A stretch of 64,000 bases of DNA from Mycolicibacterium porcinum. Its GTDB lineage: Bacteria > Actinomycetota > Actinomycetes > Mycobacteriales > Mycobacteriaceae. The stretch spans positions 186,001 to 250,000 of the forward strand of contig MVIG01000002.1 in NCBI GenBank assembly GCA_002086835.1, read 5' to 3'. Every line of letters begins with the position of its first letter. The first letter of the stretch is position 1. The notes under the pieces are model-generated. The model had not been told where the DNA came from. It did not search any database and was given only the letters and a program-made list of their open reading frames with translations. The position numbers and the translations under genes were made by a program. Positions 1 to 64,000 of the stretch are shown here, piece by piece.

Positions 1-319
1 CTACCCGCATCCGGAAGGCATGTGGCCCGACACGTGGAACTGGATCAAGGTGGCATTCGACGGTGTTCCGGAGGGAGAGGCGCGAAAGATTCTGGGGGAG
101 AACGCACTACGTGCCTTCCCGGTGGACGGCGAGCACCTGCGTGCGGTAGCAGACCGGATCGGTCCGGATCTGAGCGACCTGTTGATCGGCGGTGACGCGG
201 TGCCGACTGAACACGTCGAGCATTACCACCGGCGGGGTGGATTCCTGCGTCCCACCGAACGAGTCGATCAGGACGCGGTTCTCCGGTTCGCCGACCAGGA
301 CCTTCAGATCACTCGCTGA
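1..319 (+). CDS. Amidohydrolase family protein, C-terminal fragment (cut by window edge)
   Basis: The open frame runs in from the left edge (first full codon at base 2) and stops at 317-319, so only about 105 C-terminal residues are visible. They begin YPHPEGMWPDTW, and ILGENALRAFPVD follows near residue 45, the closing segment of amidohydrolase-2 (TIM-barrel metal-dependent hydrolase/decarboxylase) proteins. The metal-binding N-terminal motifs lie outside the window, so the substrate cannot be read. It converges on the nitronate monooxygenase gene, with a strong hairpin in the gap. Confidence 0.75.
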   Translation, partial: YPHPEGMWPDTWNWIKVAFDGVPEGEARKILGENALRAFPVDGEHLRAVADRIGPDLSDLLIGGDAVPTEHVEHYHRRGGFLRPTERVDQDAVLRFADQDLQITR

Positions 320-364
320 ACGTGATGCCGGCATCCAAGGCGCCCTCGCTGTGCAACAGTCGGC

Positions 365-402
365 CCGGGAACGTGATATCGCCGATGATGTCACGTTCCC
401 GG
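365..402. terminator. 16-bp-stem hairpin between convergent genes (bidirectional terminator candidate)
   Basis: Arms at 365-380 and 387-402 pair over 16 bp with one mismatch (a G-U pair in RNA) around a 6-nt loop. It lies between the stops of two convergent genes (319 and 445), where a shared terminator is expected. There is no T-run on either side, so a classical intrinsic terminator is not certain; mycobacterial terminators often lack one. A protein-binding palindrome is the alternative. Confidence 0.5.
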
Positions 403-444
403 ACTGCACGGCCGATCAGTGCGCGGTGCTGGCGCGACGCAACC

Positions 445-1377
445 TCAACCGACGTACTGCCGCTCCAGCTCCGCGACACGATCCGCGACCGTGGGGACGT
501 CGGCGATGCCTGCGACGCTGTGACCACCGCTGAAGACCATCCGCCAGGGCTTGATGTGGCGAGGAATGGTGGGGCGGCGCCTGGTATCCAGGGGCGGTAG
601 ATTCTTGGGGTCCAACCCGTGCTCCAGTAGTGAGGGCCGAAGAAAGCTGCCCGCGATGCCGCAGATGGCGTCTGTCCACACGACGTCCGCGAGATCCGCC
701 CTGACCAGCATGCGCTTGTGGTCGTCGTGCACACCCGATTCTTCGGTGGCGATGAAAAGCGTTCCCATGCAGGCCATATCGGCACCGAGCGCCAGTGCGG
801 CACGGATACCCCCGCCGGTGCATACGCCCCCGGCCACCTGGATGAGACCGTCGAAGAAGCTGCGAACGCGTGGCGCAAAAGCCATCGGCGAGAGATTGCC
901 GCCGAGACCGCCGGCACCGGCGCACACCAGCATCAACCCATCGACACCCGCTGCGACGGCCCGTTCGGCCTGCGCCACGGACACGGCATCGTGGATCACG
1001 ATGCCGCCCCAATCATGCACCTGGGCAACGACATCGGAGGGGTCGCCGACATTGGTCGTGATGATCTGAACGTTATGACGCCGGCAGAGATCGATCTCTT
1101 GCATGAGCAGCTCGGCGGGCTTTGCGCGCGACACATTGATGTTGACCGCATACGGCGCAGGTGCTGACCCGGTGCGGTCAGCGTGATGACGAAGCGAGGA
1201 GTCAATGCCCTCCAGCCACTGGCCCAGGCCGGTGTCCTTCCACGCGTTGTGCGTGGGAAAGCAGCCCATCACCCCGGCGCGACAGCAGGCGGTGACCAGT
1301 TCCGGCGTCGATGCGATCGACATCGGAGCGGCCATTAGCGGCAGCCGCAACCGGTCCAGCAGCTCGGCCTTGTCCAC
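445..1377 (-). CDS. Nitronate monooxygenase / 2-nitropropane dioxygenase family flavoprotein
   Basis: A 310-residue FMN TIM-barrel protein. It opens with the family N-terminus LPLMAAPMSIASTPELV, has CRAGVMGCFPTHNA near residue 35, GVDGLMLVCAGAGG in the middle and the phosphate-binding GGVCTGGGIRAALALGADM towards the C-terminus. Family members oxidise alkyl nitronates with O2, but many homologues next to lipid-degradation genes have no proven substrate and may act on enoyl-CoA or nitroaliphatic compounds. It follows the SDR gene by 9 bp, so it is probably the last gene of the operon that starts with the P450 at 4809. A paralogue sits at 55860. Confidence 0.85.
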   Translation of the reverse strand: MDKAELLDRLRLPLMAAPMSIASTPELVTACCRAGVMGCFPTHNAWKDTGLGQWLEGIDSSLRHHADRTGSAPAPYAVNINVSRAKPAELLMQEIDLCRRHNVQIITTNVGDPSDVVAQVHDWGGIVIHDAVSVAQAERAVAAGVDGLMLVCAGAGGLGGNLSPMAFAPRVRSFFDGLIQVAGGVCTGGGIRAALALGADMACMGTLFIATEESGVHDDHKRMLVRADLADVVWTDAICGIAGSFLRPSLLEHGLDPKNLPPLDTRRRPTIPRHIKPWRMVFSGGHSVAGIADVPTVADRVAELERQYVG

Positions 1378-1386
1378 CTCGGCGGC

Positions 1387-2310
1387 CTACCCTCCGAGAC
1401 GTAGCCCCGTATTGCGGGTGCCGAACACATCGGCAGCCATTATCGCGCCCAACTTCTGTGCATCCCAGCGCTTTTGACCGTTGGATACCGAGGCGACCGG
1501 ATGCCAGCCCTTGAGCAGCTGAAGGTTCTCACCCATCGCGCGAATAACCTGGCCGCTGATGTGACCAGCCTCAGGGCTGGCCAGCCACGCCACCACCGGG
1601 GAGCCCAGCGACGGGTCCTTCGGATCGAAATCGTCCTCGGCGCGTTCGTCGGGTTCGATCGCTGCCGCAGCTCCGGGCATAGAGGCCGACATCCGGGTAC
1701 GGCCGCCGGGGCTGATCGCGTTCACGGTGGCGCCGATCGACGCCAGCTCCAGGCTCAGGGTCTGGGTCAGTCCCACGATGGCGGCCTTGGCGGTGCTGTA
1801 GTTGGTCTGACCGAAATGACCGTGCAACCCCGCGCCGGACGTGGTGTTGATGATGCGGCCGTATACCTTGCCACCACTGGATTTTGATTCGTCCCGCCAC
1901 TTGCGGGCGACGGCCCGGCTGGTGAGCCAGCTGCCCCGGACATGCACCCGCATCACCAGGTCGAAATCGTCGACGGTCATGTTCCAGATCGCCTTGTCCC
2001 GCACGATGCCGGCATTGTTGACGACGATGTCCAACCGGCCCAGCTGTGAGTAACCACGTTCCACGGCGAGGTCCACCTGTTTTTCATCGCCGACATCGCT
2101 GAAGTCCGAAACTGCCTTGCCACCACGGCTTTCGATGATCTGTACCACCTCGTCGGCCACTTTGCCGGTGCCCTCCCCGGACAGGCTGGTTCCGAGGTCG
2201 TTGACGATCACGGTGGCGCCGTGTTTGGCCAGCTCCAGGGCGTGGCCGCGGCCGATGCCGTGGCCGGCCCCGGTCACCAGGGCCACCTTGCCGTCGAGTA
2301 GTCCAGTCAT
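1387..2310 (-). CDS. SDR family oxidoreductase, multifunctional-enzyme (3R-hydroxyacyl-CoA dehydrogenase) type
   Basis: 307 residues. Classical SDR features: TGAGHGIGRGHA NAD-binding glycine motif at about 14-25, NNAG at 98-101, Ser158, and YSTAK with Tyr171 and Lys175. The N-terminus (LLDGKVALVTGAGHGIGRGHAL, split here by its motif) and the RDKAIWNMT segment resemble the dehydrogenase domain of peroxisomal multifunctional enzyme type 2, suggesting oxidation of a 3-hydroxyacyl-CoA. It overlaps the upstream OB-fold gene by an ATGA, so the two are translationally coupled. Its companions (enoyl-CoA hydratase, OB-fold protein) fit a beta-oxidation step. Confidence 0.85.
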   Translation of the reverse strand: MTGLLDGKVALVTGAGHGIGRGHALELAKHGATVIVNDLGTSLSGEGTGKVADEVVQIIESRGGKAVSDFSDVGDEKQVDLAVERGYSQLGRLDIVVNNAGIVRDKAIWNMTVDDFDLVMRVHVRGSWLTSRAVARKWRDESKSSGGKVYGRIINTTSGAGLHGHFGQTNYSTAKAAIVGLTQTLSLELASIGATVNAISPGGRTRMSASMPGAAAAIEPDERAEDDFDPKDPSLGSPVVAWLASPEAGHISGQVIRAMGENLQLLKGWHPVASVSNGQKRWDAQKLGAIMAADVFGTRNTGLRLGG

Positions 2311-2732
2311 GCGTGCTCCTCGCTAGGGGTGAAGATAGTCAGATACGGGCTGTCCGGGTCGTTCTCATCGACGGGCCGGAACACCGCGGTAACAGGCATG
2401 TCAACTCGAAGGTTCTGTGGGTCAGCACCTTCGATGGTCGTCATCAGCCGGGGGCCCTCCGTCAATTCCACGATTGCCGCGACGTAGGGCAGTCGCTCCT
2501 TGAACGGTGCCAGGTCGTTCACGTACACCGTCGAATACGTATAAAGCGTTCCGGTGCCGTTGGCCGCGAACGGATGCACGTCCTCGCTCCAGCAATACGG
2601 GCAGAACGGCCGCGGATAGTGGTGGACCTTGCTGCACGCGGTGCATTGGGCGATCAGTAACCGGCCGTCGCGCGCGGCCTTCCAGTACGGCGCGCTGGCC
2701 GGGTCGATGGTGGGAATGTCCGCTCGGGTCAT
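2307..2732 (-). CDS. Zn-ribbon/OB-fold (DUF35) acyl-CoA-associated protein
   Basis: About 141 residues. A rubredoxin-like zinc ribbon CTAC...CPYC near residues 30-47 is followed by an OB-fold (GTGTLYTYSTVYVN, PYVAAIVELTEGPRLMTTI). Members act as partner subunits of thiolase-like or MaoC-like enzymes, for example the ChsH2 DUF35 part in steroid side-chain degradation. No thiolase is adjacent here, so the partner is unclear. ATG at 2732 is chosen. GTG codons at 2738 and 2741 are alternatives, 2738 giving a GTGA overlap with the upstream enoyl-CoA hydratase stop. Confidence 0.8.
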   Translation of the reverse strand: MTRADIPTIDPASAPYWKAARDGRLLIAQCTACSKVHHYPRPFCPYCWSEDVHPFAANGTGTLYTYSTVYVNDLAPFKERLPYVAAIVELTEGPRLMTTIEGADPQNLRVDMPVTAVFRPVDENDPDSPYLTIFTPSEEHA

Positions 2733-2734
2733 GG

Positions 2735-3538
2735 TCACCACCCGGTGAATTCGGTCGGACGCTTCTCGACGAATGCCTGCACGCCCTCCTTGGAGTCGTG
2801 CGAATACGACTGAATTTCCTGCGCCATCGCCTCGGCGACGAAGGCTCCGGCGCGGTCGGTGTCGAGGGAGTCGTTGAGCAGCCGTTTAGTGAACGCGATC
2901 GCCGTAGTGGGCGCGGTGGCCAGCCGGCCGGCGAAATCGGCAACCGTGGCATCGAGCGCATCGGCCGAAACCACCCGGTTCACCAGGCCGAGGCCGAAAG
3001 CCTCGGTAGCGGTGAGCTTCTCACCGAAGAACGCCAACTCCTTGGCCTTCTGCATGCCGATCCGTCGCGGCAGCAGGTAACAGCCGCCGCCGTCGACTAC
3101 CAATCCACGTTTGGCGAAAGATTCGGCAAAGTAGGCAGTTTCGGTGGCGATGACCAGATCGGAGGCGTACACGAGGTGAGCGCCGACACCGGTGGCCGCG
3201 CCCTGCACCGCGGCGATCACCGGTTTGTTGCAGTCCAACACGCTGGCCACCAGCTTCTGGGCGCCGTTCATGATGCGCCGCATCGGGTCCATGACCCGCT
3301 TCTCCACCGTGGCGCGGCGGTCGGCGAGTGAGCCGACATCGGCACCGGCGCAGAAGTGTTTGCCATTGGCGCGCAGAACGACCACGCGCACCTTGTCGTC
3401 GGCATCCGCAGCAGTCAGCAACGCGATCAAGGTATCGCGGTCATCGGGGCGCACCGCGTTGGCCGATTCTGGACGATTGAGGGTGATGGTCAGGACGCCA
3501 TCGGTGGTGTCGGACAGCACTGAAGGTGGGGTGTTCAT
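2735..3538 (-). CDS. Enoyl-CoA hydratase/isomerase (crotonase) family protein
   Basis: 267 residues, the usual crotonase length. Oxyanion-hole elements HFCAGAD (about 61-67) and AAVQGAATGVG (109-119) are present. The catalytic region reads RGLVVDGGGCYLLPRRIG, with Asp149 where PaaG-like isomerases have their acid and no Glu at the first crotonase position (GAHLV). Double-bond isomerisation or ring-type enoyl-CoA chemistry is therefore as likely as plain hydration. It overlaps the P450 stop/start by ATGA at 3535-3538, so it is co-transcribed with it. Confidence 0.87.
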   Translation of the reverse strand: MNTPPSVLSDTTDGVLTITLNRPESANAVRPDDRDTLIALLTAADADDKVRVVVLRANGKHFCAGADVGSLADRRATVEKRVMDPMRRIMNGAQKLVASVLDCNKPVIAAVQGAATGVGAHLVYASDLVIATETAYFAESFAKRGLVVDGGGCYLLPRRIGMQKAKELAFFGEKLTATEAFGLGLVNRVVSADALDATVADFAGRLATAPTTAIAFTKRLLNDSLDTDRAGAFVAEAMAQEIQSYSHDSKEGVQAFVEKRPTEFTGW

Positions 3539-4809
3539 GGGGTGTATGTCGCCTTGAGGTATTTGATGCCGTTGACGAAGTTCGACCTCAGCATGACGGG
3601 CTCGCCGACCGAGGTGATGTCAGGATAACGGTCGTAGAGCATCTTGAATGCGACGTTGAGCTCGAGCCGCGCCAGATGCGCGCCCAAGCAGAAGTGCGGC
3701 CCTGGCCCGCCGAACGCGATGTGGTTGTTCGGCTTTCGAGCGATGTCGAACAGTTCCGGCTCGGCGAAGACCGCTGGATCGCGGTTGGCGGCGGGATACC
3801 AGAGGACAACCTTGTCGCCGGCGCTGAAGGTATGAGTGACGTGTCCATCGGCATCGGTCAGCGTCACGCCATCGCGGGTGACGGTGCGGCGCATGTGGAT
3901 CACCGGACTGGCATATCGCAGGATCTCCTCGATCGCGGGTGATGCCAGTTCGTCGTAGTTCGCCAGTAGCCGGTCCCGCTGCTCGGGATGCGCGCTGAGG
4001 ATCAGCAACCCATGCGTGAGTGCGTTGCGGGTCGTCTCGTTACCAGCGCCGATCAGCAGGATGAAGAACTTGGCCAGTTCTTGCGGGGTCAGATTCTCCT
4101 CGTCAGAGGTCACCAGTTTGCTGATCACATCGCCGCGGGGCTTCGCGATACGGTCCTCGGCAATGCTTTTCAGCAAATCGATCAGTCGCTCACTGGTTTC
4201 AGTGACGGCGGTCTCGATGCCCTTGATGCTCTGGTCCGGAACGTATTCGGGATCGGAGGCTCCGAGCACCACATTGGTGGCCTGCAGGATGAACTGCTCG
4301 TGCTCACGTGGCACGCCCAGCATGTTGTCGATGATGCGCAGAGGCAGCAGTGTGGCGAAGGAGGAGACGAAATCGCATTCACCGGAGCGCGGCATCTCCT
4401 CGAGGATCTCGGCTGTTGTCTCCTGCACGAGGGCACGCATCTCGGAGAGGATGCGCGGGGTGAATCCACGGGAGACGATCTTGCGCAGCCGCATGTGCTC
4501 GGGGTCGTCCATGTCGATGATGGATCCGCGGTATTCACGCATCTCGGCCGTCTGGTCGAAGATCTGGGTGCCCTGCCCCGAACAGAAGTCTTCCGGCCGC
4601 CGACTGATCTGAGAGACGTCGCGGTGTGAGCCGACTGCCCAGAAACCGCGCACTCGCGAGGATCCGGGTCGACTGGTCCGGACGAACACCGGACCGCCGG
4701 CATCTCGCAGGTGCCGGTAGAGGTCGCTGCGGTCGGCCGGACGCTCCTGCCACCACTGCAGGTCGATCAGCGGGGCGAACTGCTGCTCATCGATGTCGAT
4801 CGCACTCAC
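3535..4809 (-). CDS. Cytochrome P450
   Basis: 424 residues from the chosen GTG (VSAIDIDEQQ) at 4809. It has the I-helix LLIGAGNETTRNAL, EEILRY as the ExxR motif, and the haem loop FGGPGPHFCLGAHLAR with Cys374. The family hydroxylates lipids, terpenes or xenobiotics using ferredoxin electrons. The I-helix acid is Glu/Asn (AGNETT) rather than the usual Asp. An ATG 27 codons upstream is open, but its extension reads across the operator at 4821-4834 and shows no P450 features, so GTG 4809 is preferred; the aldehyde dehydrogenase at 11133 has the same operator-to-start spacing. It heads the operon down to 445. Confidence 0.9.
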   Translation of the reverse strand: MSAIDIDEQQFAPLIDLQWWQERPADRSDLYRHLRDAGGPVFVRTSRPGSSRVRGFWAVGSHRDVSQISRRPEDFCSGQGTQIFDQTAEMREYRGSIIDMDDPEHMRLRKIVSRGFTPRILSEMRALVQETTAEILEEMPRSGECDFVSSFATLLPLRIIDNMLGVPREHEQFILQATNVVLGASDPEYVPDQSIKGIETAVTETSERLIDLLKSIAEDRIAKPRGDVISKLVTSDEENLTPQELAKFFILLIGAGNETTRNALTHGLLILSAHPEQRDRLLANYDELASPAIEEILRYASPVIHMRRTVTRDGVTLTDADGHVTHTFSAGDKVVLWYPAANRDPAVFAEPELFDIARKPNNHIAFGGPGPHFCLGAHLARLELNVAFKMLYDRYPDITSVGEPVMLRSNFVNGIKYLKATYTP

Positions 4810-4820
4810 AAGACGAATTC

Positions 4821-4834
4821 TGGCACTAGTGTCA
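4821..4834. promoter_or_regulatory. Operator-like dyad, motif B copy 1
   Basis: TGGCACTAGTGTCA is a palindrome apart from one pair, 11 bp before the P450 GTG. The flanks (AATTC before, a T-run after) match the site before the aldehyde dehydrogenase at 11146-11159. Read on the minus strand it is TGACACTAGTGCCAGA, fitting the consensus shared with sites near 4908, 11222 and 18916. Confidence 0.6.
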
Positions 4835-4907
4835 CTTTTTGGCAATGCTGGGGTGCGGCGTATCTGGCGTGTTGTGTCGAATCTCCGCATGTCGATCAGT
4901 CAAGCGA

Positions 4908-4931
4908 TCTAACATACGTGTCCATATTAGA
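4908..4931. promoter_or_regulatory. 24-bp inverted repeat, motif B copy 2
   Basis: Arms TCTAACAT (4908-4915) and ATATTAGA (4924-4931) pair with one mismatch. On the minus strand the left part reads GGACACGTATGTTAGAT, 14 of 16 bases identical to the site before the dioxygenase at 18917-18932. It ends 16 bp before the ATG of the Gfo/Idh oxidoreductase, covering its likely promoter. Confidence 0.55.
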
Positions 4932-4947
4932 CGAGGTAGGGAGAACT

Positions 4948-6042
4948 ATGGCGGATCAGACGCCGCAGCGGGTTGGCATCATCGGCGTGGGGTGGGGTGC
5001 GCATGTGCAGGTACCAGGCTTCCGGGCGGCGAAGGGTTTTGAGCCCGTCGCACTCTGCGCGCGCACACCTGACCGACTGGAGCGCGTGGCTGCCAAGCTG
5101 GGTATCGAAGAGACTTCCACCGATTGGCAGTCGTTCGTGGCCCGCGACGACCTCGATGTCATCTCGGTCGCGACGCCCACCGTCCTGCATCACGACATGA
5201 CGCTGGCCGCCTTGGCCGCGGGCAAACCGGTGCTGTGTGAGAAGCCGCTTGCCGGTGACCTCGATGCAGCGCGCGAGATGGTGCAAGCCGCCGCCGAGTC
5301 AAACCTGCCCACCGCCTGCTGTTTCGAGAACCGGTGGAATCCGGATTGGCTGGCCGTCGCCGACAAGGTGCGGTCGGGCTTTCTGGGTACGCAGTATCTG
5401 GCCAGAGTCAGTCGGAGCGCGTCGTACTGGCACCCGAGCCACTCGCTACAAGCCGGCTGGATGTACGACCGGGACCAGGGCGGGGGCTACCTCGCCGGGA
5501 TGCTGGTCCATGACCTTGACTTCCTTTGCAGCCTGCTCGGCCGACCGGCGTCGGTGTGTGCCGAGGTGCGGACCACCGAGCCGGTGCGGGAACGGCCCGA
5601 TGGCACGACGCTGAACGTCACCGCCGACGACACCGCGGCGCTGTTGATGCGGATGGAATCCGGGGTGACTGCGGTATTGAGCGTTTCGGTGATGGGCGCC
5701 CACGCCGATCACTACCGGCTGGAGTTGTTCGGGTCCGACGGCACGATCATCGGCGACGGTGACCTGCGCTCCGCGGCATACTCGGCCGGCTTGGCCGCCG
5801 AGGACGGACTGAGCCCGCTGACGGTGGACGACCGCGAACCGGCGTATCCAGAGAACCTGCCAACTGGTCTCGCCGGACATGCGAGCCGGGCAATGGCGCT
5901 GATGCTTGAGGACTGGCTGCCTGCCTTCGATGGTGCGCCCAGTTCGGCGGCAACCTTCGAGGACGGGCTGCTCTCGCTCGCGGTGATCGACGCTGCGCAC
6001 CGCTCTGCCGAAGGCGGTGGCTGGGAGTCCGTCCGGACCTGA
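4948..6042 (+). CDS. Gfo/Idh/MocA family oxidoreductase
   Basis: 364 residues starting at ATG 4948, preceded by the Shine-Dalgarno AGGGAGA. Rossmann motif VGIIGVGWGAHVQVPG at about 9-24, CEKPLAGD with the family Lys99, then a C-terminal alpha/beta substrate domain (GGGYLAGMLVHDLDFLCSLLG). The family performs NAD(P)-dependent oxidation of sugars, inositols or other polyols, or trans-dihydrodiol oxidation. Its place opposite a P450 operon suggests it acts on an oxygenated intermediate. The frame is open upstream to 4711, but the RBS and the Rossmann start place the gene here. Confidence 0.87.
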   Translation: MADQTPQRVGIIGVGWGAHVQVPGFRAAKGFEPVALCARTPDRLERVAAKLGIEETSTDWQSFVARDDLDVISVATPTVLHHDMTLAALAAGKPVLCEKPLAGDLDAAREMVQAAAESNLPTACCFENRWNPDWLAVADKVRSGFLGTQYLARVSRSASYWHPSHSLQAGWMYDRDQGGGYLAGMLVHDLDFLCSLLGRPASVCAEVRTTEPVRERPDGTTLNVTADDTAALLMRMESGVTAVLSVSVMGAHADHYRLELFGSDGTIIGDGDLRSAAYSAGLAAEDGLSPLTVDDREPAYPENLPTGLAGHASRAMALMLEDWLPAFDGAPSSAATFEDGLLSLAVIDAAHRSAEGGGWESVRT

Positions 6043-6055
6043 ACGGCCTGGCCGG

Positions 6056-6370
6056 TTACTTGGCTGTCAGGCCGGCGTCGACGGGCAGCGTGACACCGGT
6101 GCGTGCTTGGCCGCGGCTTAGCCCGCGATGCCATGGTTCTTGGTGCTCATCCGGGCACCGCCCGCGCGCAATCCGGCAGAGGAACTGGTGATGACGATGG
6201 CGCCCCCGCCGTCGTGGGCGAGCAGTGCAGGTAGGGCCGCCTCGATGGTGACGTAGACACCGTTGAGCATGACGTTGATCGCATCGAGATAGGCCGTGAT
6301 CTGGTCGGCTTTGTCTCCGATTATCGGCATGATGCCCGCGTTGGCGAGCGCGAAGTCCAAGCGGCCCACC
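6056..6370 (-). pseudogene. Remnant of a mycofactocin-coupled-type SDR gene
   Basis: Minus-strand translation from about 6370 gives an SDR middle segment: GRLDFALANAGI, then AIVITSSSAGLRAGG and MSTKNHG, ending at a stop at 6118-6120. About 20 bp later, in another frame, it gives TGVTLPVDAGLTAK and a stop at 6056-6058, the classic C-terminus of this SDR type. The N-terminal cofactor motif, the YxxxK helix and roughly 100 internal residues are missing. It directly follows the ferredoxin stop, so it may be a decayed fourth member of that P450 operon. The intact relative is at 27269. Confidence 0.8.
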
Positions 6371-6385
6371 AATGGAAGTGAGCGT

Positions 6386-6580
6386 CTAGTCTGCGGCGGA
6401 AATGGCCCCTTCGGGGCAGATTCGCAGCGCTTCGTGGGCCTGCTGCTCGTTACCGTCGGGCACGGTGCCGCCGTCGATGACGTGCCCATACCCCTGGTCA
6501 TCGTCGACGAACAGGTCTGGCGCGTGGGCGTAGCACAGGCCATGCCCTGTACACACCGCTTCGTTGAGAGACAGCTTCAT
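6386..6580 (-). CDS. Ferredoxin, 3Fe-4S type, P450 partner
   Basis: 64 residues with Cys10, Cys16 and Cys55-Pro in the arrangement CTGHGLC...CP (CxxHxxC...CP), typical of actinobacterial one-cluster ferredoxins that feed P450s. The second cysteine of a 4Fe motif is replaced by His, as in mycobacterial P450 ferredoxins. It starts in an ATGA overlap with the P450 stop at 6580, so P450 and ferredoxin are coupled. No reductase gene is adjacent; the nearest in the window is at 25627. Confidence 0.92.
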   Translation of the reverse strand: MKLSLNEAVCTGHGLCYAHAPDLFVDDDQGYGHVIDGGTVPDGNEQQAHEALRICPEGAISAAD

Positions 6581-7776
6581 CAGCCGAGCCCGCCCCGCCG
6601 GCCGACCGTCAGCGGCAGTGAGTCAAGGCCGACGGTTCCCCTCGGCCAGTGCACCCGCGGAGTACACCCCGGGGTGATGTGGTAATCGGGAATTCGGCGA
6701 TGCCATTCCTCGTAGATCAGGTGCATCTCGAGGCGCGCCAGATGCGAGCCGAGGCAGCGGTGCACGCCGAGGCCAAAGCTCAAGTGCCGGTTGTCTGGTC
6801 GCTGGAAGTCGATTTCATAGGGGTCCCGGAACTGATTTTCGTCGCGGTTGGCCACGGCAAGGTAGCCCGTGACGCGGCTACCGGCCGCGAGCGCATGACC
6901 GCCCAGCGTGGTCTCCTCCGTGGTAACGCGGGGCAGGAAGGGCGCAGGCGGATCGAGCCGGAGCAACTCCTCGGTGACAACCGGCACCAGGCTGAGATCG
7001 TTGACGAGTTCTGCGCGCCTTTCTGGGTTGTTAGCCAGTCGCTGCATGCCGAATCCCAGTGCGTCCATGACGGTGTCGAGGCCCGCGAGGACGAACAGGA
7101 AGCACAGCCCGATGGCTTCTTCGTCCGTCAGTGCATCGGCTTCATCGAGGTTGAGCAGTTGGCTGAGTACATCAGTGCCCGGCGTGCCCCGACGTTTCTG
7201 AATGAGGTCAGAAAGGTACATGAACAACTCAGCTGCCTGCTGTAGGCCTTCCTGGGCGGCATCGTCGACGGAGGTCTGTCCGCTGGCAGCGCTGAGGTTC
7301 AGGACCGCGTTCTTCCAGACCACGAACTGATCCCGCATGTCCAGTGGCAGACCGAACAGCGTCAGGAACACCTGGACGGGGAAGACACCGGCGACCTCGG
7401 CGATGAAATCGCACTCGCCGCGCGCGACGATCGGATCGATGAGGTCGATCACCTGTGTCCGGAGGTCGTCTTCGAGAGGTTTGATGACGCGCGGGCTGAA
7501 GAACGGCTGGAGGATTCGGCGGTACCGGGCGTGCTCGGGTGGGTCAAAGGCGACCGGGACCAGCGGCACCGGACTGCCCAACACGTCGAACGCCTTCTTG
7601 GAGGAGAAGACCGCCGGGTTCTTCAGAACTGCTTCGACCAGTGCACGATTGGTGGCCGCATAGCCGTCCTCCACCTCCACGAGCCGGTGTGCATTCAGCT
7701 CTCGCCACGCCTCGTCACGTGCTTCTGGCATGGGCAGCTCATCGGTTGCGATCTTGGGCAACACCGGGTTCGCCAC
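6580..7776 (-). CDS. Cytochrome P450 (paralogue of the P450 at 21184)
   Basis: 398 residues. I-helix LAGLDTVMDAL, EELLRL for ExxR, and haem loop FGLGVHRCLGSHLAR with Cys341. It shares long stretches with the P450 at 21184, such as AFD(V/R)LGSPVPL(V/I)P and FLTLFGLP, so the two belong to one CYP family. First gene of a P450-ferredoxin pair, divergent from a TetR gene 171 bp away; two CGACA/TGTCG dyads lie between them. Substrate not readable. Confidence 0.93.
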   Translation of the reverse strand: MANPVLPKIATDELPMPEARDEAWRELNAHRLVEVEDGYAATNRALVEAVLKNPAVFSSKKAFDVLGSPVPLVPVAFDPPEHARYRRILQPFFSPRVIKPLEDDLRTQVIDLIDPIVARGECDFIAEVAGVFPVQVFLTLFGLPLDMRDQFVVWKNAVLNLSAASGQTSVDDAAQEGLQQAAELFMYLSDLIQKRRGTPGTDVLSQLLNLDEADALTDEEAIGLCFLFVLAGLDTVMDALGFGMQRLANNPERRAELVNDLSLVPVVTEELLRLDPPAPFLPRVTTEETTLGGHALAAGSRVTGYLAVANRDENQFRDPYEIDFQRPDNRHLSFGLGVHRCLGSHLARLEMHLIYEEWHRRIPDYHITPGCTPRVHWPRGTVGLDSLPLTVGRRGGLG

Positions 7777-7861
7777 GACCTACCTCCATCTTCGAAAGAA
7801 CCCGACAGACCGAATGCACTGCGCGCGCCTCCGGCGCGATGACATCGATCCGCCACAGAAT

Positions 7862-7886
7862 CCGACATTTATTTAACTATTGTCGG
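7862..7886. promoter_or_regulatory. CCGACA...TGTCGG dyad, probable TetR site 1
   Basis: Arms CCGACA (7862-7867) and TGTCGG (7881-7886) flank an AT-rich spacer in the P450/TetR intergenic region. The AT-rich centre also looks like promoter -10 material. A second dyad of the same half-site follows 5 bp later. Confidence 0.5.
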
Positions 7887-7891
7887 GTGAT

Positions 7892-7915
7892 CGACACATT
7901 ATGCCGGTAGTGTCG
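7892..7915. promoter_or_regulatory. CGACAC...GTGTCG dyad, probable TetR site 2
   Basis: Arms CGACAC (7892-7897) and GTGTCG (7910-7915). Same half-site as the neighbouring dyad, 32 bp before the TetR ATG, consistent with autoregulation and control of the divergent P450 operon. Confidence 0.5.
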
Positions 7916-7947
7916 GGTGCGTCAAGGATCAAGTTAGGCTTCGAAAC

Positions 7948-8571
7948 ATGACAGAGGTCGCGGGCAAAGGCGTGGGCCCGTGGGGCACCGACATGCCACA
8001 AGACCAGGGTCAGGCGCGCGCTCGGCTACTGGCGGCCGCTGAGACGTGTTACACCAAGCGCGGAGTTGCTCGCACCACCATCGTGGATATTGCCCGCGAG
8101 GCGGGGGTGCACCGGTCGACGGTGTACGCCTACTTCCAGAACAAGGATGAGGTCCTGGCCGCGTGCTTCGTCCAGGCGACGAGATCGGTGCTGGACGCAG
8201 CGGAGCCCTGCTTCCACACGGGTGAGCCGTTTCTGGAACAGCTGATTCGGGCGACCGTCGTCGGATTGGCCACTGCGCGTGAGTCTTCGGCGGTGATGCT
8301 GCTCTTGGGTGACGACCAGGTCGGGCGCACTTATCGTGCTGCCGAGGCGTCAGAGGCCTGGCGCGGGAATTTGATGGAGTTTCTCGGCGACCGCATCGCG
8401 GTCGCTGTGACCACCGGCGAGGTGCGCGACGACGTGGCGGTCGAAACGATGGCCCGCTGGGTGACCCGGCTGGCATTCAGCCTCGTGCAGGAGCCGTGCA
8501 GCGCCGAGGACGGCGGGGACGAAGCTCTTTTGTGCGCATTCCTGCCTGGTGCCTTGGCCGCTCGCTCCTAG
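7948..8571 (+). CDS. TetR/AcrR family transcriptional regulator
   Basis: 207 residues. The N-terminal HTH is clear: TTIVDIAREAGVHRSTVYAY followed by FQNKDEVL at about 43-71. The C-terminal ligand domain is unassigned. Divergent from the P450-ferredoxin operon, with two shared dyads in the gap, so it probably represses that operon and itself. Its stop overlaps the stop of the convergent alcohol dehydrogenase by 4 bp (8568-8571). Confidence 0.88.
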   Translation: MTEVAGKGVGPWGTDMPQDQGQARARLLAAAETCYTKRGVARTTIVDIAREAGVHRSTVYAYFQNKDEVLAACFVQATRSVLDAAEPCFHTGEPFLEQLIRATVVGLATARESSAVMLLLGDDQVGRTYRAAEASEAWRGNLMEFLGDRIAVAVTTGEVRDDVAVETMARWVTRLAFSLVQEPCSAEDGGDEALLCAFLPGALAARS

Positions 8572-9692
8572 CCCTCGGCGGGCGGATAGATCAGCACGCC
8601 ACGGATATTGGCGCCCGCGTGCATGTCGGCGTAGCCGTCGTTGACCTTCTCCAGCGGGTAGGTCCGGGTGATCATGGCCTCGAGGTCCACCTGTCCGGCG
8701 CTGCTCAGCTCGAGGATCTTCGGGATATCGGCCCTCGGGTTGCCTGAACCGTACAGTGTTCCGATGATCTGCTTTTCGGTCAGCGTGAGGTCCATCAGGT
8801 TGGCCCGGATCTCGCGCTCCAGCATGGGGTGGATGTTGGTGACGACGAGCTTGCCGCGTTTGGCTGTCATGGCCAGGGCCTGGCCGACGAGCTGACCGTC
8901 GCCGACACCCATCGCGCAGATGAACTTGTCGACACCGCGGTCCCAGGTCGCCTCGGCAATAACACCTTTGGCCTCATCCCAGCTTGCTGCGGTGTGGGTG
9001 GCACCCATCTTCATCGCTTCGGCCCGCTTGTATTCCGACGGGTCGATGACGGTGATGGTGCGCGCACCGGCAAGACGGGCACCTTGCACCGCAGCCGCAC
9101 CGATGCCGCCGACGCCCGCGACAGCCACGGTGTCGCCCGGTCGTACCTCGGCGGCGTACACAGACGACCCCCACCCGGTGATGAAGCCACAGCCCAGCAG
9201 ACAGGCCGTCTCCAACTTGTAGTGCTCCGGGATCTTCACGCAGCTCGCCTCGTGCACCACCGTGTGGTGGGCGAACGATCCGACGCCACAGGCCAGCGCG
9301 AGGTCCTGGTCACCGAAGTGGTGGCGAGCGGTGCCATCGTGAATCTGCATGCCGGAGTAGATTTTCGCGCCGAGATCGCACAGGCTCTGATGACCGGTCG
9401 AGCACGACGGGCAGCGGCCGCACGATGGGATGAAGCTGAACACGACGTGGTCGCCCGGTGCCAACCACGACACGTGGTCGCCAACTGCCTTCACCACGCC
9501 GGCGCCCTCGTGCCCGCCGATGCAGGGCAAGGCGATCGGCATATCGCCGGTGACGAGGTGGTCATCGGAGTGGCACATCCCCGAGGCGTGTAACTCGACG
9601 AGCACCTCGGTGGCCTTCGGTGGGTCCAGGTCGATCGTCTCGATCGACCACGGTGTGTTGCGTTCGAACAGCACCGCCGCTTGCGTCAGCAT
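8568..9692 (-). CDS. Zinc alcohol dehydrogenase, NDMA-dependent / mycofactocin-associated type
   Basis: 374 residues from ATG 9692, preceded by AAAGGGA. Catalytic zinc Cys40 in ASGMCHSDDH, GGHEGAGVV, structural zinc cysteines in CGRCPSCSTGHQSLC near 95-109, and the cofactor motif GVGGIGAAAVQGA. LVTGDMPIALPCIGGHEG and the C-terminus NDGYADMHAGANIRGVLIY match the class III-like family whose tightly bound nicotinamide is recycled through mycofactocin in actinobacteria. It probably oxidises a primary alcohol to the aldehyde used by the aldehyde dehydrogenase 19 bp upstream in the same operon. An upstream in-frame extension to 9770 is rejected because it overlaps that gene. Confidence 0.88.
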   Translation of the reverse strand: MLTQAAVLFERNTPWSIETIDLDPPKATEVLVELHASGMCHSDDHLVTGDMPIALPCIGGHEGAGVVKAVGDHVSWLAPGDHVVFSFIPSCGRCPSCSTGHQSLCDLGAKIYSGMQIHDGTARHHFGDQDLALACGVGSFAHHTVVHEASCVKIPEHYKLETACLLGCGFITGWGSSVYAAEVRPGDTVAVAGVGGIGAAAVQGARLAGARTITVIDPSEYKRAEAMKMGATHTAASWDEAKGVIAEATWDRGVDKFICAMGVGDGQLVGQALAMTAKRGKLVVTNIHPMLEREIRANLMDLTLTEKQIIGTLYGSGNPRADIPKILELSSAGQVDLEAMITRTYPLEKVNDGYADMHAGANIRGVLIYPPAEG

Positions 9693-9711
9693 TGATGAAA
9701 TCCCTTTCGGA

Positions 9712-11133
9712 TCAACGGATGATGGCCTGGTACTCAGTGAAGCCGGTGATGCCTTCGGGGCCGCCTTCACGGCCGATGCCGGACTGTTTGAAGCCGCCGA
9801 ACGGGCTGCCGAAGTCGAGCACGGCGGTGGAGTTGACGGCCACCGACCCGGCCTGCAATTGGGCCGCCACTGCGGCCGCGCATTCCTCGTCAGCCGACCA
9901 CACCGCCCCCACCAGTCCGTAGCGCGAGTCGTTGGCGATGGTGACCGCCTCGGGGATGTCGTCGTAGGCGATCACCACGACGACCGGACCGAAGACCTCC
10001 TCGCGGGCGATCTCCATATCGTTGGTCGCTTCGACCAGGGCGGGAGTGACGAACCATCCCGGCCGGTCCGGACGTTCACCGCCGGTGAGCACCGTGGCCC
10101 CCTCGTCGCGCGCCCGCTGCAGGAGTCCTTCGACCTTGGCGCGCGCCGCTTCGTTGATCAGTGGACCGATATCAGTGGACCGCTCGGCCGGATCTCCGAC
10201 CGTCAGTGCGGAGATCGCAGTGGTCAGCGCGGTCGTGTATTCGCCGTAGCGACTGCGCGGCAGGAGAATTCGGGTCAAGGCGGCGCACAGCTGGCCGTTG
10301 TTTCCCATCGCTCCGCCGACGAGTCCGGCGACCGTCTTCTCGAGTGGCGCGTCGGGCAGCACGATGGCCGCGGACTTGCCGCCCAGTTCGGTGCTGCAGC
10401 GGCGGATCCGGGATCCGCACGACGAGGCGATGCGCGCGCCGACGGCCGTGGATCCGGTGAAGCTGATCTTGTCTACCCCTGGATGCTCGGTGAGCAGTTC
10501 GCCGGTGGCGGCTCCACCGTTGACGACGTTGACCACGCCGTCGGGGATGCCGGCCTCCTCGATGGCCTCCATGAGCACACCGAAGCTCAGTGGTGCGTCG
10601 GGTGCGGGCTTGAGCACCACCGTGCAGCCCGCGGCCAGTGCGGGACCGAGCTTCAGTGCCGCGATGAACAAGGGGGTGTTCCACGGCACGATCGCACCGA
10701 CCACGCCCACCGGCACCTGCCGTACGTCGACGACGCCACCGGTCATCGAGGGACGGCTGGCGGTGAACAGATGGTCGGGGGTGATGGCGGCGTAGGCACG
10801 TAACACCCCGGTCGCGGTGATGACCTGGCCGAAGGTGCTCCACGAGCGCGGAGAGCCGATCTCGGCGGTGGCCAGGTCGGCCAGCTCACCCTTGCGGGCG
10901 GTCAGGACATCGGCGAGCCTTCCCAGCGCGGCGCCGCGCTCGGCGGGGGAAGTCTGCGCCCAGGCCGGCAGCGCGTCGCGGGCCGCCGCGACGGCGGCAG
11001 AGACTTCGTCGTCGCCCGCAATGCCCACGGTGCCCAGCACCTCACCGGTGGTCGGCGAGGCCACCTCCACTGTGGTGGCGGCCGTGCTCGTCACCCATTT
11101 GCCTGCGACACAGCTCGCCGCTAACTCGATCAT
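9712..11133 (-). CDS. NAD(P)-dependent aldehyde dehydrogenase
   Basis: 473 residues from ATG 11133. Family motifs: GAIVPWNTPLF, FTGSTAVGARIA, ELGGKSA (general base Glu), and catalytic Cys283 in GQLCAALTR, followed by EEVFGPVVVV and SPFGGFKQSG. It oxidises an aldehyde to the acid, fitting the adjacent alcohol dehydrogenase. ATGs at 11151 and 11160 are also in frame but fall inside the operator 11146-11159. The start at 11133 leaves 12 bp between operator and start, nearly as for the P450 at 4809. Confidence 0.92.
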   Translation of the reverse strand: MIELAASCVAGKWVTSTAATTVEVASPTTGEVLGTVGIAGDDEVSAAVAAARDALPAWAQTSPAERGAALGRLADVLTARKGELADLATAEIGSPRSWSTFGQVITATGVLRAYAAITPDHLFTASRPSMTGGVVDVRQVPVGVVGAIVPWNTPLFIAALKLGPALAAGCTVVLKPAPDAPLSFGVLMEAIEEAGIPDGVVNVVNGGAATGELLTEHPGVDKISFTGSTAVGARIASSCGSRIRRCSTELGGKSAAIVLPDAPLEKTVAGLVGGAMGNNGQLCAALTRILLPRSRYGEYTTALTTAISALTVGDPAERSTDIGPLINEAARAKVEGLLQRARDEGATVLTGGERPDRPGWFVTPALVEATNDMEIAREEVFGPVVVVIAYDDIPEAVTIANDSRYGLVGAVWSADEECAAAVAAQLQAGSVAVNSTAVLDFGSPFGGFKQSGIGREGGPEGITGFTEYQAIIR

Positions 11134-11145
11134 GGACGCTAATTC

Positions 11146-11159
11146 TGGCATTGATGTCA
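11146..11159. promoter_or_regulatory. Operator-like dyad, motif B copy 3
   Basis: TGGCATTGATGTCA, a dyad with TGGCA/TGTCA ends. It has the same AATTC flank as the copy before the P450 (4821-4834), and T-rich sequence follows. Minus-strand reading TGACATCAATGCCAGA fits motif B. Confidence 0.6.
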
Positions 11160-11221
11160 TCTTTAGACAAGCTGGTCATTGGGGATTAATTGTTGTTCGG
11201 GTTCCCTAGCCGGAGTTTTTC

Positions 11222-11236
11222 TGACACTATTGGTCA
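11222..11236. promoter_or_regulatory. Operator-like site, motif B copy 4
   Basis: TGACACTATTGGTCA ends 2 bp before the hydratase ATG at 11239. The left half TGACACTA is identical to the sites at 4821 (minus strand) and 18916. Such closeness to the ATG suggests a leaderless or very short leader transcript. Confidence 0.5.
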
Positions 11237-11238
11237 CT

Positions 11239-11676
11239 ATGACTGCAGCGCCTGACAGCGACGCCGACCTCGGCGTGGGACAACCCTGGGAGGTGGTCGT
11301 GGAGCGCGGCAAGATCGCCGAGTTCGCCGAAGCCATGCTCAGCGAGGATCCCGCCTACCGCGGTCCGGACGCGATCGTTCCGCCGACCTTCCTGACCAGC
11401 GCCGCCCGCTGGGCGCCACCGGGCGTCCGGGTCAACGTGGGTTTCGACCGCAAGCGCCTTCTGCACGGCGAGCAGGAGTACACCTTCCACGGCGAGCTGC
11501 CTGCCGCCGGTGATGTCCTGACCTCGCAGGAGCGGATCGTCGAGCGGTTCTCCAAGCCGGGCAAACGTGGCGGCACCATGCGCTTCGCGACCGTGGTGAC
11601 CGAATACCGCGACACTGCAGGGACTTTGGTGGCCGAGGCAAAGGCCACCTTCATCGAGACGGCGGGCTCCCGATGA
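11239..11676 (+). CDS. FAS1-like / MaoC N-terminal-type hot-dog dehydratase subunit
   Basis: 145 residues from ATG 11239. It has the hot-dog N-terminal family pattern: KIAEFAEAMLSEDPAYRG, VPPTFLTSAARW, GFDRKRLLHGEQEYTFHGEL and GDVLTSQERIVERF. This half lacks the catalytic Asp/His of R-hydratases and works as the non-catalytic partner, as HadA/HadC or ChsH1-type subunits do. The catalytic MaoC half is the next gene, overlapping by ATGA, so the pair probably forms a heteromeric enoyl-CoA hydratase for a bulky substrate. A further open frame to 11179 is not used because the operator lies inside it. Confidence 0.82.
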   Translation: MTAAPDSDADLGVGQPWEVVVERGKIAEFAEAMLSEDPAYRGPDAIVPPTFLTSAARWAPPGVRVNVGFDRKRLLHGEQEYTFHGELPAAGDVLTSQERIVERFSKPGKRGGTMRFATVVTEYRDTAGTLVAEAKATFIETAGSR

Positions 11677-12152
11677 GCTCCGGCGAAGAGCATCGAACCC
11701 GGATGAAGCCTGGCGATCAGGCGCCGCCCCGGGAGTTCGGTCCGCTCACCCGGCAGATGTTCGTCCGCTACTCCGGCGCCTCCGGTGACCTCAACCCCAT
11801 GCACTACGACGATGAACTGGCGCGGTCCGCGGGCTACCCCTCGGTGTTCGCCCAGGGCATGTTCTCCGCGGCGCTGTTGGCCGGGTTCGCCACCGACTGG
11901 CTGGGCGCCCCCGCCGTGCGTCGCTTCGGTGTCCGCTTCCGCGAACAGGTCTGGCCGGGTGACGTCCTGACCTGCGCGGGAACGGTGGTCGCGGTGTCCG
12001 AAGAGGACGAGGTCGACCGTGTCAGTGTCGAATTGACCGCCACCAGGCAGACCGGCGGAGTGGCGATCACCAGCACCGCGGAATTCGCGGTACCCCGAAG
12101 CGGACCGCGAAACACGGCACGCGGTGCCGCGCGCCCTGCGGATCAGCAATAG
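11673..12152 (+). CDS. MaoC-type enoyl-CoA hydratase, catalytic subunit
   Basis: 159 residues. The hydratase-2 motif is present as YSGASGDLNPMHYDDELA (Asp, Asn and His of the active site), followed by VFAQGMFSAALLAGF and the hot-dog strands REQVWPGDVLTCAGTV. It hydrates a trans-2-enoyl-CoA to the R-3-hydroxyacyl-CoA together with the preceding FAS1-like subunit. Translation is coupled by ATGA at 11673-11676. The C-terminal 20 residues are basic and unconserved in appearance. Confidence 0.87.
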   Translation: MSSGEEHRTRMKPGDQAPPREFGPLTRQMFVRYSGASGDLNPMHYDDELARSAGYPSVFAQGMFSAALLAGFATDWLGAPAVRRFGVRFREQVWPGDVLTCAGTVVAVSEEDEVDRVSVELTATRQTGGVAITSTAEFAVPRSGPRNTARGAARPADQQ

Positions 12153-12164
12153 GCTGGTGACACG

Positions 12165-13505
12165 ATGTCCGAAGCCTCGATAGTCCGCCGCGCCAGTTAC
12201 GGCCCGTCCAGCCCCGCTGTGGGGGCACGGGGGGCCAGCACCCGCAGCCGGATCACCGAGGTCTCGCTGGAACTGTTCGGTCGGCTCGGCTACTTCGACA
12301 CCTCAGTCGACGCGATCGCCAAGGCCGCAGGGATATCGCGGGCCGCGCTGTATCAGTACTTCCAGGGCAAGGACGAGATCTTCCTGGAGCTGCTGAACGA
12401 ATGCGGCAGCGCACTGTTCCGCGTCGCACGCCGCATCGGTCCCATGGGACCGGACGAAACCGGCTTCGACAATCTCAACTGGTGGCTCGGCGAGTGGAGT
12501 TGGGTCTTCGAGAAGTACTCCACGATGTTCGTGCAATGGACGGCGATCGCCTCGTCGGACACAAAGGTACGTCCCGCGATCACGGGTTTCGTGCGCAGCT
12601 ACAACCATCGGCTTGCGGCGCGACTCACCGCGTCAGGTCTGCAAGGTCTGGACCCCGAGGTCGCGGCCATGATGATGACCGCGCTGGTGCACCGCATCAA
12701 CCTGTTCGTGCACACCGACCGCGCCTACGGTCGCAGCGCCAAGGACGCCATCGATACCCTGTCGGTATTCCTGCAGTTGGTGCTGTTCCCCGATACGCCA
12801 CCGGCCGTGCTGAAGTCGCTACGACTGCACGCCAGCGCGGATCCGGCCGCCGATGTGGACGCCGTGCAGGTGCCCGACGCTCCCGATCTCACGGGGCTGT
12901 CCATCACCGAGCGCACCGCGAACCTGAGTAAGCGCGCCGTCGCCACCGTGACGACGCTGGCCGACGCCGGCGCCGCGCAGTTCCGGGCCAGGGGATATCG
13001 CAGTACCAGTGTCGACGACATCGTCGCCGCCGCTGAGGTCGCCCGTGGGACCTTCTACAAGTACTTCAGCGACAAGCAGGATCTGCTCGCCGCGGTGGGC
13101 GCCGAGGTCTACCGTGCCGCAACGGTATTCGCGGAACGGATCGGGCACGTGGATCCGGTGGCGGACGAATCGACACTTCGACACTGGTTGTCCACTTACG
13201 TGGAGTTCTACGACCGGTACTCCGGCTGCATCGATGCCTGGGCCGAAGGCACCACCGACGACCCCACGATCATCGGGATCGGCGAGAACGGCCAGGTGCT
13301 GATGGACATCGGCGCGGCCAGGATGTTGACCCGCCGGTCCGGTGCGTACCCGTACGACCCGGTGATCTCGGCACTGATCCTGCGTGCACTGGTTACCCGG
13401 GTGCCTGAGGCCGCCCTCGACCTTCCTGAGCCGCTGAGCCAGGACGACGTCATCGAATTGCTGGTGACCTGCATCAAGCGGGGTTTCTTCGCTCAGCCGA
13501 AGTGA
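12165..13505 (+). CDS. Tandem double-domain TetR regulator
   Basis: 446 residues, twice the TetR length, with two complete TetR units. HTH 1 lies at about 47-70 (SVDAIAKAAGISRAALYQYF); HTH 2 at about 280-303 (SVDDIVAAAEVARGTFYKYF). Each is followed by its own helical ligand domain. Among well-known actinobacterial regulators the mycobacterial Mce3R has this fused design and controls lipid/steroid-type genes; orthology is not claimed. It follows the hydratase pair by 12 bp and may be co-transcribed with it. Two unequal HTHs would suit the asymmetric motif B sites nearby. The 3' end overlaps the convergent CoA-transferase by 32 bp. Confidence 0.88.
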   Translation: MSEASIVRRASYGPSSPAVGARGASTRSRITEVSLELFGRLGYFDTSVDAIAKAAGISRAALYQYFQGKDEIFLELLNECGSALFRVARRIGPMGPDETGFDNLNWWLGEWSWVFEKYSTMFVQWTAIASSDTKVRPAITGFVRSYNHRLAARLTASGLQGLDPEVAAMMMTALVHRINLFVHTDRAYGRSAKDAIDTLSVFLQLVLFPDTPPAVLKSLRLHASADPAADVDAVQVPDAPDLTGLSITERTANLSKRAVATVTTLADAGAAQFRARGYRSTSVDDIVAAAEVARGTFYKYFSDKQDLLAAVGAEVYRAATVFAERIGHVDPVADESTLRHWLSTYVEFYDRYSGCIDAWAEGTTDDPTIIGIGENGQVLMDIGAARMLTRRSGAYPYDPVISALILRALVTRVPEAALDLPEPLSQDDVIELLVTCIKRGFFAQPK

Positions 13506-14682
13506 CGCCTGCCGAGATCAATCCCTCGATCTGAGCGGACGGGTATCCCAACTCACCCAAGATCTTTCGGCTGTGTGCGCCCAGAGCCGGCACGTCACCG
13601 AGTACCGGCTCGATACCCGCCAGACCCGCCGGCGGCGGCAGCGCCTGCGCGTGCCCACCAGGAGTCTGAATTCCGCGCCACCGGTCTCGGCCGGTGAGCA
13701 CGGGATGGTCCGACAACCGCTCGACATCGTTCATACGCGCATGCGCCACCACCGCTTCGTCAAGACGTGCTTCGAGTTCCTCGGTGCTCAGCCCGGCCGC
13801 CGTTTCGCCGATGATGGCCTCCAACTCGTCGCGGTGCGCGACACGGTCCGGATTGGTGGCGAACCGTGGATCCGCAACGAGATCGGGTCTGTTCAAGACG
13901 ATTTCGCAGAGCCGCTGCCATTCCGGCGGATTCTGCACCGCAAGTAGGACCGTGCCGCCGTCGCCGGCGGCGAACGGGCCGTACGGGGCGATGGTCGGGT
14001 GCCGTGCGCCCGTGCGGTCGGGTGCGGTTCCGCCGTAACGGCCGTAGTAGAGCGGTTGGGACATCCATTCGACCAGCGCATCGAACAATGACACCGAAAC
14101 TGGCCGCGCCACACCGGTGGTGGCGCGGGTGTACAGCGCGGTGAGAATTCCGGAGAAGGTGAACATTCCGGCCGCGATATCGGCGATGGACACCCCGGTG
14201 CGTGCCACCTCCGTGGGTGAACCGGTCACCGACAGCAGCCCGGCCTCGGCCTGCACCAGCAGGTCATAGGCCTTGCGGTCCTTCCACGGGCCGTCCTGGC
14301 CATAGCCGCTGATGGTGGCGGTGACGATCTGCGGATACTTGCGGGCCACCGCATCGGCATCCAACCCCATCCGGGCCGATGCTCCCGGTCCGAGGTTCTG
14401 CACCAGCACATCGGCGTCCTCGAGTAGCCGGTGCACGATCCGCAGGCCTTCGGGAGCTTTGAGGTCCAGAGTCAAGGACTCTTTGCCGCGGTTGAGCCAG
14501 ACGAAGTAACTCGACTCGCCGTGCACCGAGCGGTCGTAGCCGCGAGCGAAGTCACCGCCCTGGGGGCGTTCGATTTTCACCACCCTGGCGCCGAGGTCGG
14601 CGAGCTGACGGGTCGCGTACGGTGCCGCGACGGCCTGTTCCAGACTTACGACGGTGATCCCCGCCAGCGGTGCGTCTGTCAT
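13474..14682 (-). CDS. CaiB/BaiF family CoA-transferase
   Basis: 402 residues from ATG 14682 in an ATGA overlap with the acyl-CoA dehydrogenase stop. The family opening is [20 protein letters not shown], then RQLADLGARVVKIERP with GGDFAR. VWLNRGKESLTLDLK and DVLVQNLGPGASARMGL follow, with the Asp-bearing KAYDLLVQAEAGLLSVTG. Class III enzymes move CoA between carboxylic acids. Coupling to the tandem dehydrogenase suggests activation of its substrate acid without ATP. An in-frame extension to 14772 lies inside the neighbour and is rejected. Confidence 0.88.
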   Translation of the reverse strand: MTDAPLAGITVVSLEQAVAAPYATRQLADLGARVVKIERPQGGDFARGYDRSVHGESSYFVWLNRGKESLTLDLKAPEGLRIVHRLLEDADVLVQNLGPGASARMGLDADAVARKYPQIVTATISGYGQDGPWKDRKAYDLLVQAEAGLLSVTGSPTEVARTGVSIADIAAGMFTFSGILTALYTRATTGVARPVSVSLFDALVEWMSQPLYYGRYGGTAPDRTGARHPTIAPYGPFAAGDGGTVLLAVQNPPEWQRLCEIVLNRPDLVADPRFATNPDRVAHRDELEAIIGETAAGLSTEELEARLDEAVVAHARMNDVERLSDHPVLTGRDRWRGIQTPGGHAQALPPPAGLAGIEPVLGDVPALGAHSRKILGELGYPSAQIEGLISAGVTSAERRNPA

Positions 14683-16853
14683 TTCGCCAGCGGATCCCGC
14701 GGCAGCCCCAGCAGGCGCTCGGCGATCGTGTTGCGGATGATCTCCGATGTCCCGCCGGCGATGGTCAAGCACCTGGCGTACAGGTAGGCGCGGGTCAACT
14801 CGGGCGTTCTGCCGGCGACCGCGGAGGTGCCGGCCAGCTCGATCGCGAGTTCGCTGACGTGTTGCGAGGATTCGGCCTGCAGCAGCTTGCTGACGTTGGC
14901 CTCGGCCGCGGTGTCGCCGCCGGCGATGGCACGGCTGGCATTGCGCAGATTCAGCAGGCGCAGGGCATGCAGCTCGGCGATCACCTCGCCGACCCGGTGC
15001 TCCCAGCGCGCCGATATTGCGGGAGAAGCGTTGTCGAGCAGTTTGATCAGGTCATCAGCGCCCACGCCGATGGCGCCGGAGCCACCGCCGATCGAGATCC
15101 GCTCATTGCCGAGCGTCGCGCGTGCCACCAGCCAGCCGCGGTTGACGTCGCCGACGACATCGCTGTCGGGGACGAACACATCGTCCAAGAACACCTCGTT
15201 GAACAAGGCCTCACCGGTGAGCTCACGCAGTGGCAGCACCCGAACGCCGGCCGACGACATGTCGATCGCCATCATCGTGACACCCGCATGTTTGGGAGCG
15301 TCGGGATCGGTGCGCACCGTGGCCAGGCCCCACTGGCATTCGTGGGCCAAGCTGGTCCACACCTTCTGCCCGGTGACCCGCCAGCCGCCATCGACCCGGG
15401 TGGCCGTGGTACGCACCGCGGCGGCGTCAGAGCCCGCGCCGGGTTCGGAAAACAGTTGGCACCAGTTGGCCTGACCGCGCAGCACCGGCTCCACCCAGCG
15501 TGCCCGCTGGTCATCGGTGCCAGCCTGCGCGATGGTCAGCATCACCCAGCCGGTGATACCCAGGTCGGGAAGCTCGATACCGCTGTCGGCGGCGAACTCC
15601 TCCTCGATGACTAGTTGCTCGACCACACCGGCTTGGCGTCCCCACGGTTTGGGCCAGTGCGGCACCAGATAACCAGAATCGACCAGGTAATCCCGTTGCT
15701 CGCCGGATGGCAGCCCACGCAGCCGTTCGACCGCCTCAGCTGCCTCCCGCCGGAACAGGTCGGCCTCGGCGGGCAGGGTGAACGACGCGCCGTGCGCGAC
15801 TCCGGTGCGTTGCGCCTCGGCGATATCGGCCAGTGCGTCGCCGGTGTCACTGATCAGCGCGGCCAGGCTGCGGGCCCGCCGCAGGTACAGGTGCGCGTCG
15901 TGCTCCCAGGTGTAGCCGATACCGCCATGCAGCTGAATGTTCTTCTGCGCGATGAAGGTCTGCATGCGCGTCGCATGGGCCGCGGCTACCGCGGCGGCGA
16001 AGGACGCGTCATCGAGATCATTGGAGCGTGCCGCGTCCCACACCGCTGCAGTGCTCTGCTGGGCGCTGATGAACATGTTGGCGAGGTGGTGCTTGACCGC
16101 CTGGAAGGTGCCGATGGGGCGGCCGAACTGCTCGCGAACCTTGACGTAGTCGGTGGCCATCCGGAGCGCCGCCCAGCCGACACCGACCGCTTCGGCGGCA
16201 GCGAGGATGCGAAACGCGGTGCGTGCCTTGGTGCTCGCGCCGGAGAGGATTCTTTCGGCGGGTAGCTCGACATCGCGCAGGGTGACATCGCCGATGCTGC
16301 GGGTGGTGTCCAGACCGGTCAGCGCGGTGACGGTCACGCCGTCGGCTTCCGCGTCCACCACGATCAGGTCTGCGCCGGCAGCCAGGACCAGCACACCGGC
16401 GTCGGGTGCTCCGGCGACGGCTCGAGCGGTACCGTTGGCCACCGAGTCGCGACTGAGCGCGACATCTGACGAGAGGCCCACAGCACCAACGAGTTTCCCG
16501 TCGGCCAACGGGGGGAGAAGGGCCCTGCGCAATACATCGGTGCCGCAGCGGTCGATCACCAGAGCGGCGGTCGCAGTGGGTAGGAACGGTCCGGGGCACA
16601 GTTCGTGACCCATGGCTTCCAGCACGATGGCCAGCTCGGCGATGCCGTAGCCCGAACCCCCGTACTCCTCGCCGATGGCCAGCCCATGCCAGCCGAGCGC
16701 GGCGCAGGCGTCCCACAGGTCGGCTGGCTGTGGCGAACCGCCGTCGAGGGTGGAGCGGGCGGCAGAGCGACTGTTGTGCCTGGACAGCTGGCCTACGGCG
16801 GAATCGGCGAGCTCATGGTGTTCCTCGACGATGGCCAGCGCGGAGATGCTCAC
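14679..16853 (-). CDS. Tandem acyl-CoA dehydrogenase (two fused modules)
   Basis: 724 residues from GTG 16853 (VSISALAIVEEHHE), preceded by GGGAG with 8-nt spacing. ATG 16871 is an alternative only 11 bp from the operator. Module 1 has EYGGSGYGIAELAIVLEAMG, EQFGRPIGTFQAVKHH and HGGIGYTWEHDAHLY. Module 2 has CQLFSEPGAGSDAA, VTGQKVWTS and CLTIAGGTSEIIRN. Fused FadE34-like proteins of mycobacteria have this length and layout and oxidise steroid or bile-acid side-chain CoA esters; the substrate here is inferred only as bulky. Translationally coupled to the CoA-transferase. A paralogue is at 37030. Confidence 0.9.
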   Translation of the reverse strand: MSISALAIVEEHHELADSAVGQLSRHNSRSAARSTLDGGSPQPADLWDACAALGWHGLAIGEEYGGSGYGIAELAIVLEAMGHELCPGPFLPTATAALVIDRCGTDVLRRALLPPLADGKLVGAVGLSSDVALSRDSVANGTARAVAGAPDAGVLVLAAGADLIVVDAEADGVTVTALTGLDTTRSIGDVTLRDVELPAERILSGASTKARTAFRILAAAEAVGVGWAALRMATDYVKVREQFGRPIGTFQAVKHHLANMFISAQQSTAAVWDAARSNDLDDASFAAAVAAAHATRMQTFIAQKNIQLHGGIGYTWEHDAHLYLRRARSLAALISDTGDALADIAEAQRTGVAHGASFTLPAEADLFRREAAEAVERLRGLPSGEQRDYLVDSGYLVPHWPKPWGRQAGVVEQLVIEEEFAADSGIELPDLGITGWVMLTIAQAGTDDQRARWVEPVLRGQANWCQLFSEPGAGSDAAAVRTTATRVDGGWRVTGQKVWTSLAHECQWGLATVRTDPDAPKHAGVTMMAIDMSSAGVRVLPLRELTGEALFNEVFLDDVFVPDSDVVGDVNRGWLVARATLGNERISIGGGSGAIGVGADDLIKLLDNASPAISARWEHRVGEVIAELHALRLLNLRNASRAIAGGDTAAEANVSKLLQAESSQHVSELAIELAGTSAVAGRTPELTRAYLYARCLTIAGGTSEIIRNTIAERLLGLPRDPLAK

Positions 16854-16882
16854 GATGAATACTCCCGGCATAGTGACGGATG

Positions 16883-16901
16883 TGTCAGATGCAATCTAAC
16901 A
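16883..16901. promoter_or_regulatory. 19-bp palindrome between divergent genes, motif B-related
   Basis: Arms TGTCAGAT (16883-16890) and ATCTAACA (16894-16901) pair with one mismatch over a 3-bp spacer. The right arm ATCTAACA(T) is the same as in the 4908 site and, inverted, the 18916 site. It lies between the tandem dehydrogenase and the CoA-transferase/racemase at 16912, so it can control both. Confidence 0.55.
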
Positions 16902-16911
16902 TGGCCTACAA

Positions 16912-18069
16912 ATGACCCAAAAAGACCGGCTCAATGATATGGACGGAGCGTCAGAAATGAGTGGCAGTGGTGAGGCGGAAGTCGGTTCCCGACCTGCCCG
17001 TGGCGGCCCGCTGGCCGGTATCACGGTCGTCGAGTTGGCCGGTATGGGGCCCGGCCCGCACGCAGCGATGCTGCTTGCTGACCTCGGCGCAGAGGTCCTG
17101 CGGGTGCATCGGCGTGGGCACGCGGGTGGCGGCGCTGGGCTGCGCGGTCGCCGGCTGGTCGCTGCCGATCTGAAGAACGCCGACGACCTCGAGCAAGTGC
17201 GTGAACTGATCGACCGTGCCGACGTCCTCATCGAAGGATTCCGGCCCGGAGTTACGGAGCGGCTCGGTCTTGGACCCGACGAATGCATTCACCGCAATCC
17301 GGGTCTTATCTACACCCGAGTGACGGGCTGGGGGCAGACCGGACCGCGCGCCCAACAGGCCGGCCACGACATCAACTACGTGGGCCTGACCGGGTTGCTG
17401 CACGCCATGGGCGCTCCGGACAGGCCTCCCGCCCCGCCGCTGAACCTGGTCGGCGACTACGGTGGTGGCTCGATGTCCGCGGTCGTGGGTGTGCTCGCGG
17501 CCCTGGTCGAGCGGCAGGTGTCCGGGCGTGGTCAGGTCGTCGATGTCGCGATCGTCAACGGCGCTGCTCTGCTAGGGCATGTGATGTGGGCGATGCGCAG
17601 CGACGGCCGCTGGTCGGATCAGCGAGGTACCAACATTTTCGACGGATCAGCGCCGTTTTACTGCACATATGAGTGCGCCGACGGCGGCTACGTCGCGGTG
17701 GGCGCTTTGGAGCCGGAGTTCTTCACCGAAATGCTGCGGCTGTTGGAGATCGACCCGGAAACCCTTGGTCCGCAACGGGACCAGACGGGCTGGCCCCAGA
17801 TGCGGCGGGTGTTGGCGGATACGTTTCGGCAGCGCTCGCGCGACGAGTGGTCTCGGGTGTTCGCAGACAGCGACGCCTGCGTCACGCCGGTTCTGACGGT
17901 GGCCGAGGCGGCAGACGATGCCCAGCTGCTGGCTCGCAACGTGTTTGTCGAAGTGGACGGCGTTCGCCAGCCGGCGCCCGCACCGCTGTTCTCCCGGACA
18001 CCGGCGCCGCAGCCGGTGCCTGCCCGGGCTGGGGCGCTCACGCCGACGTCGCGACCGCCATCCCGGTAA
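16912..18069 (+). CDS. Alpha-methylacyl-CoA racemase-like CaiB/BaiF protein
   Basis: 385 residues from ATG 16912. ATG 16957 (MSGSGEAE, behind GGAG) is an alternative. [20 protein letters not shown] is the racemase variant of the family opening, and the protein carries the racemase His/Asp environment in [11 protein letters not shown] and GDYGGGSM plus a Glu in GALEPEFF. Such enzymes epimerise 2-methylacyl-CoA esters so that S-specific acyl-CoA dehydrogenases can act. The divergent neighbour is exactly such a dehydrogenase, which favours a branched side chain as substrate. The 3' end overlaps the convergent dioxygenase by 32 bp. Confidence 0.85.
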
Positions 18070-18895
18070 TCCACTCCGGCACCGGCTCGTAGACCAGCGG
18101 GGTTACCGGCCGGCCACCGCCGGCGGCGCCGGCAGCCAGCCAGGTGCGCACTTCGTTGGCGCCGGCGCCGGCACGGTCGTGGGCGGCGTCGACGAGCTGG
18201 ATCAGGGACTCCAGATCCCAGGCCGCCATCGCATCGAGTACCTCAGAGTCCCAGTCTGGGCGAATCTTGTTGCGCGCGTCCGCCATACCCTCGGCGATGA
18301 TGCGCGCCCGGTCCTCATCGCTGAGGTCGTAGGTGTCGACCTCCAGGCTCGGCGGAGAATGCGATAACCCGCCGGTGCCGATCAGCAGGACGCGTTGGTC
18401 GAGGCCGTCGAGGAACCGGCCAACCTCGGCTGCGAAGTCGGCGACGCGGCGGGCAGTGGGCAGCGGAGCGGTGGCGCAGTTCACCGCAATGGGGATGACG
18501 GGTTTGGCGGTGAGATCGCCGAGCAGGTCCCGAACCGGTTGGGCGAACGCATGATCCAGCCCGATATCGCGACATGCGGCGATATCGAATCCGGCTGCGA
18601 GCAGGTGTTCGCACAGGCTGCGGGAGAGTGCCGATGGCACGTCGAGAGCACCGGGCGGGTGGCCGCCCTCGGCGAGGATTGACGCGGACAGTGCCACACC
18701 GAATGCCGGCACCACGTGGCGGAACGCTCGGCGATGATCACCGCCGAAGAGCACCACGACGTCCGGGTCGAACCTCCGGACCCGTTCGGCCGCCGCGGCC
18801 AGCGCCGAGCGGAACCGACTGCCCTGTAACTGTTCGACATCGCGTTCCTTGCCCGGGCTGTGGCTTGCACACACAACGAGTCGATCGGACGTCAT
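18038..18895 (-). CDS. Class III extradiol ring-cleavage dioxygenase, LigB/MhpB-like
   Basis: 285 residues from ATG 18895, preceded by AAGGTGG; ATG 18910 is an alternative. Family landmarks: VVCASHSPG at the N-terminus, [38 protein letters not shown] and [13 protein letters not shown]. This pattern matches 2,3-dihydroxyphenylpropionate 1,2-dioxygenase-type enzymes, Fe(II) enzymes that open catechol rings. Usual PDHYNGF is GDHRRAF here, so the substrate pocket may differ. It points to an aromatic or aromatised-ring intermediate in this cluster. It has its own motif B site just upstream. Confidence 0.83.
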
Positions 18896-18915
18896 ACCCA
18901 CCACCTTCATAGAAG

Positions 18916-18932
18916 TGACACTAATGTTAGAT
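18916..18932. promoter_or_regulatory. Operator-like site, motif B copy 5
   Basis: TGACACTAATGTTAGAT, the fullest copy of the consensus. It sits 20 bp before the dioxygenase ATG. Left half TGACACTA matches 4821 (minus strand) and 11222; right half TGTTAGAT matches 4908 and 16883. Confidence 0.6.
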
Positions 18933-19003
18933 GAATGGCCGCGCCCAGTGGGCATCGGCGGCTGAATCGGTGAGACGAACAACCTGGTCTTGGAGGGGCG
19001 AAA

Positions 19004-19268
19004 GTGGCTATTGCGGATACCGTCGGTGAGCTGGAGGCGATCAAACAACTGAAAGCGCGCTACTGCCGGGTTTCTTGATACGAAAGATGTTGTGCGTGGC
19101 GGGTATTGTTCGCCGATGATGTCGTCGGATCGGTGGACCTGGCCGTGTCGACCGGCGGAGCTGATCCACGGACGACACCGCCGCTGGAGGCTGACGCGCA
19201 CATTCTTTGAGACCGTTGGCGATATGGAAGCCGCTCCCCCCGACGTTCTCAAGACCGGCAACAACTGA
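19004..19268 (+). pseudogene. NTF2/SnoaL-like gene remnant with frameshifts
   Basis: A GGAGGGG ribosome site at 18992-18998 precedes GTG 19004. Translation gives VAIADTVGELEAIKQLKARY then CRVS and a stop. Shifting frame restores LDTKDV and, after another shift, LFADDVVGSVDLAVSTGGADP. The pieces read as the helix and first strands of a SnoaL-like/NTF2 polyketide-cyclase or hydratase fold, interrupted by at least two frameshifts. A last segment (FFETVGDMEAAPPDVLK) ends at a stop at 19266-19268. Intact relatives are at 48294 and 48758. Together with operators at 18916 and 19324 this explains the 477 bp without a full gene between 18896 and 19372. Confidence 0.7.
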
Positions 19269-19323
19269 GCCGACCTCGCGTAACGCGCCGGCTCGTAGAA
19301 CCTTCGATTGCACGTTGACACTG

Positions 19324-19339
19324 TGACAGTGAACTGCCA
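19324..19339. promoter_or_regulatory. Operator motif A, site A1
   Basis: TGACAGTGAACTGCCA, 33 bp before the AveC-like gene start. On the minus strand it reads TGGCAGTTCACTGTCACAGT, the same extended form as sites A3 and A5, with the TGGC end facing the gene. Confidence 0.65.
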
Positions 19340-19372
19340 TCTTTGGTAGGTCGTCGCCAAAGGAGGCGTTCA

Positions 19373-20416
19373 GTGACCGATGTTGCCAGCCGCGGGACGG
19401 TCGATGAGACGGCCGCACCGGCTCCTGTTCAAATCAAGACACTGCGACCCGTGCTGTTCTGGTCGAGTGTGGGCGCCGTCTGTGTAGCGGTCGCCGCGTA
19501 CGTCTATCTGTCGTGGATCGTCTCGGGCAATGCGGCGCCAGTCGATCCGGGTCCCGATGCGATCCCCGGCGGTACCCGGCTGGCGATCGCAGTATTCCAA
19601 ATTGCCTGCCCCATACTGGCTTTCGTCGCGATCGTCTACGTCGTCCGCAAAAGTCTGCGGGAACGGCAGCTGTGCGTCGAGGCCGCTGTCGTGATCGGGT
19701 CGGCCATCGCCTGGTGGCATGACCCGCTGATCAACTGGTTCCAGCCCGTGCTCTTCTACAACGCGGGTCTGGTCAATTTCGGCAACTGGATGGAGAACGT
19801 CCCCGGCTCGCTCAGCCCGGGAAGCCGGTTGATGGCCGAGCCGGTTTTGATGATCGGGATGATCTACATCTGGATGCCGTTGACCATGGGATCGCTCGCT
19901 CGGTGGGCCATGGGCCGGGCGCGACAGTCCTGGCCGACTTTGGGACCCGTCCGTACGTTCTGTTGCGGATGGCTCGCGGTATACGTAATCGAGTTCCCGC
20001 TGGAGATCTTCGCGGTGCACCACGGCTTGGTCGCGTACCCGGCCTCGATACCCGGCGCCACGCTGTGGGCCGGGCAGACGGTGCAGATTCCGCTCTACGG
20101 TCCCATCCTGTGGTCACTGGTGCTCAGCTCGAGCGGCGCGTTGATGTTCTTCCGCAACCGCAAAGGTCAGATCCGGGTGGAGGCGGGCATCGAGACGCTG
20201 CGCTGGGCCGGGCCATCGGTCAAGGCGCTGTTACGGGTTTTGGCGGTCACCGGCTTCCTGCATGTGGTCGCGATCGGCGCGTACGACCTGCCGGTCAACC
20301 TCGCCGGCCTCTACGCCGGACCGACCGACACCTACCCGAGCTATCTGCGCACACAGTACTGCGGCCCGGACACTCCACGGGCCTGCCCCGACGGCACGCG
20401 CTTCGAAGATCCCTAA
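19373..20416 (+). CDS. Polytopic membrane protein, spirocyclase AveC-like family
   Basis: 347 residues from GTG 19373, behind AAAGGAGG. At least six hydrophobic segments can be read: about 27-50 (VLFWSSVGAVCVAVAAYVYL), 67-90, 100-115, 155-175, 195-215 and 235-255 with one later. Short conserved-looking loops (AWWHDPLINWF, NFGNWMENVPG) hold polar residues typical of the actinobacterial AveC-like family. AveC itself works in avermectin spiroketal formation; function in mycobacteria is unknown, so the family call is by recognition only. It is first in a run of genes with operator A. A membrane-bound cyclase/dehydratase or a transporter-like role are both possible. Confidence 0.7.
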   Translation: MTDVASRGTVDETAAPAPVQIKTLRPVLFWSSVGAVCVAVAAYVYLSWIVSGNAAPVDPGPDAIPGGTRLAIAVFQIACPILAFVAIVYVVRKSLRERQLCVEAAVVIGSAIAWWHDPLINWFQPVLFYNAGLVNFGNWMENVPGSLSPGSRLMAEPVLMIGMIYIWMPLTMGSLARWAMGRARQSWPTLGPVRTFCCGWLAVYVIEFPLEIFAVHHGLVAYPASIPGATLWAGQTVQIPLYGPILWSLVLSSSGALMFFRNRKGQIRVEAGIETLRWAGPSVKALLRVLAVTGFLHVVAIGAYDLPVNLAGLYAGPTDTYPSYLRTQYCGPDTPRACPDGTRFEDP

Positions 20417-20422
20417 ACCTCG

Positions 20423-21013
20423 CTATTTCAGCACGGCGGGCAGTGCGGCGAACTCCTGGCGTACCAGGTCATCGAGGGCGCGTCCCGGCGCAGCCAACCA
20501 TTGATTGAGGGCCCGCTCGACGAGCAGCATTCCGATCGATGCCAGAAGGTGGCATTCGCTGTCCGGCGAGGGTAGGCGGCGGCGGTCAGCGATCACCTTG
20601 GCCACGGTCTCGGCATTGGCTTCGTGGTTCCTGCGCTCGCGGCCTAACAACACCAGCGAGGACGCGACGGCTTCGTGGTACTGCGCAATACGCTTGCGAA
20701 TACGCTTGAGACTGGGTGCAAGCAACGCGAACGAGTTGGCCATCGCCTCGAAATCGGATACCTCTTCGGGCTGGGCGAGGTAGACGCCGCTCACCGCATC
20801 GATGAAGTCGTACTCACCGAAGAACAACACCGACTCCTTGGTCGGGAAGTACCGGAAGAAGGTTCGCGGGGAAACACCTGCGCTCTCGGCGATCTGATCG
20901 GTGGTCGTCTCGTCGTAACCATTGGCGCTGAACAGGTCCAGCGCGGCTTCCAACAGGGCATTGCGCACGCGGTCGGCATGCTCGACTCGCGGTGAACGGT
21001 CGCCCCGTGCCAT
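20423..21013 (-). CDS. TetR family regulator, candidate binder of operator A
   Basis: 196 residues. HTH at about 36-60: TTDQIAESAGVSPRTFFRYF, then PTKESVLF. ALLEAALDLFSANGYDETT is the standard helix 1. It ends with LVERALNQWLAAPGRALDDLV. Divergent from the P450 at 21184; the only strong palindrome in the 170-bp gap is an operator A copy (21114-21137). It converges with the AveC-like gene, 6 bp apart. The usual TetR logic suggests it represses itself and the operator A genes; this is inference. Confidence 0.87.
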   Translation of the reverse strand: MARGDRSPRVEHADRVRNALLEAALDLFSANGYDETTTDQIAESAGVSPRTFFRYFPTKESVLFFGEYDFIDAVSGVYLAQPEEVSDFEAMANSFALLAPSLKRIRKRIAQYHEAVASSLVLLGRERRNHEANAETVAKVIADRRRLPSPDSECHLLASIGMLLVERALNQWLAAPGRALDDLVRQEFAALPAVLK

Positions 21014-21113
21014 CCGCCAACCTCCTCGGCCATCTCAGGTTCCTGAGATTACAACGACAGCAGCATTCGCTACATCGTTGACACCCACCGTCGTGCTGAC
21101 GATACTTACTTCA

Positions 21114-21137
21114 AGTATGACAGTCTACTGTCATACT
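21114..21137. promoter_or_regulatory. Operator motif A, site A2 (near-perfect 24-bp palindrome)
   Basis: Arms AGTATGACAGT (21114-21124) and ACTGTCATACT (21127-21137) pair perfectly over 11 bp around CT. It lies 46 bp before the P450 start and 100 bp before the TetR start. Confidence 0.8.
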
Positions 21138-21183
21138 CTATCCGAGACGCCGGTCGGCGTACGAAGAGAGGATTCCCGCCCCG

Positions 21184-22368
21184 ATGACTGAGCTCGGCGT
21201 GACTGGAACCGCCAACATCAACGATCTGCCATTCGCCCAGGACAGGTCGCGTGCTTGGCGGGAGCTGCGAGAGGCCGGGGAAGCGGTCAAGTCGGGTGAG
21301 GAGATCGTCCTGACCAGCGCCGCGGCAGTGGAGTTCGCCGCAAAACGCCCCGACATCTTCTCCTCGGCCCGGGCCTTCGATCGACTGGGCAGCCCTGTAC
21401 CGCTGATTCCGATCGCGATCGATCCGCCGGACCACACCCGGTTCCGCCGCATGCTGGATCCCTTCTTCAGCCCGAAGAAGATGGCCGAGCGTGAGGCAGA
21501 ACTACGCCGCCAGGCCGGCGAGTTGATCGATGCGATCGTGGCAGCGGGAGAATGCGACGTTGTTCCCGACCTCGCCACACCGTTTCCCTCCCAGGTGTTT
21601 CTGACGCTGTTCGGATTGCCCATGGCGGACCGCGACCGGTTGGTGCGGTGGAAAGACTCGATTCTGCAGTTCACCGATCCGAGCAGCGCCGAAGCGACTC
21701 CCGAGGTGCTGGCCCACGCGATGGAGCTGTTCGCCTATCTGACCGATCACATCGCCGAGCGGCGCGGCGACACCACCGGCAGCGACATGCTCAGCCAACT
21801 GATGCGGGACACCGAAGGAGGCATGTCGGACAACGAAATCCTCGGGCTGTGCTTCATGTTCGTGTTGGCGGGTCTCGACACAGTCACCTCGGCGGTGGGA
21901 TTCTCGTTGGCCAAGCTGGCCGGTGATGCCGACCTACGCCGAAGGATCAGCGCCGATTTCTCGCTGATTCCCGCCTTCATCGAGGACATCCTGCGCGTCG
22001 ACGGGCCCGTCCCGTTCGCGCCGCGGGTCACTACCGAAGCGGTCGAGATCGCCGGAAGGACCGTGCCGAAGGACACCACCGTGATGCTCAGTTACGGAAG
22101 TGCCGACCGCGATCCGAGCCGCTACGAGGATGCTGACGAGGTCCACCTCGACGACAAGGTGGTGCACTTCGCATTCGGTCGTGGGCCGCATCGGTGTCTG
22201 GGTTCACACCTCGCCCGTCTGGAACTCCGACTCATCCTCGAGGAATGGCACAATCGGGTACCCGAATACACGCTGGCCGATGGCAAGGATCCGCAAATGC
22301 CTTGGCCCACAGGGACAATGGGATTGCAATCGGTGCCGCTGAACATCACGCCCGCATATCTTGGCTAG
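21184..22368 (+). CDS. Cytochrome P450 (paralogue of the P450 at 6580)
   Basis: 394 residues. I-helix LAGLDTVTSAVG, EDILRV as ExxR, haem loop FGRGPHRCLGSHLAR with Cys338. ARAFDRLGSPVPLIPIAIDP and the C-terminus GTMGLQSVPL parallel the 6580 protein. Divergent from a TetR gene and controlled by operator A2 by position. No ferredoxin is adjacent on this strand; the ferredoxin and reductase at 25627-27026 could serve it. Its stop overlaps the stop of the convergent TetR gene by 4 bp. Confidence 0.93.
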   Translation: MTELGVTGTANINDLPFAQDRSRAWRELREAGEAVKSGEEIVLTSAAAVEFAAKRPDIFSSARAFDRLGSPVPLIPIAIDPPDHTRFRRMLDPFFSPKKMAEREAELRRQAGELIDAIVAAGECDVVPDLATPFPSQVFLTLFGLPMADRDRLVRWKDSILQFTDPSSAEATPEVLAHAMELFAYLTDHIAERRGDTTGSDMLSQLMRDTEGGMSDNEILGLCFMFVLAGLDTVTSAVGFSLAKLAGDADLRRRISADFSLIPAFIEDILRVDGPVPFAPRVTTEAVEIAGRTVPKDTTVMLSYGSADRDPSRYEDADEVHLDDKVVHFAFGRGPHRCLGSHLARLELRLILEEWHNRVPEYTLADGKDPQMPWPTGTMGLQSVPLNITPAYLG

Positions 22369-23081
22369 GACTCGTCACCGATCTCGATGACCGTCGCGGC
22401 AATGTAACGGTCGACGTCGGTCTCCGGCGGGTAAGCCGGTCCTTGGCGGGTCTGCACACTGACCACGATGTCGACGAGACCGTCGGCCATGCCGGCGAGT
22501 TGATCGGGGGAGCCGTCGATGGCCAGGCTGTGCTGCACGGAAACCAGGCCGTGTAAGCCCGTCCAGAGGGTATGCGTCGCCTGGTAGAGCGGCAGTGACA
22601 ACGGGTAACCTGCGTCGGCGCAGGCCGCCAGGGCCCGGCGCAATCTGGCGGAGACCTGTCGTGCGGGGTGCAACCCCATCCGGTCATGTTCGACGGCGGG
22701 CTGACGGATTTCGTACATGAGGCGGTAATGCCCGGGGTTGTCCATCGCGAAGCGGCAGTAGGCATGCACCTGCGCGCGGAGTCGCTCGCGCGGCTGTTCC
22801 GGGGGAGCCGCGGCGTCCGCGGCACCCATCTGATCGGAGAGTTGCCGATACTTGTCGGCCAGGGCTGCCCACACGAGTTCGGTCTTGTCGGCGAAGTGTA
22901 AGTAGATGCTCGCCGGTGTGACACCGACTTCTGCGGCGACGGCTCGCATGGTGAGTTTCTCGTCGCTGCCCCAGTCATCGAGCAACCGGTTGACCGCGGC
23001 GAGCACCTCGTCGCGCAGTTGGTCGCCCTGGCCGCGGCGGCTCCGCCGCCGCGTTGGCTGCACCTCTGTACGGTCGGCCAC
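22365..23081 (-). CDS. TetR family regulator with TetR_C_33-like C-terminal domain
   Basis: 238 residues from GTG 23081, chosen because AAGG lies 8 nt upstream. GTGs at 23087 and 23090 are possible. Basic leader RRRSRRGQGDQLRDEV, then HTH MRAVAAEVGVTPASIYLHFA near 46-66. The ligand domain contains FAMDNPGHYRLMYEIRQPAV, a pattern of mycobacterial TetR proteins next to P450 genes. It lies 38 bp downstream of the P450 at 23120 on the same strand, so it may be the tail of that operon and its regulator. Confidence 0.85.
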   Translation of the reverse strand: MADRTEVQPTRRRSRRGQGDQLRDEVLAAVNRLLDDWGSDEKLTMRAVAAEVGVTPASIYLHFADKTELVWAALADKYRQLSDQMGAADAAAPPEQPRERLRAQVHAYCRFAMDNPGHYRLMYEIRQPAVEHDRMGLHPARQVSARLRRALAACADAGYPLSLPLYQATHTLWTGLHGLVSVQHSLAIDGSPDQLAGMADGLVDIVVSVQTRQGPAYPPETDVDRYIAATVIEIGDES

Positions 23082-23119
23082 GCCCACCACCTTATGGTGG
23101 GCGGGCCGAACCGCAATCG

Positions 23120-24346
23120 TCACCAGGTGACGAGCATCTTCTTGACGCCGTAGTTGGTCCCGTAGGTGTCCATCTCGACCTCGTCCAACGGGGTGGCCAA
23201 CTTCAGGCCGGGGAATCGGGCGAACAGTTGAGGGAGGATCGTTTTCAGCTCGGCCCTGGCGATGTTCTGGCCCAGGCACTGGTGTACGCCGTAACCGAAG
23301 GCCAGGTGTCGGGTCATCTTCCGGTCGAAGTCCGGCTCGTCCGGGTTGTCGAACACCCGTGGGTCGCGGTTGGCTGCGGGCATGGCGACCACCACCAGGT
23401 CGCCCTTAGCGATGGCTTGGCCACCGATCTCCAGGTCTTCCTTGGCGGTGCGGCCCAATCCGAACTGGACGATCGTCAGATAACGCAGCAGTTCCTCCAC
23501 GGCGGTACCGATCTTCTCCGGATGTTCCGCAAGGTCCTGGCGCTGAGCAGGATGGGTGAGCAGCGTCAGTGCCGACAGACCGATCATGGCCATGGTGGTG
23601 TCGTGGCCGGCGAACAGCAGCAACACGCCGATGCCGATGAGGTCTTCGTCGGACAAGATGGACCCGTCCTCCTCACTCTTGCGGATCAACTCGGCGAGCA
23701 GACCATCGGAGTCGGGGTCGGCGCGCTTCTCGGCGACCAGCTTGGTGATGTATTCCATCAGCCAGTGCGCGCCGGTGTCGCGCTCGGCGCGGCGCTTGCT
23801 GGTGTCCATCATCACCTCGGTGGCATAGTGGAACTTGTCCCGGTCCTGATAGGGCACGCCGAGAAGTTCGCAGATGACCAGGCACGGAATCGGCAGCGCG
23901 AGTTGCTCGATCAGGTCGACAGGTGTGCCGTCTGCTCCCTGCGCCTCGATGGCATCCAGATGCTCGGTGACGATGGTGTCGATGTAGGGCTGCAGGTTGG
24001 CCTGCACCGACTTGGGCGTGAACTTCCCTGAGAGCAGCCGCCGGTAGGCCCCGTGGTCGGGGGCGTCCATCGAGTTGAACGTCGGGGGCAGGGCCTCGGC
24101 GGAATCGTTGTCGTTGGGGTCGACGCCGTCCTCTTCTGCGACATCGTGCCGTGGTCGTTGTGAACTCAGCCGTGGGTCGGAGAAGACCTGACTACCCTCC
24201 TCGAACCGGGTGACCAGCCAGCCGATGCGTCCACTGGGGAACCGCATCCGGACAATGGGTTGGTCTTCGCGCAGCTGGTGATACGCCAGGGGTGGGTCGA
24301 GAAGCTGTTCCCGCTCGATCGGCATTTCGCGAATGCTGGTTGTCAT
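23120..24346 (-). CDS. Cytochrome P450, last enzyme of a five-gene redox operon
   Basis: 408 residues. I-helix LLFAGHDTTMAMIG with the canonical Asp-Thr-Thr, EELLRYL as ExxR, haem loop FGYGVHQCLGQNIAR with Cys357. SGRIGWLVTRFEE and the DPRLSSQRP region resemble the CYP105/107-type actinobacterial P450s; no family number is assigned. It starts in an ATGA overlap with the CMD-family gene. Ferredoxin and ferredoxin reductase are in the same operon, so this is a self-sufficient three-component monooxygenase set. Confidence 0.93.
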   Translation of the reverse strand: MTTSIREMPIEREQLLDPPLAYHQLREDQPIVRMRFPSGRIGWLVTRFEEGSQVFSDPRLSSQRPRHDVAEEDGVDPNDNDSAEALPPTFNSMDAPDHGAYRRLLSGKFTPKSVQANLQPYIDTIVTEHLDAIEAQGADGTPVDLIEQLALPIPCLVICELLGVPYQDRDKFHYATEVMMDTSKRRAERDTGAHWLMEYITKLVAEKRADPDSDGLLAELIRKSEEDGSILSDEDLIGIGVLLLFAGHDTTMAMIGLSALTLLTHPAQRQDLAEHPEKIGTAVEELLRYLTIVQFGLGRTAKEDLEIGGQAIAKGDLVVVAMPAANRDPRVFDNPDEPDFDRKMTRHLAFGYGVHQCLGQNIARAELKTILPQLFARFPGLKLATPLDEVEMDTYGTNYGVKKMLVTW

Positions 24347-24759
24347 TGGTTGTGCTCCTTGTCTTCTGGATCCGAGTGAGCGAGGTCGTTGGAACGGACC
24401 CCGTGCTTGCTGATGGCGGCCTCGACGCCTTGATTGACCTGGGTGCCGTTGCCCCAGCCGACGTAGTAATGCAGCTGCAGGACGGCCTCGCGGAGCTCAC
24501 CGGGGGAAAGTTCATCGTTCTCGAGCGCTCCTCGGGCTTGGATCTCGATCAGGTCAGCGCGGCCCAGCGCTGCGGTCGCGCCGATGACCAGTAATCGGCG
24601 GTCTCGGATCGAGAGACCGGGACGGCTCCAGATCTCGCCGAAGAGGTGGTCGATGGTGTCGTCCAGCATGGGGTTGGACACTTCGGGCATCGTCTTGGAG
24701 AATCCCGCTCCGTAGACCGCGTCCATGGTCTTGCGGCCCAGTTCGCTCGTTTCACTCAT
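24343..24759 (-). CDS. Carboxymuconolactone decarboxylase (CMD/AhpD-like) family protein
   Basis: 138 residues from ATG 24759. The fold-typical helices are visible: FGEIWSRPGLSIRDRRLLVI, GRADLIEIQARGALEN and LREAVLQLHYYVGWGNG. No CxxC pair is seen, so an AhpD-like peroxidase role is unlikely; decarboxylase-type or simple helical-bundle proteins are closer. Overlaps its upstream neighbour by 8 bp and its downstream one by ATGA. Role in the P450 operon unknown; a decarboxylation or lactone step after oxygenation is a guess. Confidence 0.82.
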   Translation of the reverse strand: MSETSELGRKTMDAVYGAGFSKTMPEVSNPMLDDTIDHLFGEIWSRPGLSIRDRRLLVIGATAALGRADLIEIQARGALENDELSPGELREAVLQLHYYVGWGNGTQVNQGVEAAISKHGVRSNDLAHSDPEDKEHNQ

Positions 24760-25630
24760 GAGATTCCTTCTGTGGGATGGCCAAGGTCTCGGCGCCGTTG
24801 GCACGGGCAGCGTCGACGAGGGGAACGGAGATGGCGCTTTTTGACGCGAGTTCCTGGGCTGCCGCGAGGTCCTTGTCCATCAGCCGGCGAACCTGCGGCA
24901 CCATCTTGCGTGTGCCTTCCTCGGCCGCGAGTTGGTTGCGCAACCAGGAAAACAGCGTGGTGCCGCCGGGATCCGCGTCCTCGACGACGGTGATCAGTTT
25001 CGCCGGATCGACGCCGGCGGATTCCACCACCATGGCCGCCTCGTGGACGGCGCGCCAGGTGCCGTAGGTGATGATGTTGCGGGCGATCTTGGTCGCCATT
25101 CCGGCGCCCAGCGGCCCACAGTGCACCACGTCGTTGGCGAAGTCCGACAGCACCGGCATGGCGCTGGCGACCGTGGCGTCATCGCCTCCCAGAATGGCGA
25201 CGAGACCATTCGGCACTGCTTGCGTTACACCGCAATCCAACAGGGCCACACCCTTTTTCGCACATGTCTGGGCGAGCTCGTACACCACGGGCACCGCAAC
25301 GGTGGACAACAGAACCACGATCAGGCCTGAATGAGCGGCCGAGAGGACCCCGTCGTCGGCGCAGAGCACCTGGCGGGCCTGATCGGCGTCGACCACGGCC
25401 AGCAGCACCACGTCGCTGTCGCGGGCCACTTGAGCCGGTGATGTCGCGGGGGCGGGCACCCCGGCAAGTCCGGCGGAGGCGTCGGGGCGGATGTCATAGA
25501 CCGCCGGCGTCCGGCCGCTCCGGGCGAGGCCGACCGCGACGGCACCACCTATCATGCCCAGTCCGATGACGCCGGCACGCGGTGCGGTTCGTGTGAATTC
25601 TACTGTGGCGTCTTGTGTTTGGGTGCTCAT
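24752..25630 (-). CDS. NAD(P)-dependent dehydrogenase, 3-hydroxyisobutyrate dehydrogenase-like
   Basis: 292 residues. Rossmann GVIGLGMIGGAVAVGLARSG at about 20-39, DVVLLAVVDADQA as the second strand, and the family catalytic Lys in GAGMATKIARN near 183. The C-terminal all-helical domain is complete (PLVDAARANGAETL). The family oxidises beta-hydroxy acids, so it may oxidise a hydroxy acid made by the P450. It starts in an ATGA overlap with the ferredoxin reductase stop. Confidence 0.88.
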   Translation of the reverse strand: MSTQTQDATVEFTRTAPRAGVIGLGMIGGAVAVGLARSGRTPAVYDIRPDASAGLAGVPAPATSPAQVARDSDVVLLAVVDADQARQVLCADDGVLSAAHSGLIVVLLSTVAVPVVYELAQTCAKKGVALLDCGVTQAVPNGLVAILGGDDATVASAMPVLSDFANDVVHCGPLGAGMATKIARNIITYGTWRAVHEAAMVVESAGVDPAKLITVVEDADPGGTTLFSWLRNQLAAEEGTRKMVPQVRRLMDKDLAAAQELASKSAISVPLVDAARANGAETLAIPQKESHE

Positions 25631-26835
25631 GCGATAACTCCCTCGTTGAGGATGGACGTCAGGTCGGCCCGTGCTGCCACCAGTGACCGGGCGGTACGTA
25701 GAGGCCGGATCATGTTGATGCCGACGGCCGCTCGGGCGCGGCCACCCTTGCCGTAGACGGCGACCAGCTCGCGGTCACCGATGCTGCCGTCGGTGACCGT
25801 GAACGAATCAGCGCCGCGCGGCAGCCCGTAGATCTGGAGCTTCAGGTCGTACTGGTCCGACCAGATGTAGGGGATCGGGACGAACGGGGTGGGATTGGAT
25901 CCCGCGAGGATGTTGCGAGCGACGGCAAGACCTTGCTCGGCAGCGTTGGTGCGATGTTCGACGCGAATACGTTCACCGATGCCGACGTGATACCAGGACG
26001 CGACGTCGCCTGCGGCCCACACGCCCGGTGCGGCTCGGCAGTATTCGTCGCAGAGCACGCCATCGCCGGTCGGGATGCCGCTGCCGGCAAGCCATTCCGT
26101 GTTGGGGATCGAGCCGATCGAGACCAGTACGGCGTCGGCGGCCAGTGTCGTGCCATCTGCCAGCTGAACACCGGTGGCTCGACCGCCTTCAGTGACGATG
26201 CCGACCACCTTGACGCCGGCGTGAATCCGGACGCCGTGTTCGACGTGTACGTCGATGAGGAGTCGTCCCAGTTCGTTGCCCAGCACATCGGACAGCGGAG
26301 CGTCGACACCGGACACCAGAGTGACCGTTGCCCCCGCGGTGCGGGCCACCGAGGCCACCTCGGCGCCGAGGAATCCGGCGCCGACGATCACCAGTCGCGG
26401 ATTTCGGGCCAGTTCTGTCCGTAGACGGCGGGCATCGTCGAGGGTGCGCAGGACGTGTACACCTGCGACCCCGTCGGTGCCGGGCAGTCGACGGGGACGC
26501 ACTCCGGTGGCGATGACCAGGTCGCGGTACCGCACCTGTGATCCATCGGAGAGCGTGACCGCTCGGCTCGCCGCGTCCAATGAGTCGGCGCGCACGCCGA
26601 GTCGCAGGTCGAGATTCAGTGCGGCGATTTTGTCCGGCTCGCGCAGCTCCAGTCTGTGTTCGGGCCACGCGTCGGCCAGCACCTCCTTGGACAGCGGCGG
26701 TCGGTCGTAGGGGAGCCGGTTCTCTTCGCCGATGAGGGTGATCGGTCCGTCGAAGCCACCGCGACGCAACGTTTCGGCAACCGAAAGGCCGGCCGCGGAC
26801 GCGCCGACTACGACGATGCCTGCGTCGGCGGTCAC
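25627..26835 (-). CDS. FAD-dependent ferredoxin reductase
   Basis: 402 residues from GTG 26835, in a GTGA overlap with the ferredoxin stop. The FAD Rossmann motif GIVVVGASAAGLSVAETLRR starts near residue 6. PYDRPPLSKE and ATGVRPRRLPG follow, then the NAD motif LVIVGAGFLGAEVASVA, and GVWAAGDVASWYH is the second FAD-binding stretch. This is the rubredoxin/putidaredoxin reductase class that moves electrons from NAD(P)H to the adjoining 3Fe-4S ferredoxin. It could supply the other P450s of the window, since it is the only such reductase seen. Confidence 0.92.
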   Translation of the reverse strand: MTADAGIVVVGASAAGLSVAETLRRGGFDGPITLIGEENRLPYDRPPLSKEVLADAWPEHRLELREPDKIAALNLDLRLGVRADSLDAASRAVTLSDGSQVRYRDLVIATGVRPRRLPGTDGVAGVHVLRTLDDARRLRTELARNPRLVIVGAGFLGAEVASVARTAGATVTLVSGVDAPLSDVLGNELGRLLIDVHVEHGVRIHAGVKVVGIVTEGGRATGVQLADGTTLAADAVLVSIGSIPNTEWLAGSGIPTGDGVLCDEYCRAAPGVWAAGDVASWYHVGIGERIRVEHRTNAAEQGLAVARNILAGSNPTPFVPIPYIWSDQYDLKLQIYGLPRGADSFTVTDGSIGDRELVAVYGKGGRARAAVGINMIRPLRTARSLVAARADLTSILNEGVIA

Positions 26836-27026
26836 TCCCGGACCTCGATCGCCACCGCCGGGCAGACCGCCGCTGCCTGGCGCGCACCCTCCCACTGATC
26901 TTCGGGCGGGTCGGCGTTGAGAAGAATGACTATCCCGTCGTCTTCTCGCTGGTCAAAGATGTCCGGCGCGGCAAATACGCACTGGCCCGCGGCGCAACAC
27001 TTCGTCTCGTCAACGGTGATGTGCAC
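26832..27026 (-). CDS. Ferredoxin, 3Fe-4S type, first gene of the P450 operon
   Basis: 64 residues with Cys10, Cys16 and Cys55-Pro, the same spacing as the 6386 ferredoxin, but CCAAGQC instead of CTGHGLC. It has an extra Cys11 and Ala in place of the His. Leads the operon ferredoxin - reductase - dehydrogenase - CMD - P450, all overlapping. An AT-rich palindrome 28 bp upstream is the probable promoter/operator. Confidence 0.92.
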   Translation of the reverse strand: MHITVDETKCCAAGQCVFAAPDIFDQREDDGIVILLNADPPEDQWEGARQAAAVCPAVAIEVRE

Positions 27027-27053
27027 AGTCTCAGCTCCTTCGTCTTTATAAAT

Positions 27054-27066
27054 AAACTAAGTTTAG
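27054..27066. promoter_or_regulatory. TAAACT-A-AGTTTA palindrome before the ferredoxin operon
   Basis: A perfect 13-bp palindrome in an AT-rich stretch of the 242-bp gap (27027-27268); I see no gene in the rest of that gap. It lacks operator A, so this operon may answer to another regulator, possibly the TetR at 22365. A related TAAA...TTTA dyad is at 43400-43420. Confidence 0.5.
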
Positions 27067-27268
27067 TTATAGGCGAGGGTATACCGCGAAGTGCGTTCCA
27101 GGCGGAGTTGGCGAGGTGATTCAGCACACAATCAATAGATGTGCTAATGAATGGGCGCGCCGACACGGCGCTCCCAGTGGGGTTCGACCGGCGGTTACCG
27201 GTGGTTTGCGGCGTCGGGTCCGAACGGCCGTCCTTGCGGCCTTCTCGTGCGCCCGATCCGTCGCAAAG

Positions 27269-28084
27269 TCAACGAACAGCGAAGCCGGCGTCCAGTGGCC
27301 ACGTGATACCGGTGATGAACTTCGCTTCCTCGGACACCAGGAAGGCGACGGCACCCGCGACGTCCTCGGGCATCAGCATCGGGATGGGAAGTACGTTCTG
27401 CATGGCCTCAATCGCGACGTCGCCCGCTTCGAGCAGCTTTCCCATCGCCTCGTTCATCACCATCCCGGTGGCGACGCCAGTCGGGTGGATGGTGTTGACG
27501 CGGATGGAGTACTTGCCGAGGTCGTTGGCCCACACTTGCATCAATCCGACGATTCCCCGCTTCGCGGCCGCGTAGGCCTGCCCGCCGGCCCTGTCGGTGC
27601 CGGTGGCTTTGAGCCCGGCGCTGGAACTGGTGATGACGATGGAGCCACCTCGCCCGGCGTCGATCATCGTGGGCAGCGCTGCGCGCACGGTGTTCCACAC
27701 ACCGGTCAAGTTGACGTCGACAATGTCGCGGAATACCTGCCGGTCGTCTGCGCCGGCGCCGAGTCGGATGATGCCCGCGTTCGCCAGCACGATGTCGACG
27801 CGCCCGAAGTCCGCGACGCCATCGGCAAGTGCGGTCTCCACCGCGTCGCCATCGCGCACATCGGCTTGGCGGGCGACGATGCGTCTACCTTCACCCTCGA
27901 CGAGTTTGACGGTTTCGTCCAGGTCGGAAGGTGTGGCATTGGGATAGTCCATTGATTCGATATCGGCGCAGAGGTCGAGGGCGATGATGTCGGCGCCGTC
28001 GGCGGCCAGGCGCACCGCGTGGGCACGGCCCTGCCCGCGGGCGGCGCCGGTGATGAACGCGACCTTGCCGTCGAGGTTTCCCAT
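27269..28084 (-). CDS. SDR oxidoreductase, mycofactocin-coupled type
   Basis: 271 residues. FITGAARGQGRAHAVRLA is the insertion-bearing cofactor motif of this subgroup, followed by IIALDLCADIESMDYPNATP, LANAGI, TSSSAGLKATG, the catalytic Tyr/Lys in GQAYAAAKRGIVG, and a C-terminus WPLDAGFAVR. Members bind nicotinamide cofactor tightly and rely on mycofactocin to regenerate it; alcohols and carveol-like terpenols are typical substrates. It is divergent from the PEP-utilising gene, and operator A3 faces it. Confidence 0.9.
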   Translation of the reverse strand: MGNLDGKVAFITGAARGQGRAHAVRLAADGADIIALDLCADIESMDYPNATPSDLDETVKLVEGEGRRIVARQADVRDGDAVETALADGVADFGRVDIVLANAGIIRLGAGADDRQVFRDIVDVNLTGVWNTVRAALPTMIDAGRGGSIVITSSSAGLKATGTDRAGGQAYAAAKRGIVGLMQVWANDLGKYSIRVNTIHPTGVATGMVMNEAMGKLLEAGDVAIEAMQNVLPIPMLMPEDVAGAVAFLVSEEAKFITGITWPLDAGFAVR

Positions 28085-28194
28085 CTGAAGCTCCTTTGGC
28101 GGGCTGATTCGTTATGGGGCAGGGGAATTAGTCGTCCAAGTCGGCCACCGGTGTGCGCAGCGGTGACTGCGTGGGCCGTGTGCCCGGAACGATA

Positions 28195-28210
28195 TGGCAG
28201 TCAACTGTCA
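28195..28210. promoter_or_regulatory. Operator motif A, site A3
   Basis: TGGCAGTCAACTGTCA, followed directly by CAGTCAAC as an additional half-site. The TGGC end faces the SDR start at 28084 (110 bp away). It shares its intergenic region with site A4. Confidence 0.7.
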
Positions 28211-28283
28211 CAGTCAACAACCGACGGACTTCGGCCAATCGGCGACGGGCAGCGGTCGTGCGTGTCAGAATCGACCTCAAGAA

Positions 28284-28299
28284 TGACAGTTGACTGTCA
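28284..28299. promoter_or_regulatory. Operator motif A, site A4
   Basis: TGACAGTTGACTGTCA, a perfect palindrome flanked by A and T (ATGACAGT...ACTGTCAT), ending 32 bp before the ATG of the PEP-utilising protein. Confidence 0.8.
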
Positions 28300-28331
28300 T
28301 AAAGGTTCGGGCGCCAAAGTTCAGGAGGATC

Positions 28332-29963
28332 ATGGCCGACGACGCTGTGTCAGCCGACTTGACGGACCCGATTCGGGGGTGCAGCGAGCCGGACCGGATG
28401 TGGACGTTGACCAACGTCGGCGAAGCCACGCCAGACATCCTGTCCCCGTTGTGCTGGTCCCTTTGGGGCGGCGGAGTCGAACGTGCGTCTCGCGCGGGTA
28501 TCTACGATTTCGGCGTGCTGCCGCGTTCGGCACTCGTCGTGCCCGACGATCCGAATCAATGGGCCACCGCATGCTTTTACGGCAGGCAGGCGATGAACGT
28601 CGATCGCGCCCGTGAGCTGGCCGGGCTCCTCCCCGGTATGACAGGCGACGATTTTGAACGTGACCTGTTGGGTTCGGTGCGCGCCAATGCCATCCCTACG
28701 AGAAGTGACCCCACCCGGCTGCCATTTGTCGCGGTGAAAGCGCCGCTCGCCGCCATCCGGCAGCGCTGGGCACCCCAGCGAGTACACGATCACCAGATGG
28801 CCTGGTGGCGTACTGAGGTGCTGCCGGGTGACCCTGCCGATCCCGGAGCCCTGCTGGCCGACTCCGCTGACAGGTTCACGGTCGTGATGCGGGCACACAT
28901 CCGCACTCGGATGATTCTGAATACGTTGCGCTCCCAAGTCGAGTCGATAACCGGTCGGCTGGGTCGCTCGGATCTCGTTCCGACCTTGCTCGCCGGGTAC
29001 GGCGGAGTCATCGAGACCCGACTCGCCGATGACGTGTGGTCAGTCGGACAGGGTGAACTCTCCATCGCCGAGTTCATCGACCGGCATGGATTCCACGGCC
29101 CCAACGAGGGCAACGTCATCGGGCACTCGTGGCGGGAGGATCCCGAGGCTGTGGTCCGCATCGCCGCGGTGCACGCGGGCAGGCCCGAAGCCGAACGCCC
29201 GCGGGCGCGGGCGGACCGTGCGGTGGCCGCCCGGGAGCAGGCGGAAGCCGAACTGCTGGCCGGGTTACCCGCACTGCGGCGGGGCCTGCTCCGTCGGTTG
29301 CTGCAGTTCACCGGGTTTCAGGTGCGCTCAGTGGAACTCACCAAGGCCGGCTTCCTCACCGCAGTCGACGGAACCAGGGCCGCCGCAGTCGCGCTCGGCC
29401 GACAGTTGGTTGCGGCAGGTGCGCTCGATTCGCCCGACGACACCTTCTACCTCACTACTGCAGAGTTGCTCGGACCGTTGCCGCGCGAGGCACGCGCGCT
29501 CGTTGCCTTCCGCAGACAGCGGCGCGAACAGTACCGGGCGGTGGAGATTCCGGTCATTTTCACCGGAATGCCGGAGCCGGCCGCCGTCGAGGACGCTGAT
29601 TCCGGTGGTGTCGTGCGGGGCACGCCGGCCGGCCCGGGGGTGGTCGAGGGCACCGTGCGGGTGGTGCTCGATGCCGACTCCGACGACGTTCTCTCCGACG
29701 GAGAGGTACTGGTCTGCAAATTCGTCGATCCTGGTTGGACGGCACTGGTTTCGCTGGCCGGGGCGTTGGTGACCGATATCGGCAGTCCTGCCAGCCACGG
29801 GGCGATCGTCGCCCGTGAACTGGGTATCACCTGCGTGGTCGGAACCGGCAACGGCACCCGCGCGCTGCGCAGCGGTGACGTGGTCCGGGTGGACGGTGGC
29901 ACCGGAGAAGTCGCCGTGCTGGTGCGGTCGGGCGGATTGGACAAGGAAGGACAACCGAGTTGA
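28332..29963 (+). CDS. PEP-utilising / phosphohistidine swivelling-domain protein without ATP-grasp
   Basis: 543 residues from ATG 28332, behind AGGAGG. It opens with WTLTNVGEATPDILSPLCWS, the linker that follows the ATP-grasp in rifampicin phosphotransferase and PEP-synthase-like proteins. The C-terminal swivelling domain holds GSPASHGAIVARELGITCVV with the phospho-acceptor-type His489, preceded by GVVEGTVRV and FVDPGWTALV. The N-terminal nucleotide-binding module is absent, so it needs a partner for phosphoryl supply. The PpdK-like protein at 31593 has such a module. Comparison with the split phenylphosphate synthase (separate His-domain and ATP-binding subunits) is suggestive but unproven. 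Confidence 0.8.
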   Translation: MADDAVSADLTDPIRGCSEPDRMWTLTNVGEATPDILSPLCWSLWGGGVERASRAGIYDFGVLPRSALVVPDDPNQWATACFYGRQAMNVDRARELAGLLPGMTGDDFERDLLGSVRANAIPTRSDPTRLPFVAVKAPLAAIRQRWAPQRVHDHQMAWWRTEVLPGDPADPGALLADSADRFTVVMRAHIRTRMILNTLRSQVESITGRLGRSDLVPTLLAGYGGVIETRLADDVWSVGQGELSIAEFIDRHGFHGPNEGNVIGHSWREDPEAVVRIAAVHAGRPEAERPRARADRAVAAREQAEAELLAGLPALRRGLLRRLLQFTGFQVRSVELTKAGFLTAVDGTRAAAVALGRQLVAAGALDSPDDTFYLTTAELLGPLPREARALVAFRRQRREQYRAVEIPVIFTGMPEPAAVEDADSGGVVRGTPAGPGVVEGTVRVVLDADSDDVLSDGEVLVCKFVDPGWTALVSLAGALVTDIGSPASHGAIVARELGITCVVGTGNGTRALRSGDVVRVDGGTGEVAVLVRSGGLDKEGQPS

Positions 29964-30961
29964 CGGGAGTGGCGAGTGTGATGTCGGCCGGGCTGAGCAT
30001 GGAGAGCGAGAGCACGGTGCGGGCGTGCCCCGATGTGCCTGGGTGGACCGAGAACCTGTTGTTCACCCCTTACGATCCGGTGAGCGACGTCGGGATGTGG
30101 CTACATCTTGGCACCGTCGCCGACATGTGGGAGATGTGGGAAGACCGGGTGCTCATCGCGCTTCCTGAAGACCAGGGCGTGCTCAGCATGTGGGCCTACC
30201 ACCGCACGGTTCCGGAACGACAGCCTGCGGGCGCGAACCTGGAATTCCGGTGCGAGCAGCCATTCCGCAAGTGGCACATTACGTTTGACGGGTTCTGTCT
30301 TCGTTCGTCGTACGGCGAGATGCGCACCGGCCTGCTTGGCGACGGCCCCAAGAGTCATGTCCGGCTCGATCTCGAAGTGGAGTGCGTCACCCCGGTGTGG
30401 GACGCCGCGACGGCGGGCGACGGTATGTCCAAGCAGAGTTGGGCCCGAGAGCACTACGAGCAACTCACCCGGGTCACGGGGCAGGTGGCGGTCGACGGGG
30501 TGGCATCGGATTTCGACGGCGGCGGCTGGCGTGACCACTCCCGTGGACCGCGTGGTGCCGACACCCTGGCCGACTGGGGCGGTCACGTGATCGCCGGGGG
30601 AGTCATGCCCAGCGGGCGTGCTTTCGGATTGTGTCGTTATTGGGCTCGGGATGGGCATACCACTCTGGAAGGTGCGTACACGGTCACCAACGGTGTCCTC
30701 GGACATGTTGCACTGGAACAAATCCCGCGATCCCCGCTGCTCCAGCGCGATGGTGAGCGGTTCACCTGCGCACTCGACGGAGCTCCGATGCATGGCGTCG
30801 TACGTTCGTCGTTGTGGCTGTCGATGGCCGACGGACTGCCCTACGGGGTGATGGATCCAGTTCGGGCCTACACGGTCAGCTGGGCAGAGGTGACATGGGC
30901 CGGCGAAGTCGGCCATGCCTACATCGAGAGGTCGAATCTCACGGATCCCGCTGGGCGGTGA
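29960..30961 (+). CDS. DUF7064-like (CrtC/AttH-like) protein of unknown function
   Basis: 333 residues from TTG 29960, in a TTGA overlap with the PEP-utilising stop and behind AGGAAGG; ATG 29981 is an alternative. Soluble and rich in Trp and beta-strand patterns. FDGGGWRDHSRGPRG near residue 190 is the conserved signature of the DUF7064-type proteins common in mycobacterial lipid and xenobiotic clusters. The fold is thought to be a lipocalin-like barrel related to carotenoid 1,2-hydratase, so hydration or binding of an apolar substrate is possible. Tight coupling to the PEP-utilising gene implies one pathway step. Confidence 0.7.
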   Translation: MTGVASVMSAGLSMESESTVRACPDVPGWTENLLFTPYDPVSDVGMWLHLGTVADMWEMWEDRVLIALPEDQGVLSMWAYHRTVPERQPAGANLEFRCEQPFRKWHITFDGFCLRSSYGEMRTGLLGDGPKSHVRLDLEVECVTPVWDAATAGDGMSKQSWAREHYEQLTRVTGQVAVDGVASDFDGGGWRDHSRGPRGADTLADWGGHVIAGGVMPSGRAFGLCRYWARDGHTTLEGAYTVTNGVLGHVALEQIPRSPLLQRDGERFTCALDGAPMHGVVRSSLWLSMADGLPYGVMDPVRAYTVSWAEVTWAGEVGHAYIERSNLTDPAGR

Positions 30962-30994
30962 CGTTTTGGCTCTCGGCGCAGGCTGGACAGCCGT

Positions 30995-31603
30995 TTACTC
31001 GTCCAGCCCGGCGTCGGCCTCGTCCGCGCGAGTCAGCCCGGCCGCGCCGATGAGTTCTTCGTGCAGTTCGAACCACACCGTGTGATACGAGTCGACCAGC
31101 GGTCGGGTGAACCAGCTGGTGTCTCCGGCCCGTATCCGCTCCAGCGCCGCGGACAACTTATCGGTGTAGGCGTCCAGGCGCGGAAGCTGTGCGGCGACAG
31201 CGGCCAGAATGGGCAGCACCGCGCGGTGAACGTCGTCGAGCCGACACAGCACCGCCGCGTCGTGATCAGGGTCGGTGTGATCGTTCGGCTCGCCGTTGTT
31301 GAGCTGCCAGTCCGATACCAGCGACTTGAAATCGCGGTTCACACTGCGGAACTCCGCATATGACCGCATGATCGTGTCACCGTCGAGGTCGTGCCGTTCG
31401 ACGGCGAGCAGCTCGGTCAGACGGGCTCGCCCGGCGGGGGATAATCGGACGGTCGAGCCACCGGCCACCAGGTCCGCCCCGGTGAGCTGCTGGACTGCCG
31501 AATTCACTGTGGCCTCGTCCTCGTCGAGCGTGGCGGCGAGCGCCGCAGGCCGCACCCGCCCCTTGAGCCGAACGGCCTGCAGCACTGTCAGCTCATCCAT
31601 CAT
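30995..31603 (-). CDS. Winged-helix (MarR-like) regulator-type protein coupled to PpdK-like gene
   Basis: 202 residues from ATG 31603, with GGAG 5 nt upstream. ATG 31600 and 31627 are alternatives. An N-terminal winged-helix reads ELTVLQAVRLKGRVRPAALA, then LDEDEATVNSAVQQLTGADLV and RLSPAGRARLTELL as the wing. The rest is helical (DVHRAVLPILAAVAAQLPRL, WFTRPLVDSYHTVWFELHEEL) and could be a dimerisation or sensor domain. It overlaps the PpdK-like gene by 11 bp and is the third gene of the LLM - PpdK-like - HTH operon. Function as a DNA-binding regulator is inferred from the fold only. Confidence 0.68.
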   Translation of the reverse strand: MMDELTVLQAVRLKGRVRPAALAATLDEDEATVNSAVQQLTGADLVAGGSTVRLSPAGRARLTELLAVERHDLDGDTIMRSYAEFRSVNRDFKSLVSDWQLNNGEPNDHTDPDHDAAVLCRLDDVHRAVLPILAAVAAQLPRLDAYTDKLSAALERIRAGDTSWFTRPLVDSYHTVWFELHEELIGAAGLTRADEADAGLDE

Positions 31604-33251
31604 CGGATCTCCGGTACTGGTCGGCAAGCTGGATCGCGGTCAGCATGGCGACCAGCGGTCTGTCGCAGACCACGTCGGTTCGGCCGCTTGCCAATGCGTC
31701 GCGCACCTCGGCCGTGTCCGCGTCGGTGAGCACCGGATGTGTACCGGTGGCATGGGCCCGCAAGGGGCTGACGCTGTGGGCGAGTGCGGCCAGCGCAGTG
31801 AGGTCGGGGTGGTCGCGCTCGGACCACGCCGTCAACTTCAGGGCGCCTTCCCGCACCTCCCCCTCGCCTCCGTCGACCGTGACCACCTTGCCATCGAGAG
31901 CGGCGGCCACGCCTGCGCCACAACCCACCACGGCAGGTCGGCCGAGTTCGCGGCTCACCACGGCGGCATGGGAGGTGGTGCCGTCGAGTTCTGTGACGAT
32001 GGCGCGGGAGGCCATCATCCCGGCGACGTCATCCGGGCTGGTCGAGGTGCGGACCAGGATCACGTCCTCACCTGCGTCGGCGGCATCGAGCGCGTCATCG
32101 ATGTCTACATAGGCCGTGCCCGATGCGATGCCCGGGCCGGCCGGCAAACCACTGGCCAACAGCTTTGCCGCCAAACGTGTTTCGGGTTGAAGTGCGGGGG
32201 ACAGTAATGTGCGGACCTGCTCGGGGGTGACCCGTCGTACTGCTTCGGCGTCGTCGATGAGACCGGCGCCGCGGAACTTGAGCGCCAGGCGGACGGCGGC
32301 CTGCGGGGACCGCTTCGCCACACGGGTCTGCAGCAGCCACAGCCTGCCGGCCTCGACCGTGAACTCGATGTCCTGAACGTCACGATCCAGCTGTTCAAGT
32401 TGGTCCGCTGCCGCGATCAACTCGCTGAAGACCCGTGGCTGCGCGGCGCGCAACGCATCAAGTGGCAGGCAGTCGGAGGTGCCCGAGACCACGTCCTCGC
32501 CCTGGGCTCCGGGCAGCCATTCGCCCAGCGGTTCGTCGGCGCCTGTGGCCGGGTTACGGCTGAACAGGACCCCGGTGCCCGAGTCTTCGCCGAGGTTGCC
32601 GAACACCATCGCCTGCACCACCACCGCGGTACCCGCGTTGTCGGCCAGGCCCTGATGAGCGCGGTAGGCCTCGGCGCGCGGGCTGTGCCATGACGCCAAC
32701 ACTGCTTCGATGGCGCCGCGAAGCTGGACGAACGGGTCGTCTGGGATTACGGCGGATGCGTCCGCGCCGAGCACGATTCTGCGGTACATCGTCTGGAACC
32801 GGGAGCGGGTGTCGGCGGCGAATCCCGGTGGGGTGTGTGCGGCCAGTGACCTTTCGACCTCGTCGTCGAGTCCGAGGTCGAGCACCGTGTCCAGCATGCC
32901 CGGCATCGACTGCGCAGCACCCGACCGGACGCTGAGCAGCAGGGGCCGCGGGCCGTGGCCGAACGTACGTGAGGTCTCGGCCTCGAGCCGGCAGAGCTTG
33001 TCGAGCACGTCGGGCCATATGCGATCCAGGACGTCCTCATCACCTGCCATCAACGCCGCGCACACGTCGGTGGATACACAGAATGCAGGAGGTACGGGTA
33101 GCCCGAGGCCTCGCATCAGGTTGATGCCGAAGCCCTTGTTGCCGAGGGTGTTACGTGACCCACGCGCGCTACCGTCGAGCAGGACTACGTAGTCCTCGTC
33201 GAGATGCGGTACGGCGCCGACATCGGAGGTTGTCCCCGCATTCGGCCGCAT
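31593..33251 (-). CDS. PpdK-like protein: PEP/pyruvate-dikinase ATP-grasp plus swivelling His domain
   Basis: 552 residues. The ATP-grasp start NKGFGINLMRGLGLPVPPAF lies near 38-57, with the dikinase signature LLLSVRSGAAQSMPGMLDTV near 103-122. QDIEFTVEAGRLWLLQTR ends the nucleotide domain, and the swivelling domain carries ELDGTTSHAAVVSRELGRP with His428. The C-terminal PEP/pyruvate TIM barrel of full dikinases (about 870 residues) is missing. M. tuberculosis Rv1127c (PpdK) is similarly short. It can in principle move phosphate from ATP to its His, then to an acceptor that is not necessarily pyruvate. Its ATG abuts the stop of the LLM gene (TAA-ATG). Confidence 0.83.
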   Translation of the reverse strand: MRPNAGTTSDVGAVPHLDEDYVVLLDGSARGSRNTLGNKGFGINLMRGLGLPVPPAFCVSTDVCAALMAGDEDVLDRIWPDVLDKLCRLEAETSRTFGHGPRPLLLSVRSGAAQSMPGMLDTVLDLGLDDEVERSLAAHTPPGFAADTRSRFQTMYRRIVLGADASAVIPDDPFVQLRGAIEAVLASWHSPRAEAYRAHQGLADNAGTAVVVQAMVFGNLGEDSGTGVLFSRNPATGADEPLGEWLPGAQGEDVVSGTSDCLPLDALRAAQPRVFSELIAAADQLEQLDRDVQDIEFTVEAGRLWLLQTRVAKRSPQAAVRLALKFRGAGLIDDAEAVRRVTPEQVRTLLSPALQPETRLAAKLLASGLPAGPGIASGTAYVDIDDALDAADAGEDVILVRTSTSPDDVAGMMASRAIVTELDGTTSHAAVVSRELGRPAVVGCGAGVAAALDGKVVTVDGGEGEVREGALKLTAWSERDHPDLTALAALAHSVSPLRAHATGTHPVLTDADTAEVRDALASGRTDVVCDRPLVAMLTAIQLADQYRRSDDG

Positions 33252-34172
33252 TTATCCGACCTTGGGGATGATCTCCTCAGCCACCCACTGCATGTGGTCG
33301 AGGTAAGCGTTGAAGTCGTTCAAAGGTGGGGGATTGACCCAGGTGTCGGTGACGCCACGTTCGGCGAGCATGTTGCAGTTGTCGATGACCTGCTGAGCGC
33401 TCTGGCCGAATTGCGCGTTGGGGTCATCGACTATGGCGTGCTGCTGGCCGATGGACAACACCGCGAGGCTGTAGAACACCGAGAAGGGCCGGTCATCGAA
33501 ACCCGGTTGGGACCGCAGGTAGTCCAGCTTGGCGGGTAGCTCGTCGGGTTTGGTCAGCCACGGCGCCCAGCCATCGCCGAAGCGGGCCGCCCGGCGCAGT
33601 ACCGCATCGGCGTCTCCACCCATCCACAACATCGGATGGGGTCTGGAAATCGGCTTGGGGCCGAAGGCGATGTCGTCGAATGTGACGAACTCTCCGTCGA
33701 AACTCGGTGAATCGTTGTGCCACAACTCAAACATGGCTTCGAGGTACTCGTCGGTCATCCGGCCCCGCTTGTTGAAGGGGACGCCGATGGCATCGTATTC
33801 CTCCTTGAGCCAGCCGACGCCGACGGTGGTCTGCGCGCGACCGCCGCTGAACCAGTCGAGCGTCGCGATCTGCTTCGCGGCGACGATCGGGTTGTGCAAC
33901 GGGAGGATGGTGACCATCGACCCGATGGTGATGGTCGACGTGGCACCGGCAATATAGGCCTGCGCGGTGGTCGCGTCGAAATAGTGATCCCCGGAGAGTT
34001 CGACATGGGATGCCGGGGTGAAGAAGTGCTCGGGCAGGAAGACCATCGAGTAGCCCAACTCTTCGGCCCGCTGCGCCACGTGGGCGATATCCCGCCCGCC
34101 CAGGTCGTGCTCCCAGGGTTGGGTGATGGCGGCCACGTGCATGCAGTTGGGCAGATAGACAGTGAATCGCAT
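33252..34172 (-). CDS. LLM class, probably F420-dependent, oxidoreductase
   Basis: 306 residues from ATG 34172, behind GGGAG. Bacterial luciferase-like TIM barrel: MVFLPEHFFTPASHVELSGD, TITIGSMVTILPLHNPIVAA, LDWFSGGRAQTTVGVGWLKE and PHPMLWMGGDADAVLRRAAR, followed by GDGWAPW. This layout is that of F420-dependent mycobacterial LLM proteins rather than two-component FMN monooxygenases. Hydride transfer to or from an alcohol, ketone or enoyl group is likely. First gene of the operon leading into the PpdK-like protein and the HTH gene, with site A5 84 bp upstream. Confidence 0.88.
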   Translation of the reverse strand: MRFTVYLPNCMHVAAITQPWEHDLGGRDIAHVAQRAEELGYSMVFLPEHFFTPASHVELSGDHYFDATTAQAYIAGATSTITIGSMVTILPLHNPIVAAKQIATLDWFSGGRAQTTVGVGWLKEEYDAIGVPFNKRGRMTDEYLEAMFELWHNDSPSFDGEFVTFDDIAFGPKPISRPHPMLWMGGDADAVLRRAARFGDGWAPWLTKPDELPAKLDYLRSQPGFDDRPFSVFYSLAVLSIGQQHAIVDDPNAQFGQSAQQVIDNCNMLAERGVTDTWVNPPPLNDFNAYLDHMQWVAEEIIPKVG

Positions 34173-34256
34173 TGCCAGGCTCCCAGTTTCGATTTGAACA
34201 ACACTGCAGGGCACGTACCACCGCCGCCACGCTCGGATCCGTGTCTCAGAACGCTA

Positions 34257-34272
34257 TGGCAGTTGACTGTCA
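34257..34272. promoter_or_regulatory. Operator motif A, site A5
   Basis: TGGCAGTTGACTGTCA, followed by CAGTCAAC as in A3. It lies between the divergent LLM (34172) and acyl-CoA synthetase (34322) genes, with the TGGC end towards the LLM gene. Confidence 0.72.
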
Positions 34273-34321
34273 CAGTCAACCGTCGAGGCCCCTTGATGGT
34301 CGGCACGGGTACAGAAAGCGC

Positions 34322-35938
34322 ATGATGTCTGGCATGGAAGTTGTCCCGGCCCGGTTTGACCACGCCGTTCTGGGTGACCGGTGGTACCGCGAGGGTTGGT
34401 ACTCCGAGCGCACCCTCATCGACGCCCTGGCGTTCGGGGCAGCCGAACATGGTGATGTTCCTGTGGTTTTCGTCGCCGACGGTGTCGAAACCACCACGAC
34501 GCCGGTGGAAATCCTGCGGCAGTCGCAGGAGGTAGCCGCCGGCCTGCAGCGGCTGGGTGTCGGAGTCGGTGATGCGGTAGCGGTGCAGTTGACCAACCGG
34601 CTGGAGTGCGCCGTCGCTTACGAGGCAGTGTTGATGTGCGGAGCCACCCTGGTACCGATCATCCACATTTACGGTCCCAGCGAGGTGGGGTTCATATTGG
34701 CCGAGTCGGGGGCAAAGGTGCTGATCATGCCCGCCCGGTTCCGGTCAGTGTGCTACCTCGACCGGGTAGGCGAGTTCTCGACGATTCCCACGCTGCAACA
34801 GGTGGTGGTTGTCGACGCAGCACCCGGCGAGGGCTATCTGGCTTGGCCGCCACTGTCCGGTGACCAATACCGACGTCCAGCGCCGTCGGCCGATGACGTC
34901 GCAGTATTGATCTACACCTCAGGCACCACTTCGGCTCCCAAAGGGGTTCAGCACAGCCACAATTCGATGCTCGCCGAGCAACAGACCCTGCCCGACCTCG
35001 TGAGTCGAGGCGACGACGTGGTCCAGCTGGTTACCTTTCCGCCGGGCCATATCGCGGGGGTGGGAGCTCTACTGCGGCCGCTGATCTCCGGGGCATCCTC
35101 GGTCTTCATGGATGGTTGGGATCCCGCGACCGCCGTCGACTTGATCCACCGGCATCGGGTATCGGCCACTGCCGGTACGCCGTTCCACCTGGAAGGGTTG
35201 CTTGACCTCGGCGACACCGGTGAGAGGCTGGCCAGTCTGCGGGAATTCCTCGTCGGAGCGGCCACCGTTACAGAGGATCAAGGCCGGCGTGCGGCCGCAG
35301 CCGGAATCAATACCTACCGGTGTTACGGCTCCACCGAGCAGCCCACCATTACCGCAGCCCGGTCCTACGATGCGGCCCCGGCTCGGATGGGCACCGACGG
35401 GAAGCCGATGCGCGGCGTGACGGTGCGGATCGTCGGCCCGGACGGCAGTGAACAAGCGGCCGGTACCGACGGCGAGATTGTCACCCGGGGGCCGGACCAG
35501 TTCATCGGCTACCGAGACCCGGCTCTCAATGAGGCTGCGTTCACCGCCGACGGCTGGTTCCGAACCGGCGATCTGGGGCATCTGGACACCAACGGACGGT
35601 TGACCATCACCGACCGCATCAAAGACGTCATCATCCGCGCCGGTGAAACCATTTCCTCCGGACAGGTCGAGGACGTTCTCAACGCACATCCCGCGATCGC
35701 TGAGGGCGCCGCAGTCGCCGCGCCACATCCGCGCTACGGCGACGTGGTTGCCGCAGTGGTGGTCCTCAAGCCCGGAGCCGCAGTGGATCTCGACGAACTG
35801 CGTGACCATTTCGCCGCGTCGGGCCTCGCTAGACAGAAGACTCCGGAGCGGCTGGCGATCGTCGATGCGCTGCCCCGCACCTCGATGGGGAAAGTCCGCA
35901 AAGCCGAACTTCGCAGGGAGCACTTCGAGCGTCCGTGA
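34322..35938 (+). CDS. Acyl-CoA synthetase / AMP-dependent ligase
   Basis: 538 residues from ATG 34322; 34325 and 34334 are also possible. AMP-binding motif LIYTSGTTSAPKGVQHSHNS near 198-217, YRCYGSTEQPT, GWFRTGDLGHLD, ITDRIKDVIIRAGE, and the C-terminal catalytic Lys in PRTSMGKVRKAELR. It activates a carboxylic acid to its CoA thioester at the expense of ATP, feeding the tandem dehydrogenase at 37030. The frame is open back to 34172, but that stretch contains operator A5 and lacks family features. Confidence 0.9.
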   Translation: MMSGMEVVPARFDHAVLGDRWYREGWYSERTLIDALAFGAAEHGDVPVVFVADGVETTTTPVEILRQSQEVAAGLQRLGVGVGDAVAVQLTNRLECAVAYEAVLMCGATLVPIIHIYGPSEVGFILAESGAKVLIMPARFRSVCYLDRVGEFSTIPTLQQVVVVDAAPGEGYLAWPPLSGDQYRRPAPSADDVAVLIYTSGTTSAPKGVQHSHNSMLAEQQTLPDLVSRGDDVVQLVTFPPGHIAGVGALLRPLISGASSVFMDGWDPATAVDLIHRHRVSATAGTPFHLEGLLDLGDTGERLASLREFLVGAATVTEDQGRRAAAAGINTYRCYGSTEQPTITAARSYDAAPARMGTDGKPMRGVTVRIVGPDGSEQAAGTDGEIVTRGPDQFIGYRDPALNEAAFTADGWFRTGDLGHLDTNGRLTITDRIKDVIIRAGETISSGQVEDVLNAHPAIAEGAAVAAPHPRYGDVVAAVVVLKPGAAVDLDELRDHFAASGLARQKTPERLAIVDALPRTSMGKVRKAELRREHFERP

Positions 35939-35979
35939 CGAGGTGTTCGTCGCCGCCGAGGGCTGCGGTCAGTCGTTGA

Positions 35980-36001
35980 CTATGACAGTCAACTGTCATA
36001 G
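35980..36001. promoter_or_regulatory. Operator motif A, site A6 (perfect 10-bp arms)
   Basis: Arms CTATGACAGT (35980-35989) and ACTGTCATAG (35992-36001) around CA. It ends 41 bp before the ATG of the first gene of a five-gene operon. Confidence 0.82.
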
Positions 36002-36042
36002 TGTCGCTGGTAGCACTGGCCGACCCGAAAGGCGTGTTTTCA

Positions 36043-36408
36043 ATGGCTTCAAACCTCTTCGTTGTGCTGACCAACCCGATCGAGGGTGAGGACACGGCAT
36101 TCAACAAGTGGTACGACACGCAGCATCTGCCAGAGGTCCTGGACGTTCCCGGGGTCGTGGCGGCCCAGCGGTATGACATCGCAGAACTGACGGTCCCGGA
36201 TGACCAGGATCTGCCGGCGCAGCTACCGCCGGCCACGCACCGCTACATGGTGATCTACGAACTGGACGGCGAACCGGAGTCGGTGATGGCGGAGTTCCTG
36301 AAACGGGTCATGGCGGGCACCCTCACGCTGGGGGAATGGCTGGATCTGAGCACCGTTTCTCTCACTGGATGGACACCGCGTGGTGAACGTGTAGCGGCGT
36401 CGCGCTGA
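36043..36408 (+). CDS. Dimeric alpha/beta-barrel (EthD-like) protein
   Basis: 121 residues from ATG 36043. The frame is open from GTG 36001 (135 residues), which touches the operator. FVVLTNPIEGEDTAFNKWYD, then TQHLPEVLDVPGVVAAQRYD and MVIYELDG, match small ferredoxin-like-fold proteins of the EthD/DUF4286 kind that accompany catabolic oxygenase or dehydratase genes. No catalytic residue can be named. First gene of the operon 36043-40758. Confidence 0.72.
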   Translation: MASNLFVVLTNPIEGEDTAFNKWYDTQHLPEVLDVPGVVAAQRYDIAELTVPDDQDLPAQLPPATHRYMVIYELDGEPESVMAEFLKRVMAGTLTLGEWLDLSTVSLTGWTPRGERVAASR

Positions 36409-37016
36409 TGGGAGACCTGCTTACCGGTATTGCGGCGCAACGCGCGTGCCGGCGCTTCGATCCGACCGGAGCTGTGCCCGACGCAGACATCGAGCAGATG
36501 CTCACCGCAGCCGTCCACGCACCGAGCGCGGAGAACACGCAGCCTTGGACATTCATCGTGGTCCGCGACGCGCAGAGTCGAAAACTGCTCGCAGATTGGT
36601 GGACTGAGACCTGGAACGGCGGCGGTGGTGACTTCGTCAAGCAGAGCCTTGACGACAAGGTGCTCGTTGCAGATCTCGAATACGGGTTCGCCAAAGGCGG
36701 ATTCGCAGCAGCGCCGGTCGTCGTGGTGGTGTGCGCCGATATCGAGCGGGTCGCCGAGATCCATGCACCGTCTTCGATCTACCCGGCCGTGCAGAACCTG
36801 CTGCTCGCCGCCAACGACCTCGGTTACGGATCATGCCTGACCACCGGACTGACCACATTCGGCATCGACCGGGTGCGTGAACTGCTGGCGCTGCCCGCCA
36901 CCCTCAATCCGATGGCCGCGGTTTATGTGGGTCAACCCAGCAAGAAACTTTCACCGCCCCGTCGTCGCCCGGCCACGTCGGTGACCTACCGCGAGCGGTT
37001 CGGGACACCCTGGTGA
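36408..37016 (+). CDS. Nitroreductase family FMN oxidoreductase
   Basis: 202 residues; ATG overlaps the previous stop by one base (TGATG). RACRRFDPTGAVPDADIEQM is the FMN-binding N-terminus with the Arg motif, followed by HAPSAENTQPWTFIVVRD; SSIYPAVQNLLLAANDLGYG and the C-terminal FMN contact VYVGQPSKK complete the family. Members use NAD(P)H to reduce nitro groups, quinones or enones. Within an acyl-CoA operon, reduction of a conjugated ketone is plausible. Confidence 0.88.
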   Translation: MGDLLTGIAAQRACRRFDPTGAVPDADIEQMLTAAVHAPSAENTQPWTFIVVRDAQSRKLLADWWTETWNGGGGDFVKQSLDDKVLVADLEYGFAKGGFAAAPVVVVVCADIERVAEIHAPSSIYPAVQNLLLAANDLGYGSCLTTGLTTFGIDRVRELLALPATLNPMAAVYVGQPSKKLSPPRRRPATSVTYRERFGTPW

Positions 37017-37029
37017 CGAGAATGGAGAT

Positions 37030-39186
37030 ATGTCAATGGCATTGGCGATAGCCGAGGATCATCGCGCGCTCGCTGAGGTGGCCGGCGCGATGGTGGCCGG
37101 GCGCGGTGGCGTTGCCGGCGCCCGCCGGATTCTGCTCGGGCCTGACACCGTCGGAAGGTGGTGGACCGAAGACGGACTGTGGAAAGAAATCGTGTCCGCC
37201 GGGTGGCTCGGCCTACACATCGACGAGCAGTACGGCGGCCAGGGCTATGGACTGCCCGAGCTGACCATCGTGCTGGAGCAACTCGGACGCGCAGCAATCG
37301 GCGGCCCGTTCCTGCCCACTGTCGCAGTGTCGGCGGTGATCGCCGAAATCGGCACCGACGAGCAGCGCAGGCATTGGCTGCCCCAGCTGGCGTCCGGTGA
37401 CATTGTGGCCGGCATCGGCACCAAGAGTGATGCGGCTGTTGCAGATTCGCGCGTCACAGCCCTCGCGGTACCTACCCTGGCTGAGGCGGCCGCCGACGTG
37501 TTCCTTTTGCCGGTGGGCGATGATCTCGTGCTGGTCCGATCCGGTGACGGGGTGAGCACGCGGAATATCGATTCGGTCGACCTGCTCCTAAGGCCCGTCA
37601 CCGTGGTCAGCCTCGCGTCGGCTGAGATCGCTGAGGTGTTCCCCGGCGCTGCGGCGGCGGCCGCCCGCCTCATTCGCCTGCTGGCCGCAGCGGAGGCGGT
37701 CGGCGGACTCGGCGCCTGCACGGAGATGGCCACCGGGTATGCCGCGGCCCGTGAGCAGTTCGGCCGGCCCATCGGCTCTTTTCAGGCGGTCAAACATCAT
37801 TGCGCCAACATGCTGGTCGACACGGAGTTGGCGGTGGCAGCGACCTGGGACGCCGCCCGAGCCGAAGGCGCGGAGGCCGAACTGGCGGTGGGGATGGCCG
37901 CCGGGCACGCCCTGGCCGCCTACCAGCGGGTGGCGCTGCTGAACGTCCAGGTACACGGCGGGATCGGCTACACCTGGGAACACGACGCCCACCTCTATGT
38001 CAGGCGGGCGACGGTGCTGCAGACCTTTGCGGGTGACCAGGAGGCGCTGCGCGACCGGGTTGTCGAGTTGCAGGTCCACGGAGTGCGGCGGGGTCACTCC
38101 GTGGACCTGCCCCCCGAGGCCGAGCAGTACCGGCAGGCGGCGAACGACTTCCGCGCCGAAGTCGAGGCTGCCGACGCCGAGAGCGCCCAGAAGCTCTGGG
38201 CGCGCAGTGGATACCTGCAGCCCCACTGGCCCGAACCATACGGTCGCAACGCCGACAGCACCGAGCAGTTGATTATCGAGGAAGTTCTCGATGGCGTCGA
38301 CAAACCCAGCCTCGGCCTCGGCGAATGGGTGGTGCCGACGCTGCTGCAGCATGGCAGCGCCGAACAGATCGAGCGGCTGATGTGGCCGAGCCTGGAGGGC
38401 GAGGTGCGGTGGTGTCAGCTCTTCAGCGAGCCCGGCGCCGGATCCGATGCCGCGGCGGTGGCCACCAAAGGCCGCCGCGTCGACGGTGGCTGGGTGGTAA
38501 CGGGTCAGAAGGTGTGGACCAGCGATGCGGTGAACTGCCAGCGTGGACTCGCCACCGTGCGTACCGATCCAGATGTCCCCAAACACAAGGGCATCACCGC
38601 GATGGTGATCGACCTTGCCGATCCGGCGGTGCAGATCCGCCCGCTCACCGAAATCACCGGTGAGACGTTGTTCAACGAGGTCTTTTTCGATGACGTGTTC
38701 GTCCCCGATCGCGATGTGGTCGGCGCGGTGAACGCGGGCTGGGGCGTGGCGATGGCGGCGTTCGGCAACGAACGCGTATCGATAGGCGGTGGGTCCGTCA
38801 CGATGACTGCCGACGCGTTGATCGATCTGCTGACAGCGCACCGCCCTGGTGACACTGGCCTGGCGCGCGACGTCGGTGCGCTGCTGATCGAGGCATACAC
38901 GCTGGCGGCGTTGAACCTGCGGCAGGCCGCCCGGGCGGTCTTCGACTCCGGACCCGGCATCGAGGGCAACATTGCCAAGCTCTTCGGTGCCGAACACGCC
39001 CAAAGGGTCGCTGAACTCGCGCTGCGACTTGCCGGACCGGCCATCCTTATCGGCGAGGAGCCCGCCGTCGTGCACGACTACCTGTTCAGCAGGTGCCTGA
39101 CGATTGCAGGCGGCACGTCGGAGATCGTCAGAAACCTCATCGCAGAACGCATTCTCGGGTTGCCGCGCGATCCGGCGCCCAGGTAG
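37030..39186 (+). CDS. Tandem acyl-CoA dehydrogenase (two fused modules), paralogue of 14679
   Basis: 718 residues. Module 1: EQYGGQGYGLPELTIVLEQL, EQFGRPIGSFQAVKHH, HGGIGYTWEHDAHLYVRRA. Module 2: CQLFSEPGAGSDAAAV, VTGQKVWTSDAV, FNEVFFDDVFVPD, CLTIAGGTSEIVRNLIAERI. In module 2 the MCAD-type catalytic Glu position (IYEGT) reads IAGGT, so the base must be elsewhere or in module 1. The layout is that of mycobacterial FadE34-like enzymes for steroid-type side chains. A minus-strand frame of 582 codons runs through it and is a shadow. Near the middle of the operator A6 operon. Confidence 0.9.
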   Translation: MSMALAIAEDHRALAEVAGAMVAGRGGVAGARRILLGPDTVGRWWTEDGLWKEIVSAGWLGLHIDEQYGGQGYGLPELTIVLEQLGRAAIGGPFLPTVAVSAVIAEIGTDEQRRHWLPQLASGDIVAGIGTKSDAAVADSRVTALAVPTLAEAAADVFLLPVGDDLVLVRSGDGVSTRNIDSVDLLLRPVTVVSLASAEIAEVFPGAAAAAARLIRLLAAAEAVGGLGACTEMATGYAAAREQFGRPIGSFQAVKHHCANMLVDTELAVAATWDAARAEGAEAELAVGMAAGHALAAYQRVALLNVQVHGGIGYTWEHDAHLYVRRATVLQTFAGDQEALRDRVVELQVHGVRRGHSVDLPPEAEQYRQAANDFRAEVEAADAESAQKLWARSGYLQPHWPEPYGRNADSTEQLIIEEVLDGVDKPSLGLGEWVVPTLLQHGSAEQIERLMWPSLEGEVRWCQLFSEPGAGSDAAAVATKGRRVDGGWVVTGQKVWTSDAVNCQRGLATVRTDPDVPKHKGITAMVIDLADPAVQIRPLTEITGETLFNEVFFDDVFVPDRDVVGAVNAGWGVAMAAFGNERVSIGGGSVTMTADALIDLLTAHRPGDTGLARDVGALLIEAYTLAALNLRQAARAVFDSGPGIEGNIAKLFGAEHAQRVAELALRLAGPAILIGEEPAVVHDYLFSRCLTIAGGTSEIVRNLIAERILGLPRDPAPR

Positions 39187-39199
39187 ATCGGAGAACAAC

Positions 39200-40336
39200 A
39201 TGACCTGTGCCGTCGTCGGTATCGGACGCACGCAGTACTCACGCAAGTCCGGTCGCACCACCCGAGCGATGGCGGTGGCCGCGTGTCGTGACGCCATCGC
39301 CGATGCGGGTCTCACCCCTGCCGACGTCGACGGCATCTGTACCTACATGGCCAACGACTCCGAGCAGCCGATCTTCGTCGGCTGGGCACTGGGGATCGAC
39401 GAGTTGGCATGGGCCAACGCCATGTACGGCGGCGGGAACCTGGTGGCTGACCAGATCGCCACGGCCGCCGCCGTGATCGAGGCCGGGATGTGCAAGGCGG
39501 TGCTGGTATACCGCTCGCTCAACGGGCGTTCCGGCTATCGTTTCGGCCACATCGAAGGGCCGATGCAGGTGCCCCACCATGACCAGTTCGACACCGCATC
39601 GGGCTTCATGGTGCCCCCGCAGTGGTTCGCCATGTGGGCCCGCCGACATCAGCACGAATACGGTTCTACATCAGAGGATCTCGGCCAGATTGCCATCACT
39701 CAACGTGCACATGCCGGCCCCAACGACCACGCGCTGCGCCGCGAACCGCTGACCATGGACGACTACCTCGCCGCCCGGTGGATCAATGAGCCGTTCCGGG
39801 TGCTGGACTGCACGTCGGAAGTCGATGGCGCGGTGGCCATCCTGATCACCGGCGAGGACATCGCCCGGGACTGCAAGCAGGACCCGATGTGGCTGGTCGG
39901 ATCGTCGAACTCCCAGGGGGGAGCGGGCTGGACGGAATGGGACGATCCCACCGAGATGTATTCGCGCACCGCCGGTCCGAAGATCTGGGCGAGGACGGGC
40001 CTGACGCCGGACGATATGGATGTGGCGTGCATGTACGACTGCTTCACCTACACCGTGATGGCCACCATGGAGGGGTTCGGCTTCTGCGAGAAGGGTGAGG
40101 TGGGCAAGTTCTTCGCCACGGGTCGTGCCACCTATGGCGGCGACGTGGTGGTGAACCCACACGGGGGCCTGCTGTCCGAGGGGTATATCCACGGTCTCAA
40201 CCACCATTACGAGGCGGCGGTGCAGCTACGCCATGCCGCCGGCGTGCGTCAGGTCGACAACGCGCAACTGGCGCTGGTCACCGCGGGTGGGGGACCGTTC
40301 GGTGGGGCCAATGTCTACAGCAGGGAGAAACCATGA
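39200..40336 (+). CDS. Thiolase-like / lipid-transfer-protein-type acyltransferase
   Basis: 378 residues from ATG 39200, behind GGAG. N-terminal VVGIGRTQYSRKSGRTTRAM, then CRDAIADAGLTPADVDGICT; the catalytic area is MYGGGNLVADQIATAAAVIE, where the nucleophile Cys of true thiolases is not evident. PHGGLLSEGYIHGLNHHYEA supplies the conserved C-terminal His, and LALVTAGGGPFGGA closes. SCP2-thiolase-like proteins of this type pair with DUF35 proteins and act in retro-aldol or thiolytic side-chain cleavage (Ltp2/ChsH2-type complexes). It overlaps the following DUF35 gene by ATGA. Confidence 0.86.
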   Translation: MTCAVVGIGRTQYSRKSGRTTRAMAVAACRDAIADAGLTPADVDGICTYMANDSEQPIFVGWALGIDELAWANAMYGGGNLVADQIATAAAVIEAGMCKAVLVYRSLNGRSGYRFGHIEGPMQVPHHDQFDTASGFMVPPQWFAMWARRHQHEYGSTSEDLGQIAITQRAHAGPNDHALRREPLTMDDYLAARWINEPFRVLDCTSEVDGAVAILITGEDIARDCKQDPMWLVGSSNSQGGAGWTEWDDPTEMYSRTAGPKIWARTGLTPDDMDVACMYDCFTYTVMATMEGFGFCEKGEVGKFFATGRATYGGDVVVNPHGGLLSEGYIHGLNHHYEAAVQLRHAAGVRQVDNAQLALVTAGGGPFGGANVYSREKP

Positions 40337-40758
40337 CATCAACCGCGGCGACGAGTCCTACACTTCTGCCACCGATTCCGGTACCTGACCCCGATACCGC
40401 GCCGTACTGGGAGGCGCTGAAGAACGGCACGTTGATGCTGTGCCGTTGCGACGACACCGGCAAGTGGATCCATCCACCGTTGGAGCGCAGCCGCTACACC
40501 GGCGGCCCTGTGCATTTCGAGGAGGTCAGCGGCGAAGGCACGGTGTTCAGCTACATCGTGGTGCGCCAGGCACTCGTGCCGGGCCGCGTACCGCCCTACG
40601 TCGTCGGGCTGATCGAGCTCGCCGAACAACCCGGACTGCGGATCAACGCCGTCATCGACGCCGATCCTGCGGACGTACGAATCGGTCAACAAGTCAGGTT
40701 GCGCATCGCCGAGCTCGGGGAAAGTGGCTACCGCATACCCGAATTCGTCCCCAATTAG
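40333..40758 (+). CDS. OB-fold (DUF35) protein with a degenerate zinc ribbon
   Basis: 141 residues. APYWEALKNGTLMLCRCDDT is the entry helix and first knuckle, but the second CxxC knuckle is replaced by HPPLERSRYTGGPV, so zinc binding is probably lost. The OB-fold GTVFSYIVVRQALVPG and PPYVVGLIELAEQPGLRINA is intact. Overlaps the thiolase-like gene by ATGA, the usual genetic linkage of an Ltp/DUF35 complex. Last gene of the A6 operon. Confidence 0.83.
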   Translation: MTSTAATSPTLLPPIPVPDPDTAPYWEALKNGTLMLCRCDDTGKWIHPPLERSRYTGGPVHFEEVSGEGTVFSYIVVRQALVPGRVPPYVVGLIELAEQPGLRINAVIDADPADVRIGQQVRLRIAELGESGYRIPEFVPN

Positions 40759-40791
40759 TTCCGCGAGCACACGCAAGGCAGGTGAGACGGG

Positions 40792-41918
40792 CTAGGCAGT
40801 GAGCAGCGCGCCGGTACCCAGATCGGAATAAGCCTCGGCGAATCGGCCCAACACCGCCTGCACGACCTCTACGGAGTACATCTGGTCGGGCGTGATCGCC
40901 CACATGCAGAATCCCCACGCCGGGCTTTGACGGTAGGCGGTCCACATCTGCTCACGGTCCGGTCCGGTGCGGACACGACACCAGCTTCGGTCAGTCGCGC
41001 CCGGTAGTTGTCGAGCAGTTCACGCTCGTGGCTGCGCCGGAGCTCGGGCGGCAGCGCGCCGATCAACGCGTAGCCGACATCATGTGACCACGAACCTCGA
41101 CGAACCAGTTGCCAGTCGAGGACCCCCATCTGACCGCCCGGCAGTGTGTAGGTGTTGCGCGGATGCGGGTCGCCGTGCAGCAATGTGACCGGACCGGCGG
41201 CGACGGAGGCCTGCAACGCCCAGAACGCCGCTTCCATGGAGTCTGCGTCCTCGCCCGCCGCGTCAAGCAATTCCTTCTTGTACGGAATTTCCAGAAATGC
41301 CCGGATGATCTGGAAACCGTTGGTGCGCAGGAACTGTGCGAATCCTCCGGTCTGGGGATGCTGCAGCCAGGCCAGATCGCCTTCCTCGCGTAGCCGCGGA
41401 CTTTCCCAAAATGGCGCATGCACTCTGCTCAACGTCGCCAACAACTGATCGGCTTGTTCCACGGAGAGACCGGCGACCGCGTCGGGCACCCGGGCGCCTC
41501 GCAGGGTGATGTCCTCGCCGACCACCAGGAACTGGGACGGACCGTCGAGGTGGTCGGCGAAGTAGGTCGTCATGGTCTCGACGTCGAGATCGTTGCGCAG
41601 GTCGCGGTAGAACCTCGTCTCGTCGTCCAGCAGCACGGTACCGCCGCCGCCCTCCGACAGCGACTCGTCTACCGAGGCAGGCAGATTGTGCACAGTACTC
41701 AACTGTGTTTTTACGAAAAGCTGTCGAGGCAGACCGTTTTCGGGCGAGTCGTAGTCGACGTCGAGGTGCAGGTGAGAGGTGGTCCCCTGCCAGGTCCTCC
41801 GTACCCGGATATCGGTGACGGTCACACCGGGATGGGATTGACGCAGCAGGGAGGTCAACATCTGGGGTGTCAGGTCGTCGGGGGATCGCAGGGTCACAGG
41901 TAAGGCTTGGCTCGTCAT
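40792..41918 (-). pseudogene. APH/choline-kinase-like phosphotransferase, frameshifted by a 5-bp duplication
   Basis: The frame from ATG 41918 (GAGG upstream; 41924 also possible) encodes LLHGDPHPRNTY (HxDxxxxN catalytic loop) and GVLDWQLVRRGSWSHDVGYA, as in the aminoglycoside-phosphotransferase family. After VVSAPDR it runs out of frame to a stop at 40869. GGTCC is repeated in tandem at 40956-40965. Removing one copy restores EQMWTAYRQSPAWGFCMWAI and a normal C-terminus ending at 40792-40794, about 375 residues. As written, roughly 53 native C-terminal residues are lost. The kinase core is intact, so partial activity or a sequencing error cannot be excluded. Operator A7 is 26 bp upstream. 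Confidence 0.82.
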
Positions 41919-41944
41919 CGGCATCCTCGTTCAAGCGTCAAACA

Positions 41945-41960
41945 TGACAGTCAACTGTCA
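41945..41960. promoter_or_regulatory. Operator motif A, site A7
   Basis: TGACAGTCAACTGTCA, a perfect palindrome apart from the centre, 26 bp before the phosphotransferase start on the minus strand. It is the last operator A copy in the window. Confidence 0.8.
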
Positions 41961-42018
41961 CACTAGCAGGATGAGTGGCGGCCGCGGTCGAAATGCCGTG
42001 GCGGCTCCGCGCCAGAGG

Positions 42019-42486
42019 TCAGGCCGTGGCGCTCGCGCCGGCCGGACGGAACAGCGGCAGCCAAACCCGACTTTCCTCGGCACCCGAGAGGGCGGTCCAG
42101 TCCTCGAAGAACACCTCGACGGCCATGCCGATTCGAATGTCGTCCTCCGACACTCCCACCACATTGGTGATCAGTCGGACATCGGGTTCGTCCTCGAGTT
42201 CCACCATCGCCACGATGTAGGGCGGCTCGAAGCCGGGGACCCACGGCTGGCGGTTCACCGTATAGGTCGCCACCTTCCCGCGCCCGGAGACCGGTTCGGG
42301 CGCGACATCGGTGCTGCGGCAGCGCCAGCAAGCTGGGCCGGGGGGATGGAAGAAGTGCCCGCAGCCATGGCAGCGGTTGATCAGCAGCTCACCCCGTTCG
42401 CCCCCGGTCCAGAAGGCCCGCGATTCGGCGGTCGGACTCGGTGCCAGCCGAAGCTGCGGCCGCTGGTACCCGGTATCTACTGTCAC
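42019..42486 (-). CDS. Zn-ribbon/OB-fold (DUF35) protein
   Basis: 155 residues. Both zinc knuckles are present in CHGCGHFFHPPGPACWRC at about 39-56, with the OB-fold following (GKVATYTVNRQPWVPG, PPYIVAMVELEDEPDVRLIT). Unlike the 40333 protein, the zinc site is complete. It stands alone on this strand (58 bp from the A7 operator, 61 bp from the SDR stop), so its thiolase or hydratase partner may be the 39200 protein. Confidence 0.85.
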   Translation of the reverse strand: MTVDTGYQRPQLRLAPSPTAESRAFWTGGERGELLINRCHGCGHFFHPPGPACWRCRSTDVAPEPVSGRGKVATYTVNRQPWVPGFEPPYIVAMVELEDEPDVRLITNVVGVSEDDIRIGMAVEVFFEDWTALSGAEESRVWLPLFRPAGASATA

Positions 42487-42547
42487 TTCGTGCCTCCCGT
42501 GGTGCTGAGCGACCGGGTTATGACCCGTCGCTGAATGTGGTCGATGC

Positions 42548-43366
42548 TCACAGCGCTCCCTGCCACTGGCAGCCGGTCAGTTCCGCAGACAGGTCCCACA
42601 GTCGGCGTGCGCTGCCAGGGTCGAGGGCCTTGTCTTTGAGCTTGGTGGGCTTCGGCTTGCCCCATTGGTGCATGAGTCCGCGCGGGGCGAGGTAGGTCCC
42701 GTTGGGCAGTGTCGTGGTGATCGCCTGAATGGTGGAACGCGCACCGTCTGCCGGGCTTTGAGCGACATGCGGGGAGATCACTCGGCCGGCCCACTGCAGT
42801 ACGCCCGAACCGTCACGGGTGATCGACGTGTTCGTCATCCCCGGATCCGAGGCGTAGGCGGTCACTCCGCGCGCCGTCAACTCACGCACGAACAACAGGT
42901 TTGCCAGCTTCGATTCCCCGTACGCCGCCCATGGGTTGTAGCGACGCCGCTCCCAGTTCAGATCATCGAAGTGAATCCGTGCAGTCGAATAGTTGGTGCT
43001 GGCCACCGACACCACCCGATTGAGGATTCGGTCCCCGAGCAGGCACGTCAAGGCGAAGTGTCCGAGGTGGTTGGTACCCATATGGGCTTCGAACCCGTCA
43101 GTGGTCCGAGTAAGTGGCAGGCCCAGTACGCCCGCGTTGTTCACCAGCACGTCGACAGAATCGACGGTGTCGGCGAATTTGCGCACACTGGTCAGATCCG
43201 CCAGGTCGAGTTCGCGTACATCGACGTCACCCGACATCGATGCCGCGGCCTCGTGTCCTTTGTCGAGGGTTCGGCAGGCGATCACCACCTCGTGGCCTGC
43301 CGCGACCAGCGCGGCCGCGGTTGCTCGGCCGACACCACTGTTTCCACCCGTGACGATGATCCGCAC
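42548..43366 (-). CDS. SDR oxidoreductase, retinol-dehydrogenase-like
   Basis: 272 residues. IIVTGGNSGVGRATAAALV is the TGxxxGxG cofactor motif; VLVNNAGVLGLPLTRTTDG, SVASTNYS and YGESKLANLLFVREL (catalytic Tyr-Lys) follow. The last third (SPADGARSTIQAITTTLPNG, GKPKPTKLKDKALD) is typical of the RDH/WWOX-like subgroup that oxidises lipophilic alcohols or reduces ketones. Divergent from the thioesterase gene across an AT-rich palindrome. Confidence 0.87.
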   Translation of the reverse strand: MRIIVTGGNSGVGRATAAALVAAGHEVVIACRTLDKGHEAAASMSGDVDVRELDLADLTSVRKFADTVDSVDVLVNNAGVLGLPLTRTTDGFEAHMGTNHLGHFALTCLLGDRILNRVVSVASTNYSTARIHFDDLNWERRRYNPWAAYGESKLANLLFVRELTARGVTAYASDPGMTNTSITRDGSGVLQWAGRVISPHVAQSPADGARSTIQAITTTLPNGTYLAPRGLMHQWGKPKPTKLKDKALDPGSARRLWDLSAELTGCQWQGAL

Positions 43367-43399
43367 GTTGTCGCGCCCTCCTCCGCACCATGTTTCACA

Positions 43400-43420
43400 A
43401 ACAGTAAACTATTTAGTGTT
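43400..43420. promoter_or_regulatory. 21-bp AT-rich dyad between SDR and thioesterase genes
   Basis: Outer arms AACA/TGTT and inner TAAA/TTTA give a palindrome with matching pairs except at two flanking positions and the centre (43400-43420). It is positioned to control both divergent genes. Similar TAAA...TTTA composition to the site at 27054. Confidence 0.45.
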
Positions 43421-43446
43421 TTCGTGACACGGTGATTGGGAGTCGA

Positions 43447-44295
43447 ATGCTAGTAACGCTCGCGGATGTGTTGAACCTGTTCGAGCTCTCAGCTCTCGGG
43501 CCTGACACCTTTGAAGGCACTCAGCCTGATCCGCCGAACCACCACATCGTCGGTGGGCAGATCGCCGCGCAAGCGTTGATGGCGGCCAGCAGGACTGTGC
43601 AGGGGCGTCACCCGCACAGTCTGCATGTGTACTTCCTGCGCCGTGGCGACGCGCGCTCGCCAGTTCGGTTCGAGGTCGCCCGACTGCGCGACGGCGGCAC
43701 GTTCTCGTCCCGCCGGATCTCTGCCACCCAGGATGGTGAGGTGCTGATGGAGGGTCTCGCGTCGTTCACCACGGGCGTCGTGTCGGCCGCCTACCAGCGC
43801 ACGATGCCCTCGGCGCCCCCGCCGGAGTCGTTGACACCCATCGAGGAGCAACTGGCGCCTTACGCCGAGGAGTTCGGCGGGTGGTGGGTCGACGAACGGC
43901 CATTCGACGTCAGGTACGTCGATCCGCCGCCGCGTATAGCAATGGACTCGGCCGAACAGGCTGGGCCGGTCAGCCGGATCTGGCTGCGAGCCAGGGGTGT
44001 AATTCCGGAGGATCTTGTTCTGAACAGCTGCGTGCTCACCCTGCAGAGCGCCCTCACGCCGGTGGAGACCACGCTCGGACCGATGCGAAAGTCGCAGTAT
44101 GACATCTCGGCCCTGCTCGATCACACAGTGTGGTTCCACCGCCCTGCGGACTTCTCGGACTGGCTTTTCTACGAACAGACCTCGCCCGCGGGGGTTGCCG
44201 GACGGGCTCTGGCGACAGGCACGATCTATAACCGGGCCGGCGATCTGGTGTGCTCGGCCGCCCAGGAGATCTATTTCCCGCCGCCTCGCGTGTAG
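43447..44295 (+). CDS. Acyl-CoA thioesterase II (TesB-like)
   Basis: 282 residues from ATG 43447 with GGGAG upstream; GTG 43432 is possible. Double hot-dog: FEGTQPDPPNHHIVGGQIAA and SLHVYFLRRGDARSPVRFEV in the first half, DHTVWFHRPADFSDWLFYEQ with SPAGVAGRALATG in the second. These are the TesB signature regions, with Asp, Thr and Gln active-site residues expected in HHIVGGQ, LHVYFLR and DHTVWFH. It hydrolyses acyl-CoA esters, releasing stalled CoA intermediates. Confidence 0.9.
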   Translation: MLVTLADVLNLFELSALGPDTFEGTQPDPPNHHIVGGQIAAQALMAASRTVQGRHPHSLHVYFLRRGDARSPVRFEVARLRDGGTFSSRRISATQDGEVLMEGLASFTTGVVSAAYQRTMPSAPPPESLTPIEEQLAPYAEEFGGWWVDERPFDVRYVDPPPRIAMDSAEQAGPVSRIWLRARGVIPEDLVLNSCVLTLQSALTPVETTLGPMRKSQYDISALLDHTVWFHRPADFSDWLFYEQTSPAGVAGRALATGTIYNRAGDLVCSAAQEIYFPPPRV

Positions 44296-44303
44296 TTAGC
44301 CTA

Positions 44304-44309
44304 TATAAT
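44304..44309 (+). promoter_or_regulatory. TATAAT -10 element before the methyltransferase
   Basis: A perfect TATAAT in an AT-rich stretch 51 bp upstream of the ATG at 44360, which is preceded by AAGGGG. No clear -35 element is seen, common for actinobacterial promoters. Confidence 0.4.
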
Positions 44310-44359
44310 AATTTGCAGTCCATCCGTAGTGTGCGGACGAAGACGCCGAAGGGGCAAGC

Positions 44360-45301
44360 ATGGCTAGAACAGAGAACGACACGTGGGACATCAACGAGAG
44401 TGTGGGTGCCACCGCCTTGGGTGTCGCGGCGGGTCGGGCTGCAGAGACAAATAGCGAGAACCCGCTGATCCGCGATCCGTACGCACAGATGTTTCTGGAG
44501 GCCGCCGGCGACGGTCTCTGGAACATGTACCTGCGGCCGGAAGAATCGCCCGCTGAACTGGCGGAGCTCGACCCGCGCTTCAAAGAGCGGATGCAGGCGA
44601 TGATGGGCTACACCGCCTCACGCACATTGTTCTTCGACGACTTCTTCACTGATGCGGCAGCCAGCGGTATCCGGCAGTCGGTGATCCTGGCGGCAGGCCT
44701 GGATGCACGGGCTTGGCGGTTGGATTGGCCCGCGGGCAGCGTGGTGTACGAGATCGATCAACCCAAGGTGCTGGACTTCAAGTTCGCGACCCTCGAAGCG
44801 CGGGGGGTAACCCCGCTGGCGACGTATGTAGGTGTTCCGATCGATCTGCGTAACGACTGGCCGGCGGCCCTGCGCGCGGCTGGTTTCGATCCTGCGGCGC
44901 CGACCGCGTGGTCGGCCGAAGGGCTGTTGCCTTACCTGACGGCCGACGCGCAGGACGTTCTGTTCGAGCGGATCACGGAGCTGAGCGCGCCGGGCAGCCG
45001 GGTGGCGGTGGAGGCGTTCAGCAATGAGTTCTTCAGCGCCGAGAGCTTCGCGCGCCGCGAGGAGCAGATGCAGCGGTACCGCGAAGCGGCGGCCAAGCTG
45101 GGCCGGGAGGATATCGCCGCGTCCGGCAATCTGCTCTACGAGGAGGAGCGCACCGAAGTCGTCGACTGGCTCACCGCACATGGTTGGCAAGCCACCGGTG
45201 TGAGCGCAGTCGACCTGCTGGCCCGCAATGACCGTTCCATACCAGCCGGTCTGGACGACGGAATTCCTGAGAGCATCTTCGTCGATGGGCGATTGAGCTG
45301 A
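44360..45301 (+). CDS. Class I SAM-dependent methyltransferase, mycobacterial TIGR00027-like family
   Basis: 313 residues. [20 protein letters not shown] is the family N-terminus, [17 protein letters not shown] follows, and the SAM motifs are [31 protein letters not shown] and [16 protein letters not shown]. Mycobacteria carry many paralogues (for example the Rv0726c type), thought to methylate O- or carboxyl groups on lipids or secondary metabolites. No partner gene fixes the substrate. Confidence 0.9.
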
Positions 45302-45311
45302 GGCTCCGCGG

Positions 45312-46160
45312 CTACGGGCCGGTGTACCCGGGCGGGTTGGGGGTGTCCACCCACAGGTCGACACCGAGGTCCGAGCCTGGCACGCAGTCGTAGACCGACA
45401 GGTCGGTCACGCCGTTCGCGAGCAGTACGTCCTCACACAGCAGGCTCTGCCCGGTGTACTCCCGCGCGGGCTTGTTGAAGATCGCGTAGGCCGCGTCGGC
45501 GTACACGTCGGGCTTGCGGGCCCGGCCCATCGCCTCGTCGCCCCCGAGCAGGTTCTGCACCGCCGCGGTGGCCACCAGGGTGCGCGGCCACAGAGTGTTG
45601 GACGCGATGCCGGCTTCGCGCATCTCCTCGGCGATACCCAACGCGCACAACGTCATTCCGAACTTCGCCATCATGTAGGCGGTCGGCTTGAGCCACTCGG
45701 ACTCCAGCCGGATCGGCGGGGACAGGGTGAGGATGTGCGGGTTCTCCCGGCCCTTCATGTGCGGGATACAGGCCTGCGACACGGCGTAGGTGCCGCGGAT
45801 CTGGATGCCGTTCATCAGGTCGAAGCGCTTGAGCGGTACTTCTTCGATGGAGCCGAGGTTGATGGCCGAGGCGTTGTTGACGCAGAGGTCGATGCCGCCG
45901 AACTGCTCGACGGCCTTGGCGACTGCGGCGGCAACCGAGTCGCCGTCGCGGACGTCGCCGACGATCGGCAGGGCCTGCCCGCCGGCCTCCTCGATCTCCT
46001 TGGCAGCGGTGTAGACGGTGCCTTCGAGCTTGGGATGGGGTTCGGCAGTCTTGGCGACCAGCGCGATGTTGGCGCCGTCGGCAGCGGCCTTCTTGGCGAT
46101 GGCCAGGCCGATACCGCGGCTGGCGCCGGAGATGAACATGGTCTTCCCGGAAAGCGGCAT
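45312..46160 (-). CDS. SDR oxidoreductase, HSDL2-like
   Basis: 282 residues. MFISGASRGIGLAIAKKAAA cofactor motif, NNASAINLGSIEEVPLKRFD, then ILTLSPPIRL and the catalytic AYMMAKFGMTLCALGIAEEM; TLWPRTLVATAAVQNLLGG is the HSDL2-type segment. The usual NNAG reads NNAS and the catalytic Ser context is LSPP, both typical of this subgroup rather than defects. Human HSDL2 is peroxisomal with fatty-acid links; the substrate here is unknown. It converges with the methyltransferase, 10 bp apart. Confidence 0.88.
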   Translation of the reverse strand: MPLSGKTMFISGASRGIGLAIAKKAAADGANIALVAKTAEPHPKLEGTVYTAAKEIEEAGGQALPIVGDVRDGDSVAAAVAKAVEQFGGIDLCVNNASAINLGSIEEVPLKRFDLMNGIQIRGTYAVSQACIPHMKGRENPHILTLSPPIRLESEWLKPTAYMMAKFGMTLCALGIAEEMREAGIASNTLWPRTLVATAAVQNLLGGDEAMGRARKPDVYADAAYAIFNKPAREYTGQSLLCEDVLLANGVTDLSVYDCVPGSDLGVDLWVDTPNPPGYTGP

Positions 46161-46295
46161 GTAGGTCCTCCTGGAGGTTGAGTGTGCGCTGAGCTTGGCG
46201 CCGGGGCGGGTGAGGGGGCGAATGGTTCGTGCCGACGCGCTCCCATCCCGACGCAGGCTTCAAGCCACTGAAAGATAAACAGTTAAATAGTTATT

Positions 46296-46323
46296 ACATT
46301 GTCGGATTGCAACAATACAATGT
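46296..46323. promoter_or_regulatory. ACATTGT...ACAATGT inverted repeat upstream of the SDR
   Basis: Perfect 7-bp arms (46296-46302, 46317-46323) around 14 bp, with an inner TTGCAA-type centre, 136 bp before the SDR start and close to AT-rich promoter-like sequence. Possible regulator site. Confidence 0.4.
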
Positions 46324-46359
46324 TCCGAAAGCGGCTCGGCGGAGGGGGAGGGGTGGAAT

Positions 46360-46584
46360 ATGGACCCGAATCCTGACTACGACGCGAGCGACGAGGTCGA
46401 GTACTTCTTCAACTGGTTACCGTGGGCATTGCGAGGCGTGTATCCGCCACCGGGCCTACCCGCCGACCTAGTCCAAACGGGACCGCGACCCCACCCGGTG
46501 GCCTTGCCGCCGTTGAGGTCAACAAGTACGCGATTGCCTCCCGCTGCCCGAATCGTCCACGCGCTCAATAGGTCAGGCGTGTGA
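46360..46584 (+). CDS. Small hypothetical protein (doubtful)
   Basis: 74 codons starting MDPNPDYDASDEVEYFFNWL, then a Pro/Arg-rich tail. A purine-rich run GGAGGGGGAGGGG directly precedes the ATG and is the only support. The N-terminal half looks acidic and structured, the C-terminal half like out-of-frame GC-rich sequence, so this may be a truncated gene. No family recognised. Confidence 0.25.
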   Translation: MDPNPDYDASDEVEYFFNWLPWALRGVYPPPGLPADLVQTGPRPHPVALPPLRSTSTRLPPAARIVHALNRSGV

Positions 46585-46750
46585 GGCGCTGGTACTTCGC
46601 GATACGCGGGACCGATATGCGCGGAATGCCCACTGTGGGAAGGGGGTTCGGAGGTGAACAGTATTACTGTCGGTAAATCGATCGTGACGCGATTCCGGTT
46701 GAACCAATCGGGTGTCCCAGGCTTGACCCATCGCCGTCATGGCGTGCGTG

Positions 46751-46779
46751 CGCCCCGGCGGATGAAATCCACCGGGGCG
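46751..46779 (-). terminator. GC-rich hairpin downstream of the acyl-CoA dehydrogenase-like gene
   Basis: Arms CGCCCCGG (46751-46758) and CCGGGGCG (46772-46779) around a 13-nt loop, 22 bp after the stop at 46802 on the minus strand. No T-run, so the efficiency is uncertain. Confidence 0.5.
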
Positions 46780-46801
46780 TCGGACACTGACGCCGCGTCG
46801 T

Positions 46802-48037
46802 TTACTTGGCCGCAGCCTGCTCGAGTAGAAACTGGCCGACGTAGGTGCGAGTCTGGTCAGCATTGAGCGGCTGGAACATCGATGCCGCCGAATCGCGGTA
46901 GAGCCGCTCGAAGATGGTGCCTTTTCGGAAGGACGAGCCGCCGACGAGGCTCATGGCATGCCGCGACATATGCATGACGTTGTCGGCGACGAACGTCTTG
47001 GCCAGGCCGAGGTAGGGGAATCGCAGCTCCGGCGCCCAGAGTTTGTCCTTGCCTTCGATCTGCTCCTGGCAGGTCTGGTAGAGAACGCGACGCGACATCT
47101 CGACCCGGGAGGCCATGTCGCCGATACCGTCGATGATGTGTCCGACGCTCTTGACCTCAGTGTCGGCGGCGACGATGGCCCCGAAAGTGGCGCCAAGGTG
47201 CTTCTTCGACAGGACGGCCACCGACTCTTCCAGAATCCGCTGCTGCATACCGAGATAGATGCTGGCGAACATCAGTGACGCCCACTCGAGCACACCGAAA
47301 GCGCCGGCACGCCAAGGCGAGACGAAACCGTCCTCGGGCACGAAGTATCCGTCGAACACGATGGTCTGGGTTCCGGTGGCGTGCATACCGAGTGCGTTCC
47401 AGGTCTTCTCAATCCGGATTCCGTCGCCGATACCGTTCTTGTCGACCTTGAAGTCGCCGATGAACAGTTTCTCGGCGGCGATCCGGCCTTCGAAAGTCTC
47501 TGGGAGGTTGCCGTCGGCATCGGTTTCGGTGGCATTGGTGGTGATGATGTCTGCGGCCTCACATAACGTGCCCCAGGTCTTCTTGCCGTAGATCTTCCAG
47601 CCGCCACCGGCCTGCGGTACAGCCTTCATGTCGGCCAGACCGGAGAAGCCGGCGCGCTGCTCGGAGAACGGCCCGAACATCAGCTCGCCGTCGGCGACGC
47701 GGCCCAACCAGTACTTGTTCTGCTCATCAGTCATCAGGTTTCCGGCAATGCCGACCATTATGTAGTGCATGTTGTAAGCGAGCGTGATCGCCGAGTCACC
47801 CCGTGACAGCTCCGAGACGATCTTCGATACCTGAAGGATGTTGGCACCGGGTCCGCCAAATGCCTTCGGCACGGGTAGCGCGCCCAACCCGGATTTTTTG
47901 AAGACATCGATCGACGGGTAAGCGAACGTGTTCTCCACGTCGTACTTCGGGCCGATCTCGCGGAAGAATTCAGAGACCTTCTGCGCCTTGGCGAAGTAGG
48001 GCTCGAAGTCTTCGTCGGTCAGATCTTGTTCCAACAT
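46802..48037 (-). CDS. Acyl-CoA dehydrogenase superfamily flavoprotein
   Basis: 411 residues. YPSIDVFKKSGLGALPVPKA, GDSAITLAYNMHYIMVGIAG, then FGPFSEQRAGFSGLADMKAV and WKIYGKKTWGTLCEAADIIT; the C-terminus has MSLVGGSSFRKGTIFERLYR. The mid-domain and the GGSSFRKG ending are closer to flavin-dependent monooxygenase members of the superfamily (HsaA/DszC-like) than to fatty-acid dehydrogenases such as MCAD, because the catalytic Glu motif is absent. It may therefore use reduced flavin from the reductase at 52876. It is divergent from the NTF2-type operon at 48294. Confidence 0.83.
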   Translation of the reverse strand: MLEQDLTDEDFEPYFAKAQKVSEFFREIGPKYDVENTFAYPSIDVFKKSGLGALPVPKAFGGPGANILQVSKIVSELSRGDSAITLAYNMHYIMVGIAGNLMTDEQNKYWLGRVADGELMFGPFSEQRAGFSGLADMKAVPQAGGGWKIYGKKTWGTLCEAADIITTNATETDADGNLPETFEGRIAAEKLFIGDFKVDKNGIGDGIRIEKTWNALGMHATGTQTIVFDGYFVPEDGFVSPWRAGAFGVLEWASLMFASIYLGMQQRILEESVAVLSKKHLGATFGAIVAADTEVKSVGHIIDGIGDMASRVEMSRRVLYQTCQEQIEGKDKLWAPELRFPYLGLAKTFVADNVMHMSRHAMSLVGGSSFRKGTIFERLYRDSAASMFQPLNADQTRTYVGQFLLEQAAAK

Positions 48038-48293
48038 GGTTACTCCCTATAGCTATTGGTGTCCGGTCGTCCACATGCTGCTCCGGCCACTAGGGCTGCA
48101 CACCTCTCCCAAGGGGGAACTCGCTCCGGCATCGGAGGAGACCGTCTCGCTGACAGAGATATGGGGCAGCAGGATCATGTCCCCCCTACGGGCAGGTGGT
48201 TTCCTCCCCCCGGTAGTCGCCGCGGCAGGCGCACGATCCATAGCCTCGAAACCTGTCCAACGTGCATTTCAATGCGAGGAGTTGAACTTTCCG
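48038..48293. promoter_or_regulatory. 256-bp divergent regulatory region with C-rich repeated motifs
   Basis: Lies between the flavoprotein (48037, minus) and NTF2-like (48294, plus) starts. Two CCCCCC runs followed by TAC (48181-48189) or GGTAG (48206-48216) are spaced 25 bp; TCCCAAGGGGGA near 48107 is roughly palindromic. These could be sites for the LuxR-type pair encoded at 53399-55674, but no binding evidence exists. The plus-strand frame is open throughout but reads no known N-terminus. Confidence 0.4.
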
Positions 48294-48746
48294 ATGAGTC
48301 ATACATTCGCGGTCAAATGGTTGAAAGCGTTCCGCACCAGCGCAGAAGCCGTGGTCGCCCTATACGCCGACGACTTCCTGTTCGAAGACCCGATTCTCGG
48401 CCAGAGAATCACCTCCAAAGAGGAACTGTTGCGGGTGTTCGCCCCCTACGCCAACAAAGACACCGAAAACGGCATCGGTATCAACAACTTCCGCATCGAC
48501 GAGGTGGTCGGAGACAAGAACGCCGCGATCTACCGCTGGACCTGGCACGCCCCCACGGCAGCGGCGTTCGTCGGGGTCCCGACCGGCGGAAAGATCCCGG
48601 GTGCCCGCGGCATCACCTTCCACATCTACGACACAGACGGCCGCATCACGCGGGAAGCAAGCTTCTGGGACGTCTCGACCGCCGTTCGCGATCTCGGTCT
48701 GCCCGTCGACCCCACCGCCGTGGCCAAAGCCCCGGCTCTGGTCTGA
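48294..48746 (+). CDS. NTF2/SnoaL-like protein
   Basis: 150 residues from ATG 48294, behind GAGGA. NTF2-fold pattern: WLKAFRTSAEAVVALYADDF, LFEDPILGQRITSKEELLRV, then NNFRIDEVVGDKNAAIYRWT and ARGITFHIYDTDGRITREAS. Such proteins serve as small hydratases, isomerases or cyclases, or as structural partners. First gene of a six-gene operon and followed by a divergent copy of itself. Confidence 0.82.
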   Translation: MSHTFAVKWLKAFRTSAEAVVALYADDFLFEDPILGQRITSKEELLRVFAPYANKDTENGIGINNFRIDEVVGDKNAAIYRWTWHAPTAAAFVGVPTGGKIPGARGITFHIYDTDGRITREASFWDVSTAVRDLGLPVDPTAVAKAPALV

Positions 48747-48757
48747 AAGGAATTGCG

Positions 48758-49270
48758 ATGAGCCTGGATACTTCCCAAGCAAGACAGCACGCCCAACGCT
48801 GGGTCGATGCGCTGACTAGCGACACCGCTTCAGCGGTCGCGCTCTACGCCGACGACCTGGTCTACGACGACCACGGCGACTCCGATCACATGATCGACAC
48901 CGCCATCACCAAAGACGAGCTCGAACCGCGGCTTGCGCCTTTCGCCAACACAGACCTCGACAACGGGATCGGTGTGCACGCCTTCACTGCCACCGAGGCG
49001 TTCCAGCTCGCCGGCGTGGATGGACAACCCGCAGTGGTCATCTTGTGGGATTGGGCCGGTGAGGGCCTGAGCACGTTCCGCGGCGTTCCCACCGAGGGCA
49101 AAACCCTCAGCACTCGGGGCATCACCTGGCATCAGCTGGATGCCCAGGGCAAGATCGCCCGCGAAACCACCTACTGGAATGACACCCCGGTACTGCAGGA
49201 ACTCGGCCTGCCGATCGTCACACCGGAGTACTGGGTCGAGGGCTTCGACCCCGCTTCGCTGACGGGATAG
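48758..49270 (+). CDS. NTF2/SnoaL-like protein, second copy
   Basis: 170 residues from ATG 48758, behind GAAAGG. Shares the layout of its neighbour: RWVDALTSDTASAVALYADD, LVYDDHGDSDHMIDTAITKD and TRGITWHQLDAQGKIARETT with YWNDTPVLQELGLP. The two adjacent copies, about 11 bp apart, suggest duplication and perhaps a heterodimer. A decayed relative is at 19004. Confidence 0.82.
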   Translation: MSLDTSQARQHAQRWVDALTSDTASAVALYADDLVYDDHGDSDHMIDTAITKDELEPRLAPFANTDLDNGIGVHAFTATEAFQLAGVDGQPAVVILWDWAGEGLSTFRGVPTEGKTLSTRGITWHQLDAQGKIARETTYWNDTPVLQELGLPIVTPEYWVEGFDPASLTG

Positions 49271-49276
49271 CCGCAG

Positions 49277-50884
49277 GTGTCCAACGATGGTGTGTGGGGC
49301 GTGCTGCCCGACGTCCTGGATCGCGCGTGCGCTTACTACGGTGAGCGCACCGCGATTCTGGATGCGGCGTCCGGCGCGAGTGTTACCTATCGCGAGCTGG
49401 GCCAGTGGCGCAACAGGATCGCCAATGCCCTGATCGGCGCCGGGGTTCAGAAGGGCGATCGAATCGGGCTGCTGATGCCCAACTGCCTGGAGTTCATCCC
49501 GATTCAGCAGGCCGTGTGGGCGGCTGGGGCGGTGCTGGTGCAGATGCCGACCCGGGCTGCGGCCGAAGGATTCAAGTCCAATCTGGAACAGACCGACGCG
49601 ACGACGTTGCTGTATCACGCGAAGTTCGAAGACGCCGTCGCCGCGATCCGGGGCCAGTTGCCGAAACTGCAGACCCTGATCCGGGTGGGCACCGTCGAAG
49701 GTGCCGCCAAGGTTGACGCACTGGACTTTGCGACTCTGGTGGCTGCACAGAGCTCACAGCGACCACAGGTCGATATCGCTGAGCACGACGAAGCCTACGT
49801 GCTGTTCACCTCGGGCAGCACCGGCGAACCCAAGGGCGTGGTCAATTCTCACTTCACCTGGAGTCACTACAGCATTTCGGCCGGGCTGGAGATCGCCGAT
49901 ATCCGGTTCGGCGAAGTGTTCGCCCACGGCGCACCGCTGACGCATTTCACGCAGATCTTTGTGATGCCGACCTTCATCCGCGGTGGCACCAACGTAATGC
50001 TTCCCGGGCTGGAGCCAGAGTCGCTGCTGGGCCATATCGAGCGGTACCGCGTCACCGCAGCCGCACTAGTGCCCACCATCATCTACCTGCTGATCGATCA
50101 CCCTCGCCGAAGCGAATTCGACCTCACTTCGCTGCAGACCGTGGTCTATGCGGGGTCTCCCATCACCCCGGAGCGGTTGCGCCAGGCGCTGGAGGTCTTC
50201 GGACCGATCTTCATCCAGACCTACGCAGGCACCGAACCCGGCTACATCGCGTGCCTGCGCAAACACGAACACGTCAAGCGTGACGGCGAATCGGTCGGTC
50301 AATGGACGGCTCGCCTCGGTGGCGCGGGCCGGCCGATGTTTCAGGTCAGCGTCACGATTCAGGACGACAACGATGCGATATTGCCGGTCGGCGAGGTGGG
50401 CGAGATCTGTTCACGCCAGCTGGGCCAAATGTTGGGCTACCTCGATCCGGCACGCAACGCCGAAACACTGCGGGGCGGGTGGGTGCACACCGGAGACGTG
50501 GGCTACCTCGACACCGACGGCTACCTCTACCTCGTCGACCGCAAGAAGGACATGGTGGTCAGTGGCGGGTTCAATGTGTTCCCACGTCAGGTCGAGGATG
50601 TGCTGGCCACCCACATGGCAGTGGCGCAGGCGGCGGTGATCGGTGTGCCCGACGAGAAGTGGGGCGAGGCGGTGATGGCCGTGGTGGTCGCCCGCACCGG
50701 TGAGATCACGGGGCCGGCATTGGAATCCGAACTCATCAAGCATGTCAAGGCCGCGTTGGGAAGCATCCCCGCTCCCAAGACCATCCTTTTTGCCGACAGT
50801 CTCCCGCTGAACCCGGCGGGCAAGGTCGACAAGAAGGCCATTCGTAAACCGTACTGGCGCAACAAATCCCGTCAGGTCGGCTAG
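49277..50884 (+). CDS. Acyl-CoA synthetase / AMP-dependent ligase
   Basis: 535 residues from GTG 49277. YVLFTSGSTGEPKGVVNSHF (P-loop), QTYAGTEPGYIACLR, GWVHTGDVGYLDTDGYLYLV, DRKKDMVVSGGFNVFPRQVE and the acyl-adenylate Lys in PAGKVDKKAIRK. It activates the acid produced by the next gene, an aldehyde dehydrogenase, or imported acid, to a CoA ester. The protein is as long as medium-chain/aromatic ligases. Confidence 0.91.
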   Translation: MSNDGVWGVLPDVLDRACAYYGERTAILDAASGASVTYRELGQWRNRIANALIGAGVQKGDRIGLLMPNCLEFIPIQQAVWAAGAVLVQMPTRAAAEGFKSNLEQTDATTLLYHAKFEDAVAAIRGQLPKLQTLIRVGTVEGAAKVDALDFATLVAAQSSQRPQVDIAEHDEAYVLFTSGSTGEPKGVVNSHFTWSHYSISAGLEIADIRFGEVFAHGAPLTHFTQIFVMPTFIRGGTNVMLPGLEPESLLGHIERYRVTAAALVPTIIYLLIDHPRRSEFDLTSLQTVVYAGSPITPERLRQALEVFGPIFIQTYAGTEPGYIACLRKHEHVKRDGESVGQWTARLGGAGRPMFQVSVTIQDDNDAILPVGEVGEICSRQLGQMLGYLDPARNAETLRGGWVHTGDVGYLDTDGYLYLVDRKKDMVVSGGFNVFPRQVEDVLATHMAVAQAAVIGVPDEKWGEAVMAVVVARTGEITGPALESELIKHVKAALGSIPAPKTILFADSLPLNPAGKVDKKAIRKPYWRNKSRQVG

Positions 50885-50900
50885 AGAAAGGACGCTCGTG

Positions 50901-52403
50901 ATGTCAGAGCATTACTCGATGTACATCGACGGCAAGTGGGTCGACACCGACGAAGTGTATGAGATCTGCAGCCCGGCAACAGAAGAACTGGTCGCCACCG
51001 TCGCCAAAGGAAGCACTGAGCTGGTCGACACCGCGGTGAACGCGGCCAAGGGCGCCTTCATCGAAGGGACGTGGCGCGGAACCCCGCCCGCGCAGCGGGC
51101 GGCGATCATCAACACCGTCGCCGAAAGACTGGGCGCTCGCGCCGAGGAACTCGCAGCCCTGCAGACCCGCGAGAACGGGGCCACGATCCGCATCACCAGC
51201 GCGTTGCATGTGGGGTTGTCGGTTGCCCAGATGCAGTATCTGGCGGCGATCGCGCAGAACTATGAGTGGGAGACGCCCGGGCCGGCGATTGCACCGATTG
51301 CTGCCGACGGTGTTGTGGTGCGCGAGCCTCTCGGTGTGGTCGCTGCGATCGTTCCGTGGAACATCCCGATGCTGACCACGGTGTGGAAGATCGCGCCGGC
51401 TTTGGTCGCCGGTAATTCGGTGGTGCTCAAGCCCGATGAGCACGCACCGTTGCTGGCCCTGGAGCTGGCACGCGAGTTCGACGCTGTGGGGTTGCCGCCG
51501 GGTGTGTTCAACGTCGTTACCGGGGACGGTGAGCCGGTCGGTGCGCACCTGTCTGGGCATCCCGATGTGCGCAAGGTGGCGTTCACCGGTTCGACGGCGG
51601 TGGGCAAAAGCATTTTGCGTCAGTCGGCGGACTCGGTGCGTCGGGTCACCCTCGAGCTCGGCGGCAAGGGCGCCAACATCATTCTTGATGACGCCGACAT
51701 CGACATGGCCGTGGACGGTGCTCTGTTCGCGTGCATGGCCAACAACGGTGAGGCATGTGAGGCGGGCACCCGATTGCTCATCCCGGCGTCACGACGCGAT
51801 GAGATCGTGGAGAAGCTGCTGGCGCGGGCAGCGACATTGCGCGTCGGGGATCCACTGGACCCGACGACCCACATTGGGCCGATCATCTCCCAGACCCAAC
51901 GCGACCGAATCCTGGACTACTTTCGGATCGCGGCCGAGGAGGGCGCCAATGCCGCCATCGGCGGCAAGGCTCCTTCGGGACCGGGCTTCGACAAGGGCTA
52001 CTGGATCGAACCCACGATCTTTCTCGACGTGACAAACGACATGAGAATCGCCCGCGAAGAGGTGTTCGGTCCGGTTCTGGTCGTGATGACCTACGACACT
52101 GACGAGCAGGCACTCGCGATTGCCAACGACACCAATTACGGCCTCTCGGCAGGTGTTTGGGGCAGCGACGAACGAGCCGCCAGCCTGGCGCGCCGGCTGG
52201 AGGCCGGCATGGTGTGGGTGAACAACTGGCACATAATCCACCCCGCCTATCCCTTCGGTGGGTACAAGGAGAGCGGTCTGGGTCGCGAAGGAGGCCCGCA
52301 CGCAATCGACGAATACGTCGAGGAAAAGTTCATCGCACTCGATCGATCCGGCGGCATCGAGAACAAGGCGTTCGCCATCGTGATCGATCCCGCAGAGAAC
52401 TGA
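50901..52403 (+). CDS. NAD(P)-dependent aldehyde dehydrogenase
   Basis: 500 residues from ATG 50901; GTG 50898 is adjacent and AAAGGA precedes both. VAAIVPWNIPMLTTVWKIAP, FTGSTAVGKSILRQ, general base Glu252 in LELGGKGA, catalytic Cys286 in NNGEACEAGTRL, EEVFGPVLVVM and YPFGGYKESGLGREGG. It probably supplies the acid for the preceding acyl-CoA synthetase. Very similar in design to the 9712 enzyme but with a different context. Confidence 0.92.
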   Translation: MSEHYSMYIDGKWVDTDEVYEICSPATEELVATVAKGSTELVDTAVNAAKGAFIEGTWRGTPPAQRAAIINTVAERLGARAEELAALQTRENGATIRITSALHVGLSVAQMQYLAAIAQNYEWETPGPAIAPIAADGVVVREPLGVVAAIVPWNIPMLTTVWKIAPALVAGNSVVLKPDEHAPLLALELAREFDAVGLPPGVFNVVTGDGEPVGAHLSGHPDVRKVAFTGSTAVGKSILRQSADSVRRVTLELGGKGANIILDDADIDMAVDGALFACMANNGEACEAGTRLLIPASRRDEIVEKLLARAATLRVGDPLDPTTHIGPIISQTQRDRILDYFRIAAEEGANAAIGGKAPSGPGFDKGYWIEPTIFLDVTNDMRIAREEVFGPVLVVMTYDTDEQALAIANDTNYGLSAGVWGSDERAASLARRLEAGMVWVNNWHIIHPAYPFGGYKESGLGREGGPHAIDEYVEEKFIALDRSGGIENKAFAIVIDPAEN

Positions 52404-52429
52404 GTTGACGCGGTAACGAGGAGAAGCTG

Positions 52430-52879
52430 ATGACGATGGCGACTGCAACGCGCGACATGGCCGGATACCCGGGCGCATCGAGGCGGCCCCTGCGATTCGG
52501 TGTGGTGTCGGAGAAGGGGCTGTGGACCAACGGATCTGATGAGTTGGTCCGTATCCGCGCAGTGGATTTGCGGGATTTGACGCACAAGGCAGCTGCGGCC
52601 CGCGAGGATTGCCCCGATGCTGTGGTCGTCGTCGACATCAACGTGCTGATTGCTGGCGATGCCCGCACGGCGCGCGCTGCGATTAGCGATTCGGGGCGTG
52701 AGTGTGGTGACACGATGACCTATGTCGGCACTCCGGGCGGTTTGTCCGGACTGATAGCCGATATCTACGCACTGGGCATTGCCGACGGCGCAATTCTGCT
52801 GCCGGCCGACTGCGAGGGCGTTGTGGAGCTGATCCGCGATGTCGTTGTCCCCGAGCTGCAGACAATGTCGGCGGCATGA
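52430..52879 (+). CDS. Orphan protein resembling the C-terminal tail of LLM flavin monooxygenases
   Basis: 149 residues. The C-terminal half [20 protein letters not shown], then [20 protein letters not shown] and VVVPELQ, mirrors the last 50 residues of NtaA/SnaA-type luciferase-like monooxygenases (GTPEQVAD...VVPELQ). The TIM-barrel catalytic part is not present. The N-terminal half ([20 protein letters not shown]) is unrecognised. It overlaps the flavin reductase by ATGA, so it is a coupled, probably real gene rather than random decay. A regulator or partner of the reductase is a guess. Confidence 0.6.
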
Positions 52880-53370
52880 TGGTCAGTGCTGAGCAGTACC
52901 GTGCTGCGCTTCGGCGCCATCCCGCCGGTGTCGCCATCGTCACCATGATGTCGGCGGGCGGCCCGGTGGGTTTCACCGCTACATCGTTTGCCTCCTTGTC
53001 GTTGAAACCGCCGTTGGTTTCGTTCAACATCACCCAGACTTCCTCGAGTATTGATGCGATGCGGGCGGCCAATTCGGTCGTCATTCATCTACCTGGCGCC
53101 GGTCAGCTCGAACTGGCGCAACGCTTTTCACGGTCGGCCGAGCAGCGATTCTCCGATCGGTCGCTGTGGCACCTGCTGCCGACCGGCGAACCTGTACTGG
53201 TTGGGGTGCCGACCTGGCTGCGGGTGCGAGTGGACCGACTGATTGCCGCCGGTGACTCCACGCTGGTCGTCGGTGCGGTCGCCCAGATTCATTGTGAGGA
53301 TTCCCCGGGACGCCCGGAGCCGTTGCTGTATCACGACGGCGCCTATCTGTGCACTCAACCGCTTACCTGA
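52876..53370 (+). CDS. Flavin reductase family (HpaC-like) protein
   Basis: 164 residues. [40 protein letters not shown] and the late GSDTLVVGAV-type strand followed by [11 protein letters not shown] are the flavin-reductase-like signature. It supplies FMNH2 or FADH2 to a monooxygenase; the flavoprotein at 46802 is the nearest candidate. Last gene of the 48294 operon, ending 29 bp before the convergent LuxR gene. Confidence 0.9.
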
Positions 53371-53398
53371 CAGCTCGGTGCGGGTCGGCGTTGTCGGC

Positions 53399-54589
53399 TT
53401 AGGTGTTCTGCAGGGCCCAGGCGATGGCTTGGGCGCGGTTGACTGCCCCGTACTTGCGCAGAATGTGTTTGACGTGAGATTTCACGGTGCCCTCGGTGAT
53501 CACCAACTGGTCAGCGATCTCGTGGTTGCTGGCACCGGTCACCATGAGCCGCAGCACCTCGGATTCGCGGTCGGTCAGCTCCACCCGCTGCGGCGCGTGG
53601 CTCCCACGGACTGCATCGAGGTCATGCCCGTTTGCTCTGTCATCAATGGACCAGGCGGCGGCGTCGGTACCCAGGTCGCACAAATCGTCGATCTGGTCGA
53701 CGGTGGTGATCAGCATTTCCCTGATGTTGTCGCGCTGCCGGCGCAGGTTCTCCATGAGTGCAGCACGTTGGTAGATATGGCTGAAGCCGTCGGCGAAGGC
53801 CCACAACACATCCCGATCGGCTTCGTCGACCCGAGTGTTCTCCGGGTAATGGTCGATGTGCAGGAAACCCATCACGTCGCTGCCCTGCACCAACGGTGCG
53901 ACAACGTAGGAACGCGATTGGCCGGCTTGGACGATCAACGGTCGGTACACGGGCGCATCGGCGGTGTCCTGGATAAGGGTGGGCTGGCGCCGCGACAGCG
54001 ATTCCGCCTCAGGGGTGGTCGGCGTCAAGGGCACCGGCTGGTTTTGCCACGCACTGAACCAGGCGCGGTTGGCGACCTCGGTTCGATCCAGCAGGATCAG
54101 AGGTGTCCACCCTGCGGCGTCCACGGTGGAAAGCACCGCGCGGCGAAACCCCAAGCGGAATACCAATTCGTGGCACGCGTTATCGACCAGAGCGGCCGTG
54201 GTCGGCATGGCGCGCAGCCTGTTGAGGCTCACTGCGCAGTCGGCCAGGCGCTGGCTGCGGACGCCGGTCTCGAACAGATACCAGTCCATGGCCAACTGCT
54301 GCAGCCTCAATAACAAGGTGTACAACTGTCGTTCGGTCTCGGTGTCCGAACTAGGCACCGCGCGCAAACGCTGCGCACACAGCCTCGAGAAATCCGAGAT
54401 CACCTCGCCGGCCTGTGCCGGAGAATCGGCTTCCAGTCCCGGCGGTCCCTCGATGCCCAAGACACCGACGACCTGTGCACGCAGCGCTGAGAAGCGCTCG
54501 CTGAACTCGGCTTGTTTCGACGACCAGTCGGCGCGCCCCCGTCCGGTGCCGGCCGCGCGTGAAGACTCGCCGCCGATGAGGACGCTCAT
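53399..54589 (-). CDS. LuxR-type regulator with GAF-like sensor domain (second of pair)
   Basis: 396 residues from ATG 54589, in an ATGA overlap with the preceding LuxR gene. Middle GAF-like region (LVDNACHELVFRLGFRRAVL, SYVVAPLVQGSDVMGFLHID) and the C-terminal LuxR HTH LTDRESEVLRLMVTGASNHE, IADQLVITEGTVKSHVKHIL. No receiver or ATPase domain is seen, so it senses a small ligand or redox state through GAF. The frame is open upstream into the neighbour but reads GC-rich shadow there. Confidence 0.87.
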   Translation of the reverse strand: MSVLIGGESSRAAGTGRGRADWSSKQAEFSERFSALRAQVVGVLGIEGPPGLEADSPAQAGEVISDFSRLCAQRLRAVPSSDTETERQLYTLLLRLQQLAMDWYLFETGVRSQRLADCAVSLNRLRAMPTTAALVDNACHELVFRLGFRRAVLSTVDAAGWTPLILLDRTEVANRAWFSAWQNQPVPLTPTTPEAESLSRRQPTLIQDTADAPVYRPLIVQAGQSRSYVVAPLVQGSDVMGFLHIDHYPENTRVDEADRDVLWAFADGFSHIYQRAALMENLRRQRDNIREMLITTVDQIDDLCDLGTDAAAWSIDDRANGHDLDAVRGSHAPQRVELTDRESEVLRLMVTGASNHEIADQLVITEGTVKSHVKHILRKYGAVNRAQAIAWALQNT

Positions 54590-55674
54590 CGGCGTGACCT
54601 GTTCACGCCGCGGGTTTCGCGCAGATAGTACGAGATCGCCGCGGCCCGGTTGGTTGCACCGAGTTTGTGCAGGATGTGCTTGACGTGCGATTTCACGGTG
54701 CTCTCCGCGACAGTCAGTTGGTCGGCCAATTGGGCGTTGGTTGCGCCGCTGGCCAACAATCCCAAGACCTCGCGCTCCCGGCTGGTCAATGTGGTCAACC
54801 GAGACGAGTCCCGCACCTCGGTGGCATGGGCGGGCTTGGTGTGGCGAACCCTGGGCGGCGATGCGGATTCGGGTGCGTCGATCGATGCGGTGGCCGCGGC
54901 ATTGGCGCGCAAGGGGATCGGACTGGTCATGTCGGTGGTGGTCACCGATCCCACTGCCGCATCGCAAACTCCGAGGACGTACTGGCGCTGACGCTCGATG
55001 CGTTCGACAAGTAGAGCGCGTTCGTAGGACAACCCCACACCGTCGGCGAACATCCGCAGCAGGTCGCGATGTGCTGCGGTCAACGGTCGGCCGTCGGTGG
55101 GACGGTCTGCGTGCAGCAATCCGATAACCACCGAACCCGCCACGACGGGGGCCACCACGTATTCGCTGGTCCGCATGCGTTCGACCAGGGGACGGTACAC
55201 CCGAGCCTCCTGGTCGGCGTCCAGGATCAGGGCGGGTAACCGGCGGCGCACCACTTCGGCCTCCACCAGCGGTGATGCCAGCGGAATCTGCAGGTCTTCG
55301 ACCCGATCGGTGGGGTAGCACTCGATCTGCATGCTCACATGCCGTTGCCCGTCCACCCCGTATATGGCGTCGGGCGACCATGTGGACCCGCGTACCTGGG
55401 AATACATCACCCGCTGGAATACCGCCGATTCGGCCAGTGCGCGGGGGGCGCATTCCAAAGTCGCGGCCGGGGAGAGCGCGTCTCTCACGGTTGCCAGGGA
55501 GGCAAGCAGTGCGGTGAGGGCTGCCGATATCTGCTCGCCCGGTGAGGCGAGGTCGCGGTGTGGCGTGCAATCGGACGCAATGGCCTGCTCGCTCAGCAAC
55601 TTTGGGTCGTCGGTCGACGATGACCGCGACAGAAGCTCGGTGCCGATGGGGTGCTCCTTGGTCGTCATCACCAC
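54586..55674 (-). CDS. LuxR-type regulator with GAF-like sensor domain (first of pair)
   Basis: 362 residues from GTG 55674; ATG 55668 is possible. GAF-like segment FQRVMYSQVRGSTWSPDAIY, then SEYVVAPVVAGSVVIGLLHA with DRPTDGRPLTAAHRDLLRMF; HTH LTSREREVLGLLASGATNAQ, LADQLTVAESTVKSHVKHIL. The same domain order as its overlapping partner implies gene duplication, perhaps a heteromeric sensor. Divergent from the nitronate monooxygenase/carboxylase operon (185 bp), so it may control that operon, the 48294 operon, or both. Confidence 0.87.
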   Translation of the reverse strand: MVMTTKEHPIGTELLSRSSSTDDPKLLSEQAIASDCTPHRDLASPGEQISAALTALLASLATVRDALSPAATLECAPRALAESAVFQRVMYSQVRGSTWSPDAIYGVDGQRHVSMQIECYPTDRVEDLQIPLASPLVEAEVVRRRLPALILDADQEARVYRPLVERMRTSEYVVAPVVAGSVVIGLLHADRPTDGRPLTAAHRDLLRMFADGVGLSYERALLVERIERQRQYVLGVCDAAVGSVTTTDMTSPIPLRANAAATASIDAPESASPPRVRHTKPAHATEVRDSSRLTTLTSREREVLGLLASGATNAQLADQLTVAESTVKSHVKHILHKLGATNRAAAISYYLRETRGVNRSRR

Positions 55675-55819
55675 GAATGCGGTTCAGGATTTACTAACGT
55701 GCCCTCATCATTGGTGATCTGAATCACTTTGTCAAACCATTCGTGGCCTGCGTTATTACCGCTGAACCGCAGTTGGGCGGCGATTCGGCGGTGCCGCAGT
55801 TGACATGGACGATCCCGTG

Positions 55820-55841
55820 CTAGTAAATCTCAATTCACTAA
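55820..55841. promoter_or_regulatory. 22-bp palindrome, operator motif C copy 1
   Basis: Left arm CTAGTAAAT and right arm ATTCACTAA flank a 4-bp centre (55820-55841). It ends 18 bp before the ATG at 55860, with GGAGGTG between. The same 22-bp architecture recurs at 56888. Confidence 0.65.
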
Positions 55842-55859
55842 TTCGGAGGTGAGGATGAG

Positions 55860-56810
55860 ATGGACCCGTTGATGCGATCTGCCGGCTGGCCTGGGGCTCT
55901 GGCGCTGCCGGTGATCGCCGCGCCGATGACCAACGTGTCGGGACCGGAATTGGTGATTGCGGCCTGCCGTGCGGGGGTGATCGGCTCGTTCCCGACCCAC
56001 AACGCTCCCTCGCCTGGTGACCTCGACGCGTGGATGGGCCAGATTCTGTCGGAGACCTCCGGGCACGGTTGCGCACCGGTGGCGCCGAACCTGGTGGTGC
56101 ACCGCAGCAATGCTCGCCTGCACGCCGACCTGGATTGCCTGATCGGCCACCGGGTGAAACTGGTCATCACCAGCGTGGGCTCCCCGGCGCCGGTCGTGGA
56201 GCGACTGCACGCGGCCGGTGCCGAGGTCTACGCGGATGTGGCCAGCGTGCAGCATGCCTGGGCCGCGCTGGAGGCGGGCGCGGACGGACTGGTGCTGCTA
56301 ACCGCGGGGGCGGGCGGACAGACTGGCTGGGCGAACCCCTTCGCTTTTGTGCGCGCTGTTCGCGAACGATTCGACGGGCCGCTGGTCCTTGCCGGCGGCA
56401 TCGCAGACGGCCGCTCGATCCTCGCCGCCCAAACCGCTGGTGCCGACCTGGCCTACATCGGGACTCGGTTCATTGCCACCGCAGAAAGCCGGGCCAGCGA
56501 CGAATACCGTCGAGCGCTGGTCGCCTCGACACTCGACGATGTCCGGTTGTCGGACCGGGTGGGCGGGATACCGGCCAGCCTGCTGGCTGCATGGCTGGAT
56601 CGCCAAGACGGCGAGCGCGGCGGCAGCGGTGACGGGTTTGCCCAAGACCAGTTGCTGTCCAACGCCGACGCCTGGAGCGCAGGCCACAGCGTCTTCGGCG
56701 TACACGAGCTGACCACGGTCGACGAACTGGTCGCGGAGTTGGCCGGTCAGTACCGCCAAGCCCGGCGGGAATTGGCGGCCCTGTGCGCGGAGGGCCGGCC
56801 GGTGGGGTGA
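55860..56810 (+). CDS. Nitronate monooxygenase / 2-nitropropane dioxygenase family flavoprotein
   Basis: 316 residues from ATG 55860, behind GGAGGTGAGG. LPVIAAPMTNVSGPELVIAA, CRAGVIGSFPTHNA, ADGLVLLTAGAGGQTGWANP and GGIADGRSILAAQTAGADLA are the FMN-barrel signatures shared with the 445 gene. It precedes the acyl-CoA carboxylase by 116 bp including a second operator C, so it may be transcribed separately but co-regulated. Substrate unproven. Confidence 0.88.
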   Translation: MDPLMRSAGWPGALALPVIAAPMTNVSGPELVIAACRAGVIGSFPTHNAPSPGDLDAWMGQILSETSGHGCAPVAPNLVVHRSNARLHADLDCLIGHRVKLVITSVGSPAPVVERLHAAGAEVYADVASVQHAWAALEAGADGLVLLTAGAGGQTGWANPFAFVRAVRERFDGPLVLAGGIADGRSILAAQTAGADLAYIGTRFIATAESRASDEYRRALVASTLDDVRLSDRVGGIPASLLAAWLDRQDGERGGSGDGFAQDQLLSNADAWSAGHSVFGVHELTTVDELVAELAGQYRQARRELAALCAEGRPVG

Positions 56811-56887
56811 ATGCCCCGTTCGAACGGCCTTTGTCACCTATTGGGGGTGTTTCGTCGGCATCCCCATTGTGATCAGCGCCAACGCAC

Positions 56888-56909
56888 TTAGTGTATTGGC
56901 ATTCACTAA
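56888..56909. promoter_or_regulatory. 22-bp palindrome, operator motif C copy 2
   Basis: Arms TTAGTG and CACTAA with inner AT/AT matches (56888-56909), the right half ATTCACTAA identical to copy 1. It ends 17 bp before the carboxylase ATG. Confidence 0.65.
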
Positions 56910-56926
56910 CAACGCTAAGGACATCG

Positions 56927-58525
56927 ATGCCAGCCCTGTCATCGGAGATTGACACCGACTCCGACACCTTTGTCAGTAACTATGAAGTGCAGTCGGCAGC
57001 GGTCGCAGCGCTCAACGAGCAACTCCAAGCCGTGGCCGCCGGCGGCGGCGAGCGCTACGTCAAACGCCACCACGATCGCGGCCGACTGCTGGCCCGTGAA
57101 CGCATCGAATTGCTTCTCGACCGTGACGCGCCGTTCCTGGAACTGTCATCGCTGGCAGCGTGGGGCACCCAGTTCAACGTGGGCGCTGCGATCGTCACCG
57201 GTGTGGGGGTGGTCAGTGGCACCGAATGCATGATCATCGCCCACGACCCCACCGTCCGCGGCGGCACCATGAACCCGTACACACTGCGAAAAAACCTGCG
57301 CGCGTTGGAGATCGCGAAAGTCAACCGTCTTCCCGTGCTGTACCTGGTGGAGTCCGGCGGTGCCGATCTGCCCACTCAGTCGGAGTTGTTCGTGCACGCG
57401 GGCCGAATTTTCCGGGACCTGACCGAACTGTCGTCGATGGGCATTCCCAGCGTCGCCATGGTGTTCGGAAACTCCACCGCCGGTGGCGCCTACGTGCCCG
57501 GCATGTGCGACTACGCGGTGCTGGTGGACAAGCAGGCCAAGGTATTCCTCGGCGGCCCGCCGCTGGTGAAGATGGCGACCGGCGAGGACGCCGACGACGA
57601 ATCTCTGGGCGGGGCAGACATGCACACCCGCGTCTCGGGACTCGGCGACTATTTCGCCGTCGACGAGGTCGACGCCATTCGCATTGGCCGCGATATCGTC
57701 GCGCACCTGAATTGGCGCAAGTTGGGACCGGGACCGAGGACTGTGGCCGATGACCCGCTCTATGACAGCGACGAGCTACTCGGGATCGCCTCGGGCGACT
57801 CCCGCGTCCCGTTCGATCCCCGAGAGGTGATCGCCCGCATCGTCGACGGCAGCCGCTTCTCCGAGTACAAGCCTCGGTGGGGGACCAGCCTGGCCACCGG
57901 ATGGGCATCGATCCACGGTTTCCCCGTCGGTATCCTGGCCAACACCCGAGGTGTCCTGTTCAGCGAAGAGTCAAAGAAGGCAACAGAATTCATTCTGCTG
58001 GCCAACCAGACCGACACTCCCTTGATCTTCCTGCAGAACGTGACCGGCTTCATGGTCGGCACCGAGTACGAGCAGGGCGGCATCATCAAAGACGGCGCGA
58101 AGATGATCAACGCCGTCACCAACAGCACCGTCCCGCACATCACTATCAACATGGGCGGATCCTTCGGTGCCGGCAACTACGGGATGTCCGGCCGGGCCTA
58201 CGACCCCAGGTTCATGTTCAGCTGGGTCAACGCCAAACTCGCCGTCATGGGCGCCCAGCAGCTCGCAGGTGTGCTGTCGATCGTGGGCAAGGCCGCCGCC
58301 CAGGCCGCCGGCCGGGAATTCGACCTGGAGACCGACGCGAAGCGCACCGCAGAGATCGAAGAGCAGATCGAGCGCGAATCGCACGCCTTCTTCATCTCCG
58401 CCCGCATCTATGACGACGGGGTGATCGACCCACGCGACACCCGCTCAGTGCTCGGAATGGCCCTGTCCGCAGCACATTCCAACGTGATTTCCGGACGCCG
58501 CGGCTTCGGCGTATTCAGGATGTGA
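56927..58525 (+). CDS. Acyl-CoA carboxylase beta (carboxyltransferase) subunit, methylcrotonyl/geranyl-CoA type
   Basis: 532 residues from ATG 56927, behind AAGGA; the GTG-led open frame from 56891 begins inside the operator. Carboxyltransferase motifs: RGRLLARERIELLLDRDAPF, VYLVESGGADLPTQ-type stretch (LPVLYLVESGGADLPTQSEL), STAGGAYVPGMCDYAVLV, GVLFSEESKKATEFILLANQ and GSFGAGNYGMSGRAYDPRFM. The last is the acyl-CoA-binding oxyanion region of the MCC/GCC branch (LiuB/AtuC), not the propionyl-CoA branch. It pairs with the alpha subunit that follows by a GTGA overlap. Confidence 0.92.
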   Translation: MPALSSEIDTDSDTFVSNYEVQSAAVAALNEQLQAVAAGGGERYVKRHHDRGRLLARERIELLLDRDAPFLELSSLAAWGTQFNVGAAIVTGVGVVSGTECMIIAHDPTVRGGTMNPYTLRKNLRALEIAKVNRLPVLYLVESGGADLPTQSELFVHAGRIFRDLTELSSMGIPSVAMVFGNSTAGGAYVPGMCDYAVLVDKQAKVFLGGPPLVKMATGEDADDESLGGADMHTRVSGLGDYFAVDEVDAIRIGRDIVAHLNWRKLGPGPRTVADDPLYDSDELLGIASGDSRVPFDPREVIARIVDGSRFSEYKPRWGTSLATGWASIHGFPVGILANTRGVLFSEESKKATEFILLANQTDTPLIFLQNVTGFMVGTEYEQGGIIKDGAKMINAVTNSTVPHITINMGGSFGAGNYGMSGRAYDPRFMFSWVNAKLAVMGAQQLAGVLSIVGKAAAQAAGREFDLETDAKRTAEIEEQIERESHAFFISARIYDDGVIDPRDTRSVLGMALSAAHSNVISGRRGFGVFRM

Positions 58526-60540
58526 GGAACGTGACCACCACTCATCAGCCCATTGGCAAGCTGCTCATCGCCAACCGCGGCGAGATCGCCTCAAGGATCA
58601 TTCGCACCGCCCGCGAAATGGACATCGCCACCGTCGCGATCTACTCCGATGCCGACCGGTTCGCCCCCTACGTCGCCGAGGCCGACCAGTCGGTGCACCT
58701 ACCCGGCACCGCTCCGGCCGATACCTACCTGCGCGGCGACCTGGTTCTGGCTGCTGCCGCCGCCACTGGCGCCGACGCGATCCACCCGGGCTACGGATTT
58801 CTTTCTGAGAACGCCGAATTCGCCAAAGCCTGCGCCGATGCAAACGTGATCTTCGTCGGTCCCAGCCCCGAAGCGATCGCCTCGATGGGATCCAAGATCG
58901 CCGCCAAAGACATGATGGCCGCAGCCGGCGTACCGGTGCTGCCCGGGGTCACCGTGGATGCCGAACAGGACGCCGACCCCGACAACCTGCGCAACGCCGC
59001 AACCCAAATCGGCTTCCCGATACTGGTCAAGGCCGCCTTCGGCGGCGGTGGCCGCGGAATGCGGATAGTCGCCGACGAGAACGAACTGCTGGAAGCGGTC
59101 ACCGGCGCACGGCGAGAAGCGGCGTCGGCGTTCGGCAACGGAACTGTGTTCCTGGAGAAGTTCGTCGAATCACCCCGACACATCGAGGTCCAGATCTTCG
59201 GCGACAGCCACGGCACGGTCGTGCACCTGGGTGAACGCGAATGTTCCATTCAGCGTCGCTATCAGAAGATCATCGAAGAGGCACCTTCGACGGCAGTCGA
59301 CCCGTCGCTGCGCGAAGAACTGGGGCGCGCCGCGGTGGCCGCGGGTAAAGCATTGGCCTACGAGGGGGCCGGCACGGTCGAGTTCGTGATGGCACCCGAC
59401 GGCTCCTTCTATTTCCTCGAAGTCAACACCCGGCTGCAGGTCGAACACCCGGTGACCGAGCTGGTCACCGGAATCGACCTGGTACGCGCGCAGTTGCTGG
59501 TCGCCGCCGGGCAACCGTTGCCGGCTCAGATGCTGCACACCCGCCCCGACGGCCACGCGGTCGAGGTCCGGCTCTACGCCGAAGACGTTGCCGCCGGCTT
59601 CATTCCGGCATCGGGAACATTGCACACCCTGGAGTTCCCCGATCTGCCCGGCGTGCGGGTCGATGCCGGATTCACCTCCGGGTCGACAGTCAGCACGTTC
59701 TACGACCCGATGCTGGCCAAAGTCATCGGCTACGGCCAGACGCGAGACGAAGCCTGCCGACGGGTGGCGCGGGCGCTGCGCGAGACCCGCATCCACGGTG
59801 TCACCACCAACCGTGATCTGCTGGTGGGAATCCTGCGCGAGGCCGAATTCCGCGCCGGCGCGATCGACACCGGCTACCTGCAGCGCCACGATCCCGCCGC
59901 CCTGATCGTGGCGGAGCGGGCCGCAACCGGCACCCACGCGGTAGCCGCGGCGCTGGCCTCGCTGGCGCAGCGACGTCAGCAGACAACCGTCGTGCCCGGT
60001 CTTCCCGCCGGCTGGCGCAATCTGCCCAGCCAGGAGCAGATCGTGCAGTACCGCGTCGGCGAAGACATCGTCGAGGTGCACTACCGCGTAGAGCGTCACG
60101 GCGTCAAAGTCACCGTCGGCGACTGGCAGCCCCAGGTGCGGATGCTGAATGCGGCCCCAGACCTGATCGACGCCGAAATCGACGGAGTGCGACGGCGCTA
60201 CCGGGTAGCTCGGTCCGGGGACGTTCACTACGTCGACAGTGCACTGGGATCGACGGCACTGCACGAGATTCCACGATTCCCAGACCCCAGCTCGATGCAG
60301 GAGACCGGGTCACTGCTGGCCCCGATGCCAGGGGCGGTGGTGCGCGTCGAGGTCAGCGAAGGCGACGAAGTACGCCTAGGCACCGCCATCGTGGTGCTGG
60401 AGGCAATGAAGATGGAACACACCGTGCGCGCCCCAGCCGATGGCCTCGTGGCAACGATCGCCGTCAAGTCCGGGGACCAGGTGGAATCGGGGCAGGTGCT
60501 GGCCGTGGTCTCCGGACCCGATGACGGTGCCGCGTCGTGA
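58522..60540 (+). CDS. Acyl-CoA carboxylase alpha subunit (biotin carboxylase + BCCP)
   Basis: 672 residues from GTG 58522; GTG 58531 is an alternative. Biotin carboxylase: KLLIANRGEIASRIIRTARE, HPGYGFLSENAEFAKACADA, ATP-grasp glycine loop AAFGGGGRGMRIV, EVNTRLQVEHPVTELVTGID. A middle BT-like domain precedes the C-terminal biotinyl domain with the biotin Lys630 in EAMKMEH. The length and order match MccA/LiuD/AtuF. Carboxylates the enoyl-CoA of a leucine or acyclic terpene pathway with the beta subunit. Confidence 0.94.
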   Translation: MRNVTTTHQPIGKLLIANRGEIASRIIRTAREMDIATVAIYSDADRFAPYVAEADQSVHLPGTAPADTYLRGDLVLAAAAATGADAIHPGYGFLSENAEFAKACADANVIFVGPSPEAIASMGSKIAAKDMMAAAGVPVLPGVTVDAEQDADPDNLRNAATQIGFPILVKAAFGGGGRGMRIVADENELLEAVTGARREAASAFGNGTVFLEKFVESPRHIEVQIFGDSHGTVVHLGERECSIQRRYQKIIEEAPSTAVDPSLREELGRAAVAAGKALAYEGAGTVEFVMAPDGSFYFLEVNTRLQVEHPVTELVTGIDLVRAQLLVAAGQPLPAQMLHTRPDGHAVEVRLYAEDVAAGFIPASGTLHTLEFPDLPGVRVDAGFTSGSTVSTFYDPMLAKVIGYGQTRDEACRRVARALRETRIHGVTTNRDLLVGILREAEFRAGAIDTGYLQRHDPAALIVAERAATGTHAVAAALASLAQRRQQTTVVPGLPAGWRNLPSQEQIVQYRVGEDIVEVHYRVERHGVKVTVGDWQPQVRMLNAAPDLIDAEIDGVRRRYRVARSGDVHYVDSALGSTALHEIPRFPDPSSMQETGSLLAPMPGAVVRVEVSEGDEVRLGTAIVVLEAMKMEHTVRAPADGLVATIAVKSGDQVESGQVLAVVSGPDDGAAS

Positions 60541-61295
60541 GCGTTGAGTACGAGGTCCGCAACGGGATCGCTTGGCTGACTATCAACCGTCCAGAGGCGC
60601 GCAACAGCCTCAACAAGGCAGTCCGCGACGGGTTGTTCGACGGGGTACGCAGATTCAACGACGACCGGCAAGCCAAGGTGCTGGTCCTGACCGGCGCCGG
60701 TGACAAAGCATTCTGCGCCGGCGGCGACCTCAAAGAGATGTCGGAGGAACAACTCACCGTTCCGCCGGTGGATTTCGTGCCACAGTTCGGGCGCAACATC
60801 ACCGTGGACAAGCCGACCATCGCCGCGGTCAACGGCGTCGCCTTCGCCGGCGGTTTCCTGCTGGCACAGACGTGTGACCTGTGTGTGGCCTCGACGACGG
60901 CGAAGTTCGCCATCACCGAGGTCAAGGTAGGCCGCGGTTCGCCATGGGCAGCGCCGCTGCCACTGATGATTCCGCGCCGCATCGCCATGGAACTGGTGCT
61001 CACCGGCGCGCCGATATCGGCCGCGCGCGCCCACGAGATCGGACTGGTCAACCGGCTGGCAGAGCCCACCGACCTGCATGCGGCGGCGCAAGAACTCGCC
61101 GAGCAGATCGCGGCGAACGCGCCGCTGTCGGTGGCTGCAGGCAAGCAAACCGCGACACTGACGGCGCAGCATCCACTGCGCGAGGCGTTCGAACTAGCCG
61201 AATCAATCTGGGAGCCCGTCTATTTGAGCCAGGACGCGCAAGAGGGAATGGCCGCCTTCAAGGAGAAGCGCTCCCCACAGTGGAAAGGACGCTGA
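60537..61295 (+). CDS. Enoyl-CoA hydratase/isomerase (crotonase), methylglutaconyl/isohexenylglutaconyl type
   Basis: 252 residues from GTG 60537 (GTGA overlap). INRPEARNSLNKAVRDGLFD, oxyanion FCAGGDLKEM and AAVNGVAFAGGFLLAQTCDL; the second Glu position is in GRGSPWAAPLPLMIPRRI, where the standard GLxPxxG is altered. C-terminus FKEKRSPQWKGR is standard. Position in the operon matches the hydratase that acts after MCC or GCC (LiuC/AtuE). The catalytic Glu pair is not fully conserved, so decarboxylase- or isomerase-type variants remain open. Confidence 0.88.
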   Translation: MSVEYEVRNGIAWLTINRPEARNSLNKAVRDGLFDGVRRFNDDRQAKVLVLTGAGDKAFCAGGDLKEMSEEQLTVPPVDFVPQFGRNITVDKPTIAAVNGVAFAGGFLLAQTCDLCVASTTAKFAITEVKVGRGSPWAAPLPLMIPRRIAMELVLTGAPISAARAHEIGLVNRLAEPTDLHAAAQELAEQIAANAPLSVAAGKQTATLTAQHPLREAFELAESIWEPVYLSQDAQEGMAAFKEKRSPQWKGR

Positions 61296-62089
61296 TGAGC
61301 CTGGACTACCCCGGACTGCTAGCGGCGCTGCACGTGGAATCTGAGCTGCTCACACATCGTTTGCAGGATTTACCGTTCGAGTATTGGGGTCGCGCGACAC
61401 CAGCGCAGGGCTGGAGCATCCAAGATCAGGTATCTCACCTGGCCTTCTTCGACGATGCCACCAAACTGGCCTTGACCGCGCCGGATCACTTCGCGCAGAT
61501 GGCCGCCAAATTGATCGACGGCGGGATGGACTTTCCCGACCGGATCGCCGAACAACACCGCATCCTGGCCCCCGAGGCACTGATGAGCTGGTTTTCGGCG
61601 GCACGTCAGGAGCTGCTGACCCTGTTCGCCAACAGCGACCCTAAACGCCGCGTGCCGTGGTTCGGTCCCGACATGAGCGTGGCGTCCTCGGCGACCGCCC
61701 GGCTGATGGAGACATGGGCGCACGGACACGACATCTACGAAGCACTCGGTGTCGAACACCCGGCCACCCCCGGGCTGCGCAGCATCGCGCATCTCGGCGT
61801 GTCCACCTTCGCGTTCTCACACCGCCTCAACGGTCTTGATGTGCCTGGCGAGCCGGTCGGCGTGCAGCTGCACTCACCCGAGGGCCAGACGTGGACTTGG
61901 GGACCACAAGACACCGCCAACACGGTCGTGGGCGCCGCGCAAGATTTCGTACTCACCGTCACCCAACGCAAACACTGGACCGAGACCGGGCTGACCGTCA
62001 ACGGTGCGGTGGCCACCGGCTGGATGGAGATCGCTCAAGCGTTCGCCGGAGCAGCCAGCAAGCGCAAACCGAAGGTGCAGCAGCGATGA
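61295..62089 (+). CDS. TIGR03084-like (DinB/maleylpyruvate-isomerase-fold) metal-binding protein
   Basis: 264 residues; ATG overlaps the previous stop by one base. WSIQDQVSHLAFFDDATKLA, ETWAHGHDIYEALG and HLGVSTFAFSHRLNGLDVPG have the three His positions (about 47, 147 and 172) of the DinB-type zinc site. The family is actinobacterial and common near AtuA-like genes, with no known reaction; DinB relatives act as thiol-dependent isomerases or transferases (mycothiol in actinobacteria). It is translationally coupled to its DUF1446 neighbour (ATGA). Confidence 0.8.
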   Translation: MSLDYPGLLAALHVESELLTHRLQDLPFEYWGRATPAQGWSIQDQVSHLAFFDDATKLALTAPDHFAQMAAKLIDGGMDFPDRIAEQHRILAPEALMSWFSAARQELLTLFANSDPKRRVPWFGPDMSVASSATARLMETWAHGHDIYEALGVEHPATPGLRSIAHLGVSTFAFSHRLNGLDVPGEPVGVQLHSPEGQTWTWGPQDTANTVVGAAQDFVLTVTQRKHWTETGLTVNGAVATGWMEIAQAFAGAASKRKPKVQQR

Positions 62090-63840
62090 AACGTGCGGTT
62101 CGGATCGGCAACGCGTCGGGGTTCTACGGGGACCGGCACTCGGCGATGCAGGAGTTGGTCGCCGGCGCCGACGTCGACGTGATCACCGGCGACTACCTGG
62201 CCGAGCTCACCATGCTGATCCTGTGGAAGGCGGGCAAGAAGAATCCCGACACCGGTTATGCGCATACCTTTCTCACCCAATTCCGGGACGTGGCCGCCGA
62301 ATGCGCGCGCCGCGGGATCAAAGTTGTGGTGAATGCGGGCGGGCTCAATCCCGCCGGAATGGCCCAACGAGTTCGCGACCTGCTCACTGACCTCGACGTC
62401 GATCTCACGGTCGCCCACGTCGAGGGCGACGACCTGATGCCGCGGCTACCGCAGCTGATGGAGAAAGGCATCGACTTCGCCAACCTCGACACCGGTATCC
62501 GGTTGCGCGACAAGAACGTCGAACCGGTCTCGGCCAACGCCTACCTGGGCGGCTGGGGAATCGCCTCGGCCCTGACCCGTGGCGCCGACATCGTGATCAC
62601 GGGCAGAGTGACCGACGCGGCGCTGGTGGTCGGGGCGGGTGCCTGGTGGCACGGTTGGGCACGCAACGACTACAACGCGCTGGCCGGTGCCGTCGCAGCC
62701 GGGCACATCATCGAGTGCGGCCCACAGGCCACGGGCGGAAACTACTCCCAGATTCGGGAAGTCACCGACCGGCGCTACCCCGGTTCACCGATTGCCGAAC
62801 TCGCCCACGACGGCAGCTTCGTCATCACCAAGGCGCCCGGCAGCGGGGGCGTGGTGACACCGGGCACCGTCACCGCCCAGCTGCTCTACGAGGTCGGCGC
62901 GCCTGCCTACGCCAACCCCGATGTGGTGGCCCACTTCGACACCTGCTCGATCACCCAGGTCGGTGAAAACCGAGTGCGGGTCAGCGGTACGACCGGCACG
63001 CCGCCACCGCCGACGCTCAAAGTCGCAATGAACTACATCGGTGGCTTCCGCAACACCATGACCATGGCGCTGACCGGCCTGGACATCGACGAGAAGGCCC
63101 AATGGGCCGTCGAGGAACTCATGACGATCCTTGGCGGGCGAGACCGATTCGACGGTGTCGATATCCAATTGCTGCGCTATGACACTGCCGATCCGGCCAA
63201 CATGGCCCAGGCAACCGCCCATCTGCGGGTCACCGTCAAAGACCGCGACCGCACCAAGGTCGACCGAGCGTTCTCCAATGCGGTCATCGAGCTGTACGTG
63301 GCCGGATACGCCGGCTTCTACACCACCACCCCGCCCACCACGGCCAGCGAATTCGGTGTCTACTGGCCGACACTGGTCCCGGCAACGGCAGTGCAGCACA
63401 CCGTGGTTCACGCCGACGGGACACGAGAGCCGATAGATCCGCCGACCGAGGTGACCGAGATCGATGTGCCTGATCCCGCACCCTCACCGGTCCGTTCAGA
63501 TTTCGGGCCGACCACCCGCCGGCCGCTGGGCAGCATCGTGGCGGCCCGCTCAGGTGACAAGGGCGGAAACGCCAACGTTGGCGTCTGGACCGACACCGAC
63601 CAGCGTTGGGAATGGCTGGATGAACACCTGAGTGCGCAGAAGTTCGCCGAACTCGTGCCCGAGGTCCACGGGCTGACTATCCGGCGCTACGCGTTCCCCA
63701 ACCTCAAGGCGCTGAACTTCGTGGTCGTCGGATTCCTCGGCGACGGTGTCGCATCGTGCACCCGCCCCGATGCCCAGGCCAAAAGCCTGGGGGAGTACCT
63801 GCGGGCGCTCAACACCGACGTTCCGGACAAGCTGATCTAG
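62086..63840 (+). CDS. DUF1446 / acyclic terpene utilisation AtuA-like protein
   Basis: 584 residues. The DUF1446 N-terminal domain reads RIGNASGFYGDRHSAMQELV, GDYLAELTMLILWKAGKKNP, VVVNAGGLNPAGMAQ and NAYLGGWGIASALTRGADIV with TGRVTDAALVVG; the C-terminal AtuA-like domain has RSGDKGGNANVGVW and RRYAFPNLKALNFVVVGFLG. In Pseudomonas AtuA is needed for citronellol/geraniol growth, but its reaction is unknown. Its presence beside an MCC/GCC-type carboxylase argues for terpenoid acid use, although actinobacterial leucine clusters sometimes carry it too. Confidence 0.9.
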   Translation: MKRAVRIGNASGFYGDRHSAMQELVAGADVDVITGDYLAELTMLILWKAGKKNPDTGYAHTFLTQFRDVAAECARRGIKVVVNAGGLNPAGMAQRVRDLLTDLDVDLTVAHVEGDDLMPRLPQLMEKGIDFANLDTGIRLRDKNVEPVSANAYLGGWGIASALTRGADIVITGRVTDAALVVGAGAWWHGWARNDYNALAGAVAAGHIIECGPQATGGNYSQIREVTDRRYPGSPIAELAHDGSFVITKAPGSGGVVTPGTVTAQLLYEVGAPAYANPDVVAHFDTCSITQVGENRVRVSGTTGTPPPPTLKVAMNYIGGFRNTMTMALTGLDIDEKAQWAVEELMTILGGRDRFDGVDIQLLRYDTADPANMAQATAHLRVTVKDRDRTKVDRAFSNAVIELYVAGYAGFYTTTPPTTASEFGVYWPTLVPATAVQHTVVHADGTREPIDPPTEVTEIDVPDPAPSPVRSDFGPTTRRPLGSIVAARSGDKGGNANVGVWTDTDQRWEWLDEHLSAQKFAELVPEVHGLTIRRYAFPNLKALNFVVVGFLGDGVASCTRPDAQAKSLGEYLRALNTDVPDKLI

Positions 63841-63854
63841 GAGCACGCAGGCGA

Positions 63855-64000
63855 ATGGACTTCACCGAATCCAGCGAACACCGCGACCTGCGCACCGCCG
63901 TCGCCGCGATCACCGACAAATACGGCCCCACCTACTTCGCCGAACGAGCCACCGCTCACGAACCCACCGACGAACTCTGGCTGGATCTGGCCCAACACGG
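63855..64000 (+). CDS. Acyl-CoA dehydrogenase, N-terminal fragment (cut by window edge)
   Basis: ATG 63855 begins MDFTESSEHRDLRTAVAAIT, then DKYGPTYFAERATAHEP, the first helices of an acyl-CoA dehydrogenase. Only 48 residues are visible. By operon position it would correspond to isovaleryl-CoA or citronellyl-CoA dehydrogenase (LiuA/AtuD). No ribosome-binding site stronger than GAGC is seen, and the gene follows 14 bp after the AtuA-like stop. Confidence 0.78.
   Translation, partial: MDFTESSEHRDLRTAVAAITDKYGPTYFAERATAHEPTDELWLDLAQH

Follow-up and report, generated by a model that had tools for sequence, protein, structure and literature searches.

Seven copies of a palindromic operator in a putative catabolic gene cluster of Mycolicibacterium porcinum, and a candidate TetR-family repressor

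Seven operator copies in one gene cluster

The window analysed here is a stretch of 64,000 nucleotides from a contig of Mycolicibacterium porcinum. It carries a cluster of genes for predicted oxidative, CoA-related and phosphotransfer enzymes, together with a TetR-family regulator (TetR 20423, TetR1 in Table 1) and seven copies of a short palindrome. When the window was scanned with TGACAGTNNACTGTCA, all seven sites of the preliminary description were recovered at their positions, each with 0 or 1 mismatch. Allowing up to three mismatches gave nine matches, namely the seven sites and two others at 34270 and 60234; shuffled versions of the window contained 1.84 such matches on average, and nine were reached in 0 of 100 shuffles. 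The operator consensus is a 16-bp palindrome, TGRCAGT-N2-ACTGYCA, in which position 3 is a free purine.

Table 1. Positions of the operators and genes of the cluster, numbered from the first nucleotide of the window
Feature	Position	Strand	Remarks
Operator 1	19324..19339	+	before AveC-like gene; -35 TTGACA at 19315-19320
AveC-like protein, proposed target	19373..20416	+	PF17198 (ORF 19343-20416)
TetR1, proposed regulon repressor	20423..21013	-	TetR_N and TetR_C_14
Operator 2	21118..21133	.	between TetR1 and P450; TTGACA 21078-21083 faces P450
Cytochrome P450, proposed target	21184..22368	+	PF00067
Mycofactocin-coupled SDR, proposed target of operator 3	27269..28084	-	NF009467 and TIGR03971 above cut-off
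Operator 3, "extended form"	28195..28210	-	-35 TTGACT 28217-28212, TATCGT 28194-28189, minus strand
Operator 4	28284..28299	+	precedes PEP-utilising gene, also in other genomes
PEP-utilising mobile domain protein, proposed target	28332..29963	+	PF00391 (ORF 28290-29963)
DUF7065 protein	29960..30961	+	PF23213; in operon of PEP-utilising gene
210-aa protein, downstream of PPDK	30995..31627	-	no Pfam or NCBIfam match
Pyruvate phosphate dikinase (PPDK)-like protein, LLM operon	31593..33251	-	PF01326, PF00391
LLM class oxidoreductase, proposed target of operator 5	33252..34172	-	TIGR03619 (F420-dependent by name)
Operator 5, "extended form"	34257..34272	-	-35 TTGACT 34279-34274, TAGCGT 34256-34251; faces LLM
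Acyl-CoA synthetase	34322..35938	+	PF00501; control by operator 5 uncertain
Operator 6	35983..35998	+	-35 TTGACT 35976-35981, -10 TAGTGT 35999-36004
orf36043, small protein, first of five-gene operon	36043..36408	+	no Pfam match
Nitroreductase-family protein	36408..37016	+	PF00881
Fused tandem acyl-CoA dehydrogenase, ChsE-like	37030..39186	+	two ACAD domain sets
Thiolase-fold protein, Ltp2-like aldolase	39182..40336	+	best solved chain 6ok1_A
DUF35 partner (ChsH2 C-terminal type)	40333..40758	+	PF01796, PF12172
APH/EcKL-fold kinase, proposed target of operator 7	40869..41918	-	PF01636, PF02958
Operator 7	41945..41960	-	touched by TANNNT (TAGTGT 41965-41960, minus strand)

Across the whole 6.96 Mb genome, TGRCAGTNNACTGYCA matched exactly at seven places, which are the seven window sites only. 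The backward sequence, used as a control, had no exact match, and about 0.06 exact sites per genome are expected from the base composition of the window. With one mismatch, TGRCAGTNNACTGYCA was found at 10 places versus 5 for the backward control. As the only exact matches in the genome, the seven copies are better supported than first claimed. The proposal that they define one regulon is supported, with one change: no exact site occurs elsewhere, and the seven-site regulon is confined to one gene cluster and is not genome-wide.

The distances measured from operator to gene start (AveC, 33 bp; P450, 50 bp; TetR 20423, 104 bp; SDR, 110 bp; LLM, 84 bp; acyl-CoA synthetase, 49 bp; orf36043, 44 bp; phosphotransferase, 26 bp; PEP-utilising gene, 32 bp by coordinates) agree with the spacing of 26-110 bp given previously. 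The placement of the sites outside coding sequence was likewise borne out for the cluster genes, as 0 of the 187 sites of the comparative set (at most one mismatch) fell within a homolog of one of these genes. In other species the sites reappear upstream of the same genes and disappear where these genes are absent; this recurrence supports the earlier suggestion that the targets belong to a single likely pathway. No published description of the operator was found in the literature searched, which included few of the subscription papers.

Operators and promoter boxes

Alignment of orthologous promoters indicated that the position of the operator relative to the promoter boxes is constant across species. 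Upstream of the orf36043 operon, TTGAC at -7 and TANNNT at +16 of the operator were each present in 33 of 35 orthologs. TTGAC was found at -9 in AveC promoters (25/26 orthologs), at -38 to -40 in P450 promoters (24/25) and at -8 or -7 in LLM promoters (28/30), the last with TANNNT in 15 of 30. APH kinase promoters carried TANNNT at -5 in 18 of 19 orthologs. No clear TANNNT was visible past the operator in the aligned AveC promoters, and consistent boxes were absent from the orthologous promoters of the PEP-utilising gene.

These alignments bear on the suggestion that the operator exists in a clean and an extended form. In the extended form, the additional bases belong to the promoter facing the TGGC side, whose -35 hexamer they make up. 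The "two forms" therefore reflect promoter architecture, not a second operator type. We also considered a QacR-type arrangement, in which two dimers occupy an overlapping operator. It was rejected because the orthologous LLM and orf36043 promoters keep TTGAC at a fixed offset, often without a second half-site. Among the genes listed earlier as targets, the acyl-CoA synthetase gene is uncertain, since the sequence has no evident promoter boxes on its side of operator 5 (34257).

TetR 20423 and alternative readings

The protein encoded at 20423 matches the N-terminal TetR helix-turn-helix domain (PF00440, 61.1 bits, cut-off 24). It fails the KstR equivalog model (25.5 bits, cut-off 280). Its best NCBIfam match is MftR (TIGR03968), but it scores 73.1 bits where the cut-off is 224.9 and so is not MftR. 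Of 297 genomes of the genus, 29 have at least three sites, and every one of these also has an ortholog; the total of carriers is 31, and the two others have the most diverged copies and one or two sites each. A search of 397 genomes of the order at E up to 1e-45 detected TetR 20423 in two, both of this genus. Named species with a locus that holds this TetR include M. peregrinum, M. scrofulaceum, M. triplex and M. europaeum, and operator 2 lies 93-109 bp from TetR1 in the orthologs listed. At 57% identity or more, all 24 loci in named genomes had a site with at most one mismatch; four of these loci belong to other genera. The backward control gave 0 at the 28 loci listed. The relatives in Williamsia, Pseudonocardia and Actinocorallia (57-59% identical) have a site nearby, and additional copies of the TetR, with identities as low as 58-60%, also have sites (at most one mismatch) close by in genomes G020, G085, G101, G241, G243 and G273. 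The search for relatives included the helix peptide RTFFRYFP among its patterns. This helix alone does not predict a site, because only 3 of 56 more distant relatives have one (at most one mismatch) at their locus. A second perfect palindrome, TCTCAGGTTCCTGAGA at 21033, was considered as an autoregulatory site and set aside; it was not seen in the orthologous TetR promoters compared, which covered about half of 35 loci.

The best explanation, to which we give a probability of roughly 0.83 from the sequence comparisons, is that TetR 20423 is a repressor dedicated to this catabolic cluster, whose distribution is patchy. A TetR dimer would bind the TGRCAGT-N2-ACTGYCA palindrome at seven promoters. 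The operator would occupy the spacer between the predicted -35 and -10 boxes at the orf36043 operon, LLM and SDR genes (the AveC promoter showing its -35 side only), touch the -10 box at the APH kinase gene and lie just past the promoter at P450. The bound protein would thereby block RNA polymerase until an intermediate of the pathway, possibly a CoA thioester or the oxidised substrate, releases it.

Because the genes of the cluster are inherited as a group, their co-occurrence with the sites does not by itself point to one protein, and TetR 20423 could be a passenger while TetR 22365, the 30995 gene product or an unlinked protein binds the sites. TetR 22365 is present in only 5 of the 31 regulon genomes and is therefore not the common binder; moreover, the conserved palindrome upstream of its operon is a different one. 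Homologs of the 30995 gene are present in 28 of the 31 regulon genomes, but this gene also occurs in 15 of 30 genomes without TetR 20423, lies away from the cluster in most regulon genomes and encodes no DNA-binding domain recognised in Pfam. Both were rejected as common, cluster-specific partners. Together with the site-linked relatives of TetR 20423 in the three non-mycobacterial genera, this makes a passenger role quite unlikely, and upholds TetR 20423 as the best candidate binder, as originally proposed. A different possibility is a shared network, in which TetR 20423 and two other TetR lineages with the same half-site (B and C) cross-regulate their targets. A matrix scan across genomes also returns these two lineages beside the half-site, so that a motif match does not by itself reveal which regulator is involved. 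Genes of lineages B and C lie directly beside TGRCAGTNNACTGYCA at 16 of the 19 isolated sites examined, with a central spacer of GT/AC in 10 of 10 lineage B loci and of TG/CA in 9 of 9 lineage C loci. However, the present genome has no exact site outside the cluster and so lacks an operator of this sequence that lineage B or C could share, and the GT/AC spacer is rare among cluster sites (2/138), which hints at separation. We consider such a network unlikely.

The remaining two readings concern the function of the sites. The promoters at 28195 and 34257 align around the operator, indicating that some copies arose by duplication. That all the repeats are duplicated promoter pieces without regulator function is nevertheless hardly credible, as the palindrome is kept across species and genera while spacer, flanks and offsets by promoter class vary. 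TetR 20423 might also activate instead of repressing, as some TetR-family proteins do (NCBIfam names FasR an activator), but operators between -35 and -10, touching -10 or past the promoter suit a steric block, and activation is very improbable here.

Proposed pathway and related systems

The nearest solved chains of the P450 are 8ckn and 8amo (CYP143, E about 1e-97). The mycofactocin SDR stands behind operator 3 in two genomes only (G000 and G176). At 29960, Pfam gives DUF7065, correcting the DUF7064 named before. Profiles of PEP synthase and rifamycin phosphotransferase match the PEP-utilising protein with their C-terminal parts, below cut-off, and the PPDK-like protein scores 811 bits on NF004531 (cut-off 456); in G292 and G185 the PPDK and 30995 genes have an operator site of their own. 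The orf36043 product, with no Pfam match up to E 0.05, is also encoded behind a site in other genomes. For the C-terminal half of the fused dehydrogenase, the best solved chains are those of Tcur3483 (6wy9/6wy8), and the DUF35 protein matched 9myr_B and 6ok1_B. The APH kinase has HGDPHPRN and LDW motifs and matched no solved chain at E up to 0.01.

Tyr294 and Tyr344 (Tyr344 of TcLtp2) are given as the catalytic residues of Ltp2 in PMC12329534, which also gives the motifs YDCY for CtSal and YDCF for TbSLP. Alignment to 6ok1 revealed both tyrosines in the Ltp2-like protein, Tyr285 in YDCF and Tyr335 in EGYIHG, with Cys where YDHF has His; YDCF is kept in 30 of 30 aldolase orthologs and YIHG in 29 of 30. 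The core operon resembles, as far as sequence goes, the enzymes of sterol side-chain cleavage. The window genes scanned with Pfam include no MaoC hydratase, which leaves the annotated side-chain route incomplete. We infer that the P450, the mycofactocin SDR and the LLM enzyme would oxidise a hydrophobic compound; this compound, which may be alicyclic or isoprenoid-like, would become a CoA ester and then a substrate of the ChsE-like dehydrogenase. The Ltp2-like/DUF35 enzyme would remove the side chain by retro-aldol cleavage, with phosphorylation of a hydroxyacyl-CoA as a possible role of the APH kinase.

The best reading by analogy is a KstR-like mode of control by a regulator other than KstR. 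According to PMC1995591, KstR (Rv3574) is, as proposed here for TetR 20423, a TetR repressor with many palindromic sites with a 2-bp centre, operators over promoter boxes and lipid-type catabolic targets including acyl-CoA dehydrogenases. Its motif there, TnnAACnnGTTnnA, differs in sequence from the seven TGRCAGTnnACTGYCA sites. Unlike the KstR cholesterol/lipid regulon, the present one is a single local cluster of seven sites, patchy in the genus. TetR 20423 recalls MftR by its MftR-type C-terminal domain and by a mycofactocin-coupled SDR among the proposed targets. As in BkaR and other mycobacterial TetR regulators whose divergent operators are conserved, its gene and an enzyme gene point away from each other on either side of a palindromic operator. 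Thirty conserved TetR genes were analysed in PMC4482099; neither "TGACA" nor "ACTGT" occurs in its main text, its motif logos being figures. The igr-type operon (ChsE1-ChsE2, ChsH1-ChsH2, Ltp2) and the Sal/Shy enzymes share the fused ChsE-like dehydrogenase, the Ltp2-like aldolase and a DUF35 partner. In contrast to the igr-type operon, here DUF35 stands alone without a MaoC domain, the nitroreductase and orf36043 are part of the operon, and the proposed TetR and operator are different. Like the LvaA/LvaC and ACAD10/11 kinase-dehydrogenase pairs as described in PMC12440821, the cluster has an APH-fold kinase that is apparently co-regulated with an acyl-CoA dehydrogenase; here the kinase is a separate gene under its own operator.

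The system appears to be a gene switch of an ordinary type, not described before, that serves a catabolic pathway. A candidate regulator, operator and target list are now available for this cluster of oxidative genes, and the substrate should therefore be findable, as a compound that releases the repressor would lead to it. The half-site common to three TetR lineages calls for caution when mycobacterial regulons are predicted from motifs. More tentatively, the cluster could represent an undescribed side-chain degradation pathway that moves between mycobacteria and some other actinobacteria and in which the kinase and PEP-utilising enzymes activate a hydroxylated intermediate, and TGRCAGT could be a code of at least three TetR lineages of the genus; we regard this as possible but doubtful. 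In such a pathway, activation would precede retro-aldol cleavage, and the central dinucleotide would keep the TetR lineages apart.

Operator sites in the genome and around cluster genes

All seven sites of the preliminary description were recovered in a scan of the window, and the finding proved real: in the genome of 6,960,672 bases the seven were the sole exact matches to TGRCAGTNNACTGYCA, with none in the backward control and about 0.06 per genome expected from composition. With up to one mismatch, 10 places were found in the whole genome against 5 in the backward control, indicating that the genome is at background beyond the seven sites. The regulon is local, a cluster of 23 kb. The sites had also been placed outside coding regions, and in the comparative set 0 of 187 fell within homologs of cluster genes. 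No published description of the TGRCAGTNNACTGYCA operator was found in the literature searched.

In the fetched regions, sites recurred before the AveC, LLM, PEP-utiliser and APH kinase genes and the five-gene operon, and between TetR and P450, with the reservation that individual genomes may miss some of these units. When the PEP-utiliser was absent (G241, G260, G062), the sites of LLM and of orf36043, which leads the five-gene operon, adjoined each other. The sites follow the genes. Two genomes (G292, G185) carry a separate site at the PPDK gene with the homolog of the 30995 gene behind it, which makes both look like targets of the regulon. Many genomes have a LigB-type dioxygenase gene adjoining the cluster, but it is preceded by none of the seven sites.

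Coordinates of features in the window and in fetched loci (L-numbers)
Feature	Position	Remark
TGRCAGTNNACTGYCA sites	19324, 21118, 28195, 28284, 34257, 35983, 41945	
LigB-type ring-cleavage dioxygenase	18038-18895	3-carboxyethylcatechol 2,3-dioxygenase family
Palindrome TCTCAGGTTCCTGAGA	21033-21048	perfect; directly ahead of TetR 20423 start
Ferredoxin gene	26838-27026, minus strand	
Palindrome TAAACTAAGTTTA	27053-27065	upstream of ferredoxin gene; differs from the seven sites
PEP-utilising protein	28332-29963	mobile domain only
PEP-utilising protein (PPDK)	31593-33251	PPDK_N and mobile domain
Lineage B locus	L221:5386-7179	one TGACAGTGTACTGTCA site; divergent gene, sulfotransferase
Lineage C TetR beside TGACAGTTGACTGCCA	L218:6030-6743	
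Lineage C TetR beside TGACAGTTGACTGCCA	L219:7020-7733	
Lineage C TetR beside TGACAGTTGACTGCCA	L220:6853-7506	
TetR-like stretch, G086	L216:8171-8480	exact site before it; matches part of TetR 20423 at 63% identity over 41 residues
Nocardia loci	L176:6972, L180:6956, L200:6970	site ~1 kb before distant TetR relative (35-46%); one mismatch in L200

TetR 20423 as predicted repressor

Among 297 genus genomes, 79 had at least one exact site and 29 at least three (counted from the table of 297), the backward control never exceeding one per genome. TetR 20423 (TetR1) was present in 31 (E up to 1e-30), and all 29 multi-site genomes were among these carriers; no genome with at least three sites and without TetR 20423 was found among the 297 sampled. 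The remaining two carriers hold the most diverged best TetR copies: G098, with one site, has a copy at 66%, and G223, with two sites, has one at 71%. Fisher's test for co-occurrence gave 3e-38, which serves only as a guide, since related genomes were compared and the cluster is passed on as one block. Additional TetR copies, down to 58-60% identity, lay near sites (up to one mismatch) in G020, G085, G101, G241, G243 and G273. The short stretch in G086 looks like a remnant TetR copy.

TetR 22365 occurred in 5 of the 31 regulon genomes; the 210-aa gene at 30995 had homologs in 28 of 31, mostly away from the cluster, and 15 of 30 regulon-free genomes had one too. Proposed earlier as the best binder, TetR 20423 keeps that place, being carried by 29/29 multi-site genomes, and the accompanying interpretation stands once corrected. 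We consider it a dedicated predicted repressor of a patchy catabolic cluster, with a probability of about 0.83. It is predicted to work like KstR but by score is not KstR, nor is it MftR. The ferredoxin-reductase-P450-TetR 22365 operon has its own palindrome, TAAACTAAGTTTA, and so seems to be under separate control; this palindrome may be a TetR 22365 operator. It is conserved upstream of this operon, with the consensus TRAACTTAGTT, in all four genomes used for comparison (G000, G176, G290, G020).

Of thirty loci taken from the 297-genome site scan, 11 belonged to TetR1 clusters or genomes; the other 19 had isolated sites and were examined. Sixteen of the 19 lay directly before another TetR gene, of lineage B or C, with similarity to TetR 20423 detected only over 53-60 N-terminal residues. 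Lineage B sites had the spacer GT/AC in 10/10 loci (one locus was checked further; see table), a spacer rare in fetched cluster regions (2/138 sites). Lineage C sites read TGACAGTTGACTGCCA in 9/9 loci, six of the 19 and three fetched; on the opposite side, the six had a P450 that shares 35-37% identity with the second P450 of the window. The other three were L017, L032 and L034, the L017 site preceding an orf36043 homolog in G098 (TetR 20423 at 66% there).

A scan of named genomes, considered for its best 80 loci of more, gave a site (up to one mismatch) in 24/24 loci with TetR of at least 57% identity, mostly genomes already within the genus set, and in 3/55 with more distant relatives; the backward control gave no site in any of the 28 loci listed. 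Four of the 24 were non-mycobacterial (TetR 57-59%): in Williamsia muralis, Williamsia limnetica and Pseudonocardia parietis, sites lay near homologs of orf36043 (49-53%), aldolase (77-81%) and DUF35 (58-65%), in P. parietis also near those of nitroreductase, LLM, SDR, AveC, P450 and fused dehydrogenase, and in Actinocorallia populi a site adjoined a 39% orf36043 homolog. L160, with a TetR relative at 48%, had no site in the locus. TetR 20423 occurred in 2/397 genomes of the order, both of this genus. The distribution of the cluster is patchy. Site-to-gene distances were near-equal in the three Nocardia loci.

Promoter architecture

Box positions were counted on the operator, read toward the gene. 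In orf36043 promoters, TTGAC at -7 and TANNNT at +16 each occurred in 33/35, so that operator plus one base forms an exact 17-bp spacer. LLM promoters had TTGAC at -8 or -7 in 28/30 and TANNNT at +16 in only 15/30; AveC promoters had TTGAC at -9 in 25/26, with no clear TANNNT in the 26 orthologous promoters. TANNNT at -5 contacted the operator in 18/19 APH promoters. TTGAC at -38 to -40 in 24/25 P450 promoters places that operator just past the promoter, and PEP-utiliser promoters showed no consistent box.

An extended form, with its TGGC end facing the controlled gene, had been described as a second operator type. The orientation holds and the separate type does not: the bases CAGTCAA that follow the palindrome are the -35 box in reverse complement, which explains the facing. 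Position 3 is a free purine: A/T at positions 3 and 14 occurs in 78 of the 138 exact sites, G/T in 28, A/C in 21 and G/C in 11. The 28195 and 34257 promoters can be aligned around the operator, pointing to duplication as the origin of one of them.

Pathway enzymes

Among solved chains, Tcur3483, which we take to be a ChsE subunit, was closest to the fused dehydrogenase's C-terminal half. For orf36043, Pfam gave no match, and the label EthD is a guess. The P450 (21184) was closest to CYP143, and no MaoC domain was found by Pfam among the scanned window genes. The thiolase-fold protein was closest to 6ok1_A, whose partner is ChsH2(DUF35) 6ok1_B; the DUF35 protein best matched 6ok1_B and 9myr_B. 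Ltp2 has two catalytic tyrosines, according to PMC12329534; the thiolase-fold protein retains both, but Cys replaces Ltp2's His. Aldolase orthologs had YDCF in 30/30 and YIHG in 29/30. The APH kinase retains its catalytic motifs. According to PMC12440821, APH-fold kinases work with acyl-CoA dehydrogenases on 4-hydroxyacyl-CoA, and this analogy suggests that the kinase may have a like role here.
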